A stretch of 64,000 nucleotides of DNA, from positions 1-64,000 of IMG/VR virus record IMGVR_UViG_3300028557_000035. One strand, written 5' to 3'. Origin of the DNA: a virus. The first letter of the stretch is position 1; each line of letters opens with the position of its first letter. The position numbers and the translations under genes were made by a program. The notes beneath the pieces are model-generated. The model made no database searches and was not told where the DNA came from. It saw only the letters and a program-made list of their open reading frames with translations. Positions 1 to 64,000 of this stretch are shown piece after piece.

Positions 1-1
1 T

Positions 2-91
2 GTTGCAGAAGTACGTGGGGCATTGACGCTGTATATGGACTTTATTAACTTGTTTATTAATCTATTACAAATTTTTGGTGATAGGAAATAA
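2..91 (+). CDS. C-terminal end of a Bax inhibitor-1 / YccA-like membrane protein (partial)
   Basis: Only the last 29 codons are in the window; the gene begins upstream. The visible end contains GALTLYMDFINLFINLLQIFG, closely resembling the C-terminal helix of bacterial YccA/YbhL proteins (typically a G-A-L-x-LY-x-D-F-I-N-L-F pattern). Members are seven-helix inner-membrane proteins; E. coli YccA binds and restrains the FtsH protease. The next gene begins 3 nt after the stop. The family call rests on this short but characteristic tail. Confidence 0.65.
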   Translation, partial: VAEVRGALTLYMDFINLFINLLQIFGDRK

Positions 92-93
92 TC

Positions 94-288
94 ATGGCAA
101 CTCGCAAGAAAAAAGAAATTACAGAACCAACAGTAGTTAAAGGTAATCATTTGACCGTAACTACTTTTCCTGACGGCAAAACTATGTTAGAATGGGATGA
201 TGACGCATTATTAAAAGAAGTGCGAGAAGCACTCAACTCGGTAGAAGTACCAAAAGCAAAACGCAAATTAATAAAGGAAAAACAATGA
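94..288 (+). CDS. Small conserved phage protein, 64 aa
   Basis: Unrecognised small protein with a Lys-rich start (MATRKKK), a central beta-rich part (VTTFPDGKTMLEWDDD) and a basic C-terminus. AGGAAA precedes the ATG. Its stop overlaps the next start (ATGA), so the two genes are translationally coupled. No function can be assigned. Confidence 0.75.
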   Translation: MATRKKKEITEPTVVKGNHLTVTTFPDGKTMLEWDDDALLKEVREALNSVEVPKAKRKLIKEKQ

Positions 289-482
289 GCGCACAAAATG
301 ATATCGAAACAAGTTTAGAAGCATACAATAGTGAGAACGACAAATTTAACAAAGGCAATGCAGCCGCTGGTACACGTGCCCGTAAGGCACTAGCCGAGTT
401 AGCTAAAGCAGTTAAGGCACGCCGTAATGAAATTACAGCAGAGAAAGCCGCACGTGCTGAAGAAAAAGCTAAAGCTAAGTAA
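285..482 (+). CDS. Small Ala/Lys-rich helical protein, 65 aa
   Basis: Starts in the ATGA overlap with the previous gene, after AAAGGAAA. The sequence is almost entirely charged helix (repeated KAVKARRN- and EKAARAEEKAKAK-like runs) and is probably a coiled coil. Widespread small T4-like phage proteins look like this. Function unknown. Confidence 0.75.
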   Translation: MSAQNDIETSLEAYNSENDKFNKGNAAAGTRARKALAELAKAVKARRNEITAEKAARAEEKAKAK

Positions 483-486
483 TCGT

Positions 487-494
487 GATAAATA
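487..494 (+). promoter_or_regulatory. T4-late-type promoter octamer upstream of folE
   Basis: GATAAATA, one of the NATAAATA octamers seen before many genes here. T4 late promoters place the octamer at about -13 to -6, so transcription would start near 500, at the left arm of the following stem-loop. No biochemical support is available. Confidence 0.45.
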
Positions 495-497
495 CAA

Positions 498-523
498 TGT
501 AAGCTACACAACGGTAGCTTACA
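498..523 (+). repeat. Perfect 10-bp inverted repeat in the folE leader
   Basis: TGTAAGCTAC and GTAGCTTACA are exact reverse complements separated by 6 nt. No T-run follows, so it is not a typical terminator. If the octamer at 487-494 is used, this stem-loop would form the 5' end of the folE mRNA and could protect it from decay. Confidence 0.7.
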
Positions 524-559
524 CTTCAAAACAAAAACCATCACAAAGGAAGGTTATCT

Positions 560-1246
560 ATGAGTTATAATAAAACAAAAACTGATCCAGAGTTGGGTCA
601 AAAAGTTCATCTACATCTATTAAATATGGGAGTAGAAACACCAATTGACGACACAATTGATTTAGGTGATCGTAAGGATCGCATTGAAAAGATTGAAGGT
701 CATTTCAAGGCTATTATGGAAACAATGGGTTTAGACCTAGATGATGATAGTCTCATCGAAACACCCAAACGTGTTGCTAAGATGTATGTGAATGAAATCT
801 TTTGGGGACTTGATTATGAAGCATTCCCTAAATGTACAACAGTTGACAACAAGATGCAATATAACGAAATGGTTGTAGAGCGTAATGTTAATGTTCAATC
901 TAACTGCGAACATCATTTTGTAGTCATCGATGGATTGGCTACTGTAGCTTATGTCCCTAAACAAAAAGTATTAGGGCTTAGTAAGATAAACCGTATCGTA
1001 GAATATTTTAGCAAAAGACCTCAAATCCAAGAGAGGTTAACAGAGCAAATTTTTCACACCTTACAGTTCATCCTTGATACAGAAGATGTTGCAGTTATGA
1101 TTGATGCACAGCATTATTGTGTTAAGTCACGCGGTGTAGAAGATACAGGTAGTAGTACTGTTACTTGTCGTTTAGGTGGAGGTTTCAAATCAGACCCCGC
1201 GGCACGTAGTGAGTTCTTACAAATTGCTAATAAAGGTTGCAAATAA
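560..1246 (+). CDS. folE: GTP cyclohydrolase I
   Basis: Converts GTP to dihydroneopterin triphosphate, the first step towards folate and also towards preQ0/7-deazaguanine. At 228 aa it is close to bacterial FolE. The zinc and active-site signature is visible: Cys116-Glu-His-His (NCEHHF) and Cys187 in HYCVKSRGV, plus the conserved GLSKINRIVEYF and RPQIQERLTEQI segments. A clear AAGGAAGG ribosome site precedes the ATG. With queD and queE downstream, the likely role is supplying 7-deazaguanine for phage DNA or host tRNA rather than folate. queC and a DNA-inserting DpdA-type enzyme are not in the window. Confidence 0.96.
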   Translation: MSYNKTKTDPELGQKVHLHLLNMGVETPIDDTIDLGDRKDRIEKIEGHFKAIMETMGLDLDDDSLIETPKRVAKMYVNEIFWGLDYEAFPKCTTVDNKMQYNEMVVERNVNVQSNCEHHFVVIDGLATVAYVPKQKVLGLSKINRIVEYFSKRPQIQERLTEQIFHTLQFILDTEDVAVMIDAQHYCVKSRGVEDTGSSTVTCRLGGGFKSDPAARSEFLQIANKGCK

Positions 1247-1443
1247 TGTTAAAAGATAGACGAGTTTTACTAGAGCAAGAAATTACAAAAGCCCACGAAG
1301 AGGCTGCTAATTTGTATTTAGATATTGTTACTAATGACGGTGATATGTCTAGTCCAGAATATCAATCTCTTAAAGATAAAATTACGAATTTACAGTTTGA
1401 CCTTAACATTGTAAATAAATTAATCCACAAGGGACACCAATAA
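1246..1443 (+). CDS. Small coiled-coil phage protein, 65 aa
   Basis: The ATG overlaps the folE stop (TAATG), so I prefer it to an upstream TTG. Predicted mostly helical and charged (LEQEITKAHEEAANLYLDI and a second helix from about residue 40). Function unknown; position suggests co-translation with folE. Confidence 0.7.
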   Translation: MLKDRRVLLEQEITKAHEEAANLYLDIVTNDGDMSSPEYQSLKDKITNLQFDLNIVNKLIHKGHQ

Positions 1444-1679
1444 TGGGCTTTCGTAAACAAATGGATTACAACAGTGTACATCATCAAATCTATATGAGTG
1501 GTGTAGAACTTCATAGTAACTATAATGATGGTTTCAATCAATTTGAAATCAAAAAAGATTTACATAAATTAAAATGGTTATTAGATGAAATTATGTCTGA
1601 TAGTCCTACGTTTGCAGGTGAAGAAGAATTTTTAAAAGAACATGACCAAACTAAAATGTGGAGAGCACTTTCAAAATGA
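1443..1679 (+). CDS. Conserved hypothetical phage protein, 78 aa
   Basis: Starts one base inside the previous stop. Small soluble protein rich in aromatic, His and Asp residues, with a C-terminal helix. No recognised domain. The end overlaps the start of the cytidylyltransferase gene. Confidence 0.7.
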   Translation: MGFRKQMDYNSVHHQIYMSGVELHSNYNDGFNQFEIKKDLHKLKWLLDEIMSDSPTFAGEEEFLKEHDQTKMWRALSK

Positions 1680-2149
1680 TTTTCAACCACATTAAAAAAC
1701 TTAAACAAGAAGGTAAAAAGATTGGTATTACTTTTAGCACATTTGACTTACTACACGCAGGCCACGTTGCTATGTTAAGTGAGGCAAAGAATCATTGTGA
1801 TTACTTGATTTGTGGATTACAAACTGATCCAACTATCGATAGACCTGATACTAAGAATAAACCCATTCAAAGTATTGTAGAACGACAAATTCAGTTAGCG
1901 GCTTGTCGCTATGTTGATGAAGTAGTGGTTTATCAAACTGAACAGGACTTAATTGACTTGTTATTAATACTACCAGTAGATGTTCGCATACTAGGTGTAG
2001 AATATGCAGAAAAAGAATTTACCGGAAGATATGAAGGTGGAGAACGTGGCATTGAACTTGTGTTTAATGGACGTGACCATAGTTTCAGTAGTTCAAGTTT
2101 AAGAAAAAGGGTAGCTGATGCCCAGATTATTAACACTCTTAATAAATAA
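1676..2149 (+). CDS. Cytidylyltransferase-like nucleotidyltransferase
   Basis: A 157-aa HIGH-superfamily nucleotidyltransferase resembling glycerol-3-phosphate cytidylyltransferase (TagD) and the adenylyltransferase half of HldE. The N-terminal ITFSTFDLLHAGH segment holds the catalytic HAGH motif (residues 27-30); the C-terminal SSSSLRKRV matches the serine/arginine loop binding the nucleotide phosphates. It would activate a sugar- or alcohol-phosphate as a CDP- or ADP-linked donor. The ATG overlaps the previous stop (ATGA); a longer form would need a TTG inside the upstream gene. It may feed the glycosyltransferase/epimerase genes further on, but the substrate cannot be read from the sequence. 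Confidence 0.85.
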   Translation: MIFNHIKKLKQEGKKIGITFSTFDLLHAGHVAMLSEAKNHCDYLICGLQTDPTIDRPDTKNKPIQSIVERQIQLAACRYVDEVVVYQTEQDLIDLLLILPVDVRILGVEYAEKEFTGRYEGGERGIELVFNGRDHSFSSSSLRKRVADAQIINTLNK

Positions 2150-2177
2150 CTATAGCGGTCTTTGGACATCATCCCGC

Positions 2178-2206
2178 TTTACAAATTCTGCTGCCTATGC
2201 TATAAT
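2178..2206 (+). promoter_or_regulatory. Sigma70-type promoter before queD
   Basis: TTTACA and TATAAT separated by exactly 17 nt, followed by TAGGAGAA and the queD ATG at 2225. Well matched and correctly placed. Confidence 0.7.
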
Positions 2207-2224
2207 ACAACATAGGAGAAATTC

Positions 2225-2707
2225 ATGGCAAACAAAAAATTCTTTTCAACAAAAACATACAGACAAATAGGTCCTGTTGCATATCGTCAATGGCGTGCTG
2301 ACAGTCATTGTAATTTAATTCATGGCTATGCTATGAGTTTTCACTTTGAGTTTGAAGCTGATACATTAGACGCACGTAACTGGGTAACTGACTTCGGTGG
2401 ATTACGACCCCTCAAAGATAAACTAGAGGAATGGTTTGACCATACTCTATTAGTCGCACAAGATGATCCTATGCGTGATGAACTATTGCGTTTAGGTGAA
2501 TTGAAACTAGCAAAGATTACAGAAGTAGAACGTACTGGTTGTGAAGGTATATCTGACTTCTTATACGAATACATTAACACAATTTTCTTACCCAACTGTG
2601 GTAGTGAAGAAGCTAAACGTGTTTGGTGTTGCAGAGTAGAGGTACGTGAGACTGATAGCAATATGGCAGGACGTAGTGGTCATAGGGAAGACGGGGAGTT
2701 TGCATAA
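2225..2707 (+). CDS. queD: QueD-like 6-carboxytetrahydropterin synthase
   Basis: A 160-aa T-fold protein acting after FolE on the preQ0 route. Visible family features: SHCNLIHGY with probable catalytic Cys29, DFGGL, the FDHTLL segment around residues 71-76, and a C-terminal EVRET. Bacterial QueD binds zinc through three histidines (an AHR motif and HGH). Here the matching positions read AYR (Tyr20) and HGY (Tyr35), leaving His28 and His33. Some phage homologues also have HGY, but loss of the first His is unusual. Function is therefore likely but not certain. Driven by its own promoter; its stop overlaps the following membrane-protein gene. Confidence 0.85.
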   Translation: MANKKFFSTKTYRQIGPVAYRQWRADSHCNLIHGYAMSFHFEFEADTLDARNWVTDFGGLRPLKDKLEEWFDHTLLVAQDDPMRDELLRLGELKLAKITEVERTGCEGISDFLYEYINTIFLPNCGSEEAKRVWCCRVEVRETDSNMAGRSGHREDGEFA

Positions 2708-3138
2708 TGTTTAGTGTACTCAAATTCATTTGGTTGATTAGTCGTTCCTCTTGGAATATTATAAACCCTAATATGAATCCTCTGCGTCATGCGCCCGTAT
2801 ATGTCAAATACTTTCTCAGTATCCTACTAGGCTGTTTTTGGAGTCTGGCGTTTGGTCTTTACGTTGGTGAACTACTGACTATCGGCTACAACATGATTGG
2901 ACACATTGCTATCATTAGCATGGTGTTTGCTACTTGGGCAGTGTTTCGTTCAGTAGAAAATACTTATGGTCCACGCGGTGGCACAGTAGACTGGCTACGT
3001 ATGCCAGATTACAGTAGCCGTTGTGACGAACTTACTGAACAACAACGACTTGAAAAAGTACAAGAATGGAACAATCGTAATGTTTGGAACGAACCTAAAC
3101 ATTCTGAAAAAGATAAAGAAACTTATTACGGAGCATGA
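2707..3138 (+). CDS. Two-helix membrane protein, 143 aa
   Basis: Two hydrophobic segments near residues 36-58 and 62-80 (around LSILLGCFWSLAFGLYVGEL), followed by a soluble charged C-terminal half. Resembles a membrane protein common in T4-like marine phages whose role is not established. Starts one base inside the queD stop, so it is in the same operon. Confidence 0.75.
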   Translation: MFSVLKFIWLISRSSWNIINPNMNPLRHAPVYVKYFLSILLGCFWSLAFGLYVGELLTIGYNMIGHIAIISMVFATWAVFRSVENTYGPRGGTVDWLRMPDYSSRCDELTEQQRLEKVQEWNNRNVWNEPKHSEKDKETYYGA

Positions 3139-3251
3139 GTATGACTGTTAATGAAATTATTGCCGTAATAATAATGGTAACTGTAGTAGGAATAGTACTA
3201 TGGGATATACACAAAAATGGATTAAGTAAAGAAGATGAACCAAGAGAATAA
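3135..3251 (+). CDS. Very small membrane protein, 38 aa
   Basis: ATG overlaps the end of the previous gene (GGAGCATGA). One hydrophobic helix (IIAVIIMVTVVGIVLW) and an acidic tail. The run of tightly overlapping small membrane genes supports it being real. Function unknown; start could also be the ATG 6 nt later. Confidence 0.6.
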   Translation: MSMTVNEIIAVIIMVTVVGIVLWDIHKNGLSKEDEPRE

Positions 3252-3369
3252 AGAACCTGAAACAGAACAATGGTTAGAAGATATAACCAAACACGCACCG
3301 GTTGTGATTCCTATTGTGGGAGCAGTATTAAGTTTTATGTTGGCTTTTATTGCCATCACAATGGCTTGA
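3235..3369 (+). CDS. Very small membrane protein, 44 aa
   Basis: Overlaps the preceding tiny gene. Acidic N-terminus followed by a C-terminal transmembrane helix (VVIPIVGAVLSFMLAFIAI), as expected of a tail-anchored single-pass protein. Function unknown. Confidence 0.6.
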   Translation: MNQENKEPETEQWLEDITKHAPVVIPIVGAVLSFMLAFIAITMA

Positions 3370-3370
3370 T

Positions 3371-3589
3371 ATGGCAATAATCAAATGGATTTGCTTTGGC
3401 ATTATGTTCGCAGGAGCCATAGTAGTTAGTTTTAATCTAGATCCTATAATAGGCATTGAGCTACTATTTGTAGGCAACGCCGCTTGGTTGGTAACTGCCG
3501 TACGTACTAGAGATTGGCCTAGTGCCGCAAACTTTGGCATGCTGGCATCAGTATGGTTTCTAGGTATGTTACAATATTATAAAGGATAA
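3371..3589 (+). CDS. Small multi-pass membrane protein, 72 aa
   Basis: I start it at the ATG one base after the previous stop rather than at an upstream TTG. Three hydrophobic stretches (about residues 5-22, 26-44, 54-70). Unknown function; fourth consecutive small membrane gene after queD. Confidence 0.7.
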   Translation: MAIIKWICFGIMFAGAIVVSFNLDPIIGIELLFVGNAAWLVTAVRTRDWPSAANFGMLASVWFLGMLQYYKG

Positions 3590-3591
3590 AA

Positions 3592-4230
3592 ATGTTAGAA
3601 ACAATTTGCGATACATTAGTTGAAGCATATAGACGCAACTGGATTACCAGTCGTGATGGCAATGTAAGTATTCGTCATCACGACCGTGACCACTTCTACA
3701 TCACACCCAGTGGTGTTCGTAAGCAAACGATGCAACCCGACCAGTTTAAGAAGATTGGGATAATCGATCAGATTTGGCAAGAAGATCCGTCGTTGATAGA
3801 ACTTCCTTATTCAGATATAAGCCAAGGATTGAGACCTAGTGGAGAATTGCCTTTGCATTTTGGATTGCAAAAGAGACTAGGACAACACAGTGATGATGTA
3901 AGAGTTGTAGTTCATTTACACCCTACTTATTGTATTGCCGCTATGCACGCCGGTATTGATTTAAGCACTATCAGTAGTGCGTTTCCAGAATTGAATCGTT
4001 ACACTAAGGTAGCACCCAATGTAAGGGATGTGGCTCCCATTAGCCAAGAGCTTGCGGATCAATGCCATAATCAATTACAATTAGACAATAAAGGCAACAT
4101 TGCCTATGACATTGTAGGTATTAAAGGACACGGAGTAGTAGCAATTGACACAAGCCCCTGGCGTGCGTTTGAACACATTGAACGATTAGAACATATTTGT
4201 CAAATCGTATTAGCATCAGGAAAATATTAA
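3592..4230 (+). CDS. Class II aldolase/adducin-family protein
   Basis: A 212-aa protein of the AraD/FucA fold. Conserved blocks in order: RDGNVSIR (residues 21-28), ITPSGV (37-42), RPSGELPLH with catalytic Glu85, the zinc pair in HLHPTY (His108 and His110), and KGHGVV near residue 178 with a further His. Members split sugar phosphates (L-fuculose-1-P, ribulose-5-P) or act in methionine salvage. All key positions look intact, so enzyme activity is likely but the substrate is unknown. ATG lies 2 nt after the preceding stop. Confidence 0.88.
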   Translation: MLETICDTLVEAYRRNWITSRDGNVSIRHHDRDHFYITPSGVRKQTMQPDQFKKIGIIDQIWQEDPSLIELPYSDISQGLRPSGELPLHFGLQKRLGQHSDDVRVVVHLHPTYCIAAMHAGIDLSTISSAFPELNRYTKVAPNVRDVAPISQELADQCHNQLQLDNKGNIAYDIVGIKGHGVVAIDTSPWRAFEHIERLEHICQIVLASGKY

Positions 4231-4231
4231 A

Positions 4232-4867
4232 ATGAGTTACATTGTAGGATCATTGCCACCAATTAAGTGTTGGATAAAACGTGAATTTCTTTATAACTTT
4301 GAAAAGGGGCACGGAGAATTAGAACCTGCCATCTGGGTTAGTCTTAAAGCATTGCGTGGACAAGTATTTCGTATTGAAAGTTTATTACCCAATTACGGAG
4401 CATTGTATGATAAACTACCTATACACGCTTATGTATGGAAAAAAGACCACACAGCAACGTTACCTATTGATATGTTACAGCTTTGGGACTGTATGGGGTA
4501 TCGTTTTACTATCATTGAAAAAATAGGATTACGCAATTTAGGTGTTAAGTTTCTAGGTAAAGACAAGGAATGGCATTACGGAACTTATTTGTTTACTGTA
4601 GACTTTTGTGCTGACGGCATGGATGTGGACACAGGCTTTACTGAAGTTGCAGAAGAACACAAATCGTTTAATTTTATTAAGTTAGAAAATGGACAGTTTG
4701 CTTGTCAGCCTAACAACCGTTGCTTGTGGTACGATCAAAGTTTGATTCCCGGTGAAACTAAATTTCCTGATTTTCAGGCGGCTCAAAATCTATGGACAGT
4801 AGATGGTACACGTAAATGGAGTGCAGGAGATGATTGGTTTTATTCTATTGAGGAAAAACATGAATAG
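4232..4867 (+). CDS. Conserved phage protein of unknown function, 211 aa
   Basis: Soluble protein without a recognised catalytic motif; beta-rich with many aromatics and a conserved-looking central part (HAYVWKKDH). Similar proteins recur in T4-like marine phages as hypotheticals. Ends inside the start of the next small gene. No function assigned. Confidence 0.7.
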   Translation: MSYIVGSLPPIKCWIKREFLYNFEKGHGELEPAIWVSLKALRGQVFRIESLLPNYGALYDKLPIHAYVWKKDHTATLPIDMLQLWDCMGYRFTIIEKIGLRNLGVKFLGKDKEWHYGTYLFTVDFCADGMDVDTGFTEVAEEHKSFNFIKLENGQFACQPNNRCLWYDQSLIPGETKFPDFQAAQNLWTVDGTRKWSAGDDWFYSIEEKHE

Positions 4868-5051
4868 TTTAGAAAAAATTTGGGCAAGAGCAACCGGCCA
4901 TTTAATGGGTAATACAGATGATGACAGGCCTGATGTTCCTATTCTTACATTGGGTGAAGCGAGGATTGCATTGTTCCTAAAGACTTTCTGGGTGGTGCTA
5001 CATGTGATAACATGTTGTGTCATTATAGCAAATACTATACGTCATTGGTAA
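4860..5051 (+). CDS. Small single-pass membrane protein, 63 aa
   Basis: The ATG overlaps the end of the previous gene (GAGGAAAAACATGA); an earlier GTG in frame is less likely. N-terminal half holds GNTDDDRPDVP, a motif I associate with small conserved T4-like phage proteins; the C-terminal half is one hydrophobic helix. Function unknown. Confidence 0.7.
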   Translation: MNSLEKIWARATGHLMGNTDDDRPDVPILTLGEARIALFLKTFWVVLHVITCCVIIANTIRHW

Positions 5052-5054
5052 TAA

Positions 5055-5273
5055 ATGAACAAAAAAATAGAAGAACTAGCAAAAGAAGCAGGGTTTGACT
5101 GGGCATTAAAACGAGCATCACTTGCAGGTCAAACTGCTGATAGTGAATCTATTGAAAAATTTGCTGAATTAATTATACGTGATTGTGCTAAACAAGTTAA
5201 TCACATTTACAAACAAGGTGGCGGCACTTGGGGTGAAGTCATCCTTACCAACTACAACATAAAAATCAAATGA
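5055..5273 (+). CDS. Small conserved phage protein, 72 aa (paralogue of the gene at 27137)
   Basis: Contains the pattern IEELAKEAGF...IEKFAELIIRDCA. The gene at 27137-27355 has the same plan (IKEFAEQA...FAKKFAELLIKECN), so the two are probably paralogues of a family common in T4-like phages. No function known. Stop overlaps the queE start. Confidence 0.75.
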   Translation: MNKKIEELAKEAGFDWALKRASLAGQTADSESIEKFAELIIRDCAKQVNHIYKQGGGTWGEVILTNYNIKIK

Positions 5274-6118
5274 GTCATTTAAAAGTATCAGAATTATTTT
5301 ATAGCATTCAAGGTGAGGGTAGATACATGGGTGTTCCCAGTGTGTTCTTACGAACATATGGATGTAATTTTACATGCGGTGGCTTCGGTATGCCTAAGGG
5401 AGAAATGAGTAGTGAGAGAGATGTTATTGCAATTAAAGCAGAAGATTATACAGATTATAAATCCTTACCGCTTGTCAGTACAGGATGTGATAGTTACGCA
5501 AGCTGGGACCCTCGCTTTAAACATCTTAGTCCTGTTATCGCTACCGATAGTATTGTTGACAGCATTATGGATATACTTCCTCACAAGCGTTGGATGGATG
5601 AACACCTTGTTATCACAGGTGGTGAACCTCTTCTTGGATGGCAAAGAGCGTATCCAGACTTACTTTCAAATGAAAAAATGAGAAGTCTTAAAGAGATTAC
5701 ATTCGAAACTAACGGTACACAAGAACTTAGTCAAGACCTCACAATATATTTACAGAAGTGGAAGATTAACAGAGAAAAGAATGCATTAACATTTAGTGTT
5801 AGTCCTAAACTAAGTATCAGTGGCGAGAAGTGGCAAGAAGCAATTTGTCCTAGTATTATTCGTCAATATGAAAGTGTAGGTTTTGTTTATCTTAAGTTTG
5901 TAGTAGCAACAGAAGATGATGCACTTGAAGCAGATAAAGCAGTAAAAGAATTTCGCAATGGTGGATTTAGAGGCCCTGTATACTTCATGCCATGCGGTGG
6001 CGTAGAGTCATTATATAAACTAAATGCAAAGAATGTTGCTATTGAAGCAATGAATCGTGGTTATCGTTATAGTGATAGACTGCAAGTACCGTTATTTAAA
6101 AATGAGTGGGGAACATGA
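5270..6118 (+). CDS. queE: 7-carboxy-7-deazaguanine synthase (radical SAM), phage type
   Basis: Radical SAM enzyme making 7-carboxy-7-deazaguanine from the QueD product. Reads FYSIQGEG, then Cys32 and Cys36 (GCNFTCGGFGMPKGE), then Cys73 in TGCDSYASWD: the third cluster cysteine is displaced about 37 residues by an insert, as known in cyanophage QueE. GGEPLLGW (residues 117-124) is the SAM-binding GGE motif; FETNGTQ follows. At 282 aa it is longer than most bacterial QueE because of the insert. With folE and queD it completes three of the four preQ0 steps; queC is not in the window. Confidence 0.93.
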   Translation: MSHLKVSELFYSIQGEGRYMGVPSVFLRTYGCNFTCGGFGMPKGEMSSERDVIAIKAEDYTDYKSLPLVSTGCDSYASWDPRFKHLSPVIATDSIVDSIMDILPHKRWMDEHLVITGGEPLLGWQRAYPDLLSNEKMRSLKEITFETNGTQELSQDLTIYLQKWKINREKNALTFSVSPKLSISGEKWQEAICPSIIRQYESVGFVYLKFVVATEDDALEADKAVKEFRNGGFRGPVYFMPCGGVESLYKLNAKNVAIEAMNRGYRYSDRLQVPLFKNEWGT

Positions 6119-6357
6119 AAAAATATCAGCACATTGTATTATTGCCATGGGATTATTGGAAATACTATATGGGACCAGACGGTTCTATAAGAGATAAAAA
6201 TAATCCATTAGATTGGTGTGTTGATACTTTTGGTCCTGGTAGAACAAAGTCTAGGTGGACGTATGAATATAAAGATACACAAGATGATGGATTTGAAACT
6301 ACGTTCAAATTCACAGATGAGAAAGATTATATTCATTTTATGTTACGATGGAGATAG
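6115..6357 (+). CDS. Small conserved phage protein, 80 aa
   Basis: ATG overlaps the queE stop. Shows the pattern DWCVDTFGPGR...RWTYEY...F.FTDEKDYIHFMLRW, which also occurs in the 66-aa protein at 48463 (DWCQRNC...F.FETESDYINFILWK). The pair looks like one family of small phage proteins ending in a D-Y-I-x-F motif. Function unknown. Confidence 0.75.
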   Translation: MKKYQHIVLLPWDYWKYYMGPDGSIRDKNNPLDWCVDTFGPGRTKSRWTYEYKDTQDDGFETTFKFTDEKDYIHFMLRWR

Positions 6358-6359
6358 TT

Positions 6360-6587
6360 ATGCCACTAGATAGCATGGGTCATACTTCTGAGTTTAATCG
6401 TAATAGTTATCTAGGAGCAGAACTTAAATTTGTTTGGTTACCTGAAAGATGCAATCTAACAGGTAAACGTATCTGGTTAGTAAAAGCTTACAGACTAACT
6501 AGTATCTGGCACGGCCCCGATGCTGCCGTATTAGAACACAGTTGGCACGATAAGAATACCCATATTATGTGGTTATTAAAAAGGTAA
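6360..6587 (+). CDS. Hypothetical phage protein, 75 aa
   Basis: Start chosen at the ATG 6 nt after a GGAG ribosome site that lies over the end of the previous gene; an in-frame ATG at 6348 is possible but lacks a well-placed site. Compact, Trp/His-rich protein without a recognised domain. Confidence 0.65.
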   Translation: MPLDSMGHTSEFNRNSYLGAELKFVWLPERCNLTGKRIWLVKAYRLTSIWHGPDAAVLEHSWHDKNTHIMWLLKR

Positions 6588-6591
6588 ATAT

Positions 6592-6765
6592 ATGTATGAA
6601 TTAAGATATCTTGTCCGAAACGGTTGGGACGGACCAGAAAAAGTGTTACAATATAGAACACAAATTGAAGTAACAGATTATAGTACAACCACTGATAAAG
6701 GTAGTTTTACTAAAAAGCGTGAATGGACTGAATGGCAAGATGTGCCCACAGTGAAAGATAAATGA
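6592..6765 (+). CDS. Small phage protein, 57 aa
   Basis: Reads MYELRYLVRNGWDGPEKVLQ at the start; mostly beta-strand with a charged second half and several Trp. Overlaps the glycosyltransferase start (ATGA). Function unknown. Confidence 0.65.
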   Translation: MYELRYLVRNGWDGPEKVLQYRTQIEVTDYSTTTDKGSFTKKREWTEWQDVPTVKDK

Positions 6766-8153
6766 GAACATACGATAAACGAATTGGCTTCTTAGTAAGC
6801 TCACAAACATTGATACCACATGGTGGTATAGGACAATTTACAAAAAGCTTTTGTGAATTGATGGATAGTCATAATATTAAAGTTGATATCATTACTGATA
6901 AACAACCGCAGAATACAGATTTCATCAAGTCACTTAATGCAAAAATTATCGCACCGACTAATGTATTAAAATACACAGACCATAGTGCTATCTTTATGTA
7001 TGGTGATACATTCTGCTATGAGCGTATGGCCAACTTCCGTAATAGTATTGTTGAAGCACTAGAAGAAAATATGTATGATGCACTCGTATGTAATACATAT
7101 GAAACTGTGCAATTAGCTTCAACTATGGGATTAGAAGATATTATTCAAATTATTGCGTACACTCACTTAGAAAGTCAAATCTTTACTAATACTTCAAATC
7201 CATTTCTATTAAGTACGAATGAAATGATGCGTAAACAATTAGAGATGAATGCATTGTTTATAGGGACACAAAGTAAATACAATCAATTGCAATTTCAAAA
7301 TGCATATGAATTACCTATCCCATTGCCAGAAAAAGATTTATTAAAAGAACACCATAAGCCACGTGAAGGTGTACTGTTTATTGGTAGATGGGAAGAGGGT
7401 AAGAATCCCGAACTCTATTTAGATTTAATTGAGCAAACACGATTGCCAGCAAGAGTAATGACAAGTGCGACTGGTGCTAAAAAGTTTGAAGCACGATTAA
7501 AAGAAATTGGTGTACCATATGAAATTCGTATAGGTATTATTGGTCAAGAGAAGGTTGATTTCATAACTAGTTGTCGTGTTGCATTTAATCCTAGTTTAGT
7601 TGAGAGTTACGGGATTGCATTTTTAGAACAAATGACACAAATGCCAACTGTTGCGTTAGATAATATACGATGGACTAACAATTTTAATAGTCAATATTTT
7701 TTCACTTGTACAAAACAAACAATGGTAACTGTAGTGGAAGCGTTGTATCATTCATATGACACTGCACAAAGTTGGTATGATGAAGGCTCATTAAAACATA
7801 CTCAAACTATGGATAGTTTAGTATTTCATAAATGGAATGATTGTTTTAATCAATTTGCTTGTAAACAATCAAGGAACAGTACTGCAGGTATTTGCAAGAC
7901 TCTCACTTCTCCAAATTTAACTGTTAGATATGCAGATTTTATTGCAACCCTAAACAGAAGAATAATCTGCATTGATGATGCCCGTAGTGTGTTTACAAAC
8001 AAATACAAATATCGTGTAATTTATACTGATGACGATACATATTTGACTCTTGATCCTGCATTTGTACCCGCACCAATTGTAATATTGCAACCAACTATAC
8101 AATCAAATCTTACCGGTAACCCAATGGAAGATTTGTTTGAAATTGAGAAATAA
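6762..8153 (+). CDS. GT4-like glycosyltransferase
   Basis: A 463-aa GT-B-fold glycosyltransferase. N-terminal HGGIGQF is the acceptor-side glycine loop; the C-terminal domain has FIGRWEEGKNPELYLDLI and the donor-binding ESYGIAFLEQM, an E-x7-E motif typical of GT4 retaining enzymes. About 90 residues at the C-terminus go beyond the core domain and are unassigned. It would transfer a sugar from a nucleotide donor, perhaps to phage DNA, virion protein or host glycan. Overlaps the tiny gene before it and abuts the GIY-YIG gene. Confidence 0.82.
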   Translation: MRTYDKRIGFLVSSQTLIPHGGIGQFTKSFCELMDSHNIKVDIITDKQPQNTDFIKSLNAKIIAPTNVLKYTDHSAIFMYGDTFCYERMANFRNSIVEALEENMYDALVCNTYETVQLASTMGLEDIIQIIAYTHLESQIFTNTSNPFLLSTNEMMRKQLEMNALFIGTQSKYNQLQFQNAYELPIPLPEKDLLKEHHKPREGVLFIGRWEEGKNPELYLDLIEQTRLPARVMTSATGAKKFEARLKEIGVPYEIRIGIIGQEKVDFITSCRVAFNPSLVESYGIAFLEQMTQMPTVALDNIRWTNNFNSQYFFTCTKQTMVTVVEALYHSYDTAQSWYDEGSLKHTQTMDSLVFHKWNDCFNQFACKQSRNSTAGICKTLTSPNLTVRYADFIATLNRRIICIDDARSVFTNKYKYRVIYTDDDTYLTLDPAFVPAPIVILQPTIQSNLTGNPMEDLFEIEK

Positions 8154-8671
8154 TGATGAAACAAAAAGTTATAGATTTTATTAATAGTAACAAGTTTAAA
8201 AATAAGTTTGGAATACCCTTCGTCATTTTTGACGGAGAGCTAAAAAAATACAAAACCGATAAATTACCAAATACCTGTGGTATATATATTACTCATAGTG
8301 ACAAGTTAGGAATAATATATATAGGAATGACTGAATCAAGTGCTAATAGTAGATTTGAAAGGCACATGGGTAGGGCAGACAAAGGTAAAGATTATGACAA
8401 AAATAAACCTCATAAAGTTTGGGATTATTTTCATAGCTGGTGTAAAACAGAAAGGTATAGTTTAGAACAAGATAGCGATTATATTTTTGTGTCTTTCCAA
8501 AACAAAATTACGAAAAAACAATTAGAATTCTTGGAAAGCGGATTAATCTTTGAATTTCAAACTTTACTGAATGATGATTGTTTTGAATGGTTTGGTTTTC
8601 AACAGTTAGAAAATCTTAAAGGAACTTTGTCCACGTCAAGAGATACAACAGATTTATTTGAAGGATTATGA
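8153..8671 (+). CDS. GIY-YIG family endonuclease
   Basis: A 172-aa protein with CGIYIT (GIY at residues 43-45) and IYIGMT (YIG at 56-58), followed by an arginine-bearing helix (SRFERHM) and a later glutamate helix (LEFLESGLIFEFQ), the usual order of catalytic parts. No DNA-binding accessory domain is evident. Such free-standing GIY-YIG proteins in phages are often homing or host-DNA nucleases. It sits between a glycosyltransferase and an epimerase in the same reading direction, which suggests insertion into a sugar operon. Confidence 0.8.
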   Translation: MMKQKVIDFINSNKFKNKFGIPFVIFDGELKKYKTDKLPNTCGIYITHSDKLGIIYIGMTESSANSRFERHMGRADKGKDYDKNKPHKVWDYFHSWCKTERYSLEQDSDYIFVSFQNKITKKQLEFLESGLIFEFQTLLNDDCFEWFGFQQLENLKGTLSTSRDTTDLFEGL

Positions 8672-9492
8672 AAAAGATTTTAATTACAGGTAACAGTGGT
8701 TACATTGGTTCACATCTTACTAAGATGTTGAAGGGTGAATATCAAGTGTATGGTTTAGATAAAGTAGAACCACAAGAATCACCTTATACATTTTATCAAT
8801 GTGATATCAATAGACCATTTAGTTTAGAAGATGAATTTGATTGTGTTATTCATTTAGCCGCATTGGTTAATGTAGGTGAAAGTGAACAGAAACCTATTCA
8901 ATACTATATGACTAATTTGAATGGTACAATGAATGTACTAAACAAGATTAAGACAAAGAACTTTATCTTTGCAAGTACAGGTGCCGCACAAGATTGTGAG
9001 AGTGCATATGGTATCAGTAAACGTGCGGCAGAGGATGTAGTGAAAGAATATTGTACAACTCATCGTCAAATACCATATACAATCTTTAGATTTTATAATG
9101 TTATTGGAAGCGAAGGCTTTGCTCCCACTAACCCCGATGGGTTAATGTACAATCTCATTATGGCTATGCAATCAAAAGAGTTTACTGTATTTGGTAATGA
9201 TTATGAAGTATCACCCGATGGCACTTGTGTGCGTGATTATGTACACGTAAACGAGATATGTGACGCATTGAAACAAGCTATTGAGAAGCCTAGCAATAGC
9301 GTTGAATCACTTGGTCACGGAGTAGGATATACTGTTAAAGAGATTGTTGATGAGTTTCAAAAAGTCAATGATGTTAGCTTCAACGTGAAATACGGCCCAA
9401 GAAGAAAGGGCGATATTGCTAGCAGTGTGCTAGAAGATGTGTCACCTTATATGCGTAACTTGTATACGATGGATCAGTTATTGAAGATTTAA
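8668..9492 (+). CDS. NAD-dependent epimerase/dehydratase (GalE-like SDR)
   Basis: Extended SDR enzyme of 274 aa. Rossmann glycine motif GNSGYIGSH at the N-terminus; AAL after the fourth strand; catalytic YGISK (Tyr-x3-Lys); and the GalE-type DGTCVRDYVHV segment. Shorter than bacterial GalE (about 338 aa). Probably interconverts or dehydrates a UDP-sugar feeding the glycosyltransferase upstream. The stop abuts the stop of a minus-strand gene with no gap. Confidence 0.88.
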   Translation: MKKILITGNSGYIGSHLTKMLKGEYQVYGLDKVEPQESPYTFYQCDINRPFSLEDEFDCVIHLAALVNVGESEQKPIQYYMTNLNGTMNVLNKIKTKNFIFASTGAAQDCESAYGISKRAAEDVVKEYCTTHRQIPYTIFRFYNVIGSEGFAPTNPDGLMYNLIMAMQSKEFTVFGNDYEVSPDGTCVRDYVHVNEICDALKQAIEKPSNSVESLGHGVGYTVKEIVDEFQKVNDVSFNVKYGPRRKGDIASSVLEDVSPYMRNLYTMDQLLKI

Positions 9493-10170
9493 TTATGCTA
9501 AGTGTGTCATTAGCGTATTCATTTGTTTAACTCCACCTTTTGACAACTGAAATCCTTTTTGACCTGCACGATTGATTCGTTGGTCATAACTAGGATGACT
9601 GCTATTAGGCAGTTTAGTTATACTATTGTAAAAGTCGTAATCAGATTGTTTTTGATGCAAGAACTTAAACATCTCAACTTTGTTGTAGCCCAAAGCCCTA
9701 CATAACCTAATAGCAAAGTCGTCAGCATCCATTTCTTCCCGACGTGCTTGCCCGAGATCAGGCTGAAAACCGTGTCCTAGGGCAATGTGTCCCAGTTCAT
9801 GTGCTATAGCAAATGCCAGTGTAGCATCAGGAGCATCCCAAAACACAGTTAGGTCAAGACTGACAGTGCGATTGTCAGCATTTCCTTGAACCCATTGGTC
9901 ATTCGACATAACACGAACCTTTGTCCCTGTCAGTCTTTGTGCCCATTCTGGACCGGCGGCTCGCATTAATTTACCTAACATACCATTACTACGTTGTTGC
10001 AGTTGTTCGAATCTAGGCATCCAAACGTCAGGTTGTTTTTTTATAGTTTCTAAATCTTGATATTCACCTGCTTTAGCTAAACCAGTAGCGCCCAATGCGG
10101 CGGCACCCGCTACACCTTTAAGTAAGTCTCTACGGCTAATAGCTTCGCTGATGAATTCGTTTGCTCTCAC
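9493..10170 (-). CDS. M48-like metallopeptidase with capsid-targeting-like leader and Tat motif
   Basis: I start this gene at GTG 10170, one base after the upstream stop, giving MRANEFISEA followed by ISRRDLLKGV. The first ten residues resemble the T4 capsid-targeting sequence MKTYQEFIAEA, cleaved after an L/I-x-E motif. The SRRDLLKG plus Ala-rich stretch is a textbook twin-arginine signal. The enzyme core has HELGH (His124, Glu125, His128) and a downstream REEMDAD supplying the third ligand, as in M48 proteases. 225 aa. A longer TTG start would overlap the previous gene by over 30 nt. Target unknown: it may act in the virion, during entry, or in the periplasm. Confidence 0.82.
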   Translation of the reverse strand: MRANEFISEAISRRDLLKGVAGAAALGATGLAKAGEYQDLETIKKQPDVWMPRFEQLQQRSNGMLGKLMRAAGPEWAQRLTGTKVRVMSNDQWVQGNADNRTVSLDLTVFWDAPDATLAFAIAHELGHIALGHGFQPDLGQARREEMDADDFAIRLCRALGYNKVEMFKFLHQKQSDYDFYNSITKLPNSSHPSYDQRINRAGQKGFQLSKGGVKQMNTLMTHLA

Positions 10171-10171
10171 G

Positions 10172-10726
10172 TTATTTCTTAAGGTTTCTAATTTTCTGTT
10201 CAGCAATCATTACCAATTTTTCCATCTGTTGTACACTTTCACAGTTCCATCTGCGTAGTGCTTTGTTGATTGGGCTATCCGGATCTCGTTTAGTCTTAGC
10301 ACTTGCGTGAGCCTTCTTCATTCCACTCATTCTAGCACAGAATGATTTACGGCGTTTAGCGGCTTTACTACCCTTCTTTAGTTTTGAAGGCTTAGTAGTA
10401 ACAGCAGTCTTTAGTTTAGATCCTGGATTCTCTCTGCGATATGCTTTGACAGCCTTACTGCTCATGCCATCAGTTTTGTCTTTTTTGTTGACCTTTTGCC
10501 AATCCTCATCTAAATCTTCTTCTTGTATATCTTTTGGCTTCTTACCAGCCTTTTTCATACTAATAGCAATAGCGGCTTGTTGTGCTGGATTAGCGGCTTC
10601 ATCAATGTTCTTTGGATAGCCGGGCTTTGGTTTGCATTTGCAAGTTCCGGGTTTGCAAGTGCAACCTCTCATTCCACATTGTGGACAAATCTTGCTTGAT
10701 TCTGTTAGTACTTCAGTAATTTTCAT
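10172..10726 (-). CDS. Basic, Cys-rich phage protein with capsid-targeting-like leader, 184 aa
   Basis: Begins MKITEVLTESSK, matching the short leader type ending in L/I-x-E. A cysteine cluster follows (CPQCGMRGCTC, then CKC), probably zinc binding. The second half is strongly basic and includes RRKSFCARMSGMKK and INKALRRWNC, a combination I recognise from many T4-like phage hypotheticals. A basic, possibly DNA-associated virion protein is plausible. First gene of a two-gene minus operon with a late-type octamer (rc) upstream at 10782-10789. Confidence 0.75.
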   Translation of the reverse strand: MKITEVLTESSKICPQCGMRGCTCKPGTCKCKPKPGYPKNIDEAANPAQQAAIAISMKKAGKKPKDIQEEDLDEDWQKVNKKDKTDGMSSKAVKAYRRENPGSKLKTAVTTKPSKLKKGSKAAKRRKSFCARMSGMKKAHASAKTKRDPDSPINKALRRWNCESVQQMEKLVMIAEQKIRNLKK

Positions 10727-10744
10727 AGTGGTATCCGTAAATAG

Positions 10745-10773
10745 TTGACTTTATTGCGTAGGTATGCTACACT
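10745..10773 (+). promoter_or_regulatory. Sigma70-type promoter before the UV endonuclease gene
   Basis: TTGACT and TACACT spaced by 17 nt, 30 nt upstream of the ATG at 10804. Good -35, weaker -10. Confidence 0.5.
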
Positions 10774-10781
10774 ACATCTAT

Positions 10782-10789
10782 TATTTATC
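10782..10789 (-). promoter_or_regulatory. T4-late-type octamer for the minus-strand operon
   Basis: GATAAATA on the minus strand, about 55 nt before the ATG at 10726. Fits late expression of the putatively virion-packaged proteins. Confidence 0.4.
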
Positions 10790-10803
10790 ATTTTGGTCTA
10801 TCT

Positions 10804-11832
10804 ATGCACACAAATCAGTCAATCAAACGTATCGGTTTCGCTTGTAAATGGGCAGAAATCAATCACAAAGATGAGATTGTTTCAGTCGAAGGTTTTAACA
10901 CAGGAGGTACAACTCAAGCTTGGGCAAAGCGTAATAATCGAAGTGTAGTAGAAGAAAAGATTATGGATGTTGCTAAACGCAATATTATGAATACTCACGC
11001 ACTTGTTAAACGTGTTGCTACACTAGAACCAGAATTGCGTATGTTGCGTTTGACTAGCGACATGCTTAGTTTCTATACTATGGATGAATACAAAGACTTT
11101 TGGCATAGTACAGATGTACAGAATAGCTTGGCTCGATGGTTTGCCCCTATAGGTGAAACAGCACGTGCTAATGATGTGCGTCTTAGCTTTCACCCCGATC
11201 AGTTTGTTGTTTTAGCAAGCGACCGTGATGAGGTAGTAAATAAGAGTATTGAAGAATTTGAATATCATTGTGACATGGTTCGTTTTATGGGCTATGGCAA
11301 ATCATTTCAAGACTTCAAAGTAAACGTACACATTTCAGGACGTAGAGGCCCACAAGGCATTAGGGATGTGTACAACAGATTGTCGCCAGAAGCGAGAAAC
11401 ACACTAACACTAGAGAATGAGGAATACACACATGGACTTACAGACTGCTTATCATTATCTGACCTCGTACCTACGGTCATGGACATACATCATCACTGGA
11501 TACGTGAAGGGGAATACATTGAACCTACTGATGACCGTGTTAAAAGGGTTATTGACAGTTGGCGTGGCGTTCGCCCTACTTTACACTATTCTGTCAGTAG
11601 GGAAGATTGTCTTGTTGAACACTCCCGCAATGAACGTCCCGCCCATGATGCGTTGATTGAGGCAGGATACAGTAAGCAAAAACTTCGGGCACATAGTGAT
11701 TACTATTGGAACGAAGCTGTTAACGATTGGGCATTGACATTCATTGATAATTTTGATATGATGTGTGAATCAAAGGCAAAGAATCTTGCCAGCTTTAAAT
11801 TACTAGAGAGATATAAATGTTTGAAAAATTAA
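10804..11832 (+). CDS. uvdE: UV damage endonuclease (UvdE/UVDE family)
   Basis: TIM-barrel nuclease nicking DNA 5' of UV photoproducts. At 342 aa it is close to bacterial UVDE. Metal-ligand motifs appear in order: LSFHPDQFVVL, VNVHISG, LTLENEE, DIHHHW, and LRAHSDYYW near the C-terminus. Its N-terminus is the usual RIGFACKW. The enzyme gives repair independent of UvrABC, useful for a phage in sunlit water. Its end overlaps the next gene, and repair/replication genes follow. Confidence 0.93.
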   Translation: MHTNQSIKRIGFACKWAEINHKDEIVSVEGFNTGGTTQAWAKRNNRSVVEEKIMDVAKRNIMNTHALVKRVATLEPELRMLRLTSDMLSFYTMDEYKDFWHSTDVQNSLARWFAPIGETARANDVRLSFHPDQFVVLASDRDEVVNKSIEEFEYHCDMVRFMGYGKSFQDFKVNVHISGRRGPQGIRDVYNRLSPEARNTLTLENEEYTHGLTDCLSLSDLVPTVMDIHHHWIREGEYIEPTDDRVKRVIDSWRGVRPTLHYSVSREDCLVEHSRNERPAHDALIEAGYSKQKLRAHSDYYWNEAVNDWALTFIDNFDMMCESKAKNLASFKLLERYKCLKN

Positions 11833-12227
11833 AGAATTTATTTAAGAAGCCAGAAGTTAAATCTGAGCCTGCACCTAAGAAGGTTAAAGAAAAGAAAGTT
11901 GCACCCGAACTTACTGCTAAAGAGAAAGCAACGGCGGCTGGCGAGCCATACGTTAACATTCTAAGTATGGAGCTTGACCCCAATGATGTTAATAACGGTG
12001 CATTTGAATTAGATTGGAATGATAAGTTCATTTTGAATTTGATTCGTGCAGGGTATAAACAAAAAGATAGTGATACAGATGATGTACTAGTAGACCGCTG
12101 GTTCCAAACAGTTTGCAGAAATATCGCATTAGAAGTATATGAGCAACAACAGGCTGATCCTACAAACCGTGACTTACGTGTGGTCCGTACTAAAAACTTG
12201 GGTGATGGCCGTACAGAAGTTAGTTGA
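11817..12227 (+). CDS. Conserved T4-like phage protein, 136 aa
   Basis: Lys/Pro/Glu-rich N-terminus of about 35 residues, then a conserved domain with GEPYVNILSMELDPND and FELDWNDKFILNLIRAGY. I recognise this as a protein common in T4-like cyanophages, without established function. Overlaps the uvdE end by 16 nt. Confidence 0.75.
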   Translation: MFEKLKNLFKKPEVKSEPAPKKVKEKKVAPELTAKEKATAAGEPYVNILSMELDPNDVNNGAFELDWNDKFILNLIRAGYKQKDSDTDDVLVDRWFQTVCRNIALEVYEQQQADPTNRDLRVVRTKNLGDGRTEVS

Positions 12228-12259
12228 AGTAGTGTTGTAAAAATACAACAAAATAAAAT

Positions 12260-12288
12260 TTGACAATAATACCATATGGATGTATAAT
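12260..12288 (+). promoter_or_regulatory. Sigma70-type promoter before the helicase gene
   Basis: Perfect TTGACA and TATAAT boxes, 17-nt spacer, in the gap before the ATG at 12319. Confidence 0.85.
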
Positions 12289-12318
12289 ACATACATTGCA
12301 ACAAACTATAGGTAACAC

Positions 12319-14127
12319 ATGAAGCGTAATAAAACATCAGTAGCGTTAGCAGTTGATGAAATTTCAATTCCCGATATCGAACCATTACAACAGGAATATC
12401 TAGTAGACAATATTCTTGATGCAATCACTAGGTTTTTAAAATCAGCCGTAAAAAAAGCTATTGTAGTGCAGGCTCCTACTGGTAGTGGTAAAAGTTTCAC
12501 TATCACTAACTACACCTCTATTCTTATTGCACAAAACTTTAAGAAAATTAAAAATATTTTCTTTGCGGCGCCTTCACAGGAATGTGTTGACGAGCCACTT
12601 GAAAGTATGATGAAGTATGATGGCACCTACATTGGCAACAAATTAGTTAAAGTCTATGACAGTAAACAATTGAAATATTCATTGGTCAATAATATTGACT
12701 TACCGGGTGACATTCGTTATTTCTTTATGACTACACAATATATGTATGGTCTGTATGAGAACTATGACCCAGCGAATCCCGATGACTTTGATTTGATGTT
12801 ACCCGATCTTATCTTTAATGATGAGGCACATCGTGGTTTAGGCGTACCTGACAAGTCAACTACTAAAGATGACCAGGGCATTACTAATAATAACTGGGAA
12901 CCTAAATGGTTTGACATGCAGACTGCAATGATGGATAGTGGTACTATCGTCATTCATTTGACTGCAACACCTACCCAATCTCAACGTATGAAAACATTGG
13001 TTGGTGCTGACAAGTACATACAGTTGCCTACAATGCCTAAATTCAAAGAAGCAAATGCATTCACTAAATTTGAATATCATGGAAATCGTGAAGATTTGAA
13101 TGAGACATTAGATGCCGCCTACAAGACATTTGCTTGGCAAGTTAATGAGATTCGCAATCAACAAGTTTTGATTCCACAAGACACATGGGATTCTGTTTCT
13201 GATAAGATACCAAAAATGATGCCCGGCATCATTATTAGTTTAGGACGCAATAACGCAGTTAATGGTATCCCAATTGGTGCAGTAATGAAAGATGTTAAAG
13301 AGTTCGTTAAACGAATCAATGCGGTGTTGTTTGTTTCTACATCTAAAGAAAAGCATTTTGATGGTAAGGCTATCAAGCGCATGAGTGACGGTATTAAATT
13401 GGCTAATAGCCCTGCTTACCTGAACAGACCGCTTGTGATGGTTGTTGTTGATTCAGGTAAGATGGGTATCAACATTCCTCGATTGATTACGGCAGTAGTT
13501 TGTAAAGTCCCCGCACAACAAAAGATTCACAACAGCTATACACAGTTTGTTGCACGTACTTGTCGTTTGCCTTTCTTCCGTGACCATGAATTGGGAATTG
13601 AATTCATTCGCAAGATGAAAGTGTCCGATGAAGTGAAATCACTAGTGTGTTCATACTATTCGTTACTGTCTACATCGTTTGCCATTCTTCCGCAAGATAC
13701 TGAATTGATGCAGTTAGTAGAAGAATTCTACACAGAAGATACGTTTGAAATGATCGATGGTATCGATTACATTCTGAAGGGAGTGTTCGGAGGTAAGGAT
13801 CCAAAAAAGTTGCTTTCGGGTTTGCGACTTGCGTTTGATAACGGCCAACTTAATCAATTGTTTCGCAAGGACCATTGTGAAGCCTGTAAAGGTGTTTGTT
13901 TTGAGCAAGCAATTAAGGGTTACATTGAACAATACGGAGACGATACTAGTTCATTAGGAGACTTCATTGAAGATTGGAAAACTACATTGCAAGTAGATCA
14001 TATTGATGGTAATCGTTACAATAACGACACATCAAATCATGCAACAGTTTGTCCAAATGTACATATGTTGAAAACTCAGAGACAAAAAGACTTTTTGAAC
14101 AAATATACTTTTGGCAATAAAAAATAA
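12319..14127 (+). CDS. SF2 helicase fused to a C-terminal HNH nuclease-like domain
   Basis: A 602-aa protein. Helicase motifs: APTGSGKS Walker A (52-59), NDEAH Walker B (DEAH 168-171), TATPT motif III (from 215), and C-terminal QFVARTCR as motif VI. The last ~90 residues form a separate part: HCEACKGVC (about 519-528), VDHIDGNRYNND (about 559-570), then NHATVCPNVHMLK, a zinc-bound HNH layout (two Cys pairs plus DH...N...H). The pairing resembles restriction or repair nucleases rather than the T4 replicative helicases. It may process or degrade host DNA or act in recombination. Own sigma70-type promoter. Confidence 0.82.
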   Translation: MKRNKTSVALAVDEISIPDIEPLQQEYLVDNILDAITRFLKSAVKKAIVVQAPTGSGKSFTITNYTSILIAQNFKKIKNIFFAAPSQECVDEPLESMMKYDGTYIGNKLVKVYDSKQLKYSLVNNIDLPGDIRYFFMTTQYMYGLYENYDPANPDDFDLMLPDLIFNDEAHRGLGVPDKSTTKDDQGITNNNWEPKWFDMQTAMMDSGTIVIHLTATPTQSQRMKTLVGADKYIQLPTMPKFKEANAFTKFEYHGNREDLNETLDAAYKTFAWQVNEIRNQQVLIPQDTWDSVSDKIPKMMPGIIISLGRNNAVNGIPIGAVMKDVKEFVKRINAVLFVSTSKEKHFDGKAIKRMSDGIKLANSPAYLNRPLVMVVVDSGKMGINIPRLITAVVCKVPAQQKIHNSYTQFVARTCRLPFFRDHELGIEFIRKMKVSDEVKSLVCSYYSLLSTSFAILPQDTELMQLVEEFYTEDTFEMIDGIDYILKGVFGGKDPKKLLSGLRLAFDNGQLNQLFRKDHCEACKGVCFEQAIKGYIEQYGDDTSSLGDFIEDWKTTLQVDHIDGNRYNNDTSNHATVCPNVHMLKTQRQKDFLNKYTFGNKK

Positions 14128-14138
14128 GAAAGAGTTAA

Positions 14139-15008
14139 ATGTCAACTAATATTCGCACTAGCCACAAAGGTATTTGGAGTGTAGACCTTGAAAGATATAT
14201 TCCTTTCTCTATATTTGAAAATGAGGCAGCATCTCGAGGATATCGTGCTAAAGATAGAAGACCAGAAGAGCATATTATACATAATGGATTTACTATTAGG
14301 TCTAATAATGGCGTAGATTGTGAACTAAAAGTTGTTACCAAGGGATATCCAGAAGGTAAACCCAAAGTAGTGTATATTGCTGGTTTTAAAAATGCAGAAG
14401 CTAAAACTCTAATATTGAGACAGGAAATTGAATCTAAAGGAATGGTCATAGTACATGACAATCGTGATTATCTCTTCATCCAATTAGCAGAAAATGTTAT
14501 GGATGGTTTTTGGGAACTAGTTGACTGTGTTGAAAATATTAATACAATTCTTAGAAGTCCCGGTGGTCCTAGAAGAAGTATTACCATTAATCCACACAAT
14601 TATGCGATTGCATCAGCCGAAGTGTTATATACTGCACAAAAATACGGAATGCCTGTTTTATTAGGCAGGGGTGCAGATATTTTTGATAACCTTCATGTAA
14701 AAAAATTAGTTACTAAAGGTTATAGTATTGCAGGACGACAACAACTTACAACCAAAAATGCATATTGTGAGCATATTGTTCCGTGTGCCTGGATAGAAAA
14801 AACGGCATTAGAAATGTATAAAAACAACTATTCTGTACAAGATGTTGCTGATATGATACAGCGAAATTTAGCAGTGGCTTATATTAGCGATGCAGAAGCC
14901 GATTTGTTAAACAATTATTTTAAATGGAAAACAACTATGCCCCCTAATTGGAAAGACGGCGACAATGTGATTGACCGTTTAACTCAGGCTGGCATCATCA
15001 TGACTTGA
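14139..15008 (+). CDS. Conserved phage protein with HNH-like CEHIVPC motif, 289 aa
   Basis: Unrecognised N-terminal two-thirds with alternating strands and helices. Near residues 207-215 it reads YCEHIVPCAW, similar to the first half of HNH nuclease motifs, followed by two helices (VQDVADMIQRNLAVAYI). Related T4-like phage hypotheticals carry the same EH-[IV]-VPC pattern. No second HNH His is obvious, so nuclease activity is only a possibility. Follows the helicase-HNH gene by 11 nt. Confidence 0.6.
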   Translation: MSTNIRTSHKGIWSVDLERYIPFSIFENEAASRGYRAKDRRPEEHIIHNGFTIRSNNGVDCELKVVTKGYPEGKPKVVYIAGFKNAEAKTLILRQEIESKGMVIVHDNRDYLFIQLAENVMDGFWELVDCVENINTILRSPGGPRRSITINPHNYAIASAEVLYTAQKYGMPVLLGRGADIFDNLHVKKLVTKGYSIAGRQQLTTKNAYCEHIVPCAWIEKTALEMYKNNYSVQDVADMIQRNLAVAYISDAEADLLNNYFKWKTTMPPNWKDGDNVIDRLTQAGIIMT

Positions 15009-15033
15009 CATTTATTAAATAATAGTATATAAT
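15005..15033 (+). promoter_or_regulatory. Sigma70-type promoter giving a leaderless start
   Basis: TTGACA and TATAAT with a 17-nt spacer. The -35 overlaps the TGA stop of the upstream gene. The -10 box ends 6 nt before the exonuclease ATG, so transcription should begin at or next to the start codon. Confidence 0.8.
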
Positions 15034-15039
15034 ACAAAT

Positions 15040-16038
15040 ATGAAATACGCACTTATCGACACAGCAAATACCTTCTTTCGGGCACGACACATTGCTTCAC
15101 GCAATAGTGATACTTGGGAGAAGATTGGAATGGCACTACATCTTACACTTGCATCAGTCAATCAGGTTGTACGCAAGTTTGGAGCCGATCACGTAGTGTT
15201 CTGCTTAGAAGGCCGTAGCTGGCGTAAGGATCATTATGCTCCGTATAAGAAAAATAGGGTAGTAGATACTCTATCACAGACTGAAGCTGAACGTGAAGAA
15301 AATGAAATGTTTTGGGATACGTATGAAAAGTTCACTACGTTTCTAAAAGAAAAAACAAACGTATCAGTACTCAGGCATGAACGTGCTGAAGCTGATGATA
15401 TGATTGCCCGTTTCGTTCACTTACACCCAAATGACACGCATTACATTATTAGTTCTGATACTGATTACATTCAACTTATTAGTGACAACGTGCACCAATA
15501 CAACGGTATCACAAATCAATTCATCACCCTCGAAGGATACCATGATGAAAAGGGTAGATTAGTTGTAGATAAGAAAACTAAAGAACCCAAGTTACTTGGT
15601 GACCCACAATGGCATCTTTTTATGAAGTGTATGCGCGGTGATAGTTCTGACAATGTGTTCAGTGCTTATCCCGGGGTACGTGAGAAAGGTACTAAGAACA
15701 AAGTTGGACTAACTGAAGCGTATGCTGATAGACATAAAATGGGCTTCAATTGGAACAATATGATGTTGCAACGTTGGGTAGACCATAATGAGGTTGAACA
15801 CAGGGTTAAAGATGATTACGAACGTAACCGTGTACTGATTGACTTGACCGCACAACCACAAGAGATTAAAGATTTAGTTGACCAACGTATTAAAGAGGGT
15901 GTTCGTGTAACTACTACCCCTCAAGTAGGCATTCACTTTATGCGATTCTGTGGTAAGTATGAGTTGACTAAAATTAGTGACCAAGCTGAGACCTATGCAA
16001 AGTGGTTGAACAGTCCTTATAAAGGTAATTTAGTATGA
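15040..16038 (+). CDS. 5'-3' exonuclease / RNase H (FEN family)
   Basis: A 332-aa flap-endonuclease-type enzyme like T4 RNase H or T5 exonuclease, removing RNA primers and 5' flaps. N-terminal LIDTANTFFRAR gives the first catalytic Asp; the acidic cluster follows in AEADDMIARF and SSDTDYIQL; the GDSSDNV...PGVREKGTKNK segment is the DNA-binding helix-three-turn-helix. No ribosome binding site is present because the -10 box lies only 6 nt upstream; initiation is probably leaderless. Confidence 0.92.
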   Translation: MKYALIDTANTFFRARHIASRNSDTWEKIGMALHLTLASVNQVVRKFGADHVVFCLEGRSWRKDHYAPYKKNRVVDTLSQTEAEREENEMFWDTYEKFTTFLKEKTNVSVLRHERAEADDMIARFVHLHPNDTHYIISSDTDYIQLISDNVHQYNGITNQFITLEGYHDEKGRLVVDKKTKEPKLLGDPQWHLFMKCMRGDSSDNVFSAYPGVREKGTKNKVGLTEAYADRHKMGFNWNNMMLQRWVDHNEVEHRVKDDYERNRVLIDLTAQPQEIKDLVDQRIKEGVRVTTTPQVGIHFMRFCGKYELTKISDQAETYAKWLNSPYKGNLV

Positions 16039-16352
16039 GCAATAAAGAAGAAACACAATGGGTTCTTGTAGAATGTGTTAGTACATTCCGTCAACGGTAT
16101 ATGGTTGAAGTGCCCCTAGGTACTGATGACTATGGCAATGATAAAACATTGTGGGCGTTAGATACAGTAACAATGCAAGCGGCAAAAGAATTCAGCCAAG
16201 AATATCTTGGTGAACAGATTGTCAGTCATCGTGTAGTTACGTATGATGAGGCATTGTCATTATGTGATAAGGACAACGATTATGTTGTATCTTGGGATAC
16301 TGAAACAAAAGTTAAAAACTTTTTTACAACACTGGCTGACCAAGAAAAATGA
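16035..16352 (+). CDS. Conserved T4-like phage protein, 105 aa
   Basis: Overlaps the exonuclease stop. The core reads RYMVEVPLGTDD...LGEQIVSHRVVTYDEAL...CDKDNDY, a pattern I recognise from marine T4-like hypotheticals. Function unknown. Confidence 0.75.
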   Translation: MSNKEETQWVLVECVSTFRQRYMVEVPLGTDDYGNDKTLWALDTVTMQAAKEFSQEYLGEQIVSHRVVTYDEALSLCDKDNDYVVSWDTETKVKNFFTTLADQEK

Positions 16353-16576
16353 CATACACAACACCTGACAAAATCATTAAAACAATTCGTAAAGATGATC
16401 CTGACTTTATGATTGATAATGGTATTGTTATGGCACCACGTGCTGGACTTGAAATAAGTAATGATTGTCCAAGACAATATAAATCGATGATTATAGAAGC
16501 TATAAAAAATGGTTGGTTAAAGCCTATAGCCTACATGAAAGAATCAGAATTTGTTTGGGAACAACTAGGAGAATGA
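16349..16576 (+). CDS. Small conserved phage protein, 75 aa
   Basis: ATGA overlap with the previous gene. Pattern MVAPRAGLEI-like (MAPRAGLEISNDCP), then a helix and KPIAYMKESEFVW. No known domain. Confidence 0.7.
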   Translation: MTYTTPDKIIKTIRKDDPDFMIDNGIVMAPRAGLEISNDCPRQYKSMIIEAIKNGWLKPIAYMKESEFVWEQLGE

Positions 16577-16577
16577 A

Positions 16578-16784
16578 ATGAACAGAGATTACAACAACTT
16601 ACAATATATTTTAAACAAAACACCGGAAGAATTGCATGAGTGGTGGTACTCATTAGAAGATGAAGACAAAGCCTATGCTATGGAAATCATTATAGAATAT
16701 CGTAAGATGCTAGATGAACCAGTGGTAGCAGATTATTCTATAGCAAAAAATTATCTGAAAAAATTTCAACTAAATATCTCATGA
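16578..16784 (+). CDS. Small acidic phage protein, 68 aa
   Basis: Begins 1 nt after the previous stop; SD GGAG sits over the end of that gene. Helical, with LNKTPEELHEWWYSLEDEDK and YAMEIIIEY. Unknown function. Its stop overlaps the radical SAM start. Confidence 0.7.
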   Translation: MNRDYNNLQYILNKTPEELHEWWYSLEDEDKAYAMEIIIEYRKMLDEPVVADYSIAKNYLKKFQLNIS

Positions 16785-17920
16785 ACGACAACATTTGCTA
16801 TTATCCCTGGGTTGGTATTGATATAGGAGTGCAACATGATTTTAGACCATGTTGTAAATATTCCAATATTATTGCCAACACACTGGAAGATTATTTAGCA
16901 AGTGATGAATTAGCACAACTTAAACAAGATTTTATTGACGGTAAGAAACCAGCCGGATGTAGTAGATGTTGGAAAGATGAATCTGTAAAGGTTGAATCTA
17001 AAAGACAACGTGATTGGAAATACGTTTTTGAAGAAACAGTTCCTGATCTAAGTCACATAAAAGCATTATGTGTTCCTTTTGGCAATATATGTAATCTTGC
17101 TTGTAGAAGTTGCAGAAGTTATGCAAGCAGTCGTTGGCTTTCAGAAGAACAAAAATTAAAAGAGGTGTTTCCTGAAACTAAATCATGGCCGCACAATAGA
17201 TATTATGCAGAAGAAAACTTCCTTGAAAATATCAAAAGTATATCAGATAATCTAATATTGATTGAGGTTCCCGGTGGCGAACCATTTGTAACCGGTACTG
17301 AAACTCACTTAGAATACTTAGATTATCTGATTGAACACAATGCTAAAAACATAACCATACATTATACTACAAATTGCACCATCATGCCTGATGAAAGATT
17401 TTGGTCTAGATGGAATAATTTTAAAAAAATTGATATGCAATTAAGTATTGATGGCACACATAAAGTGTATGAATATACAAGATGGCCCGGTGTTTGGTCA
17501 GAAGTATATGACAATATTAAATCATACCAAAATAAAGAAAAAGAGTATACTAATTTACAATTAAGTATTTCACATACACTAAGCATATTTAATATATTCT
17601 ATGTTGATGATTTTTTACAATGGTGTAGAGATGAACAACTTCCCAAACCTTTTATAGGTATGGTGTTTAGACCAGATTATTACAGTGTCAATATGTTGAG
17701 CAAAAATACAAAAGAATACTTGTGTAACAAATTAATTGATCCGCACTCACAACAGGTATTAAGTTATATGATTGGAGAGGACAACCAAAAGTTACTAGAA
17801 AAGGCATTCAAGTATATAATAACACTTGACGAGCATAGAAATCAAAAGTTTAGTGAGTCATTACCCGAATTTTATAATCTATTAAAAGATACCTGTAGTG
17901 TGCTAGGAAAGTTACCATGA
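16781..17920 (+). CDS. Twitch-domain radical SAM protein
   Basis: A 379-aa radical SAM enzyme with a twitch-type extra iron-sulfur site. The SAM cluster motif is Cys104-x3-Cys108-x2-Cys111 (GNICNLACRSC), followed by VPGGEPFVTG. Additional paired cysteines lie at the N-terminus (Cys24/25 and Cys60/63, AGCSRCW). This type is common in T4-like marine phages and is thought to modify peptides or small molecules; the substrate is unknown. The ATG is 4 nt after an ACTAAATA late-like octamer (16769-16776). Confidence 0.87.
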   Translation: MNDNICYYPWVGIDIGVQHDFRPCCKYSNIIANTLEDYLASDELAQLKQDFIDGKKPAGCSRCWKDESVKVESKRQRDWKYVFEETVPDLSHIKALCVPFGNICNLACRSCRSYASSRWLSEEQKLKEVFPETKSWPHNRYYAEENFLENIKSISDNLILIEVPGGEPFVTGTETHLEYLDYLIEHNAKNITIHYTTNCTIMPDERFWSRWNNFKKIDMQLSIDGTHKVYEYTRWPGVWSEVYDNIKSYQNKEKEYTNLQLSISHTLSIFNIFYVDDFLQWCRDEQLPKPFIGMVFRPDYYSVNMLSKNTKEYLCNKLIDPHSQQVLSYMIGEDNQKLLEKAFKYIITLDEHRNQKFSESLPEFYNLLKDTCSVLGKLP

Positions 17921-18117
17921 AATCACGTGAAGAAATCATTACTGATATGTGCTATACATATCGACATGATTATGGATTAGATAAAGATTCAAATGGTCCT
18001 CCTTGGTTATCAGGAATGACACCGGAAGAGCGTAAAGGATTGTACAACACAATGGCTCAGATTTTTGATAATAGTATTGCACCTGTTATGGAATTAAAAA
18101 ATGGCAAGTCTCGCTGA
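17917..18117 (+). CDS. Small conserved phage protein, 66 aa
   Basis: ATGA overlap with the radical SAM gene. Contains WLSGMTPEERKGLYNTMAQIFDN, mostly helical. Unknown function. Overlaps the next gene by 17 nt. Confidence 0.65.
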   Translation: MKSREEIITDMCYTYRHDYGLDKDSNGPPWLSGMTPEERKGLYNTMAQIFDNSIAPVMELKNGKSR

Positions 18118-18370
18118 ATACTTTGAACAACATCGTTATAAGCCTAAATATGAGTTTATGGCTAGAGTGACCGGTATGTATGGTAAGATACGTTGGATTG
18201 GTAGTGTTGGTAATGATACTGTTATTAGTGACCAAATAGGTCCTATGTTGCACATTCATTTAGATTTACCACTAAAGATTGATGGTAAATATACCGATCA
18301 TCTTTTCACGAAACACAAAGGTGTAAATAGATTAGTAAGCTTTGATGAAGAACCCAAGAAAAAGAAATAA
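18101..18370 (+). CDS. Small phage protein, 89 aa
   Basis: Beta-rich protein with MARVTGMYGKIRWIGSVGND and a lysine tail, looking like a small barrel. Overlaps its neighbours on both sides, consistent with coupled translation. No function assigned. Confidence 0.65.
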   Translation: MASLAEYFEQHRYKPKYEFMARVTGMYGKIRWIGSVGNDTVISDQIGPMLHIHLDLPLKIDGKYTDHLFTKHKGVNRLVSFDEEPKKKK

Positions 18371-19899
18371 TGTATGATGCAGTAATTTTTACTGATGTAA
18401 CCGATACAGTAACTATCTATAAAGCAATCGGTGCATATAAGATTGCTAATACTCTACGACAACAAGGATATAGATGTTTAGTCGTGGATCACCTACACGC
18501 ATTTAATTTAGATGAGATTAAACAAGTCATTGACAAATCAGTATCAGTTAATACGTTGTTTGTAGGATTCAGTACAACCTTCTTTAATAACATCATTGAC
18601 TCTACTAACATAGATGGGTCAAAAACATATAAACCTGTATTGTCCGGAGTTATACCACAGGGTATTGATTTTGAAACTTGTGTTGTTAATCATATTAAAT
18701 CCAGAAACTATAACTGTAAAATTGTAGTAGGCGGTACAAAGGCTCACGCTAACTTAAATGATAAGAACATAGATTATAGTGTGATTGGATACGGGGAAGT
18801 CAGTATTCTATCTATCGCTAATCATTTAAAAAATAATACACCACTAGTTAATAGCTATAAAAATTTATATGGTATTACAATAGTTGATAACAGAACAAAT
18901 GATAACTATAATTTTGTCAATAGCAAATTTGAATGGGAAGATTTAGATGTTGGAAATGCTAAGGTATTACCATTAGAGATAGCACGTGGATGTATTTTTA
19001 AATGTAAGTTTTGTAGTTATCCATTGAATGGAAAACAGAACTTAGATTTTATTAGACACAGTGATATCTTATATGAAGAAATGCAATCAAGCTATGACAA
19101 GTTTGGTGTATCTAATTTTTATATACTTGATGATACTTTCAATGATAGTACATATAAATTGGATATACTACACAACACAATCAAACGATTGACCTTTCAA
19201 CCTAAGTTCTGGGCCTATACACGGTTAGATTTAATAGCACAGAACAATGAATTGATTGATAAGTTATATGAGATTGGCTTGCGTGGGATTTATTTCGGAA
19301 TTGAGACACTTCATAAACGCACAGGATTAATAATTGGTAAGGGATTTGATAGGGAAAAACAAATCAATACTATAAAACAAATACGTGAACGATATGGTAA
19401 TCAAGTAACAATGCACGGAAGTTTTATATTAGGATTACCAGAAGAACCAATAGATTCCATGCGACATACTTTTAATCAACTAATGGATAATAGTATCCCG
19501 TTACATACGTTTATATTTCATGGGTTAAGTTTATACAAGAATGAATCCGTACCCTTCAATAGTGAATTGGGTAAAAATTTTAAAGATTACGGTTATACCG
19601 AACTAAATACGGATCATAATAGTCCTAAAATCAATTGGAAAAATCAACATTTAGATAATACGATTGCAAACGAGTTAGCAAACGAGTTTAATACAACAGC
19701 ACAAAATAGTAATAGACTAGGCTTGCCCGGGCAGATAGGATTTTCGTTAAAGAATTTAGGATATACAGATGATTACATTTCAAATACCAAGTATAATGAA
19801 ATAAAATGGCAAGATATCACCCTTAACAAAAATTTATATATTGAAGCATACAAGAATCTATTGTTTAATAGGTTAACCAAATCTATTGACTTAAAATGA
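18370..19899 (+). CDS. B12-binding-domain radical SAM protein
   Basis: A 509-aa protein with an N-terminal cobalamin-binding-like Rossmann domain (residues 1-170, including VVGGTKAHANL and YSVIGYGEVSI) and a radical SAM barrel with Cys208-x3-Cys212-x2-Cys215 (RGCIFKCKFCSYP). The later YFGIETLHKRTG and GSFILGLPEEP are typical of the class. Such enzymes methylate or rearrange unactivated carbons; targets in phages are unknown. Starts on the last base of the previous gene. Confidence 0.88.
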   Translation: MYDAVIFTDVTDTVTIYKAIGAYKIANTLRQQGYRCLVVDHLHAFNLDEIKQVIDKSVSVNTLFVGFSTTFFNNIIDSTNIDGSKTYKPVLSGVIPQGIDFETCVVNHIKSRNYNCKIVVGGTKAHANLNDKNIDYSVIGYGEVSILSIANHLKNNTPLVNSYKNLYGITIVDNRTNDNYNFVNSKFEWEDLDVGNAKVLPLEIARGCIFKCKFCSYPLNGKQNLDFIRHSDILYEEMQSSYDKFGVSNFYILDDTFNDSTYKLDILHNTIKRLTFQPKFWAYTRLDLIAQNNELIDKLYEIGLRGIYFGIETLHKRTGLIIGKGFDREKQINTIKQIRERYGNQVTMHGSFILGLPEEPIDSMRHTFNQLMDNSIPLHTFIFHGLSLYKNESVPFNSELGKNFKDYGYTELNTDHNSPKINWKNQHLDNTIANELANEFNTTAQNSNRLGLPGQIGFSLKNLGYTDDYISNTKYNEIKWQDITLNKNLYIEAYKNLLFNRLTKSIDLK

Positions 19900-19932
19900 A
19901 AATATGTTATTATTAGATAATAAAGGAATATA

Positions 19933-20397
19933 ATGAATAAAACACTAATTGCAAAACCAGTAGTAAAGAACCAATTTTGGATTGTGACGGACGGCAATGA
20001 AAAAGTAGGAAACGTACTAGCAGATGGCTCAGGCTTTGAACTCAAATTGAATGGTAACAAAACTCATTACAAAAATACTAAGGCTATAGAAAAAATAACA
20101 AACATTGAGTTTCAAACATTCAGTAAATTCAGTAGTATAAAAAAGGAAGTGGCTTTTAGTGAGTATCCTACTACTGCAAAGGTATGTAATTCGATACTAG
20201 ATATTAAACGAAAATTACATTTATATACCAAAACACCAAAAAGCAAGTGTTATCATGCCGCAGGATGGTACACATTTAAACAAGGTAGTGAAGAAAAAGT
20301 GATTTTTTGTCCCAAATACATCTTTATTCAACGATATGAGTATCAGGGTCCGTTTAAAACAAAAGATGAAGCTGAATTATTGATAAATAATATATGA
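19933..20397 (+). CDS. Conserved T4-like phage protein, 154 aa
   Basis: Begins MNKTLIAKPVVKNQFWIV followed by a beta-rich region and conserved CYHAAGWYTFKQG and IFCPKYIFIQRYEYQGPFK. Recognisable as a widely distributed marine-phage hypothetical without known function. AAAGGAA precedes the ATG. Confidence 0.75.
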   Translation: MNKTLIAKPVVKNQFWIVTDGNEKVGNVLADGSGFELKLNGNKTHYKNTKAIEKITNIEFQTFSKFSSIKKEVAFSEYPTTAKVCNSILDIKRKLHLYTKTPKSKCYHAAGWYTFKQGSEEKVIFCPKYIFIQRYEYQGPFKTKDEAELLINNI

Positions 20398-20588
20398 TTA
20401 TTATAAAGCGTTTCATTGATAAGGTTTCATCTATAAAGGGCAACAACTTAGTTTTGCCTGTTGAAGAAGCTAAAATGTTACGTGATGAGATATCAAAGTT
20501 ATTAGCAGATAATTATGAGCTACATAATAAAACTTCATCTGAGGATGATACTGTTATTCAACTAGAAATTAACGGCGGTAAATGGTAA
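20394..20588 (+). CDS. Small phage protein, 64 aa
   Basis: ATGA overlap. Helical, charged, with LPVEEAKMLRDEISKLLADNYEL resembling a short coiled coil. Unknown function. Confidence 0.7.
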   Translation: MIIIKRFIDKVSSIKGNNLVLPVEEAKMLRDEISKLLADNYELHNKTSSEDDTVIQLEINGGKW

Positions 20589-20882
20589 ATGAGTAGAACA
20601 CAGCCCACTATCTTACTAGAGATAGTAGATAAAGTTACATATAAGTGCGACCAGATTGTAGAGGCTGCAGGCATATGGGCAGTTTTCTATGATGACCAAC
20701 CTATCAATTTAAAAAGTCAGCATTATCAAGATCCTGATGCAACCCCTAAATATAAAAAAACTAGCTTCAGCAATCCTGGTCACGCTAGAAACTTGTGTCG
20801 TAAACTCAACGCACAATTTAAAACTGATAAATTTAGTGTTGTGTTTATGAACAACGGCAATAAAGTTTATCCAGATGAGTGA
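20589..20882 (+). CDS. Conserved phage protein, 97 aa
   Basis: Abuts the previous stop. Reads WAVFYDDQPINLK and PGHARNLCRKLNAQFKTDKFSV, a pattern recurring in T4-like phages. Function unknown. The end overlaps the next start. Confidence 0.72.
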   Translation: MSRTQPTILLEIVDKVTYKCDQIVEAAGIWAVFYDDQPINLKSQHYQDPDATPKYKKTSFSNPGHARNLCRKLNAQFKTDKFSVVFMNNGNKVYPDE

Positions 20883-21279
20883 ACGTAAGTCACATAAACT
20901 AATTATAACCGAAGCCGTATTGGCCGAACTACCTAACAATCAGCAGGTTGATTCCACTGCGGATGGATTAATGATGCGTATATGGATGAGTGGTAGACAA
21001 GACGGCTTACGTTTAACAGAGTATGGAGACTTTATTTTTAGAATGGCAGAAATAGAGTACTATCAATCTAATTTTAAACTCAGAGAGGGAACCAGTGAAC
21101 ACGCCTATGTTATGGAAATCAATAAAAAAATCAAATGCCCCTTCTACTTGGGTGTAAATAAGATTGAAGGCAAGAAAAAACAACCATACATAAGATTATA
21201 TGATAGCAAGATTGCTATGATGATTGAGTTATATGGTGATATAGTAAGTTACTTAGATTCAGTAAAGGTAAGAAAATGA
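20875..21279 (+). CDS. Conserved T4-like phage protein, 134 aa
   Basis: Contains DGLRLTEYGDFIFRMAEIEYY and KKIKCPFYLGV...PYIRLYDSKIAMMIELYGD, strongly conserved-looking segments seen in marine T4-like hypotheticals. Possibly DNA-binding (N-terminal helix-turn-helix-like), but this is not clear. Overlaps neighbours at both ends. Confidence 0.72.
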   Translation: MSERKSHKLIITEAVLAELPNNQQVDSTADGLMMRIWMSGRQDGLRLTEYGDFIFRMAEIEYYQSNFKLREGTSEHAYVMEINKKIKCPFYLGVNKIEGKKKQPYIRLYDSKIAMMIELYGDIVSYLDSVKVRK

Positions 21280-21440
21280 CAGAAAAGAAAAATCCAAATC
21301 CATTTATTAATTTAGCCAACGAAGCTAAAAAGAAAAATACTCCCGCAATTACAGGTAAAAAAGTTGAACAAAAAGCTCCTAAGCCTAGTAAAGGATTCGG
21401 TGGTGCTAGTGTAGTTAGACGTACCGGCAGGGGTGGTTAA
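21276..21440 (+). CDS. Small basic phage protein, 54 aa
   Basis: ATGA overlap. Low-complexity Lys/Pro/Gly protein ending KGFGGASVVRRTGRGG, a tail I associate with small conserved T4-like phage proteins. Its stop overlaps the 3' end of the convergent minus-strand gene. Function unknown. Confidence 0.65.
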   Translation: MTEKKNPNPFINLANEAKKKNTPAITGKKVEQKAPKPSKGFGGASVVRRTGRGG

Positions 21441-21928
21441 TACCAAATACCCTCATTACGCATACGTTTAATGAGAGTTAAGAATCCGCTACATATACCG
21501 TAACTTTTTACTTTAACCATAGTATACAGGCTACGGTCATTTATTTCTGGTAAAAACATAACACTATTAATATTGATAGGTACTGTGCCCGGAGTAATCA
21601 ATTTACCATTGCTAGCAGTAGCATACGGTGGGGGCGGAGTACTTGCCGCAAAAGTAAAATAATTTGGATACAATGTACTTGATTGGGTAGCTATCCAAGT
21701 TTGCATATCAGTATTTACAGCGTTAATCCAAAAGCGCGGACCTTGAATGTATTTTTCGGTTACTTCAATAACTGGTTGCCCGTTACCAACATATAGTTTA
21801 TTGTTAATACGCCAAACATATATTAAACAACTAAATCCTTTGCCGAGTGCTTTGTTTATTTGTTTTGGAGTATTGGCATCTTCATAGTTTTGCCCGTCGT
21901 AAATTCCCTGATAAGATATATATAACAT
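21437..21928 (-). CDS. Conserved hypothetical protein on the minus strand, 163 aa
   Basis: Real minus-strand gene: the protein has normal composition (MLYISYQGIYDGQNYEDAN at the N-terminus, a PPPPYA linker) and no plus-strand gene overlaps it. A CATAAATA octamer lies on the minus strand with 6 nt to the ATG, so the start is supported and the mRNA probably leaderless. No domain recognised. Confidence 0.7.
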   Translation of the reverse strand: MLYISYQGIYDGQNYEDANTPKQINKALGKGFSCLIYVWRINNKLYVGNGQPVIEVTEKYIQGPRFWINAVNTDMQTWIATQSSTLYPNYFTFAASTPPPPYATASNGKLITPGTVPININSVMFLPEINDRSLYTMVKVKSYGICSGFLTLIKRMRNEGIWY

Positions 21929-21934
21929 AATATG

Positions 21935-21942
21935 TATTTATG
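21935..21942 (-). promoter_or_regulatory. T4-late-type octamer, leaderless spacing
   Basis: CATAAATA on the minus strand, 6 nt before the ATG at 21928; the position would put transcription start at the initiation codon. Confidence 0.6.
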
Positions 21943-22019
21943 TCAACGGAATCAATAGCTGCCGCGTTATATATATGTAGACATATAAATCTACTTCATT
22001 AACATAAAGGAAACATAAA

Positions 22020-22280
22020 ATGAAAACATTAGCAATCGCAATCATCGCCTCTTTCAGTATCGGTTCTGCCTTCGCACAAGCTGCCAAACAACCCGAAGGT
22101 ATTGCCAAAACGGCGCCAGCTGTTACAGCACCCGCTAAAGTAGAAGCACCAAAAGAAGAAATGAAACTAGCTAAGAAAAAGGATGCTCCCAAAGCAGATA
22201 CTAAAAGTGCACCTGCCAAGACAGAAAAGACTACAGCAACAACTGCTCCTAAGGCAGACACCAAGCCAGCTGGCAAGTGA
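22020..22280 (+). CDS. Small secreted Ala/Lys/Pro-rich protein, 86 aa
   Basis: Classic Sec signal peptide (MKTLAIAIIASFSIGSAFAQ, cleavage after AFA) followed by a low-complexity mature chain rich in Ala, Lys, Thr and Pro (APAKVEAPKEEMK, TKSAPAKTEK). AAAGGAAAC precedes the ATG. Likely an intrinsically disordered periplasmic protein. Function unknown. Confidence 0.75.
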   Translation: MKTLAIAIIASFSIGSAFAQAAKQPEGIAKTAPAVTAPAKVEAPKEEMKLAKKKDAPKADTKSAPAKTEKTTATTAPKADTKPAGK

Positions 22281-22464
22281 ACTAAATGATGACGATAACT
22301 ATGATATAGTTGATTTAGACTTTCATCGTAGTTATAGTCGTCCTAGACTAGTCACAAATAATCTTTGGGATGATGATACAGAATTACCCGAACGTATATT
22401 GAAAAAACTTGAATCTGCAAGAATTAAAGCCCTACAGGAATATGGTAATAAATATACGTTATGA
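22183..22464 (+). CDS. Hypothetical protein, start uncertain
   Basis: The last ~60 codons look coding (LNDDDNYDIVDLDFHRSYSR, then ILKKLESARIKALQEYGNK), but the only ATG in frame lies deep inside the previous gene and the first 33 residues are an out-of-frame echo of it. The real start is probably a non-ATG codon near 22270. The 3' end overlaps the next ATG. Confidence 0.45.
   Translation: MLPKQILKVHLPRQKRLQQQLLLRQTPSQLASELNDDDNYDIVDLDFHRSYSRPRLVTNNLWDDDTELPERILKKLESARIKALQEYGNKYTL
22447..22454 (+). promoter_or_regulatory. T4-late-type octamer, leaderless spacing
   Basis: AATAAATA, 6 nt before the ATG at 22461 and inside the end of the upstream ORF. No Shine-Dalgarno sequence is seen for that ATG. 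Confidence 0.5.
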
Positions 22465-23168
22465 TTTTACCCAATTTATATCTCAGAGGCTTTTCAAATA
22501 AACATAGAGAATATTCCGGGTTAGATACATTAGAGGAATGTTGGGATAAAGAGCATTTTTTAAAGTATCCACATAAAGTAGAGTATCAGTATAATTCTAG
22601 AGGTTTTAGAGGGCCTGAATGGCCCTCTAACTTAACTGACATATGTTGGTGTGTAGGTGATAGTTTTACAGCCGGATTGGGTGTTCCGTATCATCATACT
22701 TGGCATCAAGTATTATCTAACAAGTTAAAAATCAACACGATAAACGTAAGCATGGATGGTGCTAGTAATTCTTGGATTACACGTAAAATTATTGATTTGT
22801 TAAGTATTAAACCAAAAAACATAATTATCCAATGGTCGTATATTCATCGTAGAGAATCTACCGACATTAAATTAACAGATGAAAATCGTAGAATTTATGC
22901 TATTAATACTACCAGTGAACAGGATACGCAACATATAATTGATTGTATAAATTCAGTTGAGTCTATAAAAGAAAACACAAATATTATTCACACATTCATT
23001 CCCGGATGCTTCCCAAATGGAGATATTGATGAAGCAATTATCAAAATGAATATAAATATAGTTTTATTTCATCAAATTGACCGTGCTAGAGATGGGCACC
23101 ACTATGATATTAAAACATCAGACTTGCTGACCAATAACATTGTCAACTCGGGTCTGTTAAGTATATAA
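22461..23168 (+). CDS. SGNH-hydrolase-like protein
   Basis: A 235-aa protein with CVGDSFTAGLGV (block I, catalytic Ser in GDSF), ASNSWITR (block II-like), IIIQWSYIHRRES, and a C-terminal DGHHYD supplying the Asp-x-x-His pair. This is the SGNH/GDSL esterase layout. It probably removes or adds acyl groups on glycans. A second member lies at 59626. The start sits 6 nt after an AATAAATA octamer. Confidence 0.72.
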   Translation: MILPNLYLRGFSNKHREYSGLDTLEECWDKEHFLKYPHKVEYQYNSRGFRGPEWPSNLTDICWCVGDSFTAGLGVPYHHTWHQVLSNKLKINTINVSMDGASNSWITRKIIDLLSIKPKNIIIQWSYIHRRESTDIKLTDENRRIYAINTTSEQDTQHIIDCINSVESIKENTNIIHTFIPGCFPNGDIDEAIIKMNINIVLFHQIDRARDGHHYDIKTSDLLTNNIVNSGLLSI

Positions 23169-23189
23169 TTATATTGCGGATAAACAACG

Positions 23190-23197
23190 CATAAATA
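23190..23197 (+). promoter_or_regulatory. T4-late-type octamer
   Basis: CATAAATA, about 62 nt before the ATG at 23260. The predicted transcript start (near 23203) would fall at a short ATGAA...TTCAT inverted repeat (23201-23220). Confidence 0.4.
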
Positions 23198-23259
23198 TAT
23201 ATGAAGTTAGAGTTCTTCATAAAAACTCAACACTTAAACACACACATAGGAGATATAAA

Positions 23260-23529
23260 ATGTTTAACACAGCAACTTACGCCTTTATTGACGGCGTTTC
23301 AGACTTTAAAAAGAAATTCGTAGAACAAACAGTTCAACACGAAGGCATCAAAACAGCAATAAACACATTCATTGATGCACAATCAAAATACACTAAATCA
23401 GCCGCAGATGCAGGAATGCAATCTATGATGGCTTTGGGTATGATTTTCACAAGCAAAGATTTCTATACAGAAATGGGTGACCAGTTCAAAGCAATGGTTC
23501 CTGCTTTTAATCAAAAGAAGGCTAAGTAA
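23260..23529 (+). CDS. Small helical protein, phasin-like in character, 89 aa
   Basis: All-helical protein (FNTATYAFIDGVSDFKKKFVEQ, then MQSMMALGMIFTSKDF) with a strong TAGGAGAT site. The length and amphipathic helices recall phasins, but no specific motif proves it. Conserved-looking; first of a run of tiny genes. Confidence 0.6.
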   Translation: MFNTATYAFIDGVSDFKKKFVEQTVQHEGIKTAINTFIDAQSKYTKSAADAGMQSMMALGMIFTSKDFYTEMGDQFKAMVPAFNQKKAK

Positions 23530-23531
23530 TC

Positions 23532-23696
23532 ATGAAACTTTTAGGAATGTTAATAGCGTTCCTAGGTTTCTCTACAGATACCTATGGATCACAGTTAGAA
23601 AAATATATCATCGGCCGAAATCCACAAGATATAGGCGACATTGAGCGATTGACCTACGAGTTCCATCGCAAACAATCAGATTGGAGATTTCTATGA
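23532..23696 (+). CDS. DUF3563-like small protein, 54 aa
   Basis: Hydrophobic N-terminus (MKLLGMLIAFLGFS), then LEKYIIGRNPQDIGDIERLTYEFHRK. The L-E-x-Y-I-I-x-x-N-P-Q...D-x-E pattern resembles DUF3563-type small proteins. Overlaps the next ATG (ATGA). Function unknown. Confidence 0.6.
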   Translation: MKLLGMLIAFLGFSTDTYGSQLEKYIIGRNPQDIGDIERLTYEFHRKQSDWRFL

Positions 23697-23776
23697 ACAC
23701 ACTTAAACAACTATTCAATAGTCTCTTAGAGGCAATTCAGTCTATCAAAGACTACAAAGCGAGTAAACTAAAATGA
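23693..23776 (+). CDS. Micro-ORF, 27 aa
   Basis: MNTLKQLFNSLLEAIQSIKD followed by a lysine tail; one amphipathic helix. Supported only by its perfect ATGA overlaps with the genes on both sides. Confidence 0.45.
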   Translation: MNTLKQLFNSLLEAIQSIKDYKASKLK

Positions 23777-23871
23777 GATTACTTAACGACCTAATTATGC
23801 TATTCAACTGGGCTAAGGATGGTTGGGAAGTACATCCAATCATTGACGATGAATTTAGAGGTTGGATATGA
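23773..23871 (+). CDS. Micro-ORF, 32 aa
   Basis: MRLLNDLIMLFNWAKDGWEV start, one amphipathic helix, short acidic tail. ATGA overlaps on both sides. Confidence 0.45.
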   Translation: MRLLNDLIMLFNWAKDGWEVHPIIDDEFRGWI

Positions 23872-23969
23872 ATCAATGGCAACCTATGACTGATGAAGAT
23901 TGGGAGTGGGTCAATCATGGTACATTACCAAAACCGGTTGACATTCCAGTCAAAACAAACTACAATTAA
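23868..23969 (+). CDS. Micro-ORF, 33 aa
   Basis: MNQWQPMTDEDWEWVNHGTL start; acidic and Trp-rich. Last of the chain of overlapping tiny genes; followed by a separate ribosome site (AAGGAAA) for the next gene. Confidence 0.45.
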   Translation: MNQWQPMTDEDWEWVNHGTLPKPVDIPVKTNYN

Positions 23970-23996
23970 TGTACATACACTTTTTAAGGAAATAAA

Positions 23997-24272
23997 ATGA
24001 CAGACTACACACCAAAACTACCTGAAGTTAAATTTAACAAAAACGGCTATGAACTACGCACAGATATTTTGGCTATGGCTAAAGATGCTGTTCAACACGA
24101 ATATCAAATGAAGTTCCAAGGTTGGGAACTAAGTGCTAAACGTGATGAGAAGACAGGACAACTTGTTAGCACAGTTAACATGCCCGAGTTTCCCGGCCTC
24201 GACAAAATCCTTGAAGTTGCTGAGAAGATGTATGGCTTTGTAAATCAAGGTCAAACACAATCTAAGAAGTAA
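23997..24272 (+). CDS. Conserved T4-like phage protein, 91 aa
   Basis: Has NGYELRTDILAMAKDAVQHE and a C-terminal helix (LDKILEVAEKMYGFV). I recognise the ELR-T-D-I-L-x-MA pattern from marine T4-like hypotheticals. Followed directly by a terminator, so it ends the operon. Function unknown. Confidence 0.75.
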   Translation: MTDYTPKLPEVKFNKNGYELRTDILAMAKDAVQHEYQMKFQGWELSAKRDEKTGQLVSTVNMPEFPGLDKILEVAEKMYGFVNQGQTQSKK

Positions 24273-24280
24273 TTCTTAAC

Positions 24281-24307
24281 GAAGGGCTCTTTTTAGAGCC
24301 TTCCTTT
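24281..24307 (+). terminator. Rho-independent terminator
   Basis: GGGCTCT pairs with AGAGCCT (7 bp including one G-T) around a TTT loop, followed by TCCTTT. Sits right after the stop at 24272. Confidence 0.75.
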
Positions 24308-24312
24308 ACGGC

Positions 24313-24320
24313 TATAAATA
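24313..24320 (+). promoter_or_regulatory. T4-late-type octamer, exact TATAAATA, leaderless spacing
   Basis: TATAAATA is the T4 late consensus and ends 5 nt before the ATG at 24326, putting +1 on the A of the start codon. Located just downstream of a terminator. Confidence 0.65.
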
Positions 24321-24325
24321 TCTAC

Positions 24326-25432
24326 ATGAATGTATTAATACTAACCCCCGATCGTGTAGGTAGCACCCTACTACAACGCCTCATAACTGTTTACATGAAT
24401 GCACATGAATATGACAAACCAGTTATTAATTTGCATGAACTTACTAATGGTATAGAATCATATTACAGTGATGTTTATAATAGAGAGATATTAGGTAAAC
24501 CTAGAAACGGTAAAGAATGGGGTTACTATCAATCACTGGAAGAAGTAGTAAACAACTTATCAAAAGTTGACCACTATAAAACAGCTAGGCTTGCATTATA
24601 CCATTTAAATGTCAGAAATGATAGTACTGAGGATAGAACTCAATTTTATAATTACCTTAATGATAATTTTTATATAATATCAGCACGTAGGAATAATTTA
24701 TTTGAACATGCTATCAGTTGGGGAATAGTTACTGCAAGTAAGAAATTGAATGTGTATACTCATGCGGAAAAAATAGATACTTTTTATAACATATATAAAA
24801 ATGGTATAACCATTAATGAGACAACATTAACCAATTATTTATACAGTTACAAAGAATACTTTAAGTGGTCTGATACTCATTTTAGAGTGGCAAGTTATTT
24901 TGACTATGAGAAAGACTTAAAGGATATTGAAAAATACATATTAAATTTAGATATCTTCCCAAATAAAGAAAAGAAGTCATGGAATGATATATTCAACATT
25001 GAATGGCGTGATTGGAATAAGTGCCATAAATTAATTAGTGATGTTGGTTCAATGGATCCCAAATTACTAGAATATGATGTTACTTCTAGTGATAGTACCG
25101 CATTAGTGTTAGATAAGCTCAAAAGTAATTTAAGTTTAGTGGATCAAAACTACCTAATGGAACATAGTCAAAAATATGTTTCTGCATATAAAGGTATAGA
25201 ACAATTAGTTAAACAAGGTGCATTAGTAAGTGGCATACCTATTAAATTGCAAACTATGGCAGAAAAGAAAAAAGTAATTAAAAACTTTGATGAATGTGTT
25301 GATGTTTATAATAAATGGGTGGATCAAAATAATTTAGGTACAAAATATACCAATGATGAACTTAAACAAATTGCCAATGAAGAAGTAAAAAATTGGTACA
25401 ATGAAGTTCCAAAAAACTTACTAATAGAATAA
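24326..25432 (+). CDS. Sulfotransferase-like protein
   Basis: A 368-aa protein whose N-terminus LILTPDRVGSTLLQRLIT has the P-loop-like layout that binds the 5'-phosphosulfate of PAPS (R-x-G-S-T). YIISARRNNLFEHAISW fits the second (3'-phosphate) motif with Arg and Ser. The C-terminal 150 residues are helical and unassigned. It may sulfate a glycan or nucleoside, but phage members are divergent. No ribosome site; the late octamer immediately upstream suggests a leaderless mRNA. Confidence 0.65.
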   Translation: MNVLILTPDRVGSTLLQRLITVYMNAHEYDKPVINLHELTNGIESYYSDVYNREILGKPRNGKEWGYYQSLEEVVNNLSKVDHYKTARLALYHLNVRNDSTEDRTQFYNYLNDNFYIISARRNNLFEHAISWGIVTASKKLNVYTHAEKIDTFYNIYKNGITINETTLTNYLYSYKEYFKWSDTHFRVASYFDYEKDLKDIEKYILNLDIFPNKEKKSWNDIFNIEWRDWNKCHKLISDVGSMDPKLLEYDVTSSDSTALVLDKLKSNLSLVDQNYLMEHSQKYVSAYKGIEQLVKQGALVSGIPIKLQTMAEKKKVIKNFDECVDVYNKWVDQNNLGTKYTNDELKQIANEEVKNWYNEVPKNLLIE

Positions 25433-25490
25433 TTTATAGGTCACCTATTCCTAAGATAATTACTAGTATATAAACTTTAAAGGAACCAAC

Positions 25491-25691
25491 ATGTCAGAAA
25501 CAACAAGTGATTCGCTAACACTAACTATGAGCCAAGCAGATTTAACTGTAATGGCAAAGGCGATAGAAAAATCTGTAATTACTATGCAACTAGAATTTGC
25601 AGAATTAGAAAAAAAAGCTATTGTATTAAAACTAGATATTGACCGTCAAGTTGCAATGCTAGGTGTGATGAAATCTAGATTAGAAGCCTAA
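25491..25691 (+). CDS. Small coiled-coil protein, 66 aa
   Basis: Helical: SQADLTVMAKAIEKSVITMQ and LEFAELEKKAIVLKLDID. AAAGGAACC precedes the ATG. Ends just before a strong terminator. Function unknown. Confidence 0.7.
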   Translation: MSETTSDSLTLTMSQADLTVMAKAIEKSVITMQLEFAELEKKAIVLKLDIDRQVAMLGVMKSRLEA

Positions 25692-25699
25692 CATCATTC

Positions 25700-25720
25700 G
25701 CCCCAAATTCTGGGGCTTTT
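25700..25720 (+). terminator. Rho-independent terminator
   Basis: GCCCCA and TGGGGC form a perfect 6-bp GC-rich stem around AATTC, followed by TTTT. Directly precedes an early-type promoter. Confidence 0.85.
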
Positions 25721-25735
25721 CCATATGTGTAAAAT

Positions 25736-25764
25736 TTGACAATAAATGGATTTGGGTATATAAT
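25736..25764 (+). promoter_or_regulatory. Repeated sigma70-type promoter, copy 1
   Basis: Perfect TTGACA and TATAAT, 17-nt spacer containing ATAAATGGATTTGGGTA. The same boxes and nearly the same spacer recur five more times (26062, 41440, 41726, 42048, 42312). Confidence 0.9.
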
Positions 25765-25796
25765 AGAATCTTAGACAGTCAACTAAAGGACATAAA

Positions 25797-26057
25797 ATGA
25801 AAGTAGAAACAGCATTGAAACAGATCCAAAAAGAAGCACAATTCTTGGGTCTAGGTGTAATGGAAACACTACAGTTTATTGCACAAAATCCCTTAGCACA
25901 ACCGGCTAAGACTTTGGAAGCTTTCAAGGTTCTGAACCCCAACTTTGTTTTCCCCAAGAAAACAGTCAAAAATCTAATGTCCGGCAAGGAAATTGAAATT
26001 GATGCCGATACCCCACACTGTTGTAATCCTGCAACAGAGACTTATTGGTCAATGTAA
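25797..26057 (+). CDS. Small early-type phage protein, 86 aa
   Basis: Single-gene transcription unit with its own promoter and AAAGGA site. Helical N-terminal half (ETALKQIQKEAQFLGLG), then a segment with a Cys pair (PHCCNP). No recognised domain. Ends 5 nt before the next promoter -35. Confidence 0.75.
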   Translation: MKVETALKQIQKEAQFLGLGVMETLQFIAQNPLAQPAKTLEAFKVLNPNFVFPKKTVKNLMSGKEIEIDADTPHCCNPATETYWSM

Positions 26058-26061
26058 AAAT

Positions 26062-26090
26062 TTGACAATAAATGGATTTGGGTATATAAT
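26062..26090 (+). promoter_or_regulatory. Repeated sigma70-type promoter, copy 2
   Basis: Same boxes and the same 17-nt spacer as the copy at 25736, extending into a shared leader (GAATCTTAGACAGT). Confidence 0.9.
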
Positions 26091-26122
26091 AGAATCTTAG
26101 ACAGTTAAATAAAGGAAACAAA

Positions 26123-26389
26123 ATGTCAGCACTTACACAGTATTTGGATCGTAAAAACTCTTTTGCTAAAATCTTTGGTAACAAAGAACTTAGCCTGCAA
26201 ATTGCAAGTGACCGTCAGAAAATTGCCGATTCAATCGACAGTGATTTGAGTCCAGAGAATTTGACTTGCGATGGTGAGCTGCCCCGTAGTCAGGTTCATG
26301 CTCGGTACAAGGCATTGACTAAGGCAGCTTTTGAGTTGAAACAGTTGGATCCATCAGTTAAGTTTTACGAGTACGGTACAGAAGTTTAA
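26123..26389 (+). CDS. Small early-type phage protein, 88 aa
   Basis: Own promoter and AAAGGAAAC site. Predicted mostly helical, with LTQYLDRKNSFAKIFGNKEL and a long central helix. Function unknown. Confidence 0.75.
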   Translation: MSALTQYLDRKNSFAKIFGNKELSLQIASDRQKIADSIDSDLSPENLTCDGELPRSQVHARYKALTKAAFELKQLDPSVKFYEYGTEV

Positions 26390-26399
26390 GGAGATTAAT

Positions 26400-27140
26400 A
26401 TGTCAGGTTTTGTTGATGTATCAAAAATGTCAAATCGTCAGGTCCAACGTATGGGTCACGAGGATGATACCACTACATATCGTGCAAGGACTAACACTAA
26501 AAAGGTTGTGTTGAATCTTAATGCCGATGATGTGTGGGCCGCGGCTTGTCAGGCACAACGCACGAATGGTGCGTATGTTAAACTGAGTGTATTGACCGAG
26601 TCCGACAAAAGTCAAAACAAACTGTCCAATCGTCAGATTATTGAAAGTTTATTGGTTGATGCTACATCGATTACCGACGAGTCTAGGGAAGAAGGTAAAA
26701 AGGTTCGTGCTTTCTATCAAGCATTTACTTTCAAAATCCTACAAGGTAAATTACTAAGTGAGTTTGATAACAATGCTATGTTGATTGCCAATCGGGAAGT
26801 TATTACTGGTACATATGATTTGGCAGTGATTGCAAGTTTGCCAAGTTGCTATGAGCGTGGAGTAAAACGTCAATCAGTTGACCAGCGTGTTAACTTTTCT
26901 ACTGGTGGTTTGATTGGTGCTGTTGGCAACAAAGTTTCAACAAGTATTGAAGTATTAAGATCGGTATTCTCACATACTTACAATGTGAATTTTATTACTG
27001 GTATCAATAGTGATGACCAAGTTGTTTTCTTTGCTTACAAAAAAGAATTGGATGTAGGCAAGATGTATGACATTTATGGTACTGTTAAAGGTCATAGAGA
27101 TAACACTACCCAACTTAATCGTGTAAAGGTTATTGTATGA
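26400..27140 (+). CDS. Hypothetical phage protein, 246 aa, possible C-terminal OB-like domain
   Basis: Soluble, with AAGGAG before the ATG. The C-terminal segment KKELDVGKMYDIYGTVKGHR then TTQLNRVKVIV resembles the final strands of small OB-fold domains in phage replication proteins, a weak hint at nucleic-acid binding. N-terminal part unassigned. Same operon as the gene before it. Confidence 0.65.
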   Translation: MSGFVDVSKMSNRQVQRMGHEDDTTTYRARTNTKKVVLNLNADDVWAAACQAQRTNGAYVKLSVLTESDKSQNKLSNRQIIESLLVDATSITDESREEGKKVRAFYQAFTFKILQGKLLSEFDNNAMLIANREVITGTYDLAVIASLPSCYERGVKRQSVDQRVNFSTGGLIGAVGNKVSTSIEVLRSVFSHTYNVNFITGINSDDQVVFFAYKKELDVGKMYDIYGTVKGHRDNTTQLNRVKVIV

Positions 27141-27355
27141 ACGTTCTGATTAAAGAATTTGCCGAACAGGCTTCACATCAAAGTCCTGACGGGTATCCCG
27201 TGACTATTCCATATAGTAAAGATTTTGCAAAGAAGTTTGCGGAGTTGCTTATTAAAGAATGCAATCGTTATGCTTGTAGTGTATGGGAGCATGGTCCGTT
27301 GTTAGGTAGAGATTTGTTAATACATTTTGGTATTGAGGAGATGAGTAATGACTAA
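27137..27355 (+). CDS. Small conserved phage protein, 72 aa (paralogue of the gene at 5055)
   Basis: ATGA overlap. Same plan as the protein at 5055-5273: an N-terminal I-K-E-F-A-E-Q-A segment and a helix FAKKFAELLIKECN. Function unknown. Confidence 0.75.
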   Translation: MNVLIKEFAEQASHQSPDGYPVTIPYSKDFAKKFAELLIKECNRYACSVWEHGPLLGRDLLIHFGIEEMSND

Positions 27356-27476
27356 TTTACTAGTAGGTTTTATTCTTGGTATTGTTGTTTCCACAGTAGG
27401 TTTTAGCGGTATCGCTAAGATGGCTGACAAAGGTGTAGACAAGGTTAAAGAAGTAACACAGGAACAGGTGAAATAA
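27348..27476 (+). CDS. Small membrane protein, 42 aa
   Basis: MTNLLVGFILGIVVSTVGFS forms one transmembrane helix, followed by GIAKMADKGVDKVKEV. A near-universal small protein of T4-like cyanophages has this layout. Overlaps the previous gene by 8 nt and ends where the next begins. Confidence 0.65.
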   Translation: MTNLLVGFILGIVVSTVGFSGIAKMADKGVDKVKEVTQEQVK

Positions 27477-27905
27477 ATGGGATTAGATCAATATATGTAT
27501 GTGGCATCAAGGGCAGGGCAATATAGTGAGTTCTACGATACCGCTGAGTTTGATGCAACAACCAGTGAGTTTGTGAGTAAGACAGTTACCAAGCCATTTG
27601 AAATAGGATACCGAAGAAAACACCCGAATTTGCATGGTTGGATGGAACAACTTTGGCGAAGCAAGGGTATGCCGGGTACAGGCAATAGTGATGCTACATT
27701 CAATGGCATTGAGTTAGAACTAACTTGGGATGATTTGGATGAACTTGAACGTGCTATTCGTCATAATCAACTTCCAGATACACAAGGTTTCTTCTTTGGC
27801 AATCCCGCTGACGGTCATTACTATGAACAAGACCTTGAGTTTGTGAACAACGCTAAGGCAGAAGTGTTCTTAGGATTGAAAGTTTTTTATAACAGTAGTT
27901 GGTAA
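27477..27905 (+). CDS. Conserved T4-like phage protein, 142 aa
   Basis: Begins MGLDQYMYVASRAGQY, with YRRKHPNLHGWMEQLW, ELELTWDDLDELERAI, FFFGNPADGHYY and the ending FLGLKVFYNSSW. This set of motifs is characteristic of a protein present in many cyanophages, whose function is not established. Probably cytosolic. Confidence 0.8.
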   Translation: MGLDQYMYVASRAGQYSEFYDTAEFDATTSEFVSKTVTKPFEIGYRRKHPNLHGWMEQLWRSKGMPGTGNSDATFNGIELELTWDDLDELERAIRHNQLPDTQGFFFGNPADGHYYEQDLEFVNNAKAEVFLGLKVFYNSSW

Positions 27906-28339
27906 TGAACAAATATTATTTTGCGTATGGTATGAATACAAACATTACCGAGATGACCAATCGTTGTCCAAACGCGGTCAGTCTCGGCAAATGTGTGTTA
28001 GAGAACTTTGAGTTAAGGTTCCGCATCCATGCAGATATTGACTTAGTTCCCGGTAGTTGTATGGAAGGTGTGTTATGGGAAATCACACCTGAATGCGAAC
28101 AAGCATTAGATAGATTAGAAGGATACCCATATTACTACAATAAAATTAATGTAGTATTGGATGATAACACTGTTGCTATGGCTTATATTATGAACAAAAA
28201 AGGTAAACAAGAGCCGCCCGGTTTAAGTTATGAAAAATGTTTGATTGAAGGTTACACATCACATGGATTGAATGTAGATTGGTTGACAGAAACTATTGAT
28301 ATGCTTTTACAAGGAGAATATAATGAAAATACTATATAG
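27905..28339 (+). CDS. Gamma-glutamylcyclotransferase-like protein
   Basis: A 144-aa protein of the GGCT/AIG2 fold: N-terminal YYFAYGMNTN (substrate-binding YG-N loop) and the acidic LDRLEGYPYYY that supplies the catalytic Glu. Members cyclise gamma-glutamyl amines or open glutathione; the phage substrate is unknown. I take the ATG at the previous stop (TAATG); an in-frame TTG earlier would overlap more. Confidence 0.82.
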   Translation: MNKYYFAYGMNTNITEMTNRCPNAVSLGKCVLENFELRFRIHADIDLVPGSCMEGVLWEITPECEQALDRLEGYPYYYNKINVVLDDNTVAMAYIMNKKGKQEPPGLSYEKCLIEGYTSHGLNVDWLTETIDMLLQGEYNENTI

Positions 28340-28808
28340 AATTAAACCTGCAGATAAAAAATCAGTTGAGGCATATTATGATGTTTATAGTAAGGATGAA
28401 CAGGGTAATATCCGCAGTTGGAGTGTAACCGAACTGTATCGTTGGGGTCAAGGGTTTGTAGAAGATGAGTCCGAGTTGCCATATAGTGATGATCGGTATC
28501 ATTGTGTTGATCCTACGATTGGTTGGGGTTGTGAACTTGAGGACCTTTGTGCGGTAGACTTTGAGTTTGACGATAGTTTTACCGAAGAAGAAAAAGAAGA
28601 AATTGAACAACTTTGGGAAGACGGTGGTGCAGGTTGGCTATATGACGGTGACCATAATTGGGAAGTAGAAGAAGATACTATTACTATTTTGGGTCCGTTT
28701 GTAGTTGACAAAATTGATGAGGACGTGTATAATGAGAGTATTGAAACATTAGAACTTAAACCCAGACCACCTTTTGTAGCAACAACAGCGTGGCCATTCT
28801 CAGGATAA
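28323..28808 (+). CDS. Acidic hypothetical phage protein, 161 aa
   Basis: Start placed at the ATG after a strong AAGGAG site, 9 codons into a longer reading frame. The chain is very acidic (EEEKEEIEQLWEDGG and repeated Asp/Glu) and rich in Trp and Tyr. Neighbouring acidic genes (30478) share this bias. No domain recognised. Confidence 0.7.
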   Translation: MKILYRIKPADKKSVEAYYDVYSKDEQGNIRSWSVTELYRWGQGFVEDESELPYSDDRYHCVDPTIGWGCELEDLCAVDFEFDDSFTEEEKEEIEQLWEDGGAGWLYDGDHNWEVEEDTITILGPFVVDKIDEDVYNESIETLELKPRPPFVATTAWPFSG

Positions 28809-28811
28809 TAT

Positions 28812-29012
28812 ATGACAAATTTAGAAGTAAGAGAGAAACTCTTGCAGGCACAAGACTTACTGGCCGATGTTTATCATTGGGCCCGGCAACCACATACCAA
28901 GTTTACTGGTATGGATATGAATAGGCAGATAGCTAGGTACACAAGCAATGCCGATTCTTCCATTAATGATTCCCTTAAGGAATTAGAACATCCCAATGGA
29001 TGCATGCCTTAA
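28812..29012 (+). CDS. Small phage protein, 66 aa
   Basis: Helical, LEVREKLLQAQDLLADVYHW start. Close to its neighbours and in the same direction. Unknown function. Confidence 0.68.
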   Translation: MTNLEVREKLLQAQDLLADVYHWARQPHTKFTGMDMNRQIARYTSNADSSINDSLKELEHPNGCMP

Positions 29013-29023
29013 GGAGTTGAAAA

Positions 29024-30358
29024 ATGAGTGCAAGTTGGATTAATAAATTAAATGAATCAGATAGTCGCCTGCATAAGGAAGATGTTATCAAACAAGCATT
29101 AGAGGCAAGTGTCCTTGGTAGCTCAAATGCTAACAATTTCTTGTTTTTGGCTAAACTTACATACAATCCTTATGTTACATTCGGTGTGCGTAAAGTACCA
29201 GATACAGTTGGTATTGTTGATGCAGAAAATCCCTGGGATGAGTTTATTTCATTACTTAATCAGTTAGGGCATCGCCAATTGACAGGCAATGCCGCACTTG
29301 ATGCTATCAATGAAATGAGTGAACGATTTGATAGCAGTGAATGGAATACATTCTGTGCTCCTGTTATTCGTAGAGATTTACGTGCAGGTGTTAGCGAAAA
29401 GACAATCAATAAAATCTGTAAGAAAACAGAGTATGAGATTCCTGTATTCGGTTGTCAACTTGCTACTAATAGCGAAGGTCGTCCTGAGATGAAAGGCACT
29501 AAACGTTTAGAGCCTAAGCTTGATGGTGTTCGTGTATTGATGTTTGTTATCCCAAGTGATTTTGGTGATGTATCTACTGTTTGTTATAGCCGTAACGGTA
29601 AGGTGTTTGACAACTTTGGTCACATTGAAGAACAGGTTCGTGAGAACTGGATTAAGATTGCCAGAGGTCATCAGAACGCATTGGTTAACGGGTTTGTATT
29701 AGATGGAGAAGTGATTGGTAATACATTCCAAGAACTAATGCGACAGGCTCGCCGCAAAACTGATGTACAAGCGGATGATAGTGTATTCAATATCTTTGAT
29801 ATTATTCCATTAAGTGATTTCCGTGAAGGACATTGGAATGCTCAACTACGCAAACGTATTGCTATACTTGAACATATTCGGCACGTGATTGATATAATGC
29901 CTAACGTTGAACTACTACCACACATCATGGTTGACTTAGATACAGCCGCAGGTAAGGATCAACTTGAACGTTATGCTAAGGATAATGTCAATGCAGGGTT
30001 TGAAGGCATTATGATTAAAGAATTAGAAGCTCCATATATCTGCAAACGTAGTACTGATTGGATGAAATGGAAACCAACATTAACCGTAGACTTGGAAGTC
30101 GTAGGTGTTGAAGAAGGAACTGGTAGAAATTTGGGAAGACTTGGAGCACTGGTTTGTCATGGAATTGACGACGGGAAAGAAATTACAGTCAATGTGGGTA
30201 GTGGTTTTAGTGATACTGATAGAGATGACTATTGGACTAACCGTAATCTGGTCATAGGTCGTACTGCTGAAGTCTTATGTGATGTGATTACACAGAACCA
30301 AGACGGAACATATAGTTTGCGTTTCCCCAGATTCGTTCGTTTCCGTGACGATAAGTGA
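29024..30358 (+). CDS. ATP-dependent DNA ligase
   Basis: A 444-aa ligase like T4 gp30. Motif I is RLEPKLDGVR with the adenylated Lys165; later motifs include YSRNGKVF, LDGEV, EGIMIKEL and WMKWKP before the OB domain. The N-terminal ~160 residues match the DNA-binding part. Joins nicks during replication and repair together with the exonuclease at 15040. AAGGAG lies before the ATG. Confidence 0.95.
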   Translation: MSASWINKLNESDSRLHKEDVIKQALEASVLGSSNANNFLFLAKLTYNPYVTFGVRKVPDTVGIVDAENPWDEFISLLNQLGHRQLTGNAALDAINEMSERFDSSEWNTFCAPVIRRDLRAGVSEKTINKICKKTEYEIPVFGCQLATNSEGRPEMKGTKRLEPKLDGVRVLMFVIPSDFGDVSTVCYSRNGKVFDNFGHIEEQVRENWIKIARGHQNALVNGFVLDGEVIGNTFQELMRQARRKTDVQADDSVFNIFDIIPLSDFREGHWNAQLRKRIAILEHIRHVIDIMPNVELLPHIMVDLDTAAGKDQLERYAKDNVNAGFEGIMIKELEAPYICKRSTDWMKWKPTLTVDLEVVGVEEGTGRNLGRLGALVCHGIDDGKEITVNVGSGFSDTDRDDYWTNRNLVIGRTAEVLCDVITQNQDGTYSLRFPRFVRFRDDK

Positions 30359-30362
30359 TACA

Positions 30363-30494
30363 ATGACACTAAATGAATTTGCAATGTTTGTCACCGGAGT
30401 AATCTGGGGCATCTTTATTATTAAGCCTCTATATGATATAGCGGCAAAAATTTATAAAAACGCTAAGGAGGCGCAAAATGGTAACAATAGTTAA
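30363..30494 (+). CDS. Small membrane protein, 43 aa
   Basis: MTLNEFAMFVTGVIWGIFII plus charged tail; one transmembrane helix. Overlaps the next start by 17 nt. Function unknown. Confidence 0.55.
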   Translation: MTLNEFAMFVTGVIWGIFIIKPLYDIAAKIYKNAKEAQNGNNS

Positions 30495-31716
30495 ACACGA
30501 ATGGCATCAACATGATAGACAATATGCTATTGAAATTGATGAAGCATTATTAAGTGAAATTTATCCTGAATTAGATGAGGATGAGATTGTACAAAAACTT
30601 GCTGACATTGAGTCCGGTGAAGTTGATTATGAAGATGTTATTAACGATGCCCATGAGAATGATGTAGAAATTGAATGGGAGTTTCAATACGATGATTGCT
30701 GGACTGACCGCAAAGGTGGTTACGATGTTACATATGAACTAGGTGATGAGTCTAGTTGGGTTGTTGAGCCTGAGCCAGCACCGCATACTCACAAATGCAC
30801 TAAGTGCAAGTGGACTGGACAGAGTTATGATGCTGAATGGTCTTGGGAAGATAAAGACGGTATTGAAATTGATGATCCTAGAAAAGTTTGCCCTTACTGT
30901 GAAAGTGACACTGAACTAACAGAAGCTGGTGTGATAGCAGAAAAAGAAAGTGCAGAACGTTCTGCACGTTGGGCTAAGGAAAAAGAAACAGGTGACGAAG
31001 CTGATTTGGAAAGAGACTTAGAAGAACTTGAGCGTGAGTTTGAGGACCTTGACGAAGCCTTCAACGTAGAGGATGATGACTCATTGAAGGAAAGTTATCC
31101 TGAAGATACATACACAATTCGTGTGTGGGGTCGCACACGTGAGATTGGCGTACATAAGATTAAGAAGGCACAATACGAACATTGGAGTAGTGAAGAACAC
31201 GAAGATGATTTGAGTGATGCACTTAATGAGAACTATGACTATGATGAGAATGAGACTCCTAAAGCGGCACGATTTGATAGTCCTTACTATGAGTATCAAG
31301 GCAAACATTCGTTCTGGGGCTTTGACCAAGATGATACTCACATGACTATTGAGAATAGTGAAGGTGAGACTATCTATGACGGTGACTTAGAATCATTCTT
31401 TAGTGAAGCACACGGAGAAGAAGATAGTCGTTATGATTGTGCTGAAGAATTAGAAGAACTATATCCAGAACATCTAGGCAAGGGTTACTGGTTGATGTGG
31501 ACACAAGGTGGCAAGGGTTCGTGTATTCAAACAAGTATCGAAGGTGTATTTGAACCTAAGAAACTTAAAGTATTCAACTGGGATATTCAAGGCACAAGCG
31601 TAGTCACACGATTAGTATATGATGGTGTTGAACTTGATGACGAGGGTATGGATAGTGAACACGACAACTGGAGAGGTCAGTGGTCACAGTTTGATGTGTA
31701 TCACAATACGAAATGA
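30478..31716 (+). CDS. Large acidic protein with a Cys4 zinc ribbon, 412 aa
   Basis: Strikingly acidic throughout (for example ERDLEELEREFEDLDEAF). A zinc ribbon sits at residues 107-141: KCTKC and KVCPYC. AAGGAGG lies upstream. Acidic phage proteins sometimes mimic DNA to block restriction or transcription factors, but nothing here proves that. No other domain is recognised. Confidence 0.72.
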   Translation: MVTIVKHEWHQHDRQYAIEIDEALLSEIYPELDEDEIVQKLADIESGEVDYEDVINDAHENDVEIEWEFQYDDCWTDRKGGYDVTYELGDESSWVVEPEPAPHTHKCTKCKWTGQSYDAEWSWEDKDGIEIDDPRKVCPYCESDTELTEAGVIAEKESAERSARWAKEKETGDEADLERDLEELEREFEDLDEAFNVEDDDSLKESYPEDTYTIRVWGRTREIGVHKIKKAQYEHWSSEEHEDDLSDALNENYDYDENETPKAARFDSPYYEYQGKHSFWGFDQDDTHMTIENSEGETIYDGDLESFFSEAHGEEDSRYDCAEELEELYPEHLGKGYWLMWTQGGKGSCIQTSIEGVFEPKKLKVFNWDIQGTSVVTRLVYDGVELDDEGMDSEHDNWRGQWSQFDVYHNTK

Positions 31717-31919
31717 TGCCACCTGACTTACAAAAGTTAATAGGTAAGTCATTTGTATTTGAGGATGGTGCTACAATCACTGTCACACAAATTAAATTAC
31801 GTGATGAGGGTATATACTGGATTACTTATATGACTAAGACAGGTCCAGGTATACCCGTCAGATACGTAATGGGCGTCGAAGAATTTATCAACACTTATGG
31901 CTACCTATTTAAAGACTAA
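31713..31919 (+). CDS. Small phage protein, 68 aa
   Basis: ATGA overlap with the acidic protein. Beta-rich (FVFEDGATITVTQIK), with a C-terminal helix ending at an ACTAAATA octamer. Function unknown. Confidence 0.65.
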   Translation: MMPPDLQKLIGKSFVFEDGATITVTQIKLRDEGIYWITYMTKTGPGIPVRYVMGVEEFINTYGYLFKD

Positions 31920-31926
31920 ATATTAG

Positions 31927-33543
31927 ATGCGTTTAAAATTTCTATCATTCTCAAATCTTACACTATTAGTGGCACTATCGCTTAGTTCGGTAGCTGCCTG
32001 GTATAGTATCATTGGATTGACCGCCATCTTTGCAGGTGCGGTTATTCCTGTTATCATTATGGGAGGTATACTAGAAATAGGTAAGATTACCACCACAGTA
32101 TGGTTACGTAAATATTGGAGTCGTTGTGGATTTTTACTTAAACTCTATCTTGTACCCGCTGTTATTGCACTTGCACTATTAACAAGCATGGGTATCTTTG
32201 GCTTCTTAAGTAAAGCACACATGGAACAAGGTATTACCTCAGGTGAGGTGCAAGATAAGATTGCATTATACGATGAGAAGATTAAAACTTCAAAGGAAAA
32301 CATAGATGTTAATCGCAAAGCTCTCAAACAAATGGATGAGGCAGTGGACCAAATTATGGGTCGAAGTACAACAGAAACGGGTGCAGATAAGGCCGTGGCT
32401 GTCCGTAGGGCGCAACAAAAAGAACGTGGGCGTCTACTTGCTGAGATTGAAGCCGAACAGAAAAAAATTACAAAACTTAATGAAGAACGAGCCCCTATTG
32501 CTGCCGAGGTACGCAAGGTTGAGGCAGAAGTCGGTCCGATAAAATATATTGCCGCATTAATATATGGTGACAATGCTGATACCAATATGCTGGAAGCATC
32601 AGTACGTTGGGTTATTATTTTACTTGTTATTGTTTTTGATCCATTAGCTATTGCATTAGTGTTAGCTGCCAATGCAAGTAAAGAATGGGATAAAAAAGAT
32701 GAGGAGGGTGACAGCCCTCTAGGGAATGAAACACCATCGACTCCCGCTGTCACAGAACCAGATTATGAACCAGATGACGGACCATTGACAGATGAGCAGA
32801 TTGAACAAATAAAACAAAGTGTTAATGATATTGAGGTTACAGCAGAAGAAGATGAAGCCTTTAAAAACTTAGAACCAAAAGGTAATGACCCTACAATAAA
32901 TTGTCACAAGTGTGGTGCAACATTAGAAAATGCACCCGGTATAGGATTGTTCTGTGCAAATAAAAATTGTGATATTAATGATGGTCCTTTTGAAGAACCC
33001 AAATCTATATTAGAACAACATCCATATTTAACTAAACCATTTGTTAATTTTGATGTTAAACCAATGGTCGCTCCCAAAGCTGAAGCAACAGTAGATGAAC
33101 CTACAGCAGATGAAGACCATAGTATGATAGTTAAACAAGATTTACCTTTTAAAGAATTACCAGGCGGGTATGTAGCGTTTGATGGTAAGCATATGCAACG
33201 GGATGCATTATTCAGTATGCATCCCGAATTCTTAAAGTTATCAGTTGATTCGGGTAAATTGGTTAACAGTGGTTTTGGTCCTAAGTTTCCTGAGTCCGCA
33301 GATAAAGGAGATGTATTTACACGTGTAGATGTATTACCAAACAAGGTTTACAAATATGATGGTAAAAATTGGATTGAAATTGCCAAAACTTCTAGCAATA
33401 CATACTTGTATAACTCAAAATACATTGAGTATTTGATTGAGATGTTGGGTAAGGGCGAATACGATCCTGAATTACTATCAGAAAATGAACGTGCCCAAAT
33501 TGAAGATTACATTAAAATTCAAAAGAATAACCAAAACAGTTGA
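31927..33543 (+). CDS. Polytopic membrane protein with long coiled coil, 538 aa
   Basis: Two or three hydrophobic segments in residues 8-95, a charged coiled coil (about 110-215), a further transmembrane helix around 225-247 (WVIILLVIVFDPLAIALVL), then a long soluble tail with a small CxxC...C segment (CHKCGATL). The TM-coil-TM plan resembles DUF4407-like proteins and a cyanophage coil-containing membrane protein. ATG is 4 nt after an ACTAAATA octamer (31915-31922), so possibly leaderless. Function unknown. Confidence 0.75.
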   Translation: MRLKFLSFSNLTLLVALSLSSVAAWYSIIGLTAIFAGAVIPVIIMGGILEIGKITTTVWLRKYWSRCGFLLKLYLVPAVIALALLTSMGIFGFLSKAHMEQGITSGEVQDKIALYDEKIKTSKENIDVNRKALKQMDEAVDQIMGRSTTETGADKAVAVRRAQQKERGRLLAEIEAEQKKITKLNEERAPIAAEVRKVEAEVGPIKYIAALIYGDNADTNMLEASVRWVIILLVIVFDPLAIALVLAANASKEWDKKDEEGDSPLGNETPSTPAVTEPDYEPDDGPLTDEQIEQIKQSVNDIEVTAEEDEAFKNLEPKGNDPTINCHKCGATLENAPGIGLFCANKNCDINDGPFEEPKSILEQHPYLTKPFVNFDVKPMVAPKAEATVDEPTADEDHSMIVKQDLPFKELPGGYVAFDGKHMQRDALFSMHPEFLKLSVDSGKLVNSGFGPKFPESADKGDVFTRVDVLPNKVYKYDGKNWIEIAKTSSNTYLYNSKYIEYLIEMLGKGEYDPELLSENERAQIEDYIKIQKNNQNS

Positions 33544-33568
33544 CGTTTAGTTAAAAGTAGTGTATAAT
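33540..33568 (+). promoter_or_regulatory. Sigma70-type promoter before the lipoprotein gene
   Basis: TTGACG and TATAAT with a 17-nt spacer. The -35 box contains the stop codon (TGA) of the upstream gene. Confidence 0.75.
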
Positions 33569-33598
33569 AAACACATCTTTAACAAAACCGGAGTATAT

Positions 33599-34264
33599 AT
33601 GAAACTCAAGCTTTTAGCAATCTCACTAGTATTAGTGCTAACAGGTTGCTCAACAACAAAAAATGCAAGTGTAGAGTCTGCACCTATCACTGCAATCAAT
33701 ACACAAAAACTAACCTCTAGTTTTAAACGACAGGGAATTAAGATTGAATGGTCTTGTGCATGGGGTACAGGATTATTCGGTGTAAGTGATGCATTGTGTG
33801 TCAAGGGTGAGATTCGAGCCATTGAAGTAACTGGTTACGCAAATAGTTTTGGCAATAGTGAAGCATTACGTGAACGTGCATTCATTGCCGCTGAGATGGA
33901 TGCTAAGGCACGATTGATTCGTTTTATGAACGAGGGTGTCGGCTCTAATAACTTTGCTAATACTGTTACAAAGAACGTAGAGAAAGCACAAGACCGAATT
34001 AAGAATCGTATCAAATCAGACGAAGCAGTTGAAATGAGCGACCAAGATGCAAGCAAGGATACAAACTTTGCTATACGTGAAAACAACAACGAGGTTGTTC
34101 GTACACTAAGTGAAAGCATTCGCAATAATGCTGAAGGTAAACTACGTGGTGCATTACTCAAAGATGCCGAAATAGTAGATAGACAAACTGTTAAAGCAGT
34201 TATTCGCTGGGACCATGATACTGAACGTGCCGCAATGTATATGCGTAAACGCTTTGGTCAATAA
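33599..34264 (+). CDS. Outer-membrane-type lipoprotein, LPP20/FlgP-like character
   Basis: Start placed at ATG 33599 downstream of the promoter and a CCGGAG site. MKLKLLAISLVLVLTGC is a lipoprotein signal with Cys17 in the lipobox. The mature chain has ALRERAFIAAEMDAKARLIR, resembling LPP20/FlgP-type lipoproteins. In Vibrio, FlgP acts with FlgT; the next gene is FlgT-like, so this pair may form a periplasmic complex. Unusual cargo for a phage. 221 aa. Confidence 0.7.
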   Translation: MKLKLLAISLVLVLTGCSTTKNASVESAPITAINTQKLTSSFKRQGIKIEWSCAWGTGLFGVSDALCVKGEIRAIEVTGYANSFGNSEALRERAFIAAEMDAKARLIRFMNEGVGSNNFANTVTKNVEKAQDRIKNRIKSDEAVEMSDQDASKDTNFAIRENNNEVVRTLSESIRNNAEGKLRGALLKDAEIVDRQTVKAVIRWDHDTERAAMYMRKRFGQ

Positions 34265-35232
34265 TGAAAAAACTATTATCAGGCTTGTTGTGTCTGGTAG
34301 CTCCCTTTGCAAATGCACTACAGATTAGTGGTCAGGGTGCTACGTTTGAAGAAGCTAAACTAAATGCTTTTAGAACAGCGATTGAGGTTGTTGCTGGTTC
34401 AGTCGTAACCACAGAACGTGAATCTATCAACTATAAACTAGTTAAAGATGAAATTTTAGTTTATAGTGCCGGTTATGTAACTGACTACAAAATCATTAAT
34501 ACATTTAAATCGGGGAATCAGGTTCAGGTTATTGTTGATGTTCAAGTATCTAGTAGCAAATTATCTGATAGAATACTAGGTTTAGGTAAAGAAGTTAAAA
34601 ACTTTGAAGCTGATAAACACGGTAATCAATATCAAACTTATCTATATGGTAAAAGTAATGGTGATAAGTTATTAATGCAAGTGTTAAATGATTATCCTGC
34701 AAAGGCATACACTATAACACAGGGTGTGCACCAATTTAAAGTTGATGCATATCGTAATGGTATCATCGAAATTCCATTAGAAGTAAAATGGAATTATAAC
34801 TTTATTGAATCATTTAATGAGGCATTAAAGATATTACAAGATGGTAGTAATGGATTACTTCAACATAGTCCGGGTAATGTTGTTGTTATGGCAAAGGATC
34901 CTAAAGATTGGGTCATAGGTACAAAGAATCATTATAAGTTTAATGATATGATTACCGTATCTAATATTAGAACTACATTACAACAGAGAAAACCTAATAT
35001 ACTATTGACCATCAATAACTTTGAAAACAAAACAGTATTTCGTCAATGCTATGTACCCGATTCGATTGCAGGAAAGAAGTCCGCGTTTTATAATGTAGGG
35101 CCTACACTAGCATTGTATGGTAATCAAACAGAGAAAAATAAAATAGAACTAAGTTTAACCAATATGCAAGATGCAATAAAGCAAATTCAAAATATTGAGT
35201 TGACCATAGTCACTGATGACAAATGTCCATAA
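34264..35232 (+). CDS. Secreted protein with FlgT N-terminal-like domain, 322 aa
   Basis: Signal peptide (MKKLLSGLLCLVAPFANA). Residues 20-100 read like the FlgT N-terminal domain: EEAKLNAFRTAIEVVAGSVV, SAGYVTDYKI, and a VQVIVDVQVSS strand. The rest is unassigned and beta-rich. FlgT normally builds the Vibrio flagellar H-ring; here it probably forms a periplasmic assembly with the lipoprotein encoded just upstream (1-nt overlap). Actual role unknown. Confidence 0.65.
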   Translation: MKKLLSGLLCLVAPFANALQISGQGATFEEAKLNAFRTAIEVVAGSVVTTERESINYKLVKDEILVYSAGYVTDYKIINTFKSGNQVQVIVDVQVSSSKLSDRILGLGKEVKNFEADKHGNQYQTYLYGKSNGDKLLMQVLNDYPAKAYTITQGVHQFKVDAYRNGIIEIPLEVKWNYNFIESFNEALKILQDGSNGLLQHSPGNVVVMAKDPKDWVIGTKNHYKFNDMITVSNIRTTLQQRKPNILLTINNFENKTVFRQCYVPDSIAGKKSAFYNVGPTLALYGNQTEKNKIELSLTNMQDAIKQIQNIELTIVTDDKCP

Positions 35233-35255
35233 AAATCATTCAAAGAAAAAACATA

Positions 35256-35263
35256 GATAAGTA
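35256..35263 (+). promoter_or_regulatory. Near-consensus late octamer before clpX
   Basis: GATAAGTA (one mismatch to GATAAATA) ending 5 nt before the clpX ATG; leaderless spacing. Confidence 0.4.
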
Positions 35264-35268
35264 TTAAT

Positions 35269-36471
35269 ATGTCAACAGAAAATAAACTAAGCCATTGCTC
35301 TTTTTGCGGTAATCATAAAGATAACGTAAAAAAATTAATTATAAGTGAAGAGGTAGCTATTTGTAGTACTTGTGTAGAATTATGCAACACATTAATGGTT
35401 GATGAGGAAAGTAAAAGTGATTTTGTATCGGAAAATATGGTATCATATGATCCTGAATCCATTAAAGACTTTCTAGACCAGCATGTTATTGGACAACATA
35501 ATGCCAAAAAAGTATTGAGTGTTGCTATTGCTAATCATTATAAACGTATTAATCGTCCACCAAAAGATTTAGAAATATCTAAGGGTAACGTATTACTAGT
35601 AGGCCCAACTGGTTCAGGTAAAACATTATTAGCTAAAACAGTAGCAAAATACTTAGAAGTTCCCTTTATTGTTGCAGATGCTACAAGTATCACAGAAGCA
35701 GGTTATGTGGGTGATGATGTTGAATCAATGATTAGTATGCTATTGAATGCCGCCGGCGGTGATGTTAAATTGGCCGAGCGTGGTATCGTATTCATTGACG
35801 AAATTGATAAGATTGCACGTAAGGGTGAAAGTGCCAATATTACACGTGATGTGTCAGGCGAGGGTGTTCAACAAGCATTATTGAAAATGGTTGAAGGAAC
35901 AGTATGTCGCATTCCATCTGGTGGTGGTCGTAAGCATCCAGGCGGTGATATGATAGAAATCAATACAAAAAATATCTTATTCATTGCGGGCGGGGCCTTT
36001 GTTGGATTAAAAGATATTATTAACAGTAGAGAGAATGGTACTAGTATTGGGTTTGGTGCTCAGATTAAAGACCATCGCAAAGACGGGGATTTGAGTAATG
36101 TTAGTCCTGATGATTTGGTTAAGTTTGGTATGATTCCTGAATTTATTGGACGTTTTACTACTACAGTAAATGTTGAAGATTTGACAAAAGAGGAACTAAT
36201 TAAAGTATTGACCGGTATTAAAAACAACTATATTGACCAATACAAATATTTGCTTAGTTTAGATGACATTGATTTAAATTTTACAGAAGATGCACTAGAC
36301 CAATTAGCAGAAAATACAATGTCACTTAAGACAGGAGCACGTGGATTGCATACTGAGATTGAACGTGTATTGATGCCGCATATGTTCTACACTAAAAAGT
36401 ATCGGGATAATCAGGTATTAAACATAAATATAGATAGAAAACAAATTTTGGAGCCAAAAGTTATAGTATGA
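35269..36471 (+). CDS. clpX: ATP-dependent unfoldase ClpX
   Basis: Complete 400-aa ClpX, the AAA+ ring that unfolds substrates for ClpP. All functional loops are present: zinc-binding domain (Cys10, Cys13, Cys32, Cys35), Walker A GPTGSGKT (112-119), pore loop GYVG (145-148), Walker B FIDEID (to 180), RKH loop (221-223), the ClpP-docking IGF loop (260-262) and sensor 2 GARGL (356-360). It should therefore pair with a ClpP, and a phage ClpP is encoded 5 kb downstream. It may remodel host proteins or handle virion assembly. Overlaps the bS21 gene. Confidence 0.97.
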   Translation: MSTENKLSHCSFCGNHKDNVKKLIISEEVAICSTCVELCNTLMVDEESKSDFVSENMVSYDPESIKDFLDQHVIGQHNAKKVLSVAIANHYKRINRPPKDLEISKGNVLLVGPTGSGKTLLAKTVAKYLEVPFIVADATSITEAGYVGDDVESMISMLLNAAGGDVKLAERGIVFIDEIDKIARKGESANITRDVSGEGVQQALLKMVEGTVCRIPSGGGRKHPGGDMIEINTKNILFIAGGAFVGLKDIINSRENGTSIGFGAQIKDHRKDGDLSNVSPDDLVKFGMIPEFIGRFTTTVNVEDLTKEELIKVLTGIKNNYIDQYKYLLSLDDIDLNFTEDALDQLAENTMSLKTGARGLHTEIERVLMPHMFYTKKYRDNQVLNINIDRKQILEPKVIV

Positions 36472-36683
36472 GAGGTAGAAAGGTTTTAGTTCAGGATGGA
36501 AACGTAGACAAAGCATTGCGAAAATTTAAAAAAGTTATCGCAGACTATGGTACCTTACAAGAGGTACGTGACCGTCAAGAATATGTAAAACCCACTATCA
36601 AACGCAAACTAGCAAAGAGTCAGGCTAAACGTAGATGGCAAAAGTATTTGAGAGACCAGAGTCTCCCGAAGAAAGAATTTTAA
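36468..36683 (+). CDS. rpsU: Ribosomal protein bS21
   Basis: A 71-aa homologue of small-subunit protein S21. Shared features: an N-terminal strand (KVLVQDGNVDKALRKFKK), the central EVRDRQEYVKPTIKRK and a basic helix (AKSQAKRRWQKYLRD). bS21 sits near the mRNA exit channel and helps pick Shine-Dalgarno sites. Phage-encoded bS21 is known from some aquatic phages and could replace the host copy to favour phage mRNAs. ATGA overlap with clpX, so co-translated. Confidence 0.88.
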   Translation: MRGRKVLVQDGNVDKALRKFKKVIADYGTLQEVRDRQEYVKPTIKRKLAKSQAKRRWQKYLRDQSLPKKEF

Positions 36684-36788
36684 GTTCCAAAATAGTAGAA
36701 TTTTTTGCATATTTTTATTATAATAAATATGTATTCAGATGCCGATGGTCGGGTCTGAAATATGTCATCTTGCTTATAGGAGAAAAAA

Positions 36789-37238
36789 ATGACAAATCAA
36801 TTAACCCTTCGTTCCATAGATATTCCATCTATTCATAAGTTCTCAGTCGGTTTTGACCGTATGTTTGACGAACTAACTCGCAATCAATCGCAACAAACAA
36901 ACTATCCCCCATATAACATCGTTCAGATTAATGAAGATGAATATATGATTAGTCTCGCTGTTGCAGGATTCGGTCCTGATAATCTATCAGTAACTAAAGA
37001 AAAAAACTTTTTAATTATTGAAGGTAATCATGCGTTGAATAGTATTGAAACTGATACAGAACCCACATATCTACACAAAGGTATTAGTGAACGTAATTTC
37101 CGTCGTGAGTTCCGTCTTGCGGATCACGTAGAAATTGAGAACGCACATTTAGAATTGGGTATCTTAAGTATTCACTTAAAACGTGAAGTTCCTGAAGAAC
37201 AAAAGCCCAAGTCTATTGCTATTACTTACACTAAATAA
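36789..37238 (+). CDS. Small heat-shock protein (Hsp20/IbpA family)
   Basis: A 149-aa alpha-crystallin-type chaperone. N-terminal LRSIDIPSIHKFSVGFDRMF precedes the core (YNIVQINEDEYMISLAVAGF, NFLIIEGNH, then FRREFRLADHVEI) and a short C-terminal tail; matches proteobacterial IbpA and T4-like phage Hsp20. Holds unfolded proteins; T4-like phages may use it in virion assembly. TAGGAGAAA precedes the ATG. A terminator follows. Confidence 0.93.
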   Translation: MTNQLTLRSIDIPSIHKFSVGFDRMFDELTRNQSQQTNYPPYNIVQINEDEYMISLAVAGFGPDNLSVTKEKNFLIIEGNHALNSIETDTEPTYLHKGISERNFRREFRLADHVEIENAHLELGILSIHLKREVPEEQKPKSIAITYTK

Positions 37239-37258
37239 TATAATAGATGTTCGTTAAC

Positions 37259-37286
37259 AGTGTGCGGCAATGTCGCACACTATTTT
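37259..37286 (+). terminator. Rho-independent terminator between hsp20 and clpS
   Basis: AGTGTGCG and CGCACACT form a perfect 8-bp stem with a 7-nt loop, followed by ATTTT. Confidence 0.8.
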
Positions 37287-37300
37287 ATAAAGTATAAAAA

Positions 37301-37606
37301 ATGGCTAAAACAGAAACTAAACCTAAAATCAAACCCAACATCAATTTGGCTGAACCACCGTTGTATAAAATCATTTATCTCAACGATGAAGTAACCAGTA
37401 TGAATTTTGTAGTTAACAGTTTGATTGAATATTTCAATTACAACCAGGATACTGCATCATCACTAACAGTGAGTATTCACGATCAGGGTAGTGCGGTAGT
37501 TGCTGTATTGCCTTATGAAATTGCTGAACAAAAAGGCATTGAAGTGACCCTTGATGCACGTAGTCAAGGATTTCCACTACAGATTAAAGTTGAAGCAGAA
37601 GTTTAA
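37301..37606 (+). CDS. clpS: ClpS adaptor protein (N-degron recognition)
   Basis: A 101-aa ClpS homologue: disordered basic N-terminus (about 18 residues), then YKIIYLNDEVTSMNFVV, SIHDQG and EIAEQKGIEVTLDAR. Pocket residues that hold N-terminal Leu/Phe/Trp/Tyr in E. coli ClpS are conserved: Asn28, Asp29 (then Glu30), Met34 and His60. Known ClpS proteins deliver to ClpA or ClpC; no ClpA is in the window, so it may redirect the host ClpAP or act with an unseen partner. The stop overlaps that of the convergent gene. Confidence 0.92.
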   Translation: MAKTETKPKIKPNINLAEPPLYKIIYLNDEVTSMNFVVNSLIEYFNYNQDTASSLTVSIHDQGSAVVAVLPYEIAEQKGIEVTLDARSQGFPLQIKVEAEV

Positions 37607-38304
37607 ACTTCTATTTCAATTCGTTTAGACCAATAAGGTATTTTTTTAAAATATGAATTGTTGATATAATTAATATTATCTATTGTTGTATCAACATTTT
37701 TATCATAGCTACCATAAATCCAAGTAGATACTTTATGTTCAGAGTCGTGGCCTAAAGTTTGTATTAGTGGGATCTGGTCAGCAATTTCTTCTGGTTCTTC
37801 CCCAAAAAATAATTCTGGACCTGGTGCACAATTTGTGACTATTATTATTTTTTTAACATCTAAATGTAGTTGAAGTTTTTCTAAACTTGAACCTATGTAT
37901 GAAACATCTTCTACGTGTTGTGCGTGTAAATGAAGTTTTTCTAATGCAGTAGTAGTATCCACTTTACTACCATACCAACCATTTGCACCTAGTATAGCAA
38001 TGCCATCTAATACAACAACGTGCCTATAAAGTAGTGCTACGTTAGGTAGTGATTTGCATATTTCAGATATTTCAAGGTACCTGTTCTTTACAAGATGCAT
38101 ATTATCGTGTTCTAAAGAACCCGGCGTGTAAAAAATACCACGATAAAATTTTGATAAATGAAGCAGGGTTTGATGTATTACTCGCAAATCATTGCTTATA
38201 TTTCCTGCTATGATTAGATATAGGCTTGTTGCCTTATTTTCCCAATCAAAGCTATCTTCAGCGTCCAGATTAAGGTCGCTAATAACATCAAATCCTATAT
38301 TCAT
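37603..38304 (-). CDS. Metallophosphatase-like pseudoenzyme
   Basis: A 233-aa protein with the calcineurin-like phosphoesterase outline but broken metal motifs. The usual D-x-H is DLNLD (Asp10, Asn12); the GD motif reads AGNIS (Asn35 for Asp); the GNHE motif is degraded to PGSLEHD; the TH-x-A/G-P motif reads TNCAPG; the final GHxH reads GSYDKN. The intact paralogue at 43399 has SDLHL, SGDI, GNHE and GHMHD. So it probably lost catalysis but kept the fold, perhaps as a binding protein. Convergent with clpS. Confidence 0.78.
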   Translation of the reverse strand: MNIGFDVISDLNLDAEDSFDWENKATSLYLIIAGNISNDLRVIHQTLLHLSKFYRGIFYTPGSLEHDNMHLVKNRYLEISEICKSLPNVALLYRHVVVLDGIAILGANGWYGSKVDTTTALEKLHLHAQHVEDVSYIGSSLEKLQLHLDVKKIIIVTNCAPGPELFFGEEPEEIADQIPLIQTLGHDSEHKVSTWIYGSYDKNVDTTIDNINYINNSYFKKIPYWSKRIEIEV

Positions 38305-38558
38305 TAAGATTGCGTTGTAGGCTTAGCTTTTGGTGCTCTTGGGGCTTTTGGCTTAGCAGGTGCCTTAGCTTTTGGTGCTGCCGGAGCTTTTGGTTTAGCC
38401 GGGGCTTTAGCTTTTACAGGTGCAACTGCTTCTACAACCAACGGAATTGGTGTAGTAGCTGCCGGTTCTGGTACTTTGTACGGTGCAGTTACGTTGGCCG
38501 GTTCTGCCTCGACTGGTTTAGCTGAAAAGCCAAATAAACGCTTGATAAAGTCTATCAT
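38304..38558 (-). CDS. Lys/Ala/Pro-rich histone-H1-like protein, 84 aa
   Basis: Short amphipathic start (MIDFIKRLFGFS) followed by an AT-independent low-complexity tail of PAK, KAPAAPKAK and KAPRAPKAK repeats. GGAGATAG sits before the ATG on the minus strand. Such tails bind DNA or RNA non-specifically or act as spacers. Ends at the start of the pseudo-phosphatase gene, so both form one minus operon. Confidence 0.7.
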   Translation of the reverse strand: MIDFIKRLFGFSAKPVEAEPANVTAPYKVPEPAATTPIPLVVEAVAPVKAKAPAKPKAPAAPKAKAPAKPKAPRAPKAKPTTQS

Positions 38559-38644
38559 TTCTATCTCCTAAACATATATTTACTCGGAACACTAACCCGT
38601 ATATTTTTTCCGTAATATGAGTATTATTATGGGTAATATAGTAT

Positions 38645-38652
38645 CATAAATA
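38645..38652 (+). promoter_or_regulatory. T4-late-type octamer, leaderless spacing
   Basis: CATAAATA followed by 4 nt and the ATG at 38657. Confidence 0.6.
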
Positions 38653-38656
38653 CATT

Positions 38657-39148
38657 ATGTACAGAAAAACTTCTATCATCGACCTCATGTGCGAAGAATT
38701 GCCACCAATCACATACCAAAAACGTCTTTGTTATAGGACTGACCGTGATGAGGTAATAGTACTATATAAGATGTTAAATAGGTTAATTTTCAATAACAAA
38801 TTGTTAATGCCTGAGATTGAAGTTATGCCCCGTTGTAGAAAATATTGGGGAATGTGTTATGGTTCTTATGATGAGCCTACACTCTATAAAAGTTCGTGTA
38901 AAATTAGATTGATGGACAAGTGGTACTGCAAACAATGGTTAATTACTACACTAGCACATGAAATGTGTCATCAGTATCAATGGGATGTACAGGGTATTGA
39001 ACGCCGTAAAATTGGAAAAGAGCCTATTATGAGTCACGGTCCTAGTTTCTTTGTGTTCAGAGATAAACTAAAAGCACACGGCATTTCATTAAAAAGCGCA
39101 CACGGTCGCAAACGATGGTTTAAGCACCAAAATTTATTTAAGTGTTAA
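38657..39148 (+). CDS. SprT-like metalloprotease-fold protein
   Basis: A 163-aa protein with the zinc-protease motif HEMCHQYQ (His101, Glu102, His105) and the later MSHGPSFFVFRDKLKAHG segment seen in SprT-like proteins. Eukaryotic SprT-type proteases remove DNA-protein crosslinks; phage members are widespread and uncharacterised. Position between a late octamer and a structural-looking gene suggests late expression. Confidence 0.8.
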   Translation: MYRKTSIIDLMCEELPPITYQKRLCYRTDRDEVIVLYKMLNRLIFNNKLLMPEIEVMPRCRKYWGMCYGSYDEPTLYKSSCKIRLMDKWYCKQWLITTLAHEMCHQYQWDVQGIERRKIGKEPIMSHGPSFFVFRDKLKAHGISLKSAHGRKRWFKHQNLFKC

Positions 39149-39153
39149 TATTG

Positions 39154-39161
39154 CATAAATA
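39154..39161 (+). promoter_or_regulatory. T4-late-type octamer, leaderless spacing
   Basis: CATAAATA with 6 nt to the ATG at 39168. Confidence 0.6.
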
Positions 39162-39167
39162 CACATT

Positions 39168-40730
39168 ATGCGTGATTTATTAACATTACTTGAAAACTTG
39201 GCTATGGCAGAAGCCGCAAAGAAGGACCCCAATGCTCCTTCTACATTATTTGCTAACGGCTTAACTCCTACACAAATTAACAAAGAACCAGGAAGATGGA
39301 ATTTGTTAATCAATAAAATAAAAACTAACAAACCATTCGTTGACAATTATACCGGTGAGGATATCTTCATCAAAGCTAGTGAAATAAATCGATTGACCCA
39401 ACTTAAAGATGACGGTAAATTTAAGGGGGAGAAGATTACTATCATAACTAAAGATGGTAGAGAAATCCCAATGGCCCAACTAGCTAAGAATGAAGAATTT
39501 GGTGGTAGCACTAAAGAGTCAGTTTTACTAAAGCCGTCATTAATTAAAATCACGGATAAAAACATCCCAGCATCGGACTTATACTCAACTATTGAAAACA
39601 ACCAAGTACTAGCTAGTACAGATTACGGACAAGTAGTTCAACAGCTTGCTACATACATTGTATCCGGTGAGTATGTTCAAATGCCAGAGGAATATACAAC
39701 AAAAGAAAAAGAAAAAGAACGTAAAGCTATCGTTGACTATGCTGGTGAATACTTAGGCGTATTAGCATTATTATATGACCGTAGTCGCTTCCCAAGAAAA
39801 CGTCAGTTCCAAGAATGGCTAGGTGGTGATATGGGTGCGTTAGTATTAAACTTCCCAAGTGCGGCTAACAACAATATTGCTGATAGTTATGCTACTATTA
39901 CTAATCCAGGAACAAGTCATAGCTTGAATATTTCAAGTAAAGGTACCGGTGGTGGCGCGGCCCCTGCTGTATCTGGGTTGAAAGTTAGTGAAGATATTAA
40001 ACGTAATCCTAAACTAAGAAACGCAGTAAAGCTTATTGAATTATGCCAAGCAGGTAAAGATGCAACCGGGCCAAGTACGATTGTGCAAGCATTTAAAATT
40101 ATGGATTTTTTATATCAAGTAAATCCAAATAGTATTCCTAAAATATGGCATAAGTTCTTACCGTTCTCAGCTAAGGCTCCAAAGATATTACAACAGAGTA
40201 TTGACAGTATAAACAATGGATCTGGATTACCAGCATCATACCAACCACTGCTTAATACAGTAAAAAGTGAGACTGCTACTGATGGCGGTAAGTTAGTATA
40301 TCTAATCAAAAAAACAATAGCACGTGCTGTAAATGAAGATAATGCAATCCCTGAATTCGCTGATACTATCTTACAAGTTTTGGAAATGAACTTTATCCAA
40401 CAATACACTGATTATCATAGTAACGGTGAGTTAACCTTTGCAACACAATGGCCATCTAAGTTAGAAGGTGTTGTAACATTAGAAAACAAATCAAGTGCTA
40501 AAGAACCAAGTAGTGCAGGCTTTAGTTTCAAATTGGGTAGAAATGCACAAGACTACGAAGATCCAGGACCAGATGGTGCTACAGGTGATGTGGTTCAACC
40601 GGATGAATATGGTGACGATGTTGAGGTTGCGGCTGCTGACATTGTTGAACCATCTCGCAGAAAAGAACCCAAACGTAAAGAACCCGTTGATACTGATACC
40701 GGTGGTGTTGGTCGCAAGAAACGTAAATAA
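39168..40730 (+). CDS. Conserved T4-like phage protein with capsid-targeting-like leader, 520 aa
   Basis: Starts MRDLLTLLENLAMAEAAKKD, a helical leader with an L-L-E step that could be a prohead-protease site (compare the leaders at 9493, 10172 and 57707). Further on: LNISSKGTGGGAAPAVSGLK in the middle and FATQWPSKLEGVVTLENKSS near residue 430, segments I recognise from large T4-like phage hypotheticals. The C-terminus is basic (RRKEPKRKEP, KKRK). Probably a virion-internal protein; function unknown. The late octamer 6 nt upstream supports late, leaderless expression. Confidence 0.72.
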   Translation: MRDLLTLLENLAMAEAAKKDPNAPSTLFANGLTPTQINKEPGRWNLLINKIKTNKPFVDNYTGEDIFIKASEINRLTQLKDDGKFKGEKITIITKDGREIPMAQLAKNEEFGGSTKESVLLKPSLIKITDKNIPASDLYSTIENNQVLASTDYGQVVQQLATYIVSGEYVQMPEEYTTKEKEKERKAIVDYAGEYLGVLALLYDRSRFPRKRQFQEWLGGDMGALVLNFPSAANNNIADSYATITNPGTSHSLNISSKGTGGGAAPAVSGLKVSEDIKRNPKLRNAVKLIELCQAGKDATGPSTIVQAFKIMDFLYQVNPNSIPKIWHKFLPFSAKAPKILQQSIDSINNGSGLPASYQPLLNTVKSETATDGGKLVYLIKKTIARAVNEDNAIPEFADTILQVLEMNFIQQYTDYHSNGELTFATQWPSKLEGVVTLENKSSAKEPSSAGFSFKLGRNAQDYEDPGPDGATGDVVQPDEYGDDVEVAAADIVEPSRRKEPKRKEPVDTDTGGVGRKKRK

Positions 40731-40743
40731 TTACCAAAAACAT

Positions 40744-40772
40744 TTGACAACAACATAAACACTTGTTATAAT
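40744..40772 (+). promoter_or_regulatory. Sigma70-type promoter before clpP
   Basis: TTGACA and TATAAT with a 17-nt spacer, 28 nt before the clpP ATG, with AAAGGAAG between. Confidence 0.85.
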
Positions 40773-40800
40773 AGTAGAAATATTTTTATAAAGGAAGTTT

Positions 40801-41388
40801 ATGAGTCTAGTCCCAATCGTTATTGAACAAACAGCTAAAGGTGAGCGTAGTTATGATATCTACAGCCGTCTATTGCGTGACCGTGTTATTTTGCTTGAAG
40901 GCGAAGTGCATGACCAAATGGCAAATCTTATCGTTGCACAATTATTGTTCTTAGAGTCTGAGGGTGAAAAAGATATCTCAATGTATATCAATAGCCCAGG
41001 CGGTAGTGTAACTGCTGGTATGGCTATCTATGATTGTATGCAATTCATCAAGCCTGATGTACAAACAATTGTTATGGGTCAAGCCTGTAGTATGGGTTCA
41101 CTGCTTGCACAAGCAGGAGCTAAAGATAAACGCTTTATGTTGCCAAGCGCACGACATATGATTCATCAACCAAGTGGTGGCGCACGTGGTCAAGCAACTG
41201 ATATGTTGATTCAGGTAGAAGAAATTTTAGCGATGAAAAAGAATCTTACTGAAATCTATGTTAAGCATAACAGTGCAGGTAAGACATTTGAACAGCTTAC
41301 ACAAGATATGGAACGTGATAACTTTATGTCAGCCAAACAAGCTTTGGACTATGGATTAATCGATAAAATTATCGAAAAACGAGAATAA
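40801..41388 (+). CDS. clpP: ATP-dependent Clp protease proteolytic subunit ClpP
   Basis: A 195-aa serine peptidase of the ClpP barrel. Catalytic triad visible: Ser97 (GQACSMGS), His122 ([11 protein letters not shown]) and Asp173 (ERDNFMSA), at the same positions as in E. coli. Has [17 protein letters not shown] (oxyanion region). Lacks an obvious long propeptide. Partner of the phage ClpX at 35269; both carry docking features (the IGF loop there, standard hydrophobic pocket expected here). Own promoter upstream, terminator downstream. Confidence 0.97.
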
Positions 41389-41403
41389 AAAGTACTACTT
41401 TTT

Positions 41404-41425
41404 GCCCCGGAAACGGGGCTTTTTT
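41404..41425 (+). terminator. Rho-independent terminator after clpP
   Basis: GCCCCG and CGGGGC form a perfect 6-bp stem with a GAAA tetraloop, followed by six T. Directly precedes a repeated promoter. Confidence 0.9.
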
Positions 41426-41439
41426 ACGGTTACCAAAAT

Positions 41440-41468
41440 TTGACAATAAATGGATTTGGGTCTATAAT
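41440..41468 (+). promoter_or_regulatory. Repeated sigma70-type promoter, copy 3
   Basis: TTGACA, 17 nt (ATAAATGGATTTGGGTC), TATAAT. One base in the spacer differs from copy 1. Confidence 0.9.
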
Positions 41469-41498
41469 ACATGTATAGATTGATTAAAGGACTTGAAA

Positions 41499-41723
41499 AT
41501 GACAAATTTTGAAAAAAACTGCTATGGTATAACTGAACAGGCTATCCGTGAGCAATACATGGAAAGCATCACTGCTAAGTGTTCTGGCCTTGAAATGGTC
41601 GTGATGGGTGTTCTTAGTGATGCCCAAGAGTTGTTAGCTATGGGTCGTAACGAAGCTTCCCGCAAGCAAATGAACATTGCCAAGTTTATTTTGTCAGAAA
41701 TGATGGATGCTAAAGTATCCTAA
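41499..41723 (+). CDS. Small early-type phage protein, 74 aa
   Basis: Start at ATG 41499 (AAAGGACTTG before it), not the in-frame TTG 6 nt earlier. Helical (LEMVVMGVLSDAQELLAMGR) with a short acidic start. Function unknown. The stop is 2 nt before the next -35 box. Confidence 0.72.
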   Translation: MTNFEKNCYGITEQAIREQYMESITAKCSGLEMVVMGVLSDAQELLAMGRNEASRKQMNIAKFILSEMMDAKVS

Positions 41724-41725
41724 AT

Positions 41726-41754
41726 TTGACAATAAATGGATTTGGGTATATAAT
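41726..41754 (+). promoter_or_regulatory. Repeated sigma70-type promoter, copy 4
   Basis: Same boxes and spacer as copy 1. A reading frame that starts at 41707 runs across it, but the true downstream gene must start after it. Confidence 0.9.
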
Positions 41755-41784
41755 ACTTGTATTGACTTAATTAAAGGACTAAAG

Positions 41785-42051
41785 ATGACTAAGAAAATTT
41801 CTATCAAAGTTTTTGGCGACCCCGGACACGCTTGGGCACGTTTCCCCAAAGCACGACTGGTCAAGCTTGGTATCGCTGATAAGATTACCCCCTACAGTTA
41901 TCAGAATGGAGCTAATGCTTTCCTTGAGGAAGACTGTGACCTGTCAACATTGATGGCGGCTCTTAAGGCCAAGGGCTATGAAGTCAAATTCAATGAGAGT
42001 TTTACCAATAAACAAAGCAAAATCCGTGGTTATTGCTCATACAGAATTTGA
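41785..42051 (+). CDS. Small early-type phage protein, 88 aa
   Basis: Start chosen at ATG 41785 because the longer reading frame (from 41707) would begin inside the promoter; TTAAAGGA precedes it. Contains VFGDPGHAWARFPKARLVKLG, an LAVKLG-like helix and a Gly-His motif. Function unknown. Its stop codon TGA lies within the next -35 box. Confidence 0.75.
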   Translation: MTKKISIKVFGDPGHAWARFPKARLVKLGIADKITPYSYQNGANAFLEEDCDLSTLMAALKAKGYEVKFNESFTNKQSKIRGYCSYRI

Positions 42052-42076
42052 CAATAAATGGACATTGTGCTATAAT
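42048..42076 (+). promoter_or_regulatory. Repeated sigma70-type promoter, copy 5 (leaderless)
   Basis: TTGACA, 17 nt, TATAAT. The -10 box ends 6 nt before the ATG at 42083. The -35 overlaps the previous stop. The spacer begins like the other copies (ATAAATGGA) but then diverges. Confidence 0.85.
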
Positions 42077-42082
42077 ACATTT

Positions 42083-42307
42083 ATGAAATCAAAAATCTTT
42101 ATTAATCAACGTGACAACGACAAGTATTTCAAGCAGAAAATGCCTACTTGGCGCAATGGTTTCTGTGAGATTGTGCGTAATGTCACTATTGAACCAGATC
42201 CTCACGGCATCTATATGGATGGTGAGTGGGGTTACATCACGGTCTATGGCCGTAAGATTTATGTCACTAGGGCCGGCACTGAATTTTCTTTTGAAATTCG
42301 TGGCTAA
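42083..42307 (+). CDS. Small early-type phage protein, 74 aa
   Basis: Start at ATG 42083, 6 nt after the -10 box; no Shine-Dalgarno, so probably leaderless. A longer frame from 41978 would run through the promoter. Beta-rich protein (MDGEWGYITVYGRKIYVTR). Function unknown. Confidence 0.72.
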   Translation: MKSKIFINQRDNDKYFKQKMPTWRNGFCEIVRNVTIEPDPHGIYMDGEWGYITVYGRKIYVTRAGTEFSFEIRG

Positions 42308-42311
42308 AAGG

Positions 42312-42340
42312 TTGACAATAAATGATTTTGGGTATATAAT
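42312..42340 (+). promoter_or_regulatory. Repeated sigma70-type promoter, copy 6
   Basis: TTGACA, 17 nt (ATAAATGATTTTGGGTA), TATAAT; one spacer substitution relative to copy 1. The shared leader (GAATCTTAAACAGT) follows. Confidence 0.9.
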
Positions 42341-42374
42341 AGAATCTTAAACAGTTAAACAAAGGACTTACAAA

Positions 42375-42854
42375 ATGGCAACTCGCTCTACAATCGCTCT
42401 CGAATTCGCTGATGGTACTATTGGTCAAGTGTATTGTCACTGGGATGGTTATTTAGCTCACAACGGTAAAATGTTGATGGAGTATTATTCTAATCCCTTC
42501 GTTTTGCGTGACTTGATTGACCTCGGTAGCTTGTCTAGCTTGCGTCCTCAAATTGGTACTAAACATCCCTTCAGTATGTTTGAAGCAAACATGACACAGG
42601 ATGAATACGCTAACCTGTATCGTGACATGTGTACATTCTATGGACGTGATCGTGGTGAAGGTGAATACGAGGCTACATACTTTAAAGACTATGATCTACA
42701 CTTTTTGGTTGACGGTCAAGAAGAAGAATACGATTACATTTTGCGTAATGTTAATGGTGTTGCTACTTGGTTCGTATCCGATCACGGCGGTGACTTTAAG
42801 TTGTTGACAGAGGCACTTGCTAAAGAAGCACAAGAAGAATTAGAGGTAGCTTAA
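42375..42854 (+). CDS. Conserved phage protein, 159 aa
   Basis: Begins MATRSTIALEFADGTIGQVY then CHWDGYLAHNG and VLRDLIDLGSLSSL. The MATRS...Y-C-H-W-D-G-Y pattern marks a family very common in phage genomes without known function. Fourth gene of the early cassette cluster, with its own promoter and AAAGGA site. Confidence 0.85.
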   Translation: MATRSTIALEFADGTIGQVYCHWDGYLAHNGKMLMEYYSNPFVLRDLIDLGSLSSLRPQIGTKHPFSMFEANMTQDEYANLYRDMCTFYGRDRGEGEYEATYFKDYDLHFLVDGQEEEYDYILRNVNGVATWFVSDHGGDFKLLTEALAKEAQEELEVA

Positions 42855-42855
42855 T

Positions 42856-43188
42856 ATGGAAGCAGTAGTAGAAACAACAGTTTGGAATGATAGCAACCTT
42901 GCCAATCACACATACTTACTTGATGGAACCAAAATGGTTGCGTATATCAAGGTTGGTTCTACTACTCCTGTCTATTTCAAATCTCCGATCACAATAGACA
43001 AACGTGGTCGTAAATTTGTAACAGTAAACCCGAATCCTTTTAAAAAGATTAAAGAAAAGAGTACAATAGTCAAAGTGTCTGGTAGTAAAGGCAATGTCTA
43101 TTCTATCGACACTGATGAAAAAACTTGTACATGTCCAGGATATATGTATCGTGGAACTTGTAAACACATTACGGAGTTAGTTAAATGA
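42856..43188 (+). CDS. SWIM zinc-finger protein
   Basis: A 110-aa protein with the SWIM motif at the C-terminus: Cys91-x-Cys93 (TCTCPG) and Cys102-x-His104 (GTCKHI). SWIM domains bind DNA or proteins. The N-terminal part is beta-rich (IKVGSTTPVYFKSPITID). Sits 1 nt after the preceding gene. Confidence 0.82.
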   Translation: MEAVVETTVWNDSNLANHTYLLDGTKMVAYIKVGSTTPVYFKSPITIDKRGRKFVTVNPNPFKKIKEKSTIVKVSGSKGNVYSIDTDEKTCTCPGYMYRGTCKHITELVK

Positions 43189-43397
43189 ATGATTATAATA
43201 CGCATATAGATCCCGAGTATCCATACTCTATCGTAATACCCACTAACAACATACAAATGTCAGCGACTAATAGTCCTACAAGTAAGTGGTTACGAACTAA
43301 AAAGTATCCCTACATTGTAGGTGGTACTTTTGAAAGACACATTTTTAGATTTAAAGAATACAAACATGCTAAAGCGTTTGCGTTAAAATGGAAATAA
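43185..43397 (+). CDS. Small phage protein, 70 aa
   Basis: Overlaps the SWIM protein stop. Basic C-terminal half (FRFKEYKHAKAFALKWK). No recognised domain. Confidence 0.65.
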   Translation: MNDYNTHIDPEYPYSIVIPTNNIQMSATNSPTSKWLRTKKYPYIVGGTFERHIFRFKEYKHAKAFALKWK

Positions 43398-43398
43398 A

Positions 43399-44247
43399 AT
43401 GAGAATAGCATTATGCAGTGACCTGCATTTAGAGTTTGAAGATGTAGACCTCAAGAATACAGAAAATGCTGAGGTCCTTATCCTATCGGGTGATATTATG
43501 TTGGCGGCAGATTTACATAGTCATCCGGAAATAGATTATGAAATGTATTCGACTGTTAAACTTGAAGACCTAGGTCGCAGACAAAAAACAGCATTACGCT
43601 TCCGTGACTTCCTCAAACGAGTAAGTAATGGGTTTCCTCACGTTGTTTATGTTGCAGGCAACCACGAATTCTATCACGGCAAATGGAATGCTAGTTTAGA
43701 GCACCTACGTACTGAATGTGCCAAGTACCCAAATATTTACTTTTTGGAACGTGATATCAAAGTCATTAATGATTATACATTCATTGGTGCTACATTGTGG
43801 ACCGATTGTAATAAGAGTGATAGATTAACTATATTGTCATTGAATGACATGATGAATGATTACCGTGTTATTCGCAACGATGAACATGAGTATGCTAGAT
43901 TGCACCCAGATAGTACAATACAACGCCATCATCAAACGATTGGTTATTTGAAGGCAGTTTTACCTGATTTGAAAGATAAAAAGGTTGTGTTTGTAGGACA
44001 TCATGGTCCTTCTGCAATGAGTACACACCCTAGATATCAATACGAAACACATATGAATGGTGGATATCGCAGTGAGTTAAGTGAGTTTATTTTGGATCAT
44101 CCGCAAATTAAATTATGGACTCACGGTCATATGCACGACCCGTTTGACTATATGATCGGCACGACCAGAGTGGTTTGTAATCCTCGCGGATATTCGGGCC
44201 ACGATGAACAAGCTGATGTATTTCAGCTAAAGTTTTTGGACATATAA
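43399..44247 (+). CDS. Calcineurin-like metallophosphoesterase
   Basis: A 282-aa phosphoesterase with every metal motif intact: SDLHLEF (Asp8, His10), SGDIM (Asp32), VAGNHEFYHG (Asn88, His89), VGHHGPS, and GHMHDPFDY near the C-terminus. Could cut cyclic nucleotides, nucleic acids or phosphoproteins; substrate unknown. Paralogue of the degenerate protein at 37603. Confidence 0.92.
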   Translation: MRIALCSDLHLEFEDVDLKNTENAEVLILSGDIMLAADLHSHPEIDYEMYSTVKLEDLGRRQKTALRFRDFLKRVSNGFPHVVYVAGNHEFYHGKWNASLEHLRTECAKYPNIYFLERDIKVINDYTFIGATLWTDCNKSDRLTILSLNDMMNDYRVIRNDEHEYARLHPDSTIQRHHQTIGYLKAVLPDLKDKKVVFVGHHGPSAMSTHPRYQYETHMNGGYRSELSEFILDHPQIKLWTHGHMHDPFDYMIGTTRVVCNPRGYSGHDEQADVFQLKFLDI

Positions 44248-44271
44248 ATGAAACAAGGTGTCCAGAATATA

Positions 44272-44300
44272 TTGTATGATAATAGAAAGTATCGTATAAT
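44272..44300 (+). promoter_or_regulatory. Sigma70-type promoter
   Basis: TTGTAT and TATAAT with a 17-nt spacer, before the ATG at 44344. Because of it the first 32 codons of a longer frame from 44248 are disregarded. Confidence 0.6.
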
Positions 44301-44343
44301 CTATACACGTTGTGAGAACAACGAAATTTTTAAGGAAAATAAA

Positions 44344-44604
44344 ATGAACGTAACTAAGCAAACAGCCTTACTTGAGGCACTAAAGAACGGTGAAGAACTC
44401 ACTGCAAAGCAAATCACAAGCCGTTTCGGTATTGCTAACCCAACAGCAACCGTAAGCGACCTTCGCATCCGCGGTGGTTTTGCTGTTTACGCTAACAAGC
44501 GTACCAACAAGCGTGGTGAAACTTTCACTAAGTACCGTTTGGGTACACCAACCCGTGCAGTAGTAGCCGCAGGTTACCGTGCAATGGCAATGGGTCTAGT
44601 TTAA
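44344..44604 (+). CDS. Helix-turn-helix protein, 86 aa
   Basis: Start after TTAAGGAAAATAAA. Predicted winged helix: EALKNGEELTAKQITSRFGI then TVSDLRIRGG and a basic wing (ANKRTNKRGE). Alternating helices and conserved Gly suggest DNA binding; similar small regulators occur in T4-like phages. A terminator follows the stop. Possibly a transcription regulator of phage genes. Confidence 0.75.
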   Translation: MNVTKQTALLEALKNGEELTAKQITSRFGIANPTATVSDLRIRGGFAVYANKRTNKRGETFTKYRLGTPTRAVVAAGYRAMAMGLV

Positions 44605-44624
44605 TCTCTATATTGAGATAAAAC

Positions 44625-44645
44625 AAAGGGCATTCGTGCCCTTTT
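44625..44645 (+). terminator. Rho-independent terminator with a TTCG loop
   Basis: AAAGGGCA and TGCCCTTT pair perfectly (8 bp) around the TTCG tetraloop; TTTTCC ends the run. Confidence 0.85.
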
Positions 44646-44659
44646 CCTACGTGTATCAC

Positions 44660-44688
44660 TTGCGTTTAATTCAAAAGTATGTTATAAT
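44660..44688 (+). promoter_or_regulatory. Sigma70-type promoter before the cupin gene
   Basis: TTGCGT and TATAAT with a 17-nt spacer, then TAGGAGAA and ATG 44711. Confidence 0.75.
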
Positions 44689-44710
44689 ATTACATAGTAT
44701 AGGAGAATGT

Positions 44711-45226
44711 ATGAGTTTATTTCACAAGATTATGAACAAGCTAGGTCGTTATCGTTTAATTCCTGATCGCCGTACAGGTCTAGACTATATGCACCGTTAC
44801 TATTTGTTCTTAAAAGACCGTAGTTGGTTTCCCTTCAATGTTACACTACATAAAATTGTGCGTAGTGACGATCCTATTATGCACGATCATCCTTGGTCTT
44901 ATATGACAATTGTTCTTAGTGGTGGTTACTGGGAACACACTCCTGTTTTTAACAATGAAGGTAAAATGATTACTGAGTTTCAAACGTGGCGTGGTCCCGG
45001 TAGTATCATTAAACGTAGTGCAGGTGAATATCATTGGCTTGAATTAGAAGAAGGAACTACTGCTACTACATTATTCTTTATGGGAACACAACAACGTGAA
45101 TGGGGTTTCTTAACTAAGACAAAAACAGGCAGAGATCGTTGGGTAAAACATGAACATTATCTAACTGATTGGAAACCCTATCACGAAAAATATGTTATGA
45201 GTAAAGCAAATAGGAAAGAAAAATGA
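44711..45226 (+). CDS. Cupin-fold (RmlC-like) protein
   Basis: A 171-aa protein with metal-site cupin motif 1 (HDHPWSYMTIVLSGGYWE) and a second strand with GPGSIIKRSAGEYHWLEL. This fits the jelly-roll cupin found in dioxygenases and sugar epimerases. The N-terminal MSLFHKIMNKLGRYRLIPDR looks like a basic helix. Substrate unknown. A longer frame begins upstream at the terminator and is rejected. Confidence 0.8.
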   Translation: MSLFHKIMNKLGRYRLIPDRRTGLDYMHRYYLFLKDRSWFPFNVTLHKIVRSDDPIMHDHPWSYMTIVLSGGYWEHTPVFNNEGKMITEFQTWRGPGSIIKRSAGEYHWLELEEGTTATTLFFMGTQQREWGFLTKTKTGRDRWVKHEHYLTDWKPYHEKYVMSKANRKEK

Positions 45227-45381
45227 CGTTAAATCTTCTTGCAATGTTGTTCTTTGGTTACTTGTTAGTAAAGACGGATTACACAGTAAAGGCTAGATGG
45301 ATGTATTATATGGATGGATTAGTTTTTGCAGTTAATTTTGCAATAGTTTTTTTATATATAACTGATAAGTTAGGAATTTGA
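45223..45381 (+). CDS. Small membrane protein, 52 aa
   Basis: Two hydrophobic segments (LNLLAMLFFGYLLV and LVFAVNFAIVFLYI) with a short polar middle. ATGA overlap. Function unknown. Confidence 0.6.
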   Translation: MTLNLLAMLFFGYLLVKTDYTVKARWMYYMDGLVFAVNFAIVFLYITDKLGI

Positions 45382-45382
45382 T

Positions 45383-45664
45383 ATGAATGATGATACAAAA
45401 GAAATATTGACCATTCTACAAGAAGAATGTGCTGAGGTTATTGTAGAGGTTAGTAAGTGTTTTAGATTTGGGCCAGACCAAATGATGGAAGGTATGGATG
45501 TTACTAATATGGAACGATTACAAAAAGAAATAGGAGACTTGCAAGCAATGATTGAGTTACTTATAGATAACAAAGTAGGTGTAACTACTCAAGGTCTTAA
45601 AGAAGCTAAAAAAGCAAAGTTTCAAAAACTGAAACAATGGTCTAATCTAACTATTACTAAATAA
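45383..45664 (+). CDS. MazG-like nucleotide pyrophosphohydrolase
   Basis: A 93-aa all-helical NTP pyrophosphatase-type protein. The metal-binding motif is EECAEVIVEVSKCFRF (Glu14, Glu15, Glu18) and LQKEIGDLQAMI (Glu49, Asp52), the E-x2-D second pair. Phage MazG may hydrolyse (d)NTPs or (p)ppGpp-related nucleotides. At this size it is the single-domain form. Confidence 0.8.
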   Translation: MNDDTKEILTILQEECAEVIVEVSKCFRFGPDQMMEGMDVTNMERLQKEIGDLQAMIELLIDNKVGVTTQGLKEAKKAKFQKLKQWSNLTITK

Positions 45665-45667
45665 ACT

Positions 45668-46018
45668 ATGTTCGAAATTCTTATTTTGTTGGTTGTTTTT
45701 TGTGTAGGCTTCTACGTTGGTGAGTCTTTATTTGCATATCGTATTCGTCATCTAATTTACAAAGAAGCAAAGGCTCAGGGAATAGAACTTGATTTACCAA
45801 TTTCTACAAAACCTGATATTGCTAAATTGTTTGTTGAGAAGGCTAATGATATGATGTATTTGTATGATTATGAAGCAAACACATTTTTATGTCAAGGTAA
45901 AACACTTGATGAGTTAGCGTCATTGGCACAAAAATATAAAAATATTAAATATGCTGTTGTAGCCGACGGCGATGATATGTTAATGTTTGTTGACGGGTGT
46001 GTTAAGGAAAAAGAATGA
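45668..46018 (+). CDS. Membrane-anchored hypothetical, 116 aa
   Basis: N-terminal transmembrane helix (FEILILLVVFCVGFYVG), followed by a soluble alpha/beta domain ending CVKEKE. Unknown function. The stop overlaps the next gene. Confidence 0.7.
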   Translation: MFEILILLVVFCVGFYVGESLFAYRIRHLIYKEAKAQGIELDLPISTKPDIAKLFVEKANDMMYLYDYEANTFLCQGKTLDELASLAQKYKNIKYAVVADGDDMLMFVDGCVKEKE

Positions 46019-46554
46019 AAGTTAAGATTGGGCCCTTTCCTAAAAAGGGTAATAGAAGAAAAATTGATATTCAAATCGATAAGTTTGATACCTGGAGTTT
46101 TGACCATACTCTAGCACACATTATCTATCCAGCACTACTACAACTTAAAGCAACTAAGCATGGTGTTCCCGGTGGTTTAGTAGACGATGTTGGTGGTGAA
46201 GATTGGAGTAGCCAAGAAAGTTTTGATTTCTATAAAGAAACACACGATGAATCTTGGACTATAGCCGCAAAACGTTGGGATGAAATATTAGATAAAATGA
46301 TTTGGTCATTTCAACAACTTACAGTAAATGACTATAGCGATAAATATCATCATGGTAAAATGGATATGGATTGGATTAAAAGTGATAAGACATTTCCGAA
46401 TCCAGTAACTGGAAAAATAGAAGCAACATTTCAAATGGTTGATAAAAATCCTGATGCACATTGGTATGACGCTGAAGGTCATCAATTACACGAAGATCGC
46501 ATCCAAGAAGGTTTAGAGTTGTTCGGTAAGTATTATAGAAGTTTATGGGATTAA
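46015..46554 (+). CDS. Conserved phage protein, 179 aa
   Basis: Begins MKVKIGPFPKKGNRRKIDIQ, then HTLAHIIYPALLQL, GVPGG and a run with DKMIWSFQQL. I recognise the IGP-F-P...LA-IIYP-LLQL pattern from many phages; function not established. Confidence 0.78.
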   Translation: MKVKIGPFPKKGNRRKIDIQIDKFDTWSFDHTLAHIIYPALLQLKATKHGVPGGLVDDVGGEDWSSQESFDFYKETHDESWTIAAKRWDEILDKMIWSFQQLTVNDYSDKYHHGKMDMDWIKSDKTFPNPVTGKIEATFQMVDKNPDAHWYDAEGHQLHEDRIQEGLELFGKYYRSLWD

Positions 46555-46555
46555 T

Positions 46556-46795
46556 ATGTTTGATAAAATGGCGCAACAACTAGAACTACAAACTCTGGGT
46601 AAAGGTAAGAAAGATTTTAAAATTACTAAACAAGAGTTTGATGATTTTCTCAAAGGGTTTCTATTTGAACAAATCAAAGGTGACTACAAGTTAGGTGAAG
46701 CCTTTTGCAAAAAGTATGACGAGCCGAATTATGTATTGAGTATCTTACCCGATCATAGTGCAAAATCACACATTAAAAAGTTTTACGTGAAATGA
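46556..46795 (+). CDS. Small phage protein, 79 aa
   Basis: Helical, with [20 protein letters not shown]. Follows the previous stop by 1 nt and overlaps the ferredoxin start. No function assigned. Confidence 0.65.
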
Positions 46796-47112
46796 CACAT
46801 TTAGTTACCGAAAATTGCATTAAATGCAAACACACAGATTGCGTAGACGTTTGTCCTGTAGACTGTTTTTATGAGGGGCCTAACTTTCTTGTAATCAATC
46901 CTGATGAGTGTATTGATTGTGCAGTATGTATTCCTGAATGTCCGGTGGGTGCAATTAGTGCCCAAGAAGATACACCCAATGCAAGTGTTTGGTTTGATAT
47001 CAATATGAGATTAAGTCAGAAGTGGCCCAATATTACAAAGAAGAAACCTGCATTACCCGATGCTGAAGAATGGAAAGATAAACCTAACAAAGTTGATTTA
47101 CTAGAAGAATAA
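46792..47112 (+). CDS. fdxA: 7Fe ferredoxin (FdxA type)
   Basis: A 106-aa ferredoxin of the Azotobacter FdI type. Cluster ligands by analogy: a [3Fe-4S] cluster from Cys9, Cys17 and Cys50, and a [4Fe-4S] cluster from Cys21, Cys40, Cys43 and Cys46. [21 protein letters not shown] and [16 protein letters not shown] are diagnostic. Phage ferredoxins are usually plant-type 2Fe; this one is unusual. It could donate electrons to the phage radical SAM enzymes. ATGA overlap with the gene before. Confidence 0.93.
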
Positions 47113-47121
47113 TGTAGTTAA

Positions 47122-47973
47122 ATGGTTGATGAACAATATATAAACGGTACGTATTTTAAAAGGTATTCACTTACGACAAATGAACACCTGTTGTTTTTGT
47201 TACCTGGTCAAAGTATCAGTCCTAGAGGATTTTGGGATTTTGAATTACCTGAGGGCAAGACTCATAGTGAATATTTTGTTGAAGCAGGAATAGATGTAAT
47301 ATTATTTGATCCAATTGGTTATGGAAAGTCTACTGATTTTTATCAATACGATAGGGTAGATTATGCTAAACAAATCAAAGATGTGTCTGACACTATTACA
47401 AAACAATATAAATCTGCCACCTTACTAGGGTTTTCTTCCTCATCACCGGTAGCATTATGTTCTGTGCAGGATAAATTTTTTAATAAAGTAATTTTAGTTG
47501 GACCTAACATAGTAAATAATGCTGATGATAATTCATTACCTGACATAGACATATTTGAAACAAATATTGAAATGTTAAAACAAAAAAGATTAAAAGAAAT
47601 CAGTGATACAATTATACCAAAATCAAATCGCTTACCAAATTGGGAAGAAGCATTGGTTGAAATAATTAAAACAAATACAACTTATGTTAACGGCAATTGG
47701 CGTGTTCCGGGACAAATGGTAACCGATAGAATAAACTATTGGATAAATCATAAATCAAATGGGTTTGACGTTGATAAAATTTTACTAATAAAGCCTATCT
47801 TAGCTATCATAAGTGAATATGAAGTAGAGACCCCGGTGTCAGCACAAGGACTACTATTAAGTTTATTTCCAGATACACAGATAGTTACTATCCCAAATAG
47901 CACACATTTTTCAATGTGGGAAAATGATTGTGCAAAAACACGTGAATTTATTATACAATATTGTACAGAATGA
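47122..47973 (+). CDS. Alpha/beta hydrolase
   Basis: A 283-aa alpha/beta-hydrolase-fold protein. Nucleophile elbow GFSSSS with Ser105 preceded by a hydrophobic strand; FDPIGYGKS is the oxyanion-region loop; C-terminal NSTHFSMW carries the catalytic His. The acid is expected in the SEYEVETPV stretch. Substrate unknown. Its 3' end overlaps the deaminase gene. Confidence 0.82.
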   Translation: MVDEQYINGTYFKRYSLTTNEHLLFLLPGQSISPRGFWDFELPEGKTHSEYFVEAGIDVILFDPIGYGKSTDFYQYDRVDYAKQIKDVSDTITKQYKSATLLGFSSSSPVALCSVQDKFFNKVILVGPNIVNNADDNSLPDIDIFETNIEMLKQKRLKEISDTIIPKSNRLPNWEEALVEIIKTNTTYVNGNWRVPGQMVTDRINYWINHKSNGFDVDKILLIKPILAIISEYEVETPVSAQGLLLSLFPDTQIVTIPNSTHFSMWENDCAKTREFIIQYCTE

Positions 47974-48491
47974 AGCAAAAATTTATAGACTATTACATGG
48001 ATATTGCTGAACTAACTAGTAAGTTAAGTTCTGCTATTAGATTAAACGTTGGTGCTGTTATCGTTAAAGGTAATAAGATTCTAGGTACAGGATACAATGG
48101 TATGCCGACTGGATGGACTAACGAATGCGAATACAAAGACTATATGAGCGGTGATGCAGGTGGTTGGCTTAATCCAAATGAGATTTATGAGCGATGGCCA
48201 CTTGAAGAATATGATCCTGCTGTCGAATCTAATCGTAGATATCGTTTAGTTACTAAGGATGAAGTATTACATGCGGAAATGAATGCAATTGCCAAAGTGT
48301 CCTCAAGTACTGAATCAAGTGAGGACGCCACGTTATTCATTACACATGCACCCTGCATACACTGTGCAAAAGCTATATATCAATCTGGTATCAAAAATGT
48401 ATTCTATAGAGAAGCATATAGAGATACAAAAGGATTAGAATTTTTAGAACAAGGCGGTGTGAATGTCACCAAATACCCAGTACAAAACTAG
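47970..48491 (+). CDS. Deoxycytidylate deaminase
   Basis: A 173-aa zinc deaminase converting dCMP to dUMP for dTMP synthesis. Active-site motif HAEMNAI (His101, Glu103) and APCIHCAKAI (Cys129, Cys132) with zinc; SAIRLNVGAVIVKG and NGMPTGW are typical of T4-like deaminases. The start is the ATGA overlap with the hydrolase rather than an in-frame TTG. Supports phage pyrimidine supply. Confidence 0.94.
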   Translation: MKQKFIDYYMDIAELTSKLSSAIRLNVGAVIVKGNKILGTGYNGMPTGWTNECEYKDYMSGDAGGWLNPNEIYERWPLEEYDPAVESNRRYRLVTKDEVLHAEMNAIAKVSSSTESSEDATLFITHAPCIHCAKAIYQSGIKNVFYREAYRDTKGLEFLEQGGVNVTKYPVQN

Positions 48492-48663
48492 AATAACAAT
48501 TGGTTATGGTGAACTAAAACCAGTCATTGATTGGTGTCAAAGAAACTGCGCCAATGATTGGGGCTATGACTGTCAGGTACCTGCTGGACGTGATGGTGGA
48601 TTATATGATTTCTATTTTGAAACTGAATCAGATTACATAAACTTTATACTTTGGAAAAAATGA
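48463..48663 (+). CDS. Small phage protein, 66 aa (family of the gene at 6115)
   Basis: Overlaps the deaminase 3' end by 29 nt. Pattern VIDWCQRNCANDW...YDFYFETESDYINFILWK matches the plan of the 80-aa protein at 6115. Function unknown. Confidence 0.65.
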   Translation: MSPNTQYKTRITIGYGELKPVIDWCQRNCANDWGYDCQVPAGRDGGLYDFYFETESDYINFILWKK

Positions 48664-48929
48664 AATACTATACTTTTTACCGTGAGAACAACAACTTTGA
48701 TGATATCTTAAATGATGCAATTATCAAAAAAATTATCGATGAGAAAATACGTTGGTTTCAATATTTAATTATTGGGATGAATGAAAAGCACGAACAAACA
48801 TTTAGCTATATCACTTTAAAGTACGGTGATGAAATGAAACAAGAACTTGTTAAAGATTTCAGTCCAGTACCCGGCGTTGACTATATACCAAAACGTGATG
48901 CTAGTATATATAAAAAGACTATAGTATGA
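48660..48929 (+). CDS. Small phage protein, 89 aa
   Basis: ATG overlaps the previous stop (an in-frame TTG 9 nt earlier is less likely). Helical start (FDDILNDAIIKKIIDEK). Unknown function. Confidence 0.65.
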   Translation: MKYYTFYRENNNFDDILNDAIIKKIIDEKIRWFQYLIIGMNEKHEQTFSYITLKYGDEMKQELVKDFSPVPGVDYIPKRDASIYKKTIV

Positions 48930-49420
48930 ATCATGCAGAAATTTTATCAAAACTATCCAAATGGATGACAAGCTTTGTTGAAGTTCCAAATCCTAAATTA
49001 GGTGATTGGGCTCCATGTCCATATGCCAGACAAGCAAGAGTTAATAACAATATAGCTATCAAGTTCGCAGACGTAGTTGAATTTGATGCTTCTATAAACG
49101 AATCAATAGAAATACTGGGGCACAAAGAAGTTGTTGTTATTTGTTTTGACCATCTTACTATAGATCCAACAAGCTTGCAGGACTATGTGAAAAAGACAAA
49201 TGAAATATTAATGCCCATGAATTATGTTATACTTGAGGATCATCCTGACATAGTAGAAAACATAAACGGAGTGTGTATGAACTTTAGTGAGTGCGGATTA
49301 ATGGTTCTACAAAAACTAGACAAACTCAACAATGCTAGTGACCAACTCCGTGAAAAGGATTATTACGAGCACTGGTCGCAGGAAGATTTAGATTCAGTAG
49401 TAGCTTGGAGATATAAATAG
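48926..49420 (+). CDS. Conserved phage protein, 164 aa
   Basis: ATGA overlap. Contains GDWAPCPYARQARV and VICFDHLTIDPTSLQDYV, with NFSECGLMVLQKL near the end. The WAPCPYAR pattern occurs in cyanophage hypotheticals. Function unknown. Its stop codon lies within a TATAAATA octamer. Confidence 0.72.
   Translation: MNHAEILSKLSKWMTSFVEVPNPKLGDWAPCPYARQARVNNNIAIKFADVVEFDASINESIEILGHKEVVVICFDHLTIDPTSLQDYVKKTNEILMPMNYVILEDHPDIVENINGVCMNFSECGLMVLQKLDKLNNASDQLREKDYYEHWSQEDLDSVVAWRYK
49412..49419 (+). promoter_or_regulatory. T4-late-type octamer, exact TATAAATA, leaderless spacing
   Basis: TATAAATA, 5 nt before the ATG at 49425, across the previous stop codon. Confidence 0.6.
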
Positions 49421-49424
49421 ATTA

Positions 49425-49850
49425 ATGAAATTTGGTCGTATAGATTTAACAAAAACTACATATAATGTCACGTTGGATGCACACTTGTTAAATCCGGTAC
49501 CGGTCGATGAAATAAATAGAATATATAAAGCATATTGTCTATATAAGAATTTTAAAAGTGTCATGCCAATGATACCCGGTAGATTCACAATTCCGAATAC
49601 TGAAGTGTTTGGATATTATGAACAAGAAAAATTAATAGCTTGGAGTATGTATCGTATTTGGGATAAAGTAAATATTGTAATAGACCATCATGCATGGGAT
49701 TACAATAATCCTAAGTTGAGGATAGGTATAAATAGTTTGCAAAATGAATGCGCTATCTATCGTAATCGAGGCTATCGATACATGTATTTTGAATCTATTG
49801 AACCCTATATGTTAAATATACAGGGTTTTGAAATATTAGGAAATTTATAA
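49425..49850 (+). CDS. GNAT-like conserved phage protein, 141 aa
   Basis: Reads VPVDEINRIYKAYCLYKNF then VFGYYEQEKLIAWSMYRIW and LRIGINSLQNECAIYRNRGY. The central strand-helix-strand outline suggests the GNAT acetyltransferase fold (LIAWSMYRI, then INSLQNECA), as in related cyanophage proteins. No acetyl-CoA pyrophosphate loop is clear. Probably leaderless. Confidence 0.55.
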   Translation: MKFGRIDLTKTTYNVTLDAHLLNPVPVDEINRIYKAYCLYKNFKSVMPMIPGRFTIPNTEVFGYYEQEKLIAWSMYRIWDKVNIVIDHHAWDYNNPKLRIGINSLQNECAIYRNRGYRYMYFESIEPYMLNIQGFEILGNL

Positions 49851-50182
49851 TGGACATATATCACATTTGGTGTGAAAAATCAGAAGACATACCCGACTTA
49901 GAGTGGGTTAACAATATGAAGGGATTCTTGGATCACCTTGTATCAGAAAAGAAAATGGAATCATATCGCATCACTAGATGCAAGATGGGATTTCGTTCAA
50001 TAGCAGATATGCCTGAATGGCATATTATGATGGAATTTACTAGCATGGCTCAGATGGATGAAGCATTCAAACGAGTCGCACCACTTGAAGGTGATTTAGA
50101 AACTAAGCACAAGAGTTTCAATCAGTTTGTCAGTGGTAACATACAACACGCACTTTTTAGAGATTGGCCAGACATACTATGA
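49850..50182 (+). CDS. DUF6614-like protein, 110 aa
   Basis: Begins MDIYHIWCEKSEDIPDLEWV and has YRITRCKMGFRSIADMPEWH and ALFRDWPDIL at the end, matching my recollection of the DUF6614 family (small alpha/beta protein). Overlaps both neighbours by a few bases. Function unknown. Confidence 0.7.
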   Translation: MDIYHIWCEKSEDIPDLEWVNNMKGFLDHLVSEKKMESYRITRCKMGFRSIADMPEWHIMMEFTSMAQMDEAFKRVAPLEGDLETKHKSFNQFVSGNIQHALFRDWPDIL

Positions 50183-51219
50183 CATATTCAGTTTATCAAC
50201 ATTGGGACCCATTAAAAGTAATGGCAGTAGGAAAATCTTATCCTCCTGAGTTATACGATTATATTAAGAACGAAAAAGTTCGTAAAGTATTTTATCAAAT
50301 AGCAGAAGAAACAGAAGAAGATTATCAAAAGTTAATATCTTTGTTAGAAAGTTTTGGTGTACAAACGGTTAGACCAAATATGGATGGGCCTATTGCAAAT
50401 GCAAAACATTGTATTAAAAATAATACAACGATTACAAGGCCTTGGGCAATGCAACCCAGAGATTATTCAATTATGCTGGGTGAGACATTTTATATTGCGT
50501 TCGGGGATTCGTCATTTAATGACCCAATTTTATCATTAGTAGAACAACAAGGTAACAAGGTTGTAGATACAATTCAAAATAATATGATTAAATTAAATGC
50601 CGCAATGACCAGCCGTATAGGTAAGGATTTAATTATAGGTACAATAGATGCTCATGAAACCTTTAATGTATCTTTAGAAGATATTCGAAAAGACCTTCAA
50701 AATAATTTACCTGACTATCGTGTTAAGGTAATGGATACTGTAGGGCATACAGATGGTTGCTTTTGTCCTGTAGTTCCCGGATTGATAGTAAGCATTATGG
50801 GACAAACTACATATGAAGAAACATTACCGGGATGGGAAGTAGTATGGCTTAAAGGTGAAAGTTGGAATAAAATGGCTGACTGGCAAAAATTAAAAGCAAT
50901 TAATAAAGGAAAGTGGTGGGTGCCAGGAGAAGAATTAAATCAAGACTTTACTGATTATGTAGAGACTTGGATGAATCACTGGGTTGGTTATGTTGAAGAA
51001 AGTGTATTTGACGTAAACATGATTGTAGTTGATAAGAAAAATGTAATTGTCAATGGATACAATAAATTAGCATTTGATGCGTTTAGTAGATACGGGATTA
51101 CCCCACACATATGTAATTTCCGTCATCGTTATTTCTGGGACGGTGGATTACATTGTATTACTAGTGACTTACATCGTGAGGGTATAATGGAAGATTACTT
51201 CCCTGAACGTAATCAATAG
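50179..51219 (+). CDS. Amidinotransferase-family protein
   Basis: A 346-aa protein of the pentein (amidinotransferase) fold. VGHTDGCFCPVVPG holds the catalytic His-x-Asp pair, and WDGGLHCITSDLHREG near the C-terminus the nucleophile Cys. Family members make guanidinoacetate or hydrolyse guanidino groups; phage homologues are frequent, role unknown. ATG chosen at the ATGA overlap rather than an upstream TTG. Convergent with the peptidase gene, overlapping by 7 nt. Confidence 0.85.
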   Translation: MTYSVYQHWDPLKVMAVGKSYPPELYDYIKNEKVRKVFYQIAEETEEDYQKLISLLESFGVQTVRPNMDGPIANAKHCIKNNTTITRPWAMQPRDYSIMLGETFYIAFGDSSFNDPILSLVEQQGNKVVDTIQNNMIKLNAAMTSRIGKDLIIGTIDAHETFNVSLEDIRKDLQNNLPDYRVKVMDTVGHTDGCFCPVVPGLIVSIMGQTTYEETLPGWEVVWLKGESWNKMADWQKLKAINKGKWWVPGEELNQDFTDYVETWMNHWVGYVEESVFDVNMIVVDKKNVIVNGYNKLAFDAFSRYGITPHICNFRHRYFWDGGLHCITSDLHREGIMEDYFPERNQ

Positions 51220-51947
51220 GCAAGGGCAAGAAGCTTTGCTTCAGGGATACGTGTTTTAGTATTCTTTGAACCCAACAGGACTACGGTCCTGATTCCATTT
51301 GCTGTATCAATCATCATAACAATACAACCGCCCGCTTTGTTAATAAATCCTGTTTTGCTGACTAGGAACTTATAACCATTACCAACTAAGCTATTAGTAT
51401 TTTTAAACTCTACATTTTTCTTCTTACTAACATTCCAACGAACAGCATCCATATTACTTGCGTGAACAATCAATGGATACTTGCTTGCCGCAAATACTAA
51501 CTTAATCAAATCATGTGCTGTGCTGACATTGGTGTGCATTCTTCCAGTTGGGTCTGTAAAGACACTGTTAGTCATTTGTAATAGTGTTGCTTTACTATTC
51601 ATTGCATCAATGCAACTTTTATATCCTCCCGGATAATAATCACATAACATCTGTGCGGCATTGTTATCACTCTTAACGATTGCCAAATCTATCAGTGTTT
51701 CTCTGGTTAGTTGTTTGTTGTAGAGTTTCTTTGGAATGATTTCCGTTAGTGATTGACCACTATCTAACACGACCATAGCAGTCATTAGTTTGGTAATACT
51801 TGCTATGCTACGGACCTCTGACATATTAGAGCCTTCAAGTATCTTACCATTATGGTCGGCAACTAACCAAGCTTGTGCTGTTAGTGTTTGGTCGGCGTAA
51901 ACAGAACTTGTTGCTAATGTTAGTATTATTATTAATTTCTTAATCAT
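51213..51947 (-). CDS. Secreted D,D-peptidase (S11, D-alanyl-D-alanine carboxypeptidase family)
   Basis: A 244-aa exported serine peptidase acting on peptidoglycan stem peptides. Signal peptide MKKLIIILTLATSSVYA-like at the start (here MIKKLI...). Active-site motifs of S11: SITK (Ser50, Lys53), SDN (Ser93-Asn95) and KTG (198-200). Lacks the extra C-terminal domain of PBP5-type enzymes. A phage copy may loosen the wall at lysis or alter the envelope. Ends the minus-strand operon with the gene at 52264. Confidence 0.92.
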   Translation of the reverse strand: MIKKLIIILTLATSSVYADQTLTAQAWLVADHNGKILEGSNMSEVRSIASITKLMTAMVVLDSGQSLTEIIPKKLYNKQLTRETLIDLAIVKSDNNAAQMLCDYYPGGYKSCIDAMNSKATLLQMTNSVFTDPTGRMHTNVSTAHDLIKLVFAASKYPLIVHASNMDAVRWNVSKKKNVEFKNTNSLVGNGYKFLVSKTGFINKAGGCIVMMIDTANGIRTVVLLGSKNTKTRIPEAKLLALAY

Positions 51948-52264
51948 ATTGCTATTCCTTTTCTGGTTGAGATAATTTTCATATCAGTTCCAGTTCCAAC
52001 AACACAACTTAGTTCTTTCTTAGTTGCAACTATTGTCCAGTCATTCTCTATAGGATTCAACCAAACACTCATTATTGAGTTGGCTTCATCGTCCGTTTTT
52101 CCTGTTAGTAAGGGTAATTCTTTAAATTTCTCTCTGAGGCTCTTAAAGAGTTCTTGTGTATTATAACAAGGTAATTCTGTTTTTACAGTTTCTTCTAATT
52201 TTTGCGAGTAGGAGTTATTTGATAATATACACATCATCCCAATCGTTAGGTAAATTGCCTTCAT
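51944..52264 (-). CDS. Small secreted protein, 106 aa
   Basis: Signal peptide MKAIYLTIGMMCILSNNSYS, then KLPC-like paired Cys (ELPCYNTQELFKSL and ELSCVVGTG) and the pattern SVWLNPIENDWTIVAT. Such small periplasmic proteins recur in phages and Rhizobiales without known function. ATGA overlap with the peptidase gene. Promoter at 52288-52316. Confidence 0.72.
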   Translation of the reverse strand: MKAIYLTIGMMCILSNNSYSQKLEETVKTELPCYNTQELFKSLREKFKELPLLTGKTDDEANSIMSVWLNPIENDWTIVATKKELSCVVGTGTDMKIISTRKGIAI

Positions 52265-52287
52265 TTGATTCTCCTAATCGTTCTATC

Positions 52288-52316
52288 ATTATAGCATAAT
52301 AATCGTATATATGCAA
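52288..52316 (-). promoter_or_regulatory. Sigma70-type promoter for the peptidase operon
   Basis: On the minus strand: TTGCAT, 17 nt, TATAAT, followed by TAGGAGAA before the ATG at 52264. Confidence 0.7.
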
Positions 52317-52334
52317 ATGAAAATTACCCGCTGT

Positions 52335-52508
52335 TTACTTGTTATTTTTAACAAACCAATAATGTTTTTGTAATTCTCTAAGCACTTCACTTTCGGGTTG
52401 TTTAAAGTGTCTGGCAGCCATTTCAACAAAATCTAACCAACGAAAATTATAATCATCATTTCCCTGACACCATTGTTGATACATATGCTGTAATTCTCTA
52501 CCGTTCAT
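52335..52508 (-). CDS. Small phage protein, 57 aa
   Basis: Minus-strand micro-gene, MNGRELQHMYQQWCQGNDDY start and FRWLDFVEMAARHF. Normal composition, overlaps the next upstream gene on the same strand by 11 nt. Function unknown. Confidence 0.6.
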   Translation of the reverse strand: MNGRELQHMYQQWCQGNDDYNFRWLDFVEMAARHFKQPESEVLRELQKHYWFVKNNK

Positions 52509-52662
52509 TTTTCTTTTTCTTATCTTGTGCTTCTAATTTAGCCTTTACACCAGTGACTTCAAGTTTAGTCTCTTTCAATAGCTTTTCTGCTATAGGACTT
52601 GTGTGATAGGGGTGAAGTTTAGGAGGATTTTTTAGCCTAGGCTTGTGTTTAAACCAACTCAT
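52498..52662 (-). CDS. Small basic phage protein, 54 aa
   Basis: MSWFKHKPRLKNPPKLHPYH start, then a Lys-rich helix (KLLKETKLEVTG...). Strong AAAGGAG site on the minus strand, with a GATAAATA octamer further up. A small T4-like phage protein has the same MSWFK-[K/R]-P-R-x-K-x-P-P-K start. Function unknown. Confidence 0.65.
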   Translation of the reverse strand: MSWFKHKPRLKNPPKLHPYHTSPIAEKLLKETKLEVTGVKAKLEAQDKKKKNER

Positions 52663-52681
52663 ATTGTGGCTCCTTTATATT

Positions 52682-52689
52682 TATTTATC
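52682..52689 (-). promoter_or_regulatory. T4-late-type octamer, minus strand
   Basis: GATAAATA on the minus strand, 19 nt before the ATG at 52662. Confidence 0.45.
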
Positions 52690-52715
52690 TACATAGTTTT
52701 ATTTACCCAAAACTT

Positions 52716-52723
52716 GATAAATA
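52716..52723 (+). promoter_or_regulatory. T4-late-type octamer, plus strand
   Basis: GATAAATA; transcription would start near 52729, directly at AGTAAA, which pairs with TTTACT 7 nt later to give a 5'-end stem-loop. Confidence 0.45.
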
Positions 52724-52776
52724 TCAATAGTAAAAACCATCTTTACTCAAAAAATAATAAAAACAAGGAAAGAAAG

Positions 52777-53982
52777 ATGAAGAAAATCATAATAGCGTTG
52801 GCTATAGCAATTACTACGGGTGCAATAGCGCAGACTACAACCACATCCAGTTCTGCTGGTGGCACAACTACCGGCACAAGTACATTAATTAATCAAGGAA
52901 CATATGATTCCAAAACATTAGTTGACACTAATAGCACAAGCAACAGTACCAGTACTGTGACTTCAAATAGCAATACTACTAGTAATAGCAATAGTACCAG
53001 CACTGCCGCAGTAAACAGTACTAGCACAAACACCAACAATAACAATAGTACCAGTGTAAACACAAATAACAATATTAATTCAGGAACTAGTACTGTCAAC
53101 AATAACAATGTTAATTCCGGTACAATGACTTACAATAACAACAATAACAATGTTAATTCCGGTACAATGACTTACAATAACAACAATGTAAGTACCAGTT
53201 CTAGTACTAACGTTAATACCAATAACAATATCAACACCGGTGATATGACTTATAGAAATATCAATACTTCAACTAGTACTAGCACAGCAACTAACAATAA
53301 CAACAACGTCAACACCGGTGATATGACGTATAGAAACATTAATAACAGTACAAGTACTGCTACCAACAACAATAACAACGTTAGTACAAGCACTGCTACT
53401 AACAACAATGTAAACACCGGTGATATGACCAATCGTAATATCAATACTTCAACTAGTGCAAGTACTGCTACCAACAACAATATTAATCAAAATAATTCGG
53501 TTAACACAAATATTCAGCAAGGTGAGGTAACCAATACTAATATTAATAAAACTGAGGTCACACAACGTCTTATTCAACCTCCACCAACTGCTGTTGCACC
53601 TGCAATGCTAAGTGGTGGTAATGCTGACCTATGTTCTACGGGTAGTTCTGGCTCAGTTCAGACACAAGTATTTGGCGTATCAAGTGGTGGCACAGTACGT
53701 GATATGAATTGCGAACGACTAAAGTTAAGTAAAACTCTATACGATATGGGTATGAAGGTAGCCGCAGTTGCTACTATGTGTCAAGACCGTCGTGTGTTTG
53801 ATGCTATGTTAGCCGCTGGTACACCATGCCCATACGAAGGTAAGATTGGTGAGCAGGCAAAAGCACAATGGGACGCTAATCCAGATAAGATTCCAAAGTT
53901 AGATGAGGTAAAAATAGATGACACTTATAAGAAAGTTGGCATTGGCGCTATCCTTGGCGTTCTTGTCCACAAGTTATTCTAA
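52777..53982 (+). CDS. Secreted Asn/Thr/Ser repeat protein, 401 aa
   Basis: Start after AAGGAAAGAAAG; signal peptide MKKIIIALAIAITTGAIAQ. Residues about 20-260 are low-complexity Asn/Thr/Ser with repeats such as NNNVNSGTMTY and NINTGDMTYRN, like fibrous or beta-solenoid surface proteins. The last 130 residues form a distinct domain (MNCERLKLSKTLYDMGMKVA, then CQDRRVFDAML) similar to a domain in other phage virion proteins. Probably a virion or secreted appendage. An upstream reading frame extension (52645) is rejected. Confidence 0.75.
   Translation: MKKIIIALAIAITTGAIAQTTTTSSSAGGTTTGTSTLINQGTYDSKTLVDTNSTSNSTSTVTSNSNTTSNSNSTSTAAVNSTSTNTNNNNSTSVNTNNNINSGTSTVNNNNVNSGTMTYNNNNNNVNSGTMTYNNNNVSTSSSTNVNTNNNINTGDMTYRNINTSTSTSTATNNNNNVNTGDMTYRNINNSTSTATNNNNNVSTSTATNNNVNTGDMTNRNINTSTSASTATNNNINQNNSVNTNIQQGEVTNTNINKTEVTQRLIQPPPTAVAPAMLSGGNADLCSTGSSGSVQTQVFGVSSGGTVRDMNCERLKLSKTLYDMGMKVAAVATMCQDRRVFDAMLAAGTPCPYEGKIGEQAKAQWDANPDKIPKLDEVKIDDTYKKVGIGAILGVLVHKLF
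53101..53184 (+). repeat. Identical 42-bp tandem repeat in the Asn/Thr/Ser protein
   Basis: Two copies (53101-53142 and 53143-53184) are identical at DNA level, each coding about 14 residues with the NSGTMTY motif. Further imperfect units with the GDMTYRNIN motif occur at about 53233, 53311 and 53413. Exact identity points to recent duplication by slippage. Confidence 0.85.
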
Positions 53983-55741
53983 CAGTCAACAAGTTGATAC
54001 AACTGGTAACCTGACTAACTTTACTAACCAGGCTACTGGTACTACCTCTACCTGGCAAAATGCAGGTACTATTGGTCAACCACTAACCTGCTGGGCTGGT
54101 GGTGATCCGGGCTATTGTGGTCCACTACCTAGAGTTGCTGCCTGGGGGCCAGGATCTAATATCATCAACTTCTCTTATGGATTAACAGACTTAAATCAAA
54201 TAGTCAACATCAAAAACGCATTGCCTAACTCAGGAACAGGCTTACAAGTTAACGGGTTTAACTTTGGCTTTAGTGCCAAAAATGGCAATGGATGGGACAA
54301 TGGTCAACAAGACCAGTTATCGGCATACGTTAACATCTACAATAACAAAAACTCAGCAGTATTGGAATCATACAATTATAATCTAAATGGCAAATACAAC
54401 TGGACACAATTTTATTATTCAGAAACATTCAATTCACCATATGGTGTTCCTAGTCTAGGCAATGCTCAGTATGGATTTGTGGGCAAAGATAACAACTTCT
54501 GGACAGGGCCATATGGTCCAGAAATAACTGCTGTAAGTTTTAGTTTGAAGTATAGTGTTGATCCTTGTGCAACAAATCCTTTTTACTCGACTAGTTGTAA
54601 AGGATTCAACGATGCGCTTGCAAAACTAAACCCCGTAGTAGTTGTGCCTGAAGATGCACCTCCTCCGCCACCACCAGATGGTGCACCACCTCCTCCTGGA
54701 AGCCCTCCACCACCACTAGGTAGTCCTCCCCCTCCCCCAGGCTCAGAACCTCCACCAGGTAGTCCACCTCCACCGGGGAGTGGTCCAGGACCTAGCTCAA
54801 ATAATAATCCCAACGGCCCGCCACCGGCAAATCAACCTCCTCCTCAAGGTGGAGGCAGTCAACCTAAAGCAGGTGAAGTTAAAACAGCAAGTGATAATAC
54901 TAGCAAAGCAGGACCCAGTCTCAGTAGTGTTATGAGTATGATTAGTAGTAATCAAGCAAGAATAGGCAATGAGGCTAAATCAGTAGTGCAGGCTGCTGAA
55001 TCTGCTGCCACACAAACTGCAACATCTGCACAACAGCAAGCTGAATCAGTTGCCGGCTCTGCTGTTACACAAAGTATGTCTAGTAGTTCAACTGGTACAA
55101 GTGCCACAGCAGGCACTACAACTAGGGCAACTTCACAAACTCAAACTAGTGCATTTTCATTGCCAACTGGTCAAACTTCTACGGCATCTAGTATTGAAGC
55201 GATTCGTCCACCTACACAGGTTACTGTTACTGAAACTACACAGAGTATGGGTAGTGGATTAACTGTTACAACCATACCATATCAGTTTAGCTCAATTACT
55301 CCGCAGGTCTCGGGATCATTATCATCATTTGAATCACCATTAACAAACTTTGGATTCCAGTTGCCAACAGGACGTTCTGGTATACAGATAGAGCCTGAGT
55401 CAACTCCACAGACTGAGGGAATCAAAGTAGGTGGTCGTTCTGTATTAAATGACGCAATAGAACAACGCCCTATGATGTTAAACGCAAATACACAAGAACA
55501 AAAAACAGATGCAGTAAACAAGAACGTGCAACCAAATGAATTAGCCGGAGGTGTTGATATTACTAGAATGGCAACACAACCTGCTGGCTATCAGGCATAT
55601 TCATTTGCGTTAGCAGATGCACCGTTCTATGCACCAAAAGAGATTTACAGAAATCAAGTAAATGTAGACAACGTAAGAGTATTACGTCAATTGTCTAGCG
55701 ATAGATTACACCAAGATTTGGTGAACTTACAATACAAATAA
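53918..55741 (+). CDS. Secreted Pro-rich virion-like protein, 607 aa
   Basis: Starts inside the 3' end of the previous gene (65-nt overlap in another frame) with a strong signal peptide (MTLIRKLALALSLAFLSTSY). N-terminal folded domain to about residue 235 (with TCWAGGDPGYCGPLPR and FSYGLTDLNQIV); Pro/Gly-rich spacer (repeated PPPPGS, residues ~245-310); Ser/Thr/Gln-rich middle; and a folded C-terminal domain (AYSFALADAPFYAPKEIYRN). Plausible phage fibre, adhesin or spike. Function unknown. Confidence 0.72.
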   Translation: MTLIRKLALALSLAFLSTSYSNSQQVDTTGNLTNFTNQATGTTSTWQNAGTIGQPLTCWAGGDPGYCGPLPRVAAWGPGSNIINFSYGLTDLNQIVNIKNALPNSGTGLQVNGFNFGFSAKNGNGWDNGQQDQLSAYVNIYNNKNSAVLESYNYNLNGKYNWTQFYYSETFNSPYGVPSLGNAQYGFVGKDNNFWTGPYGPEITAVSFSLKYSVDPCATNPFYSTSCKGFNDALAKLNPVVVVPEDAPPPPPPDGAPPPPGSPPPPLGSPPPPPGSEPPPGSPPPPGSGPGPSSNNNPNGPPPANQPPPQGGGSQPKAGEVKTASDNTSKAGPSLSSVMSMISSNQARIGNEAKSVVQAAESAATQTATSAQQQAESVAGSAVTQSMSSSSTGTSATAGTTTRATSQTQTSAFSLPTGQTSTASSIEAIRPPTQVTVTETTQSMGSGLTVTTIPYQFSSITPQVSGSLSSFESPLTNFGFQLPTGRSGIQIEPESTPQTEGIKVGGRSVLNDAIEQRPMMLNANTQEQKTDAVNKNVQPNELAGGVDITRMATQPAGYQAYSFALADAPFYAPKEIYRNQVNVDNVRVLRQLSSDRLHQDLVNLQYK

Positions 55742-55752
55742 AGGAAAATAAA

Positions 55753-55875
55753 ATGTTTGATATATTATTATGGATAGCAGTAGGTGCATTTATAGGTTGG
55801 AACTTCCCTCAACCTTTCTGGGCTAAAATGATGCAAGAAAAAATACAAGCTATATTAGCTAAAAAAGGAAAATAA
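55753..55875 (+). CDS. Small membrane protein, 40 aa
   Basis: MFDILLWIAVGAFIGWNFPQ start; one transmembrane helix and a basic tail. This small protein with G-A-F-I-G-W-x-F-P is widespread in T4-like marine phages. AAGGAAA precedes the ATG. Confidence 0.65.
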   Translation: MFDILLWIAVGAFIGWNFPQPFWAKMMQEKIQAILAKKGK

Positions 55876-55876
55876 A

Positions 55877-56497
55877 ATGGCAGAAGAAATAAAAAATGTA
55901 AATGCTAAAATTGATGAGGCTGAGGCGGCTGTAAAAAAGTATGCCAGTAAAGATACTGTCATCAGTATTGGTGGCTATGAATTTACACCTGCAAAATTAA
56001 TGGTTGCGGCTACAATTGTATCATCTATATTAGGTGGATTATATGGTTCATTTGAAGTCTATAAAGATTACGTGGGTATGAAGAAAAAGATTGCTGAATA
56101 TTCAGCTCCGGATTTATCTGGCTTTGATAAACGTTTAGCAGTCATTGAAGAAAATAGTAGCAAAACAAGCGATTACACACGTGATATCAAAACTGATTTG
56201 AAGAATGATATTCGCCGTAATGAATCTGTAACCGAGCAAGTAGAACGTAGCGTTAAGAATGCACAACGTGAAACTGAAAGTGAAATGCGTGATATGCGTA
56301 AAGCTGTGCGTGAAGACCTAGAAAGGGCCAGAACCGAAGCGGCTGCAATTCGCAAAGACATGGAAGCAACACGTAAGGAAATCAACAGTGAATTTACTGC
56401 GGCTCGCAGAGAAATCAACCGTGAAGTAGAAACATTAAAGAGAGAAGTTGATAGCAAAATACAAAAGGCTATGGATAATCCGTTGGCAAACAAATGA
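55877..56497 (+). CDS. Membrane coiled-coil protein, 206 aa
   Basis: One transmembrane helix near residues 39-60 (LMVAATIVSSILGGLYGSF), then about 130 residues of highly charged coiled coil (EMRDMRKAVREDLERARTEA). Function unknown, possibly virion or host-membrane scaffold. Overlaps the next small gene by 4 nt. Confidence 0.75.
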   Translation: MAEEIKNVNAKIDEAEAAVKKYASKDTVISIGGYEFTPAKLMVAATIVSSILGGLYGSFEVYKDYVGMKKKIAEYSAPDLSGFDKRLAVIEENSSKTSDYTRDIKTDLKNDIRRNESVTEQVERSVKNAQRETESEMRDMRKAVREDLERARTEAAAIRKDMEATRKEINSEFTAARREINREVETLKREVDSKIQKAMDNPLANK

Positions 56498-56658
56498 AAT
56501 ACATAGTGCTACTGGTGCTGGGAATAATTATCCCATCATCAGCGGCACGTATTGAGTGTGTTCGGTGGGCATGGAGTGGCGATGTTTACAATCGTAAAGT
56601 AATATGTTTAGAATGGCGAGATAGAGATGCACCAAAGAAGATTGACAAGAAAAAATGA
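56494..56658 (+). CDS. Small secreted protein, 54 aa
   Basis: Signal peptide MKYIVLLVLGIIIPSSAA followed by RIECVRWAWSGDVYNRKVIC. The CVRW-x-W-x-GDVYNRKV-x-C pattern matches small secreted proteins found in many phages. Two Cys could pair in the periplasm. Overlaps both neighbours. Function unknown. Confidence 0.68.
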   Translation: MKYIVLLVLGIIIPSSAARIECVRWAWSGDVYNRKVICLEWRDRDAPKKIDKKK

Positions 56659-57137
56659 TAGATCCTATTACTCTTGGTATTGCCTTCACAGCCGCCCAAC
56701 AATCAGTTGGTTATATTAAAAAAGCCATTGCATTAGGTAAGGATGTTAACAGTCTATACGGACAATTTGCTAAGTTTTTTGAAAACTCTGACACAATTCA
56801 CTCTGCTAATGTAGCGGCACAAAACGGTAAAAACATTCTTACCGATGGACAGATTAGGTCATTGTCGATACAGATTGCAATGCAAAGTAAAGCATTACGT
56901 GATGCTGAAAAAGAATTAAAAGAATTATTGATATGGTCAGGAAATAAAGATGTATGGGATGAGATGATGGCTGAACGTGTTCGTATGTATAAAGAACGTG
57001 CTAAATTACAAGCGGACATAAAAAATGCTAGGATTCAAGCACAGTCCGACATGATAGATAGACTGCTTATAGGCACAAGTTTTATGGCAATAGCGATCCC
57101 GGTTGTGCTTTTCACCTTTGCTATGCTCACTAGATAA
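56655..57137 (+). CDS. Conserved helical membrane protein, 160 aa
   Basis: Helical N-terminal part (MIDPITLGIAFTAAQQSVGY, then a second helix) and a C-terminal transmembrane segment (LLIGTSFMAIAIPVVLFTFA). Typical of small T4-like phage membrane or tail-associated proteins with an IDP-x-T start. Unknown function. Confidence 0.7.
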   Translation: MIDPITLGIAFTAAQQSVGYIKKAIALGKDVNSLYGQFAKFFENSDTIHSANVAAQNGKNILTDGQIRSLSIQIAMQSKALRDAEKELKELLIWSGNKDVWDEMMAERVRMYKERAKLQADIKNARIQAQSDMIDRLLIGTSFMAIAIPVVLFTFAMLTR

Positions 57138-57140
57138 ATA
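57133..57140 (+). promoter_or_regulatory. T4-late-type octamer
   Basis: GATAAATA, 22 nt before the ATG at 57163. A short AT-only inverted repeat (ATATTAA/TTAATAT) spans the leader and the start codon. Confidence 0.4.
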
Positions 57141-57162
57141 ATATATTAAAGAAAGGCTTAAT

Positions 57163-57699
57163 ATGGCAGAAGTAAAAACATTATCACGTAGTGAGCGTGA
57201 GGCACAACTTAAAGATAGAGCAGGATGGGTCATTACCGTCATTGCACTATTATTAGCAATTACAACATATATGGCTAGTGGATTTAGTAGCAAAATATTA
57301 AGTAATACAATCAAAGCAAACGATACTTGGAACTTTTACCAAGCTAAATCAATTAAGCAAAGTATCGCTGAAGGACAATTAGAATCCACTACAGATCCAA
57401 AACGTAAAGAAATATTACAAGCTAAAATTGATAGATATGAATCTGAGCCTGATAAGGGTGAGGGTAAGAAAGAATTAATGGCTAAAGCATTAAAGATTGA
57501 AGCCGAACGTGACGAAGCCAAAAAACATACACCATGGTTAACGTTTGCCGCAATGGCATTTCAGTTAGCTATTGTATTATTATCTGCTAGTATTTTGGCT
57601 GTGAGTAAACGTATGTTTTGGGGAAGTATTGGTGTTAGTATTTTTGGAACAATGTTATTGACCCAAGGCATTTGGCTTGTACTACCATTTGTGATATAA
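57163..57699 (+). CDS. DUF4337-like membrane protein, 178 aa
   Basis: Two N- and C-terminal membrane regions (ITVIALLLAITTYMASGF and two helices from about residue 125) flanking a soluble helical part. The NTIKANDTWNFYQAKSIK segment is the characteristic W-x-F/Y-YQAK-S-IK motif of DUF4337. These are inner-membrane proteins of unknown function, also in cyanophages. AAAGAAAGG precedes the ATG. Confidence 0.8.
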   Translation: MAEVKTLSRSEREAQLKDRAGWVITVIALLLAITTYMASGFSSKILSNTIKANDTWNFYQAKSIKQSIAEGQLESTTDPKRKEILQAKIDRYESEPDKGEGKKELMAKALKIEAERDEAKKHTPWLTFAAMAFQLAIVLLSASILAVSKRMFWGSIGVSIFGTMLLTQGIWLVLPFVI

Positions 57700-57700
57700 T
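57672..57700 (+). promoter_or_regulatory. Sigma70-type promoter, leaderless
   Basis: TTGGCT, 17 nt, TATAAT ending 6 nt before the ATG at 57707, within the 3' end of the DUF4337 gene. Confidence 0.6.
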
Positions 57701-57706
57701 CTATTA

Positions 57707-58267
57707 ATGAAAATTAAAGATTTAATGGAAGACATTAGTAAAAAAATGCCCCATCTATACTTAGATATGGATGGGGTTCAAGCTGACTTTTTTGGAGCTT
57801 GGGCCGCAAAACATAATGTTGGTAATTACAAAGAAATTCCTGATACTGAAACATCAATAAATGAATTAGCTACAAGTAGTCCTGAAGAAGTTTATAAGTT
57901 TTTTAGAGAATTAAAACCGCTTCAAGGTGGAGGTAAGGTTGTGCAATGGTTAAATCAAAATAACATTCCATATACTGTATTAAGTGCTCCATTACGCGGA
58001 CCGTATGCTAGTGCCAGTATAGAAGCTAAAAAAGATTGGCTAGATGAACACAATCCAAATGCTACACAAAATGCTATCTTTACACAACATAAACACAAAT
58101 ACGCATTAAAAAATGGTGAGCCAAATGTTCTAGTAGATGATTATGGTAAGTATTTAAATCTTTGGAGTAACGCAGGTGGTATTGCTGTTAAGCATGAAGA
58201 TGGTAATACAGAACACACAATTAGTGAATTAGAAAAGATTTACAATCCCTATCTACAGAATAAGTAA
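57707..58267 (+). CDS. HAD-family 5'(3')-deoxyribonucleotidase-like protein, capsid-targeting-like leader
   Basis: A 186-aa HAD phosphatase: LYLDMDGVQADFF gives the DxDx nucleophile/acid (Asp20, Asp22), LSAPLRGP supplies motif II, the basic residue lies near KHKYALKNGE, and VLVDDYGKYL provides the acidic pair. This matches NT5C-type deoxyribonucleotidases. The N-terminus MKIKDLMEDISKK resembles the leader type at 9493 and 10172. No ribosome site; -10 box 6 nt upstream. It may adjust dNMP pools. Confidence 0.82.
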   Translation: MKIKDLMEDISKKMPHLYLDMDGVQADFFGAWAAKHNVGNYKEIPDTETSINELATSSPEEVYKFFRELKPLQGGGKVVQWLNQNNIPYTVLSAPLRGPYASASIEAKKDWLDEHNPNATQNAIFTQHKHKYALKNGEPNVLVDDYGKYLNLWSNAGGIAVKHEDGNTEHTISELEKIYNPYLQNK

Positions 58268-58270
58268 TAT

Positions 58271-58456
58271 ATGTCTAAAAAGAATCCAGCACAAAGTTAT
58301 GATAGCTATGAAGTTATCACTCAGGAAGATCCAGAAACGGGTGATATGCTTATTCCACTACCCCCACAGTTGTTACGTGATTTAGGGTGGAAAGAGGGTG
58401 ATAACGTTGACTTTTCTATTGATGAAAAGGGTAGAATTATACTTAAAAAAATATGA
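58271..58456 (+). CDS. AbrB/SpoVT-like swapped-hairpin protein, 61 aa
   Basis: Matches the AbrB/MazE fold: LIPLPPQLLRDLGWKEGDNV then VDFSIDEKGRIILKK. Such proteins bind DNA as dimers, often as antitoxins or regulators. No toxin gene lies next to it. Starts 3 nt after the previous stop; AATAAGTA lies just upstream. Overlaps the next gene by 4 nt. Confidence 0.8.
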   Translation: MSKKNPAQSYDSYEVITQEDPETGDMLIPLPPQLLRDLGWKEGDNVDFSIDEKGRIILKKI

Positions 58457-58929
58457 CAATTCCTATTAATGATACAACAATGATGAGTAGTGCAATGATG
58501 GCTAGTGATAGCACAATAGATACGATTACATTAACAGGGTCGGATAGCTCGCCAGTATATACAATTTCTGGTTCAGGTGGTGCAAGTAGCTCTGATTTAT
58601 ACTGGGGTATGAATGGGAGTAGTCCAGGACAAGTATTAACAAGTAACGGTACTAATACTAGTTGGGCTAATATAACATTGGCTGAACCAGATATTAAAGG
58701 TGCCACACTTAAGGTTAACGGTAATGCTGATTTTGATGGTGAAGTTACTATCAAGGGCAAAAATCTAACAGATATGCTTGAAAAAATTGAAGAACGATTG
58801 GCAATTCTTCACCCAAATGAAAAACTCGAAGATAAATGGGATGAGTTAAAAGAATTGGGCAAACGCTACAAAGAACTAGAACAAGAAATCATTGAAAAAG
58901 AGAAGATTTGGTCAATCTTAAAGAAATAA
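58453..58929 (+). CDS. Virion-type protein with C-terminal coiled coil, 158 aa
   Basis: N-terminal Ser/Thr/Gly-rich beta region (DTTMMSSAMMASDSTID, then ISGSGGASS), followed by VNGNADFDGEVTIKGKNL and MLEKIEERLAILHPNEKL, and a helix to the end. The D-F-x-G-D-V-x-I-K-G...LEKIEERLAILHPN layout is common in T4-like phage baseplate or fibre-associated proteins. ATGA overlap. Confidence 0.75.
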   Translation: MTIPINDTTMMSSAMMASDSTIDTITLTGSDSSPVYTISGSGGASSSDLYWGMNGSSPGQVLTSNGTNTSWANITLAEPDIKGATLKVNGNADFDGEVTIKGKNLTDMLEKIEERLAILHPNEKLEDKWDELKELGKRYKELEQEIIEKEKIWSILKK

Positions 58930-58932
58930 GAT

Positions 58933-58961
58933 TTGACAAATAATCCATATTTTGCTATAAT
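58933..58961 (+). promoter_or_regulatory. Sigma70-type promoter
   Basis: TTGACA and TATAAT with a 17-nt spacer, 32 nt upstream of ATG 58994. Confidence 0.85.
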
Positions 58962-58993
58962 AGAAACTGTTTATTAACTATGACCTATACACC

Positions 58994-59389
58994 ATGACTA
59001 TGCATCTAGCACATCCCGCACTAACTATGGGCGGCAAACGCAAAGGTAAGATTAAATTTCGCAACAGTGCAGAGGCACAAAAGGCACGACAACTTGATGC
59101 TGATTGGAAAGAACTACAGAAAAAATGGGAAGTTGATGCTGACGACAAAAAGCGCAAACGTGCATTAGCGGCAGAACCATTACAATATAAATTGTCAGCT
59201 CCTGCAGGTCGTGAAACACAGCGTATTGCAAGCCGTGATACAGGTCATTCAGGTGCAGTACGCACAAAAGATATTCCACAATATACTGGTACTAAGATTA
59301 TTGGTATTGGCACTATGCATAAAAGTAATGCGGTGCCTATTTTCTCTGACGAACAAGCGGTAGAGATTAGCACAATGCGCCGTGGGTAA
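58994..59389 (+). CDS. Conserved T4-like phage protein, 131 aa
   Basis: Begins MTMHLAHPALTMGGKRKGKI and continues with a basic helix (ARQLDADWKELQKKWEV), then DIPQYTGTKIIGIGTMHKSN and IFSDEQAVEISTMRR. The MHKSNAVP-x-FS-x-E ending is shared by many T4-like phage hypotheticals. Function unknown. An alternative start is the Met 2 codons later. Confidence 0.75.
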   Translation: MTMHLAHPALTMGGKRKGKIKFRNSAEAQKARQLDADWKELQKKWEVDADDKKRKRALAAEPLQYKLSAPAGRETQRIASRDTGHSGAVRTKDIPQYTGTKIIGIGTMHKSNAVPIFSDEQAVEISTMRRG

Positions 59390-59410
59390 CAGGAGATAAT
59401 AGAAACATAT

Positions 59411-59626
59411 ATGGCAAAAGAAGAAGGTATTAGAATGGACGGCAAGGTAATAGACGTATTACCCAATGCTGTCTTTAGAGTTGTATTAAACAGTGGACCC
59501 ACAGTCACTGGTTATATCTCAGGTAAAATGCGTCAACACGATATTAAAATTCTATTAGGTGATACAGTAGAAATTGAATTCAGCCCATATGATTTAGCTA
59601 AAGGGCGTATTGTAAGGAGACGTTAG
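59411..59626 (+). CDS. infA: Translation initiation factor IF-1
   Basis: A 71-aa OB-fold protein aligning end to end with bacterial IF-1 (72 aa): [20 protein letters not shown], then [24 protein letters not shown], and [15 protein letters not shown]-1 blocks the A site during 30S initiation and helps select the initiator codon. A phage-borne copy is rare and, with bS21 at 36468, suggests control of translation initiation. It overlaps the next gene by one base (TAGTG). Confidence 0.95.
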
Positions 59627-60378
59627 TGCTAACAATAAATAATGATTTTATAGGATATGAACCCAAAAACCAGAACGTATTATTTTCGGGAGGTGATACC
59701 GAAGAGTTATACAATCAAAATTTAAAATCAAAATCAAATGATTGGTATTATAGAACCAATCAAGTTAGTTATATTCGTAACAGCAACGGGCATCGTTGTA
59801 AAGAAATCAAAGACATTGACTTAAACAATTATATTTTATATGCTGGATGTAGTCATACTGAGGGTATAGGATTAGAATTAGAAAAGACCTACCCGTATCT
59901 ATTTTCCAAATCACTAAATTGTGACTATTACAACTTAGGCGTAGGTGGTTCTGGAATAGATGTATTACTACACAATTTAATTGTTTGGTTTGGTTCTGTA
60001 AAACAAAAACCTAAACTTGTAGTAATTCAATGGCCATACTGGGCCAGATATGCAAGATTTACCAAAGAACCAACCAATGAGTCATTGCACAATATTACTA
60101 TATCTACCGTGGGTGGATTTGCAGACCCGACATTAATGGAGGGAGAAGGTGTTCATTATTTTAAAACTATTGAACATTTGGCAAGAATTAAAATTAAACA
60201 TATCATAGATATTCCAATATTTAATATAGGATTACCTAATTATCCGTCATTTATTACTGATGATTTTTTTATTTTTGATGGGTTAGACTATGCAAGAGAC
60301 TTACATTTGGGTATAGAAAGTCATAAAAATCTAGCTTCAAAATTATACAATGATCTGCATAAGATAAATACTATATGA
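59626..60378 (+). CDS. SGNH-hydrolase-like protein
   Basis: GTG start sharing a base with the infA stop. 250 aa. [20 protein letters not shown] is the block-I-like motif (Ser in GCSHTEG), [14 protein letters not shown] block [16 protein letters not shown] the third block, and the C-terminal [13 protein letters not shown] contains the Asp-x-x-His. Second of two SGNH-like proteins in the window. Likely glycan acyl-esterase or transferase. Confidence 0.7.
60363..60370 (+). promoter_or_regulatory. T4-late-type octamer, leaderless spacing
   Basis: GATAAATA with 4 nt to the ATG at 60375, inside the end of the SGNH gene. Confidence 0.55.
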
Positions 60379-60707
60379 ACTTAACAATTACAGAATCAGC
60401 GGCTGCTAGGATGCACACATTATTAGCAGAAGAAGGTCTAACAGACCAAACCAGAGTTAGAGTTTTTGTCCAAGGTGGAGGATGCTCTGGAATGGAGTAT
60501 GGCTTCACATTTGACGACAGTAAAAATGAAGATGACTGGGAAATTCCAGCCGGAACATCAAGTGTTTTGGTTGATAGTATGAGTATGCAGTACTTAGGTA
60601 CTGCTGAAATTGACTATATAGAAGACTTAACCGGGGCAAGATTCAAAATAAACAACCCACAAGCACAAACTACATGCGGATGCGGAAGTAGCTTTAGTCC
60701 AATGTAA
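60375..60707 (+). CDS. erpA: A-type iron-sulfur carrier (ErpA/IscA family)
   Basis: A 110-aa A-type scaffold: [19 protein letters not shown] start, then [15 protein letters not shown] (Cys37), and the C-terminal [11 protein letters not shown] (Cys101 and Cys103). These three cysteines deliver [4Fe-4S] clusters in ErpA/IscA. Phage-encoded members are known in some marine phages. Likely matures the phage radical SAM enzymes or the ferredoxin at 46792. Confidence 0.93.
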
Positions 60708-60717
60708 CAAATAGACA

Positions 60718-60754
60718 TTTAGTCCTTATTGATAAATACAATATAAGGACTAAA
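60718..60754 (+). promoter_or_regulatory. 12-bp inverted repeat enclosing a late octamer and the ribosome binding site
   Basis: TTTAGTCCTTAT (60718-60729) and ATAAGGACTAAA (60743-60754) are perfectly complementary. The 13-nt loop carries GATAAATA (60731-60738) and the right arm carries the AAGGA site (60745-60749) of the fibre gene at 60757. Read-through RNA would hide the ribosome site; a transcript starting at about 60744 lacks the left arm and leaves it open. This is the arrangement known for T4 gene e and soc. Confidence 0.8.
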
Positions 60755-60756
60755 AA

Positions 60757-62481
60757 ATGGCAATTTCCGGACAACAAGTAATAGCGGTGGGATTGCAAAA
60801 CGAATCCGCTAATAGTGATTCACTATACACCGCTTTCAATAAAACAGTAACTAACTTTGCAACATTGTTTGCATGTGCCAGCCCGTACAATACATTTACA
60901 GGCAATGCAGGTATTAATGTAAATACTAACTCAAATACTAATACAATTGACATAACCAACTCCGGTGTATTAAGTTTAACTGCGGGTGACAGCAGTATTA
61001 ACTTAACTGGTTCAAATGGTAATATTACTATTACAGCAACTGGTGGTGGTAATGGTGGTGGGGTAAGTAGTATCGGTGTATCTTCAAGCACACTTACAGT
61101 TACCAATACCCCTATAATTAGTGCAGGAAATATCGTAGTCAATTTACCAGTCACTGGTATAACTGCGGCTACATACACAAATCCTACTGTAACGGTTGAT
61201 ACGTATGGTAGGGTTACAAACATAGCAAACAATACAGTATCAGGAACTGTCACTAGCGTAGGAATAACTCCCGGGGCTGGTATACTTGTAACAAATAGTC
61301 CAATAACAAGTGTAGGTAATATTACTGTGACTAACACAGGTGTTACTAGGATTAGTGCAGGTACTGGTATAAGCGTAAGTGGCAGTAACGGTAATGTCAC
61401 TATCTCTACTACCGCATCCGGTGGAACAGTTACTGGTGTAACAATCGCAAGTAATAACTTAACAGTGACCGGTGGCACTATCACAACTTCCGGAACAATT
61501 TCTATTGATTTGCCTAGTAATATTTCAGTATCAGGTAATATAACAGGTGGCAATTTAATTACAGCAGGCAATGCAGTAGTAGGTGGAATCAAAACTAATA
61601 ACTATTACTATGCTAATGGTAGCCCGTTAGATATGCAACAACCTGCAGGTTCTAATACACAGATTCAATTTAATAATGCAAATGACTTTGGTGCTAGTGC
61701 TAACTTAACATTTAATACATCCACTAATACATTAACTGCAACTACTATTGCAGGTACATTAGCAACAGCCGCACAACCTAACATAACAAGTACAGGTACA
61801 CTGGCAAGCTTAAGTGTAACAGCTAATGCTAATATAGGTAATATTGGTACTGCGGGAGTGGTTACTGCAACAGGAAACATTGGTGGTGGCAATATTGTTA
61901 CTGCAGGTGTTGTATCAGCTACTGGTAATGTTGATGCAGGTAATATTAATACAGCAGGTGTTGTATCATCTACTGGTAATATATTCGGTGGCAATTTAAT
62001 ACTTACTACTGGTAACATCATTTACACTCCAAGATATGGTTCATTCTATAGTAATGCTACACAAACTAATCCAGTAGCAAATACTGCTATGGCAATGACA
62101 TTCAATAATACATATAATGCTAATGGCGTATCAATCACATCCAGTAGCCGTCTGACGGTAGCAAAAGCAGGAACATATAATATTCAATTTAGCGCACAAT
62201 GCACTAAAACAGATGCAGGAACCGATTACATAGAAATTTGGTTATCAAAAAACGGTACAAGTGTGCCTTGGTCTAGCACTAGATTGAAATTAGAAGGTTC
62301 AAATGTTTATCAAGTTGCATCTTGGAACTTTGTAGAAACATTAGGTGCAACTGAATATGTTCAAGTAATGTGGGGTAGTGCAGACTTAAACGCACAATTA
62401 GTTGCAATACCATCTGCTAATACAACAATGGGAATTGATGTACCTTCTGTGATAGTTACAGTTACTCCGGTCGGTGCTTAA
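60757..62481 (+). CDS. Fibre-like virion protein, 574 aa
   Basis: Short head (MAISGQQVIAVGLQNESANS) followed by 400 residues of Gly/Ser/Thr/Asn-rich beta repeats (for example GNITITATGGG, GTVTGVTIASN, TGNIGGGNIVTAG), typical of trimeric phage fibres. The last ~140 residues form a compact jelly-roll-like domain (AGTYNIQFSAQCTKTDAG then WLSKNGTSVPWSSTRLKLEG), C1q-like. Probably binds the host. Translation is likely confined to late transcripts by the upstream hairpin. Confidence 0.82.
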   Translation: MAISGQQVIAVGLQNESANSDSLYTAFNKTVTNFATLFACASPYNTFTGNAGINVNTNSNTNTIDITNSGVLSLTAGDSSINLTGSNGNITITATGGGNGGGVSSIGVSSSTLTVTNTPIISAGNIVVNLPVTGITAATYTNPTVTVDTYGRVTNIANNTVSGTVTSVGITPGAGILVTNSPITSVGNITVTNTGVTRISAGTGISVSGSNGNVTISTTASGGTVTGVTIASNNLTVTGGTITTSGTISIDLPSNISVSGNITGGNLITAGNAVVGGIKTNNYYYANGSPLDMQQPAGSNTQIQFNNANDFGASANLTFNTSTNTLTATTIAGTLATAAQPNITSTGTLASLSVTANANIGNIGTAGVVTATGNIGGGNIVTAGVVSATGNVDAGNINTAGVVSSTGNIFGGNLILTTGNIIYTPRYGSFYSNATQTNPVANTAMAMTFNNTYNANGVSITSSSRLTVAKAGTYNIQFSAQCTKTDAGTDYIEIWLSKNGTSVPWSSTRLKLEGSNVYQVASWNFVETLGATEYVQVMWGSADLNAQLVAIPSANTTMGIDVPSVIVTVTPVGA

Positions 62482-62499
62482 GAATAATAGGAAATAGAA

Positions 62500-64000
62500 A
62501 TGACAACAGTTAAAATTACAGAATTATCAGACATTGGCGCAAACTTAGCAAGTTCTACAGTTGTACCGGTAGTCAATATGGCAGGTACGCCAATCACACA
62601 AAAAACAAATGTAGGCAATATTGCTAATATTATATTAGAAGGCGCCGGTGTTGATTACCCTGAAGCTACAGTGGCATTACTCGCTCAAACAGTTAGTAAT
62701 GCGGCTCAACCAAACATTACTTCAGTTGGTACACTTACTAATGTTGTGGTTTCAGGTAATGCAACCGTGAATGGTAATATAACAAGTAACGGTACTGCAT
62801 ATGTAGGTAACTTGAGCACTACTGGATTAGCATCTATTACAACATTGAACGTTGGTACAACTGCTAACTTAGGTGCGGTAGGTAATGTTAAAATTACAGG
62901 TGGTACTATAGGACAAATATTATCTACTGATGGTGCAGGTAACTTAAGTTGGACAAGTGATACTACAACATACGGCAATAGCAATGTTGTAACATTATTA
63001 AGTGCGTTTGGTAGTAATACAATCACAACAACTGGCAATATCAGTGGTGGCAATGTATTAACTAGCGCACAGGTCATAGCAAACGGTGTTATAGATTCGG
63101 GCACTGGACTCACTACCGGTGGCTATCTAAGTGTAGATGGCAATACTGATTTGCACAACACCACAGTAACTGGTAACTTATCGGCTACAGGTAATATCAC
63201 TGCTACTAATTTAGGTAATATTTCTTCAATAAACTTAGATGGCAATGTCAGCAATCTATTAACTGGTAATGGCACATATGTCGCTATTCCGGTAGTACCA
63301 ACTGTTGGTAATATTGCATCAATTAACTTAGATGGCAACAGTCAAACTTGGTTAGCAGGCAATGGTGTATTTGCTAATATTGCTGTTCCTTCTGTTGGCA
63401 ATATCGCAACATTAAACTTAGACGGTAATGTAAGTAATGTACTTAGAGGCGATGGTACATTTGGTGCAGATGCAAATAGTAGTTACGGGGACAGCAATGT
63501 TACTTCTTTACTAGGAGCCTTTGGTTCTAATACGATTAGTACTACTGGTATTATTACTGCTGATGGTGCTAACTTAAGTAACGTGCCTTATGCTAACTTA
63601 ACAGGTGCTCCATCATTGGGTAATATTTCAAACATTAACTTAGATGGTAATGTCAGCAATCTATTAACTGGTAATGGTACATATGTCGCTATTCCAACTG
63701 TACCAACAGTTGGCAACATCGCAACAATCAATTTAACCGGTAGTAATAGTAATGTACTATATGGTAACGGAGTGTTTGCGGCAGTAGCCGGTGGTGGTGC
63801 AAACACAGGTAATGTTACATTTAATAATCAAATTGTATTAGGCACTGGCAGCAATGACGGCAGTGGTGGATTGTATTTGGCTCCCGGTACTGATAGTATT
63901 GCCAATAGCGCAGTACAATACTTGAGAGTGCGTGGCGGTGATGCCCCTACACACATACATTTAGATACTGGTAACAATCAATATTATGACCAATACTTCG
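62500..64000 (+). CDS. Fibre-like virion protein (partial, runs off the window)
   Basis: Open for 500 codons without a stop to the window end; TAGGAAATAG precedes the ATG. Repeats of the type VGNIASINLDGN followed by LTGNGTY or LRGDGTF, and TTGNISGGNVL. Same beta-repeat style as the preceding gene, so a second fibre or side-tail protein. Its C-terminal domain is not visible. Confidence 0.8.
   Translation, partial: MTTVKITELSDIGANLASSTVVPVVNMAGTPITQKTNVGNIANIILEGAGVDYPEATVALLAQTVSNAAQPNITSVGTLTNVVVSGNATVNGNITSNGTAYVGNLSTTGLASITTLNVGTTANLGAVGNVKITGGTIGQILSTDGAGNLSWTSDTTTYGNSNVVTLLSAFGSNTITTTGNISGGNVLTSAQVIANGVIDSGTGLTTGGYLSVDGNTDLHNTTVTGNLSATGNITATNLGNISSINLDGNVSNLLTGNGTYVAIPVVPTVGNIASINLDGNSQTWLAGNGVFANIAVPSVGNIATLNLDGNVSNVLRGDGTFGADANSSYGDSNVTSLLGAFGSNTISTTGIITADGANLSNVPYANLTGAPSLGNISNINLDGNVSNLLTGNGTYVAIPTVPTVGNIATINLTGSNSNVLYGNGVFAAVAGGGANTGNVTFNNQIVLGTGSNDGSGGLYLAPGTDSIANSAVQYLRVRGGDAPTHIHLDTGNNQYYDQYF
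63232..63290 (+). repeat. Direct repeat, copy A, in the partial fibre gene
   Basis: 59 bp coding NLDGNVSNLLTGNGTYVAIP, matching copy B at 63637-63695 with two synonymous C/T differences. Confidence 0.85.
63637..63695 (+). repeat. Direct repeat, copy B, in the partial fibre gene
   Basis: Second copy of the 59-bp unit at 63232; other, more diverged units lie between. Consistent with a tandemly expanded fibre shaft. Confidence 0.85.

Follow-up and report, generated by a model that had tools for sequence, protein, structure and literature searches.

Translation factors of a jumbo-phage lineage

What would a phage do with both a ribosomal protein bS21 and an initiation factor IF-1 of its own? The question is raised by a 64,000-nucleotide stretch of viral DNA (positions 1 to 64,000 of IMG/VR record IMGVR_UViG_3300028557_000035, hereafter the window), which is contained in a fragment of 68.7 kb from a large aquatic-type phage that belongs to a jumbo-phage lineage. 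The nearest TerLs to that of its relative G005 include those of Sinorhizobium phage Phosso (51.9% identity, 522 bits) and of the PA5oct group (50.3%, 532 bits). No tRNA was found in the window and no Rfam family reached its gathering score there. The lineage uses Shine-Dalgarno (SD) motifs, which argues against a host from Bacteroidota. The features discussed below are collected in Table 1.

Table 1. Genes and putative control elements of the window (coordinates from its first nucleotide)
Feature	Coordinates	Strand	Evidence
Host-type promoter TTGACA-17 nt-TATAAT at a gap of 6 nt to the ATG of the 5'-3' exonuclease gene (15040); leaderless-type	15005..15033	+	G005 has TATAAT at this gap, G073 does not; PF02739 1.8e-18
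clpX-like gene, stop overlapping bS21 start by 4 bases (ATGA)	35269..36471	+	zf-C4_ClpX 1.4e-11, AAA_2 2.8e-33
TAAATA within clpX, 37 nt upstream of the bS21 start (predicted late promoter element of T4 type)	36425..36430	+	kept across bS21 upstreams
bS21 (ribosomal protein S21), 71 aa	36468..36683	+	PF01165, TIGR00030, phrog_21469; dN/dS 0.075
Hsp20-like chaperone	36789..37238	+	PF00011 1.1e-16
ClpS-like adaptor	37301..37606	+	PF02617 1.2e-23
TAAATA, 4 nt before ATG of SprT-like gene 38657-39148 (leaderless-type)	38647..38652	+	gap 4 in G005, 5 in G055; SprT-like PF10263 3e-8
TAAATA, 6 nt upstream of the ATG in gene 39168-40730; leaderless-type	39156..39161	+	shared by G005 and G055; G075 lacks it
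ClpP-like protease	40801..41388	+	PF00574 2.2e-79
AGGAG, displaced SD 15 nt before IF-1 start	59391..59395	+	GGAG at 12-17 nt in related upstreams
IF-1 (infA), 71 aa	59411..59626	+	PF01176, TIGR00008, phrog_30201; tree; dN/dS 0.063
TAAATA, 4 nt upstream of the ATG in gene 60375-60707 for A-type Fe-S assembly; leaderless-type	60365..60370	+	PF01521 4e-18; gap 5 in G005 but with SD; absent in five other relatives having the orthologue

Identity and constraint

That both factors are encoded, as the first-pass annotation had stated and at the positions it gave, is borne out by the reading frames and the profile searches. The bS21 frame matched Pfam PF01165 at 5.5e-16 (58.5 bits, cut-off 27) and the NCBIfam equivalog TIGR00030 with 57.8 bits (cut-off 28.95), and the IF-1 frame matched PF01176 at 2.4e-21 (75.5 bits, cut-off 30.2) and the equivalog TIGR00008 with 99.4 bits (cut-off 61.15). 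Judged by their sequences, both genes are intact and under strong purifying constraint: median dN/dS, counted only over pairs 75-97% identical in DNA, was 0.075 for bS21 (35 pairs from 14 sequences) and 0.063 for IF-1 (318 pairs from 53 distinct 71-aa sequences), ratios that are rough because silent sites of IF-1 are close to saturation (median pS 0.63). Against solved structures the bS21 of the window matched the Flavobacterium johnsoniae chain (7jil) weakly, with 26.5 bits, and its best chain (5myj) with 42.1 bits; its C-terminal end is conserved among the phage proteins, mostly as ...RW.K.L..Q.LP.K. Solved IF-1 chains align over residues 1-70 or 1-71 of the phage protein, i.e., over a single full-length domain, and identity is 58.6% to Escherichia coli IF-1 and 64% at most to bacterial IF-1s (Arcobacteraceae).

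A phylogeny had been suggested as the check on recent descent from a host, and such branching was not seen. In the tree 64 viral IF-1 rows fall into a single group (support 80/82), and these rows together with Phosso and the uncultured phage record LR756508 form another (99/96) that leaves all 15 bacterial rows outside; few forks are resolved because the alignment had 71 columns and no bacterial rows beyond these 15, of which ten came from plasmid-labelled records. The tree supports the view that IF-1s of the window type are a phage lineage of their own, together with that of Phosso, rather than recent host copies. The IF-1 of a second uncultured record, LR756511, groups with E. coli (97/90) and by its position is a separate acquisition. 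We also compared single residues, with DAC19 and the Daviesbacteria row dropped beforehand and the row of the window omitted as identical to a kept one. Twelve printed columns showed no variation among 14 bacterial rows; 11 of these were equally constant in 63/63 phage rows and the remaining one, E56, was kept in 62. In turn, all 63 phage rows have G34, L49, and R69, which among the 14 bacterial ones occur 0, 2, and 0 times, replacements that could mean altered or lost activity.

Co-occurrence of the two factors

An IF-1 gene beside bS21 had been thought much rarer in phages than bS21 itself, which does not hold within this lineage: IF-1 was found at 134 IMG/VR loci, and bS21 accompanies IF-1 in 36 of its 79 records, or in 15 of 17 when records of 100 kb or more are considered. 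The order is conserved: in 35/37 pairs the two genes share a strand and IF-1 lies downstream, at a distance of 8-30 kb (median 22.9 kb). Each factor also occurs without the other, IF-1 in G070 (117 kb), G073 (353 kb), Lak-A1, and DAC19, and bS21 in PA5oct, Vibrio 2.275.O, and Melnitz; they are therefore not obligate partners. In the reverse direction, 3 of 31 bS21 records carry IF-1, one of these being a piece at a contig edge; the 31 were hand-picked, outside the IF-1 list, from the best 80 of 176 bS21 loci, and most of the 28 negatives are uninformative because only two of them retain 22 kb or more of sequence beyond bS21 in the downstream direction.

Nor is the combination new. Huge phages are known to encode IF1, IF3, S1, S4, S21, and L7/L12 (Al-Shayeb et al., 2020; PMC7162821), so that IF1 and S21 have been on record together since 2020, and an interception of host initiation by phages was proposed there; that account, in the parts available to us, differs in describing neither the leaderless-type promoters nor the control elements treated below. 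LR756511 and LR756508 (595 and 484 kb) carry both factors, and so does Phosso (PV764938), an isolate of 469 kb in which IF-1 and 30S ribosomal protein S21 are annotated and whose IF-1, although in the same clade, is only 57% identical and has Tyr69. The protein pair of the window thus extends a known kind by further members. The bS21-encoding phages of lake Bacteroidetes (Chen et al., 2022; PMC9723584) share bS21, Clp, and Hsp20 genes with the window, but their hosts usually lack SDs; in the main text of that work the terms "IF-1" and "initiation factor" do not appear.

Start regions of bS21 and IF-1

Among 69 distinct sequences upstream of bS21, 57 have an open clpX frame whose TGA overlaps the bS21 start in the same way. 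TAAATA stands at a gap of 31-40 nt before bS21 in 64/64 distinct upstreams, and none of these 64 has GGAG closer than 14 nt to the start. The codons beneath the motif in the 57 clpX-overlap upstreams are uniform, with Ile as ATA in 53/53 (usage 0.27) and Asn as AAT in 56/56 (usage 0.66). A late-promoter motif inside clpX, constrained at the codon level, is a new detail, and it predicts a late bS21 transcript that starts near -32.

Ahead of IF-1 the sequence detail that is new is the putative displacement of the SD, with GGAG lying 12-17 nt before the start in 38 of 56 distinct upstreams; in Phosso there is no GGAG within 25 nt before IF-1. Hairpins in the spacer between the displaced SD and the IF-1 start of 38 related sequences were too weak to be retained (mean stem score 6.67 vs. 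5.47, sd 0.22, for shuffled spacers). The situation is reminiscent of Flavobacterium rpsU autoregulation (PMC9976891), where a translation-component gene also has an unusual initiation region; there it is an extended SD, whereas the IF-1 of the window lineage has a displaced one and its regulation is putative.

Leaderless-type genes

Late promoters of T4 carry TATAAATA at -13 to -6 (PMC1524935), an element that TAAATA of the window lineage resembles. Our working definition of a T4-type late promoter was (T)ATAAATA, followed by the start 6 nt further on, together with a sigma factor of the gp55 type; matches to T4 gp55 were weak (E 4.1e-8 to 5.6e-3) in 10/10 phages tested. The motif and its spacing are strongly enriched ahead of ATG in the lineage. 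In stretches of seven lineage records TAAATA lies 4-6 nt before ATG in 97 of 1004 genes, 95 of them without SD, and in the window in 11 of 96 ATG-started genes, none with SD. These counts refer to ATG-started genes of at least 60 aa, with starts from a simple purpose-made caller, and to genomes of which most were sampled as 20-kb stretches adding up to 60-120 kb per genome, while G005 was covered in full. A T4-type start at this distance would fall on the AUG and yield a leaderless mRNA; one group of TAAATA sites in the lineage is close enough for AUG to be +1, in contrast to 0/63 in the T4 stretches. A terminator-like site stands directly upstream in 6 of the 97, and ordinary SD motifs precede 396 of the 1004 genes. 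Leaderless phage mRNAs as such are familiar, e.g., lambda cI (PMC9031893), and phage transcripts have been remarked to be often leaderless (PMC5312081). Those known start at AUG; in the window lineage it would be a whole class defined by promoter position, known so far from sequence alone.

The proposed link between the two factors and this gene set has fared unevenly. The class with leaderless-type promoters is there, and five phages without IF-1 have 1/482 such genes; but sampled stretches of four other phages with both factors have nearly none (Phosso 1/165, G089 2/148, LR756511 2/114, with a bS21 barely above the cut-off at 27.1 vs. 27 bits, and LR756508 1/69), so that possession of the factors is no predictor of leaderless genes. 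A link limited to this lineage is possible. Neither gene is itself leaderless-type, bS21 having its TAAATA at 37 nt and IF-1 its distant SD. Along similar lines, the claim that IF-1 and bS21 influence leaderless selection meets a mixed literature: in vitro, IF1 promotes the translation of leaderless mRNAs (PMC9031893), but the ribosomes that favour it are those without bS1 and bS21 (PMC12186496). An acidic residue 44 in the IF-1 of leaderless-rich phages was promising on few genomes, but was not supported when 80 loci gave 81/1010 vs. 7/175 genes (Fisher p = 0.06) with differing GC.

Possible role of the phage factors

We think it probable, on a modest balance, that IF-1 and bS21 are working, phage-adapted parts of 30S initiation which sustain or bias initiation on phage mRNA. 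The phage IF-1, having kept the core, most likely binds the 30S A site, replacing or adding to that of the host, and bS21 would be made late from the promoter inside clpX and exchange into the 30S platform, initiation being kept running or biased on phage mRNAs during host shutdown. The sequences establish gene identity, purifying selection, phage ancestry, linkage, and the conservation of the control elements, whereas timing, binding to the ribosome, exchange, and a preference among mRNAs are inferred from them. Precedents are the late expression of lake-phage bS21 with structural genes (PMC9723584) and the HTVC008M bS21 that enters E. coli ribosomes (cited in PMC9976891).

The most serious competitor, possible although we doubt it, is that the phage copies top up limiting or degraded host IF-1 and bS21 with no preference for phage mRNA. 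An IF-1 so close to the bacterial ones with its core kept, purifying selection in place of fast divergence, and the many ordinary SDs would all suit mere supply, but the phage-fixed G34, L49, and R69 and the conserved bS21 C-terminus suggest changed properties. Somewhat less likely is a swap in which ClpX, ClpS, and ClpP remove host bS21 (or other host proteins) and phage bS21 replaces it. The bS21 start within the clpX stop and the nearby ClpS and ClpP genes fit this, and a phage protease acting on host bS21 has already been suggested (PMC9976891); Hsp20 and Clp genes are, however, common near phage bS21 (PMC9723584) and may serve other ends. Since IF-1 is a small OB-fold RNA binder, it might alternatively work off the ribosome, as RNA chaperone or transcription antiterminator. 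E. coli IF1 has such activities, but this option is improbable given that the bacterial-invariant columns are kept in nearly all phage rows and the IF-1 equivalog cut-off is passed. Recent host copies, contamination, or decayed genes are hardly credible and were rejected on the phage-only tree group, dN/dS far below 1, and the conserved order, even if some infA "phage" records are bacterial, such as the one examined of the two Acinetobacter phage MD-2021a records, from its chromosomal context and, we suspect, the Listeria, Enterococcus, and Staphylococcus OR84 records.

Returning to phage-adapted initiation parts, we treat the predicted leaderless mRNAs as a separate property of the lineage, which extra IF-1 could, at a guess, help to translate. 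A bolder version, which we rate as quite unlikely, is a two-mode programme of SD-led genes and a large leaderless late set, with IF-1 tuned to raise initiation at 5'-AUG, late bS21 refitting the 30S platform, and the output of both genes sensing the initiation state. Their start regions are off standard and their own output could therefore act as such a sensor, as that of infC does, and likewise Flavobacterium rpsU.

What could matter is the setting: a widespread jumbo-phage lineage in which just under one in ten of the genes we examined would be leaderless by its appearance, with a phage IF-1 and a probably late bS21. Phosso, a related isolate with both factors and almost no leaderless-type genes, is a useful contrast. 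Virus-driven choice of start sites by refitting the host 30S subunit would thereby become testable with defined proteins and mRNAs.

The bS21 and IF-1 genes and their neighbourhood

The first-pass annotation had called a ribosomal protein bS21 and an initiation factor IF-1 in this phage, and both frames were borne out (see table). Median dN/dS was 0.063 for IF-1 (318 pairs, 53 distinct 71-aa viral homologues) and 0.075 for bS21 (35 pairs, 14 distinct 71-aa viral homologues), the pairs being restricted to 75-97% DNA identity and the IF-1 silent sites being near saturation. These are real genes, long resident in phages and probably functional. IF-1 also matched phrog_30201, a phage family with no function listed, and the gene upstream of it phrog_27048. 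The source IMG/VR record is 68.7 kb long, of which the window covers 64.0 kb; searches of the window found no tRNA and zero Rfam matches at gathering score.

The bS21 start lies inside the stop of a clpX-like gene and is followed by Hsp20 and ClpS genes, with ClpP a few kb further, so that a near-complete proteolysis set sits in a single phage block. Elsewhere, three frames that we take, by eye from their translations, to be GTP cyclohydrolase-, QueD- and QueE-like hint that DNA or tRNA is modified with 7-deazaguanine.

Features of the window
Feature	Position	Strand	Basis
GTP cyclohydrolase-like frame (presumed)	560-1246		translation, by eye
QueD-like frame (presumed)	2225-2707		translation, by eye
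QueE-like frame (presumed)	5270-6118		translation, by eye
TTGACA-17-TATAAT, 6 nt before exonuclease ATG	15005-15039		
clpX, bS21, hsp20, clpS, SprT-like, clpP block	35269-41388		
bS21	36468-36683	+	above curated equivalog cut-off
IF-1 (infA)	59411-59626	+	above curated equivalog cut-off

How common the pair is and where IF-1 came from

An IF-1 gene beside bS21 had been thought much rarer in phages, a view that does not hold: the pair is already known and the window adds another case. IF1, IF3 and S21 are listed in huge phages by Al-Shayeb et al. (2020, PMC7162821), who propose redirection of host initiation, and a "translation initiation factor 1A" gene is described as core in Jug phages in PMC12363816. 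The annotation of Sinorhizobium phage Phosso, an isolate, includes IF-1 as well as S21, and both factors are also present in the uncultured phages LR756511 (bS21 barely above cut-off) and LR756508. PA5oct, Vibrio 2.275.O and Melnitz have only bS21, Lak-A1 and DAC19 only IF-1, and GAP32 and T4 neither.

By tblastn, IF-1 was matched in 35 of 50,697 GenBank phage records, some of them bacterial contigs that inflate counts of phage IF-1; CAKLQH020000005.1, labelled "Acinetobacter phage MD-2021a", is bacterial chromosomal DNA with asd, truA and leuB/C/D around infA. IMG/VR held 134 loci with IF-1 relatives, of which the best 80 (79 records, identity 66-100%) were kept. bS21 was present in 36 of these 79 records, most of them fragments (28/50 and 8/29), and in 15 of the 17 of at least 100 kb, not all independent as two (G034 and G035) may be one phage; G070 and G073 were without it. 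In 35 of 37 pairs IF-1 lies downstream on the same strand, 8-30 kb away (median 22.9 kb), and the other two are on opposite strands. One record (G014) contributes two pairs. The contig IMGVR_UViG_3300027749_002876 (524,565 bp) has two mirrored copies of each gene, possibly two related phage genomes assembled head to head or a real inverted duplication. In the reverse count, IF-1 was found in 3 of 31 further bS21 records, and in 26 of the other 28 the sequence continues for under 22 kb beyond bS21.

The IF-1 phylogeny proposed in the first-pass annotation (84 rows, 71 columns, few forks resolved) placed the 64 lineage rows in one group (support 80/82, recovered in 78% of bootstrap trees), joined with Phosso and LR756508 at 99/96 and separate from all 15 bacterial rows. 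The IF-1 of LR756511 clusters with that of E. coli (97/90), and those of Lak-A1 and DAC19 are weakly placed with a Bacteroidota row, so IF-1 seems to have been acquired by phages more than once. In 14 bacterial rows, 12 of the printed columns do not vary; 11 of these are equally constant across all 63 phage rows, and the twelfth is kept in 62. Every phage row has G34, L49 and R69, residues seen in 0, 2 and 0 of the 14 bacterial ones.

We call the lineage T4-type, our reading of the match list of the terminase large subunit (TerL) of G005, a related 352-kb record. This TerL matches 2581 phage records, mostly Escherichia, Synechococcus and Klebsiella phages, the nearest being Phosso (51.9%, 522 bits) and the PA5oct group (about 50%, 532 bits). 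Seven of ten long G005 proteins tested matched PHROG families (terminase large subunit, two tail sheath, virion structural protein, DNA polymerase, DNA helicase, DnaB-like helicase); one of the remaining three matched a radical-SAM family and two had no match.

Leaderless-type genes

In seven lineage records (G005 read whole, the others in part), 97 of 1004 ATG-started genes carry TAAATA, a predicted T4-type late promoter element, 4-6 nt before the ATG (window 11/96, G005 36/388, G075 11/117, G055 17/149, G076 10/101, G039 5/81, G090 7/72), where its frequency at -26 to -53 would give about 6. When the 6-mers with six or more occurrences at this distance are ranked by Poisson tail, TAAATA comes second, behind an SD motif. 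SD motifs precede 2 of the 97 genes vs 394 of the 907 others (Fisher 1.5e-19). ATG, the usual start codon in general, opens 113 of 128 frames of at least 60 aa after TAAATA-N4-6-NTG. This share is in line with the AUG need of leaderless mRNAs (PMC4611024), yet ATG would be usual anyway. The T4 late element occupies -13 to -6 (PMC1524935), which would put the AUG at or beside +1, and we infer that the transcripts are "leaderless". PMC5312081 describes the transcripts of phages as "often leaderless"; AR9, the phage of that paper, itself has leaders of 26-491 nt.

The arrangement is common to the window and G005 in 9 of 11 orthologues. In more distant relatives, 8 of the 21 orthologues of window genes still have it (G075 2/5, G055 2/4, G089 2/3, G076 0/1, G039 2/3, G073 0/5), which indicates considerable turnover. 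A terminator-like hairpin and T-run lies just upstream of 6/97 leaderless-type genes vs 9/907 others (p = 0.0017). All 10 phages tested gave weak matches to T4 gp55, those without leaderless-type genes among them. The host-like promoter at the exonuclease gene means that leaderless-type genes may include non-late ones; TATAAT at gap 3-8 was enriched in G005 (14 genes, 4.7 expected), and the window (2, 1.7 expected) and most relatives showed no such excess.

A link between the two factors and leaderless mRNAs had been suggested. The lineage with the factors is rich in such genes, and phages without IF-1 had 1 in 482 in the stretches read (PA5oct 0/134, Vibrio 2.275.O 0/87, GAP32 0/88, T4 0/63, Melnitz 1/110). 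As a rule the link fails: in the stretches read, phages with both factors had almost none (Phosso 1/165, G089 2/148, LR756511 2/114, LR756508 1/69). G073, with IF-1 only, had 5/137, and the fragment G090, which breaks off 7 kb past bS21, yielded no IF-1. The leaderless architecture thus seems to have spread within IF-1 phages, and a single lineage cannot show a link. Reviews name IF1 and IF2 as factors that promote leaderless translation in vitro (PMC9031893) and state that leaderless mRNAs are preferred by 61S ribosomes without bS1 and bS21 (PMC12186496). Extra IF-1 could thus help leaderless translation and extra bS21, if anything, would not. In largely non-subscription literature, supplements excluded, we found no paper that brings phage IF-1, bS21 and leaderless mRNAs together.

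Start regions of bS21 and infA

TAAATA lies 31-40 nt before the bS21 start in 64/64 distinct upstreams (exactly 37 nt in 55), from which late expression of bS21 would be expected; such timing has been observed for other phages (PMC9723584). clpX overlaps 57 of 69 bS21 upstreams, with TAAATA inside its codons. There Ile is ATA in 53/53 (usage 0.27) and Asn AAT in 56/56 (usage 0.66), counts from related sequences given without p-value; the DNA itself seems constrained at this late-promoter motif. GGAG precedes bS21 by 26 nt in 30 of the 64, by 14 nt in 11 and by 23 or 20 nt in 3, with none within 40 nt in 20. At -32 to -27 the CAG-GAG of the clpX end is unusually well conserved: CAG makes up 0.85 of the Gln codons and GAG 0.89 of the Glu codons, where the usage of each is 0.21, as though AGGAG had a role there beyond coding; the window has GGAG at 14 nt instead.

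The start of IF-1 is fixed by homology. Of its 56 distinct upstreams, 38 have GGAG at a distance of 12-17 nt, 3 have it at 4-5 nt and 15 lack it; any SD 4-mer stands at 12-17 nt in 42, at 4-7 in 8 and at 26 in 1 (5 without). Among window and G005 genes generally, 9 of 75 GGAG fall at 12-17 nt and the peak is at 5-8. Autogenous control is one possibility behind this displaced SD. Three features are new and can be checked: the class of leaderless-type promoters in this lineage, the late-promoter motif that lies within clpX, and the displacement of the SD before phage infA.
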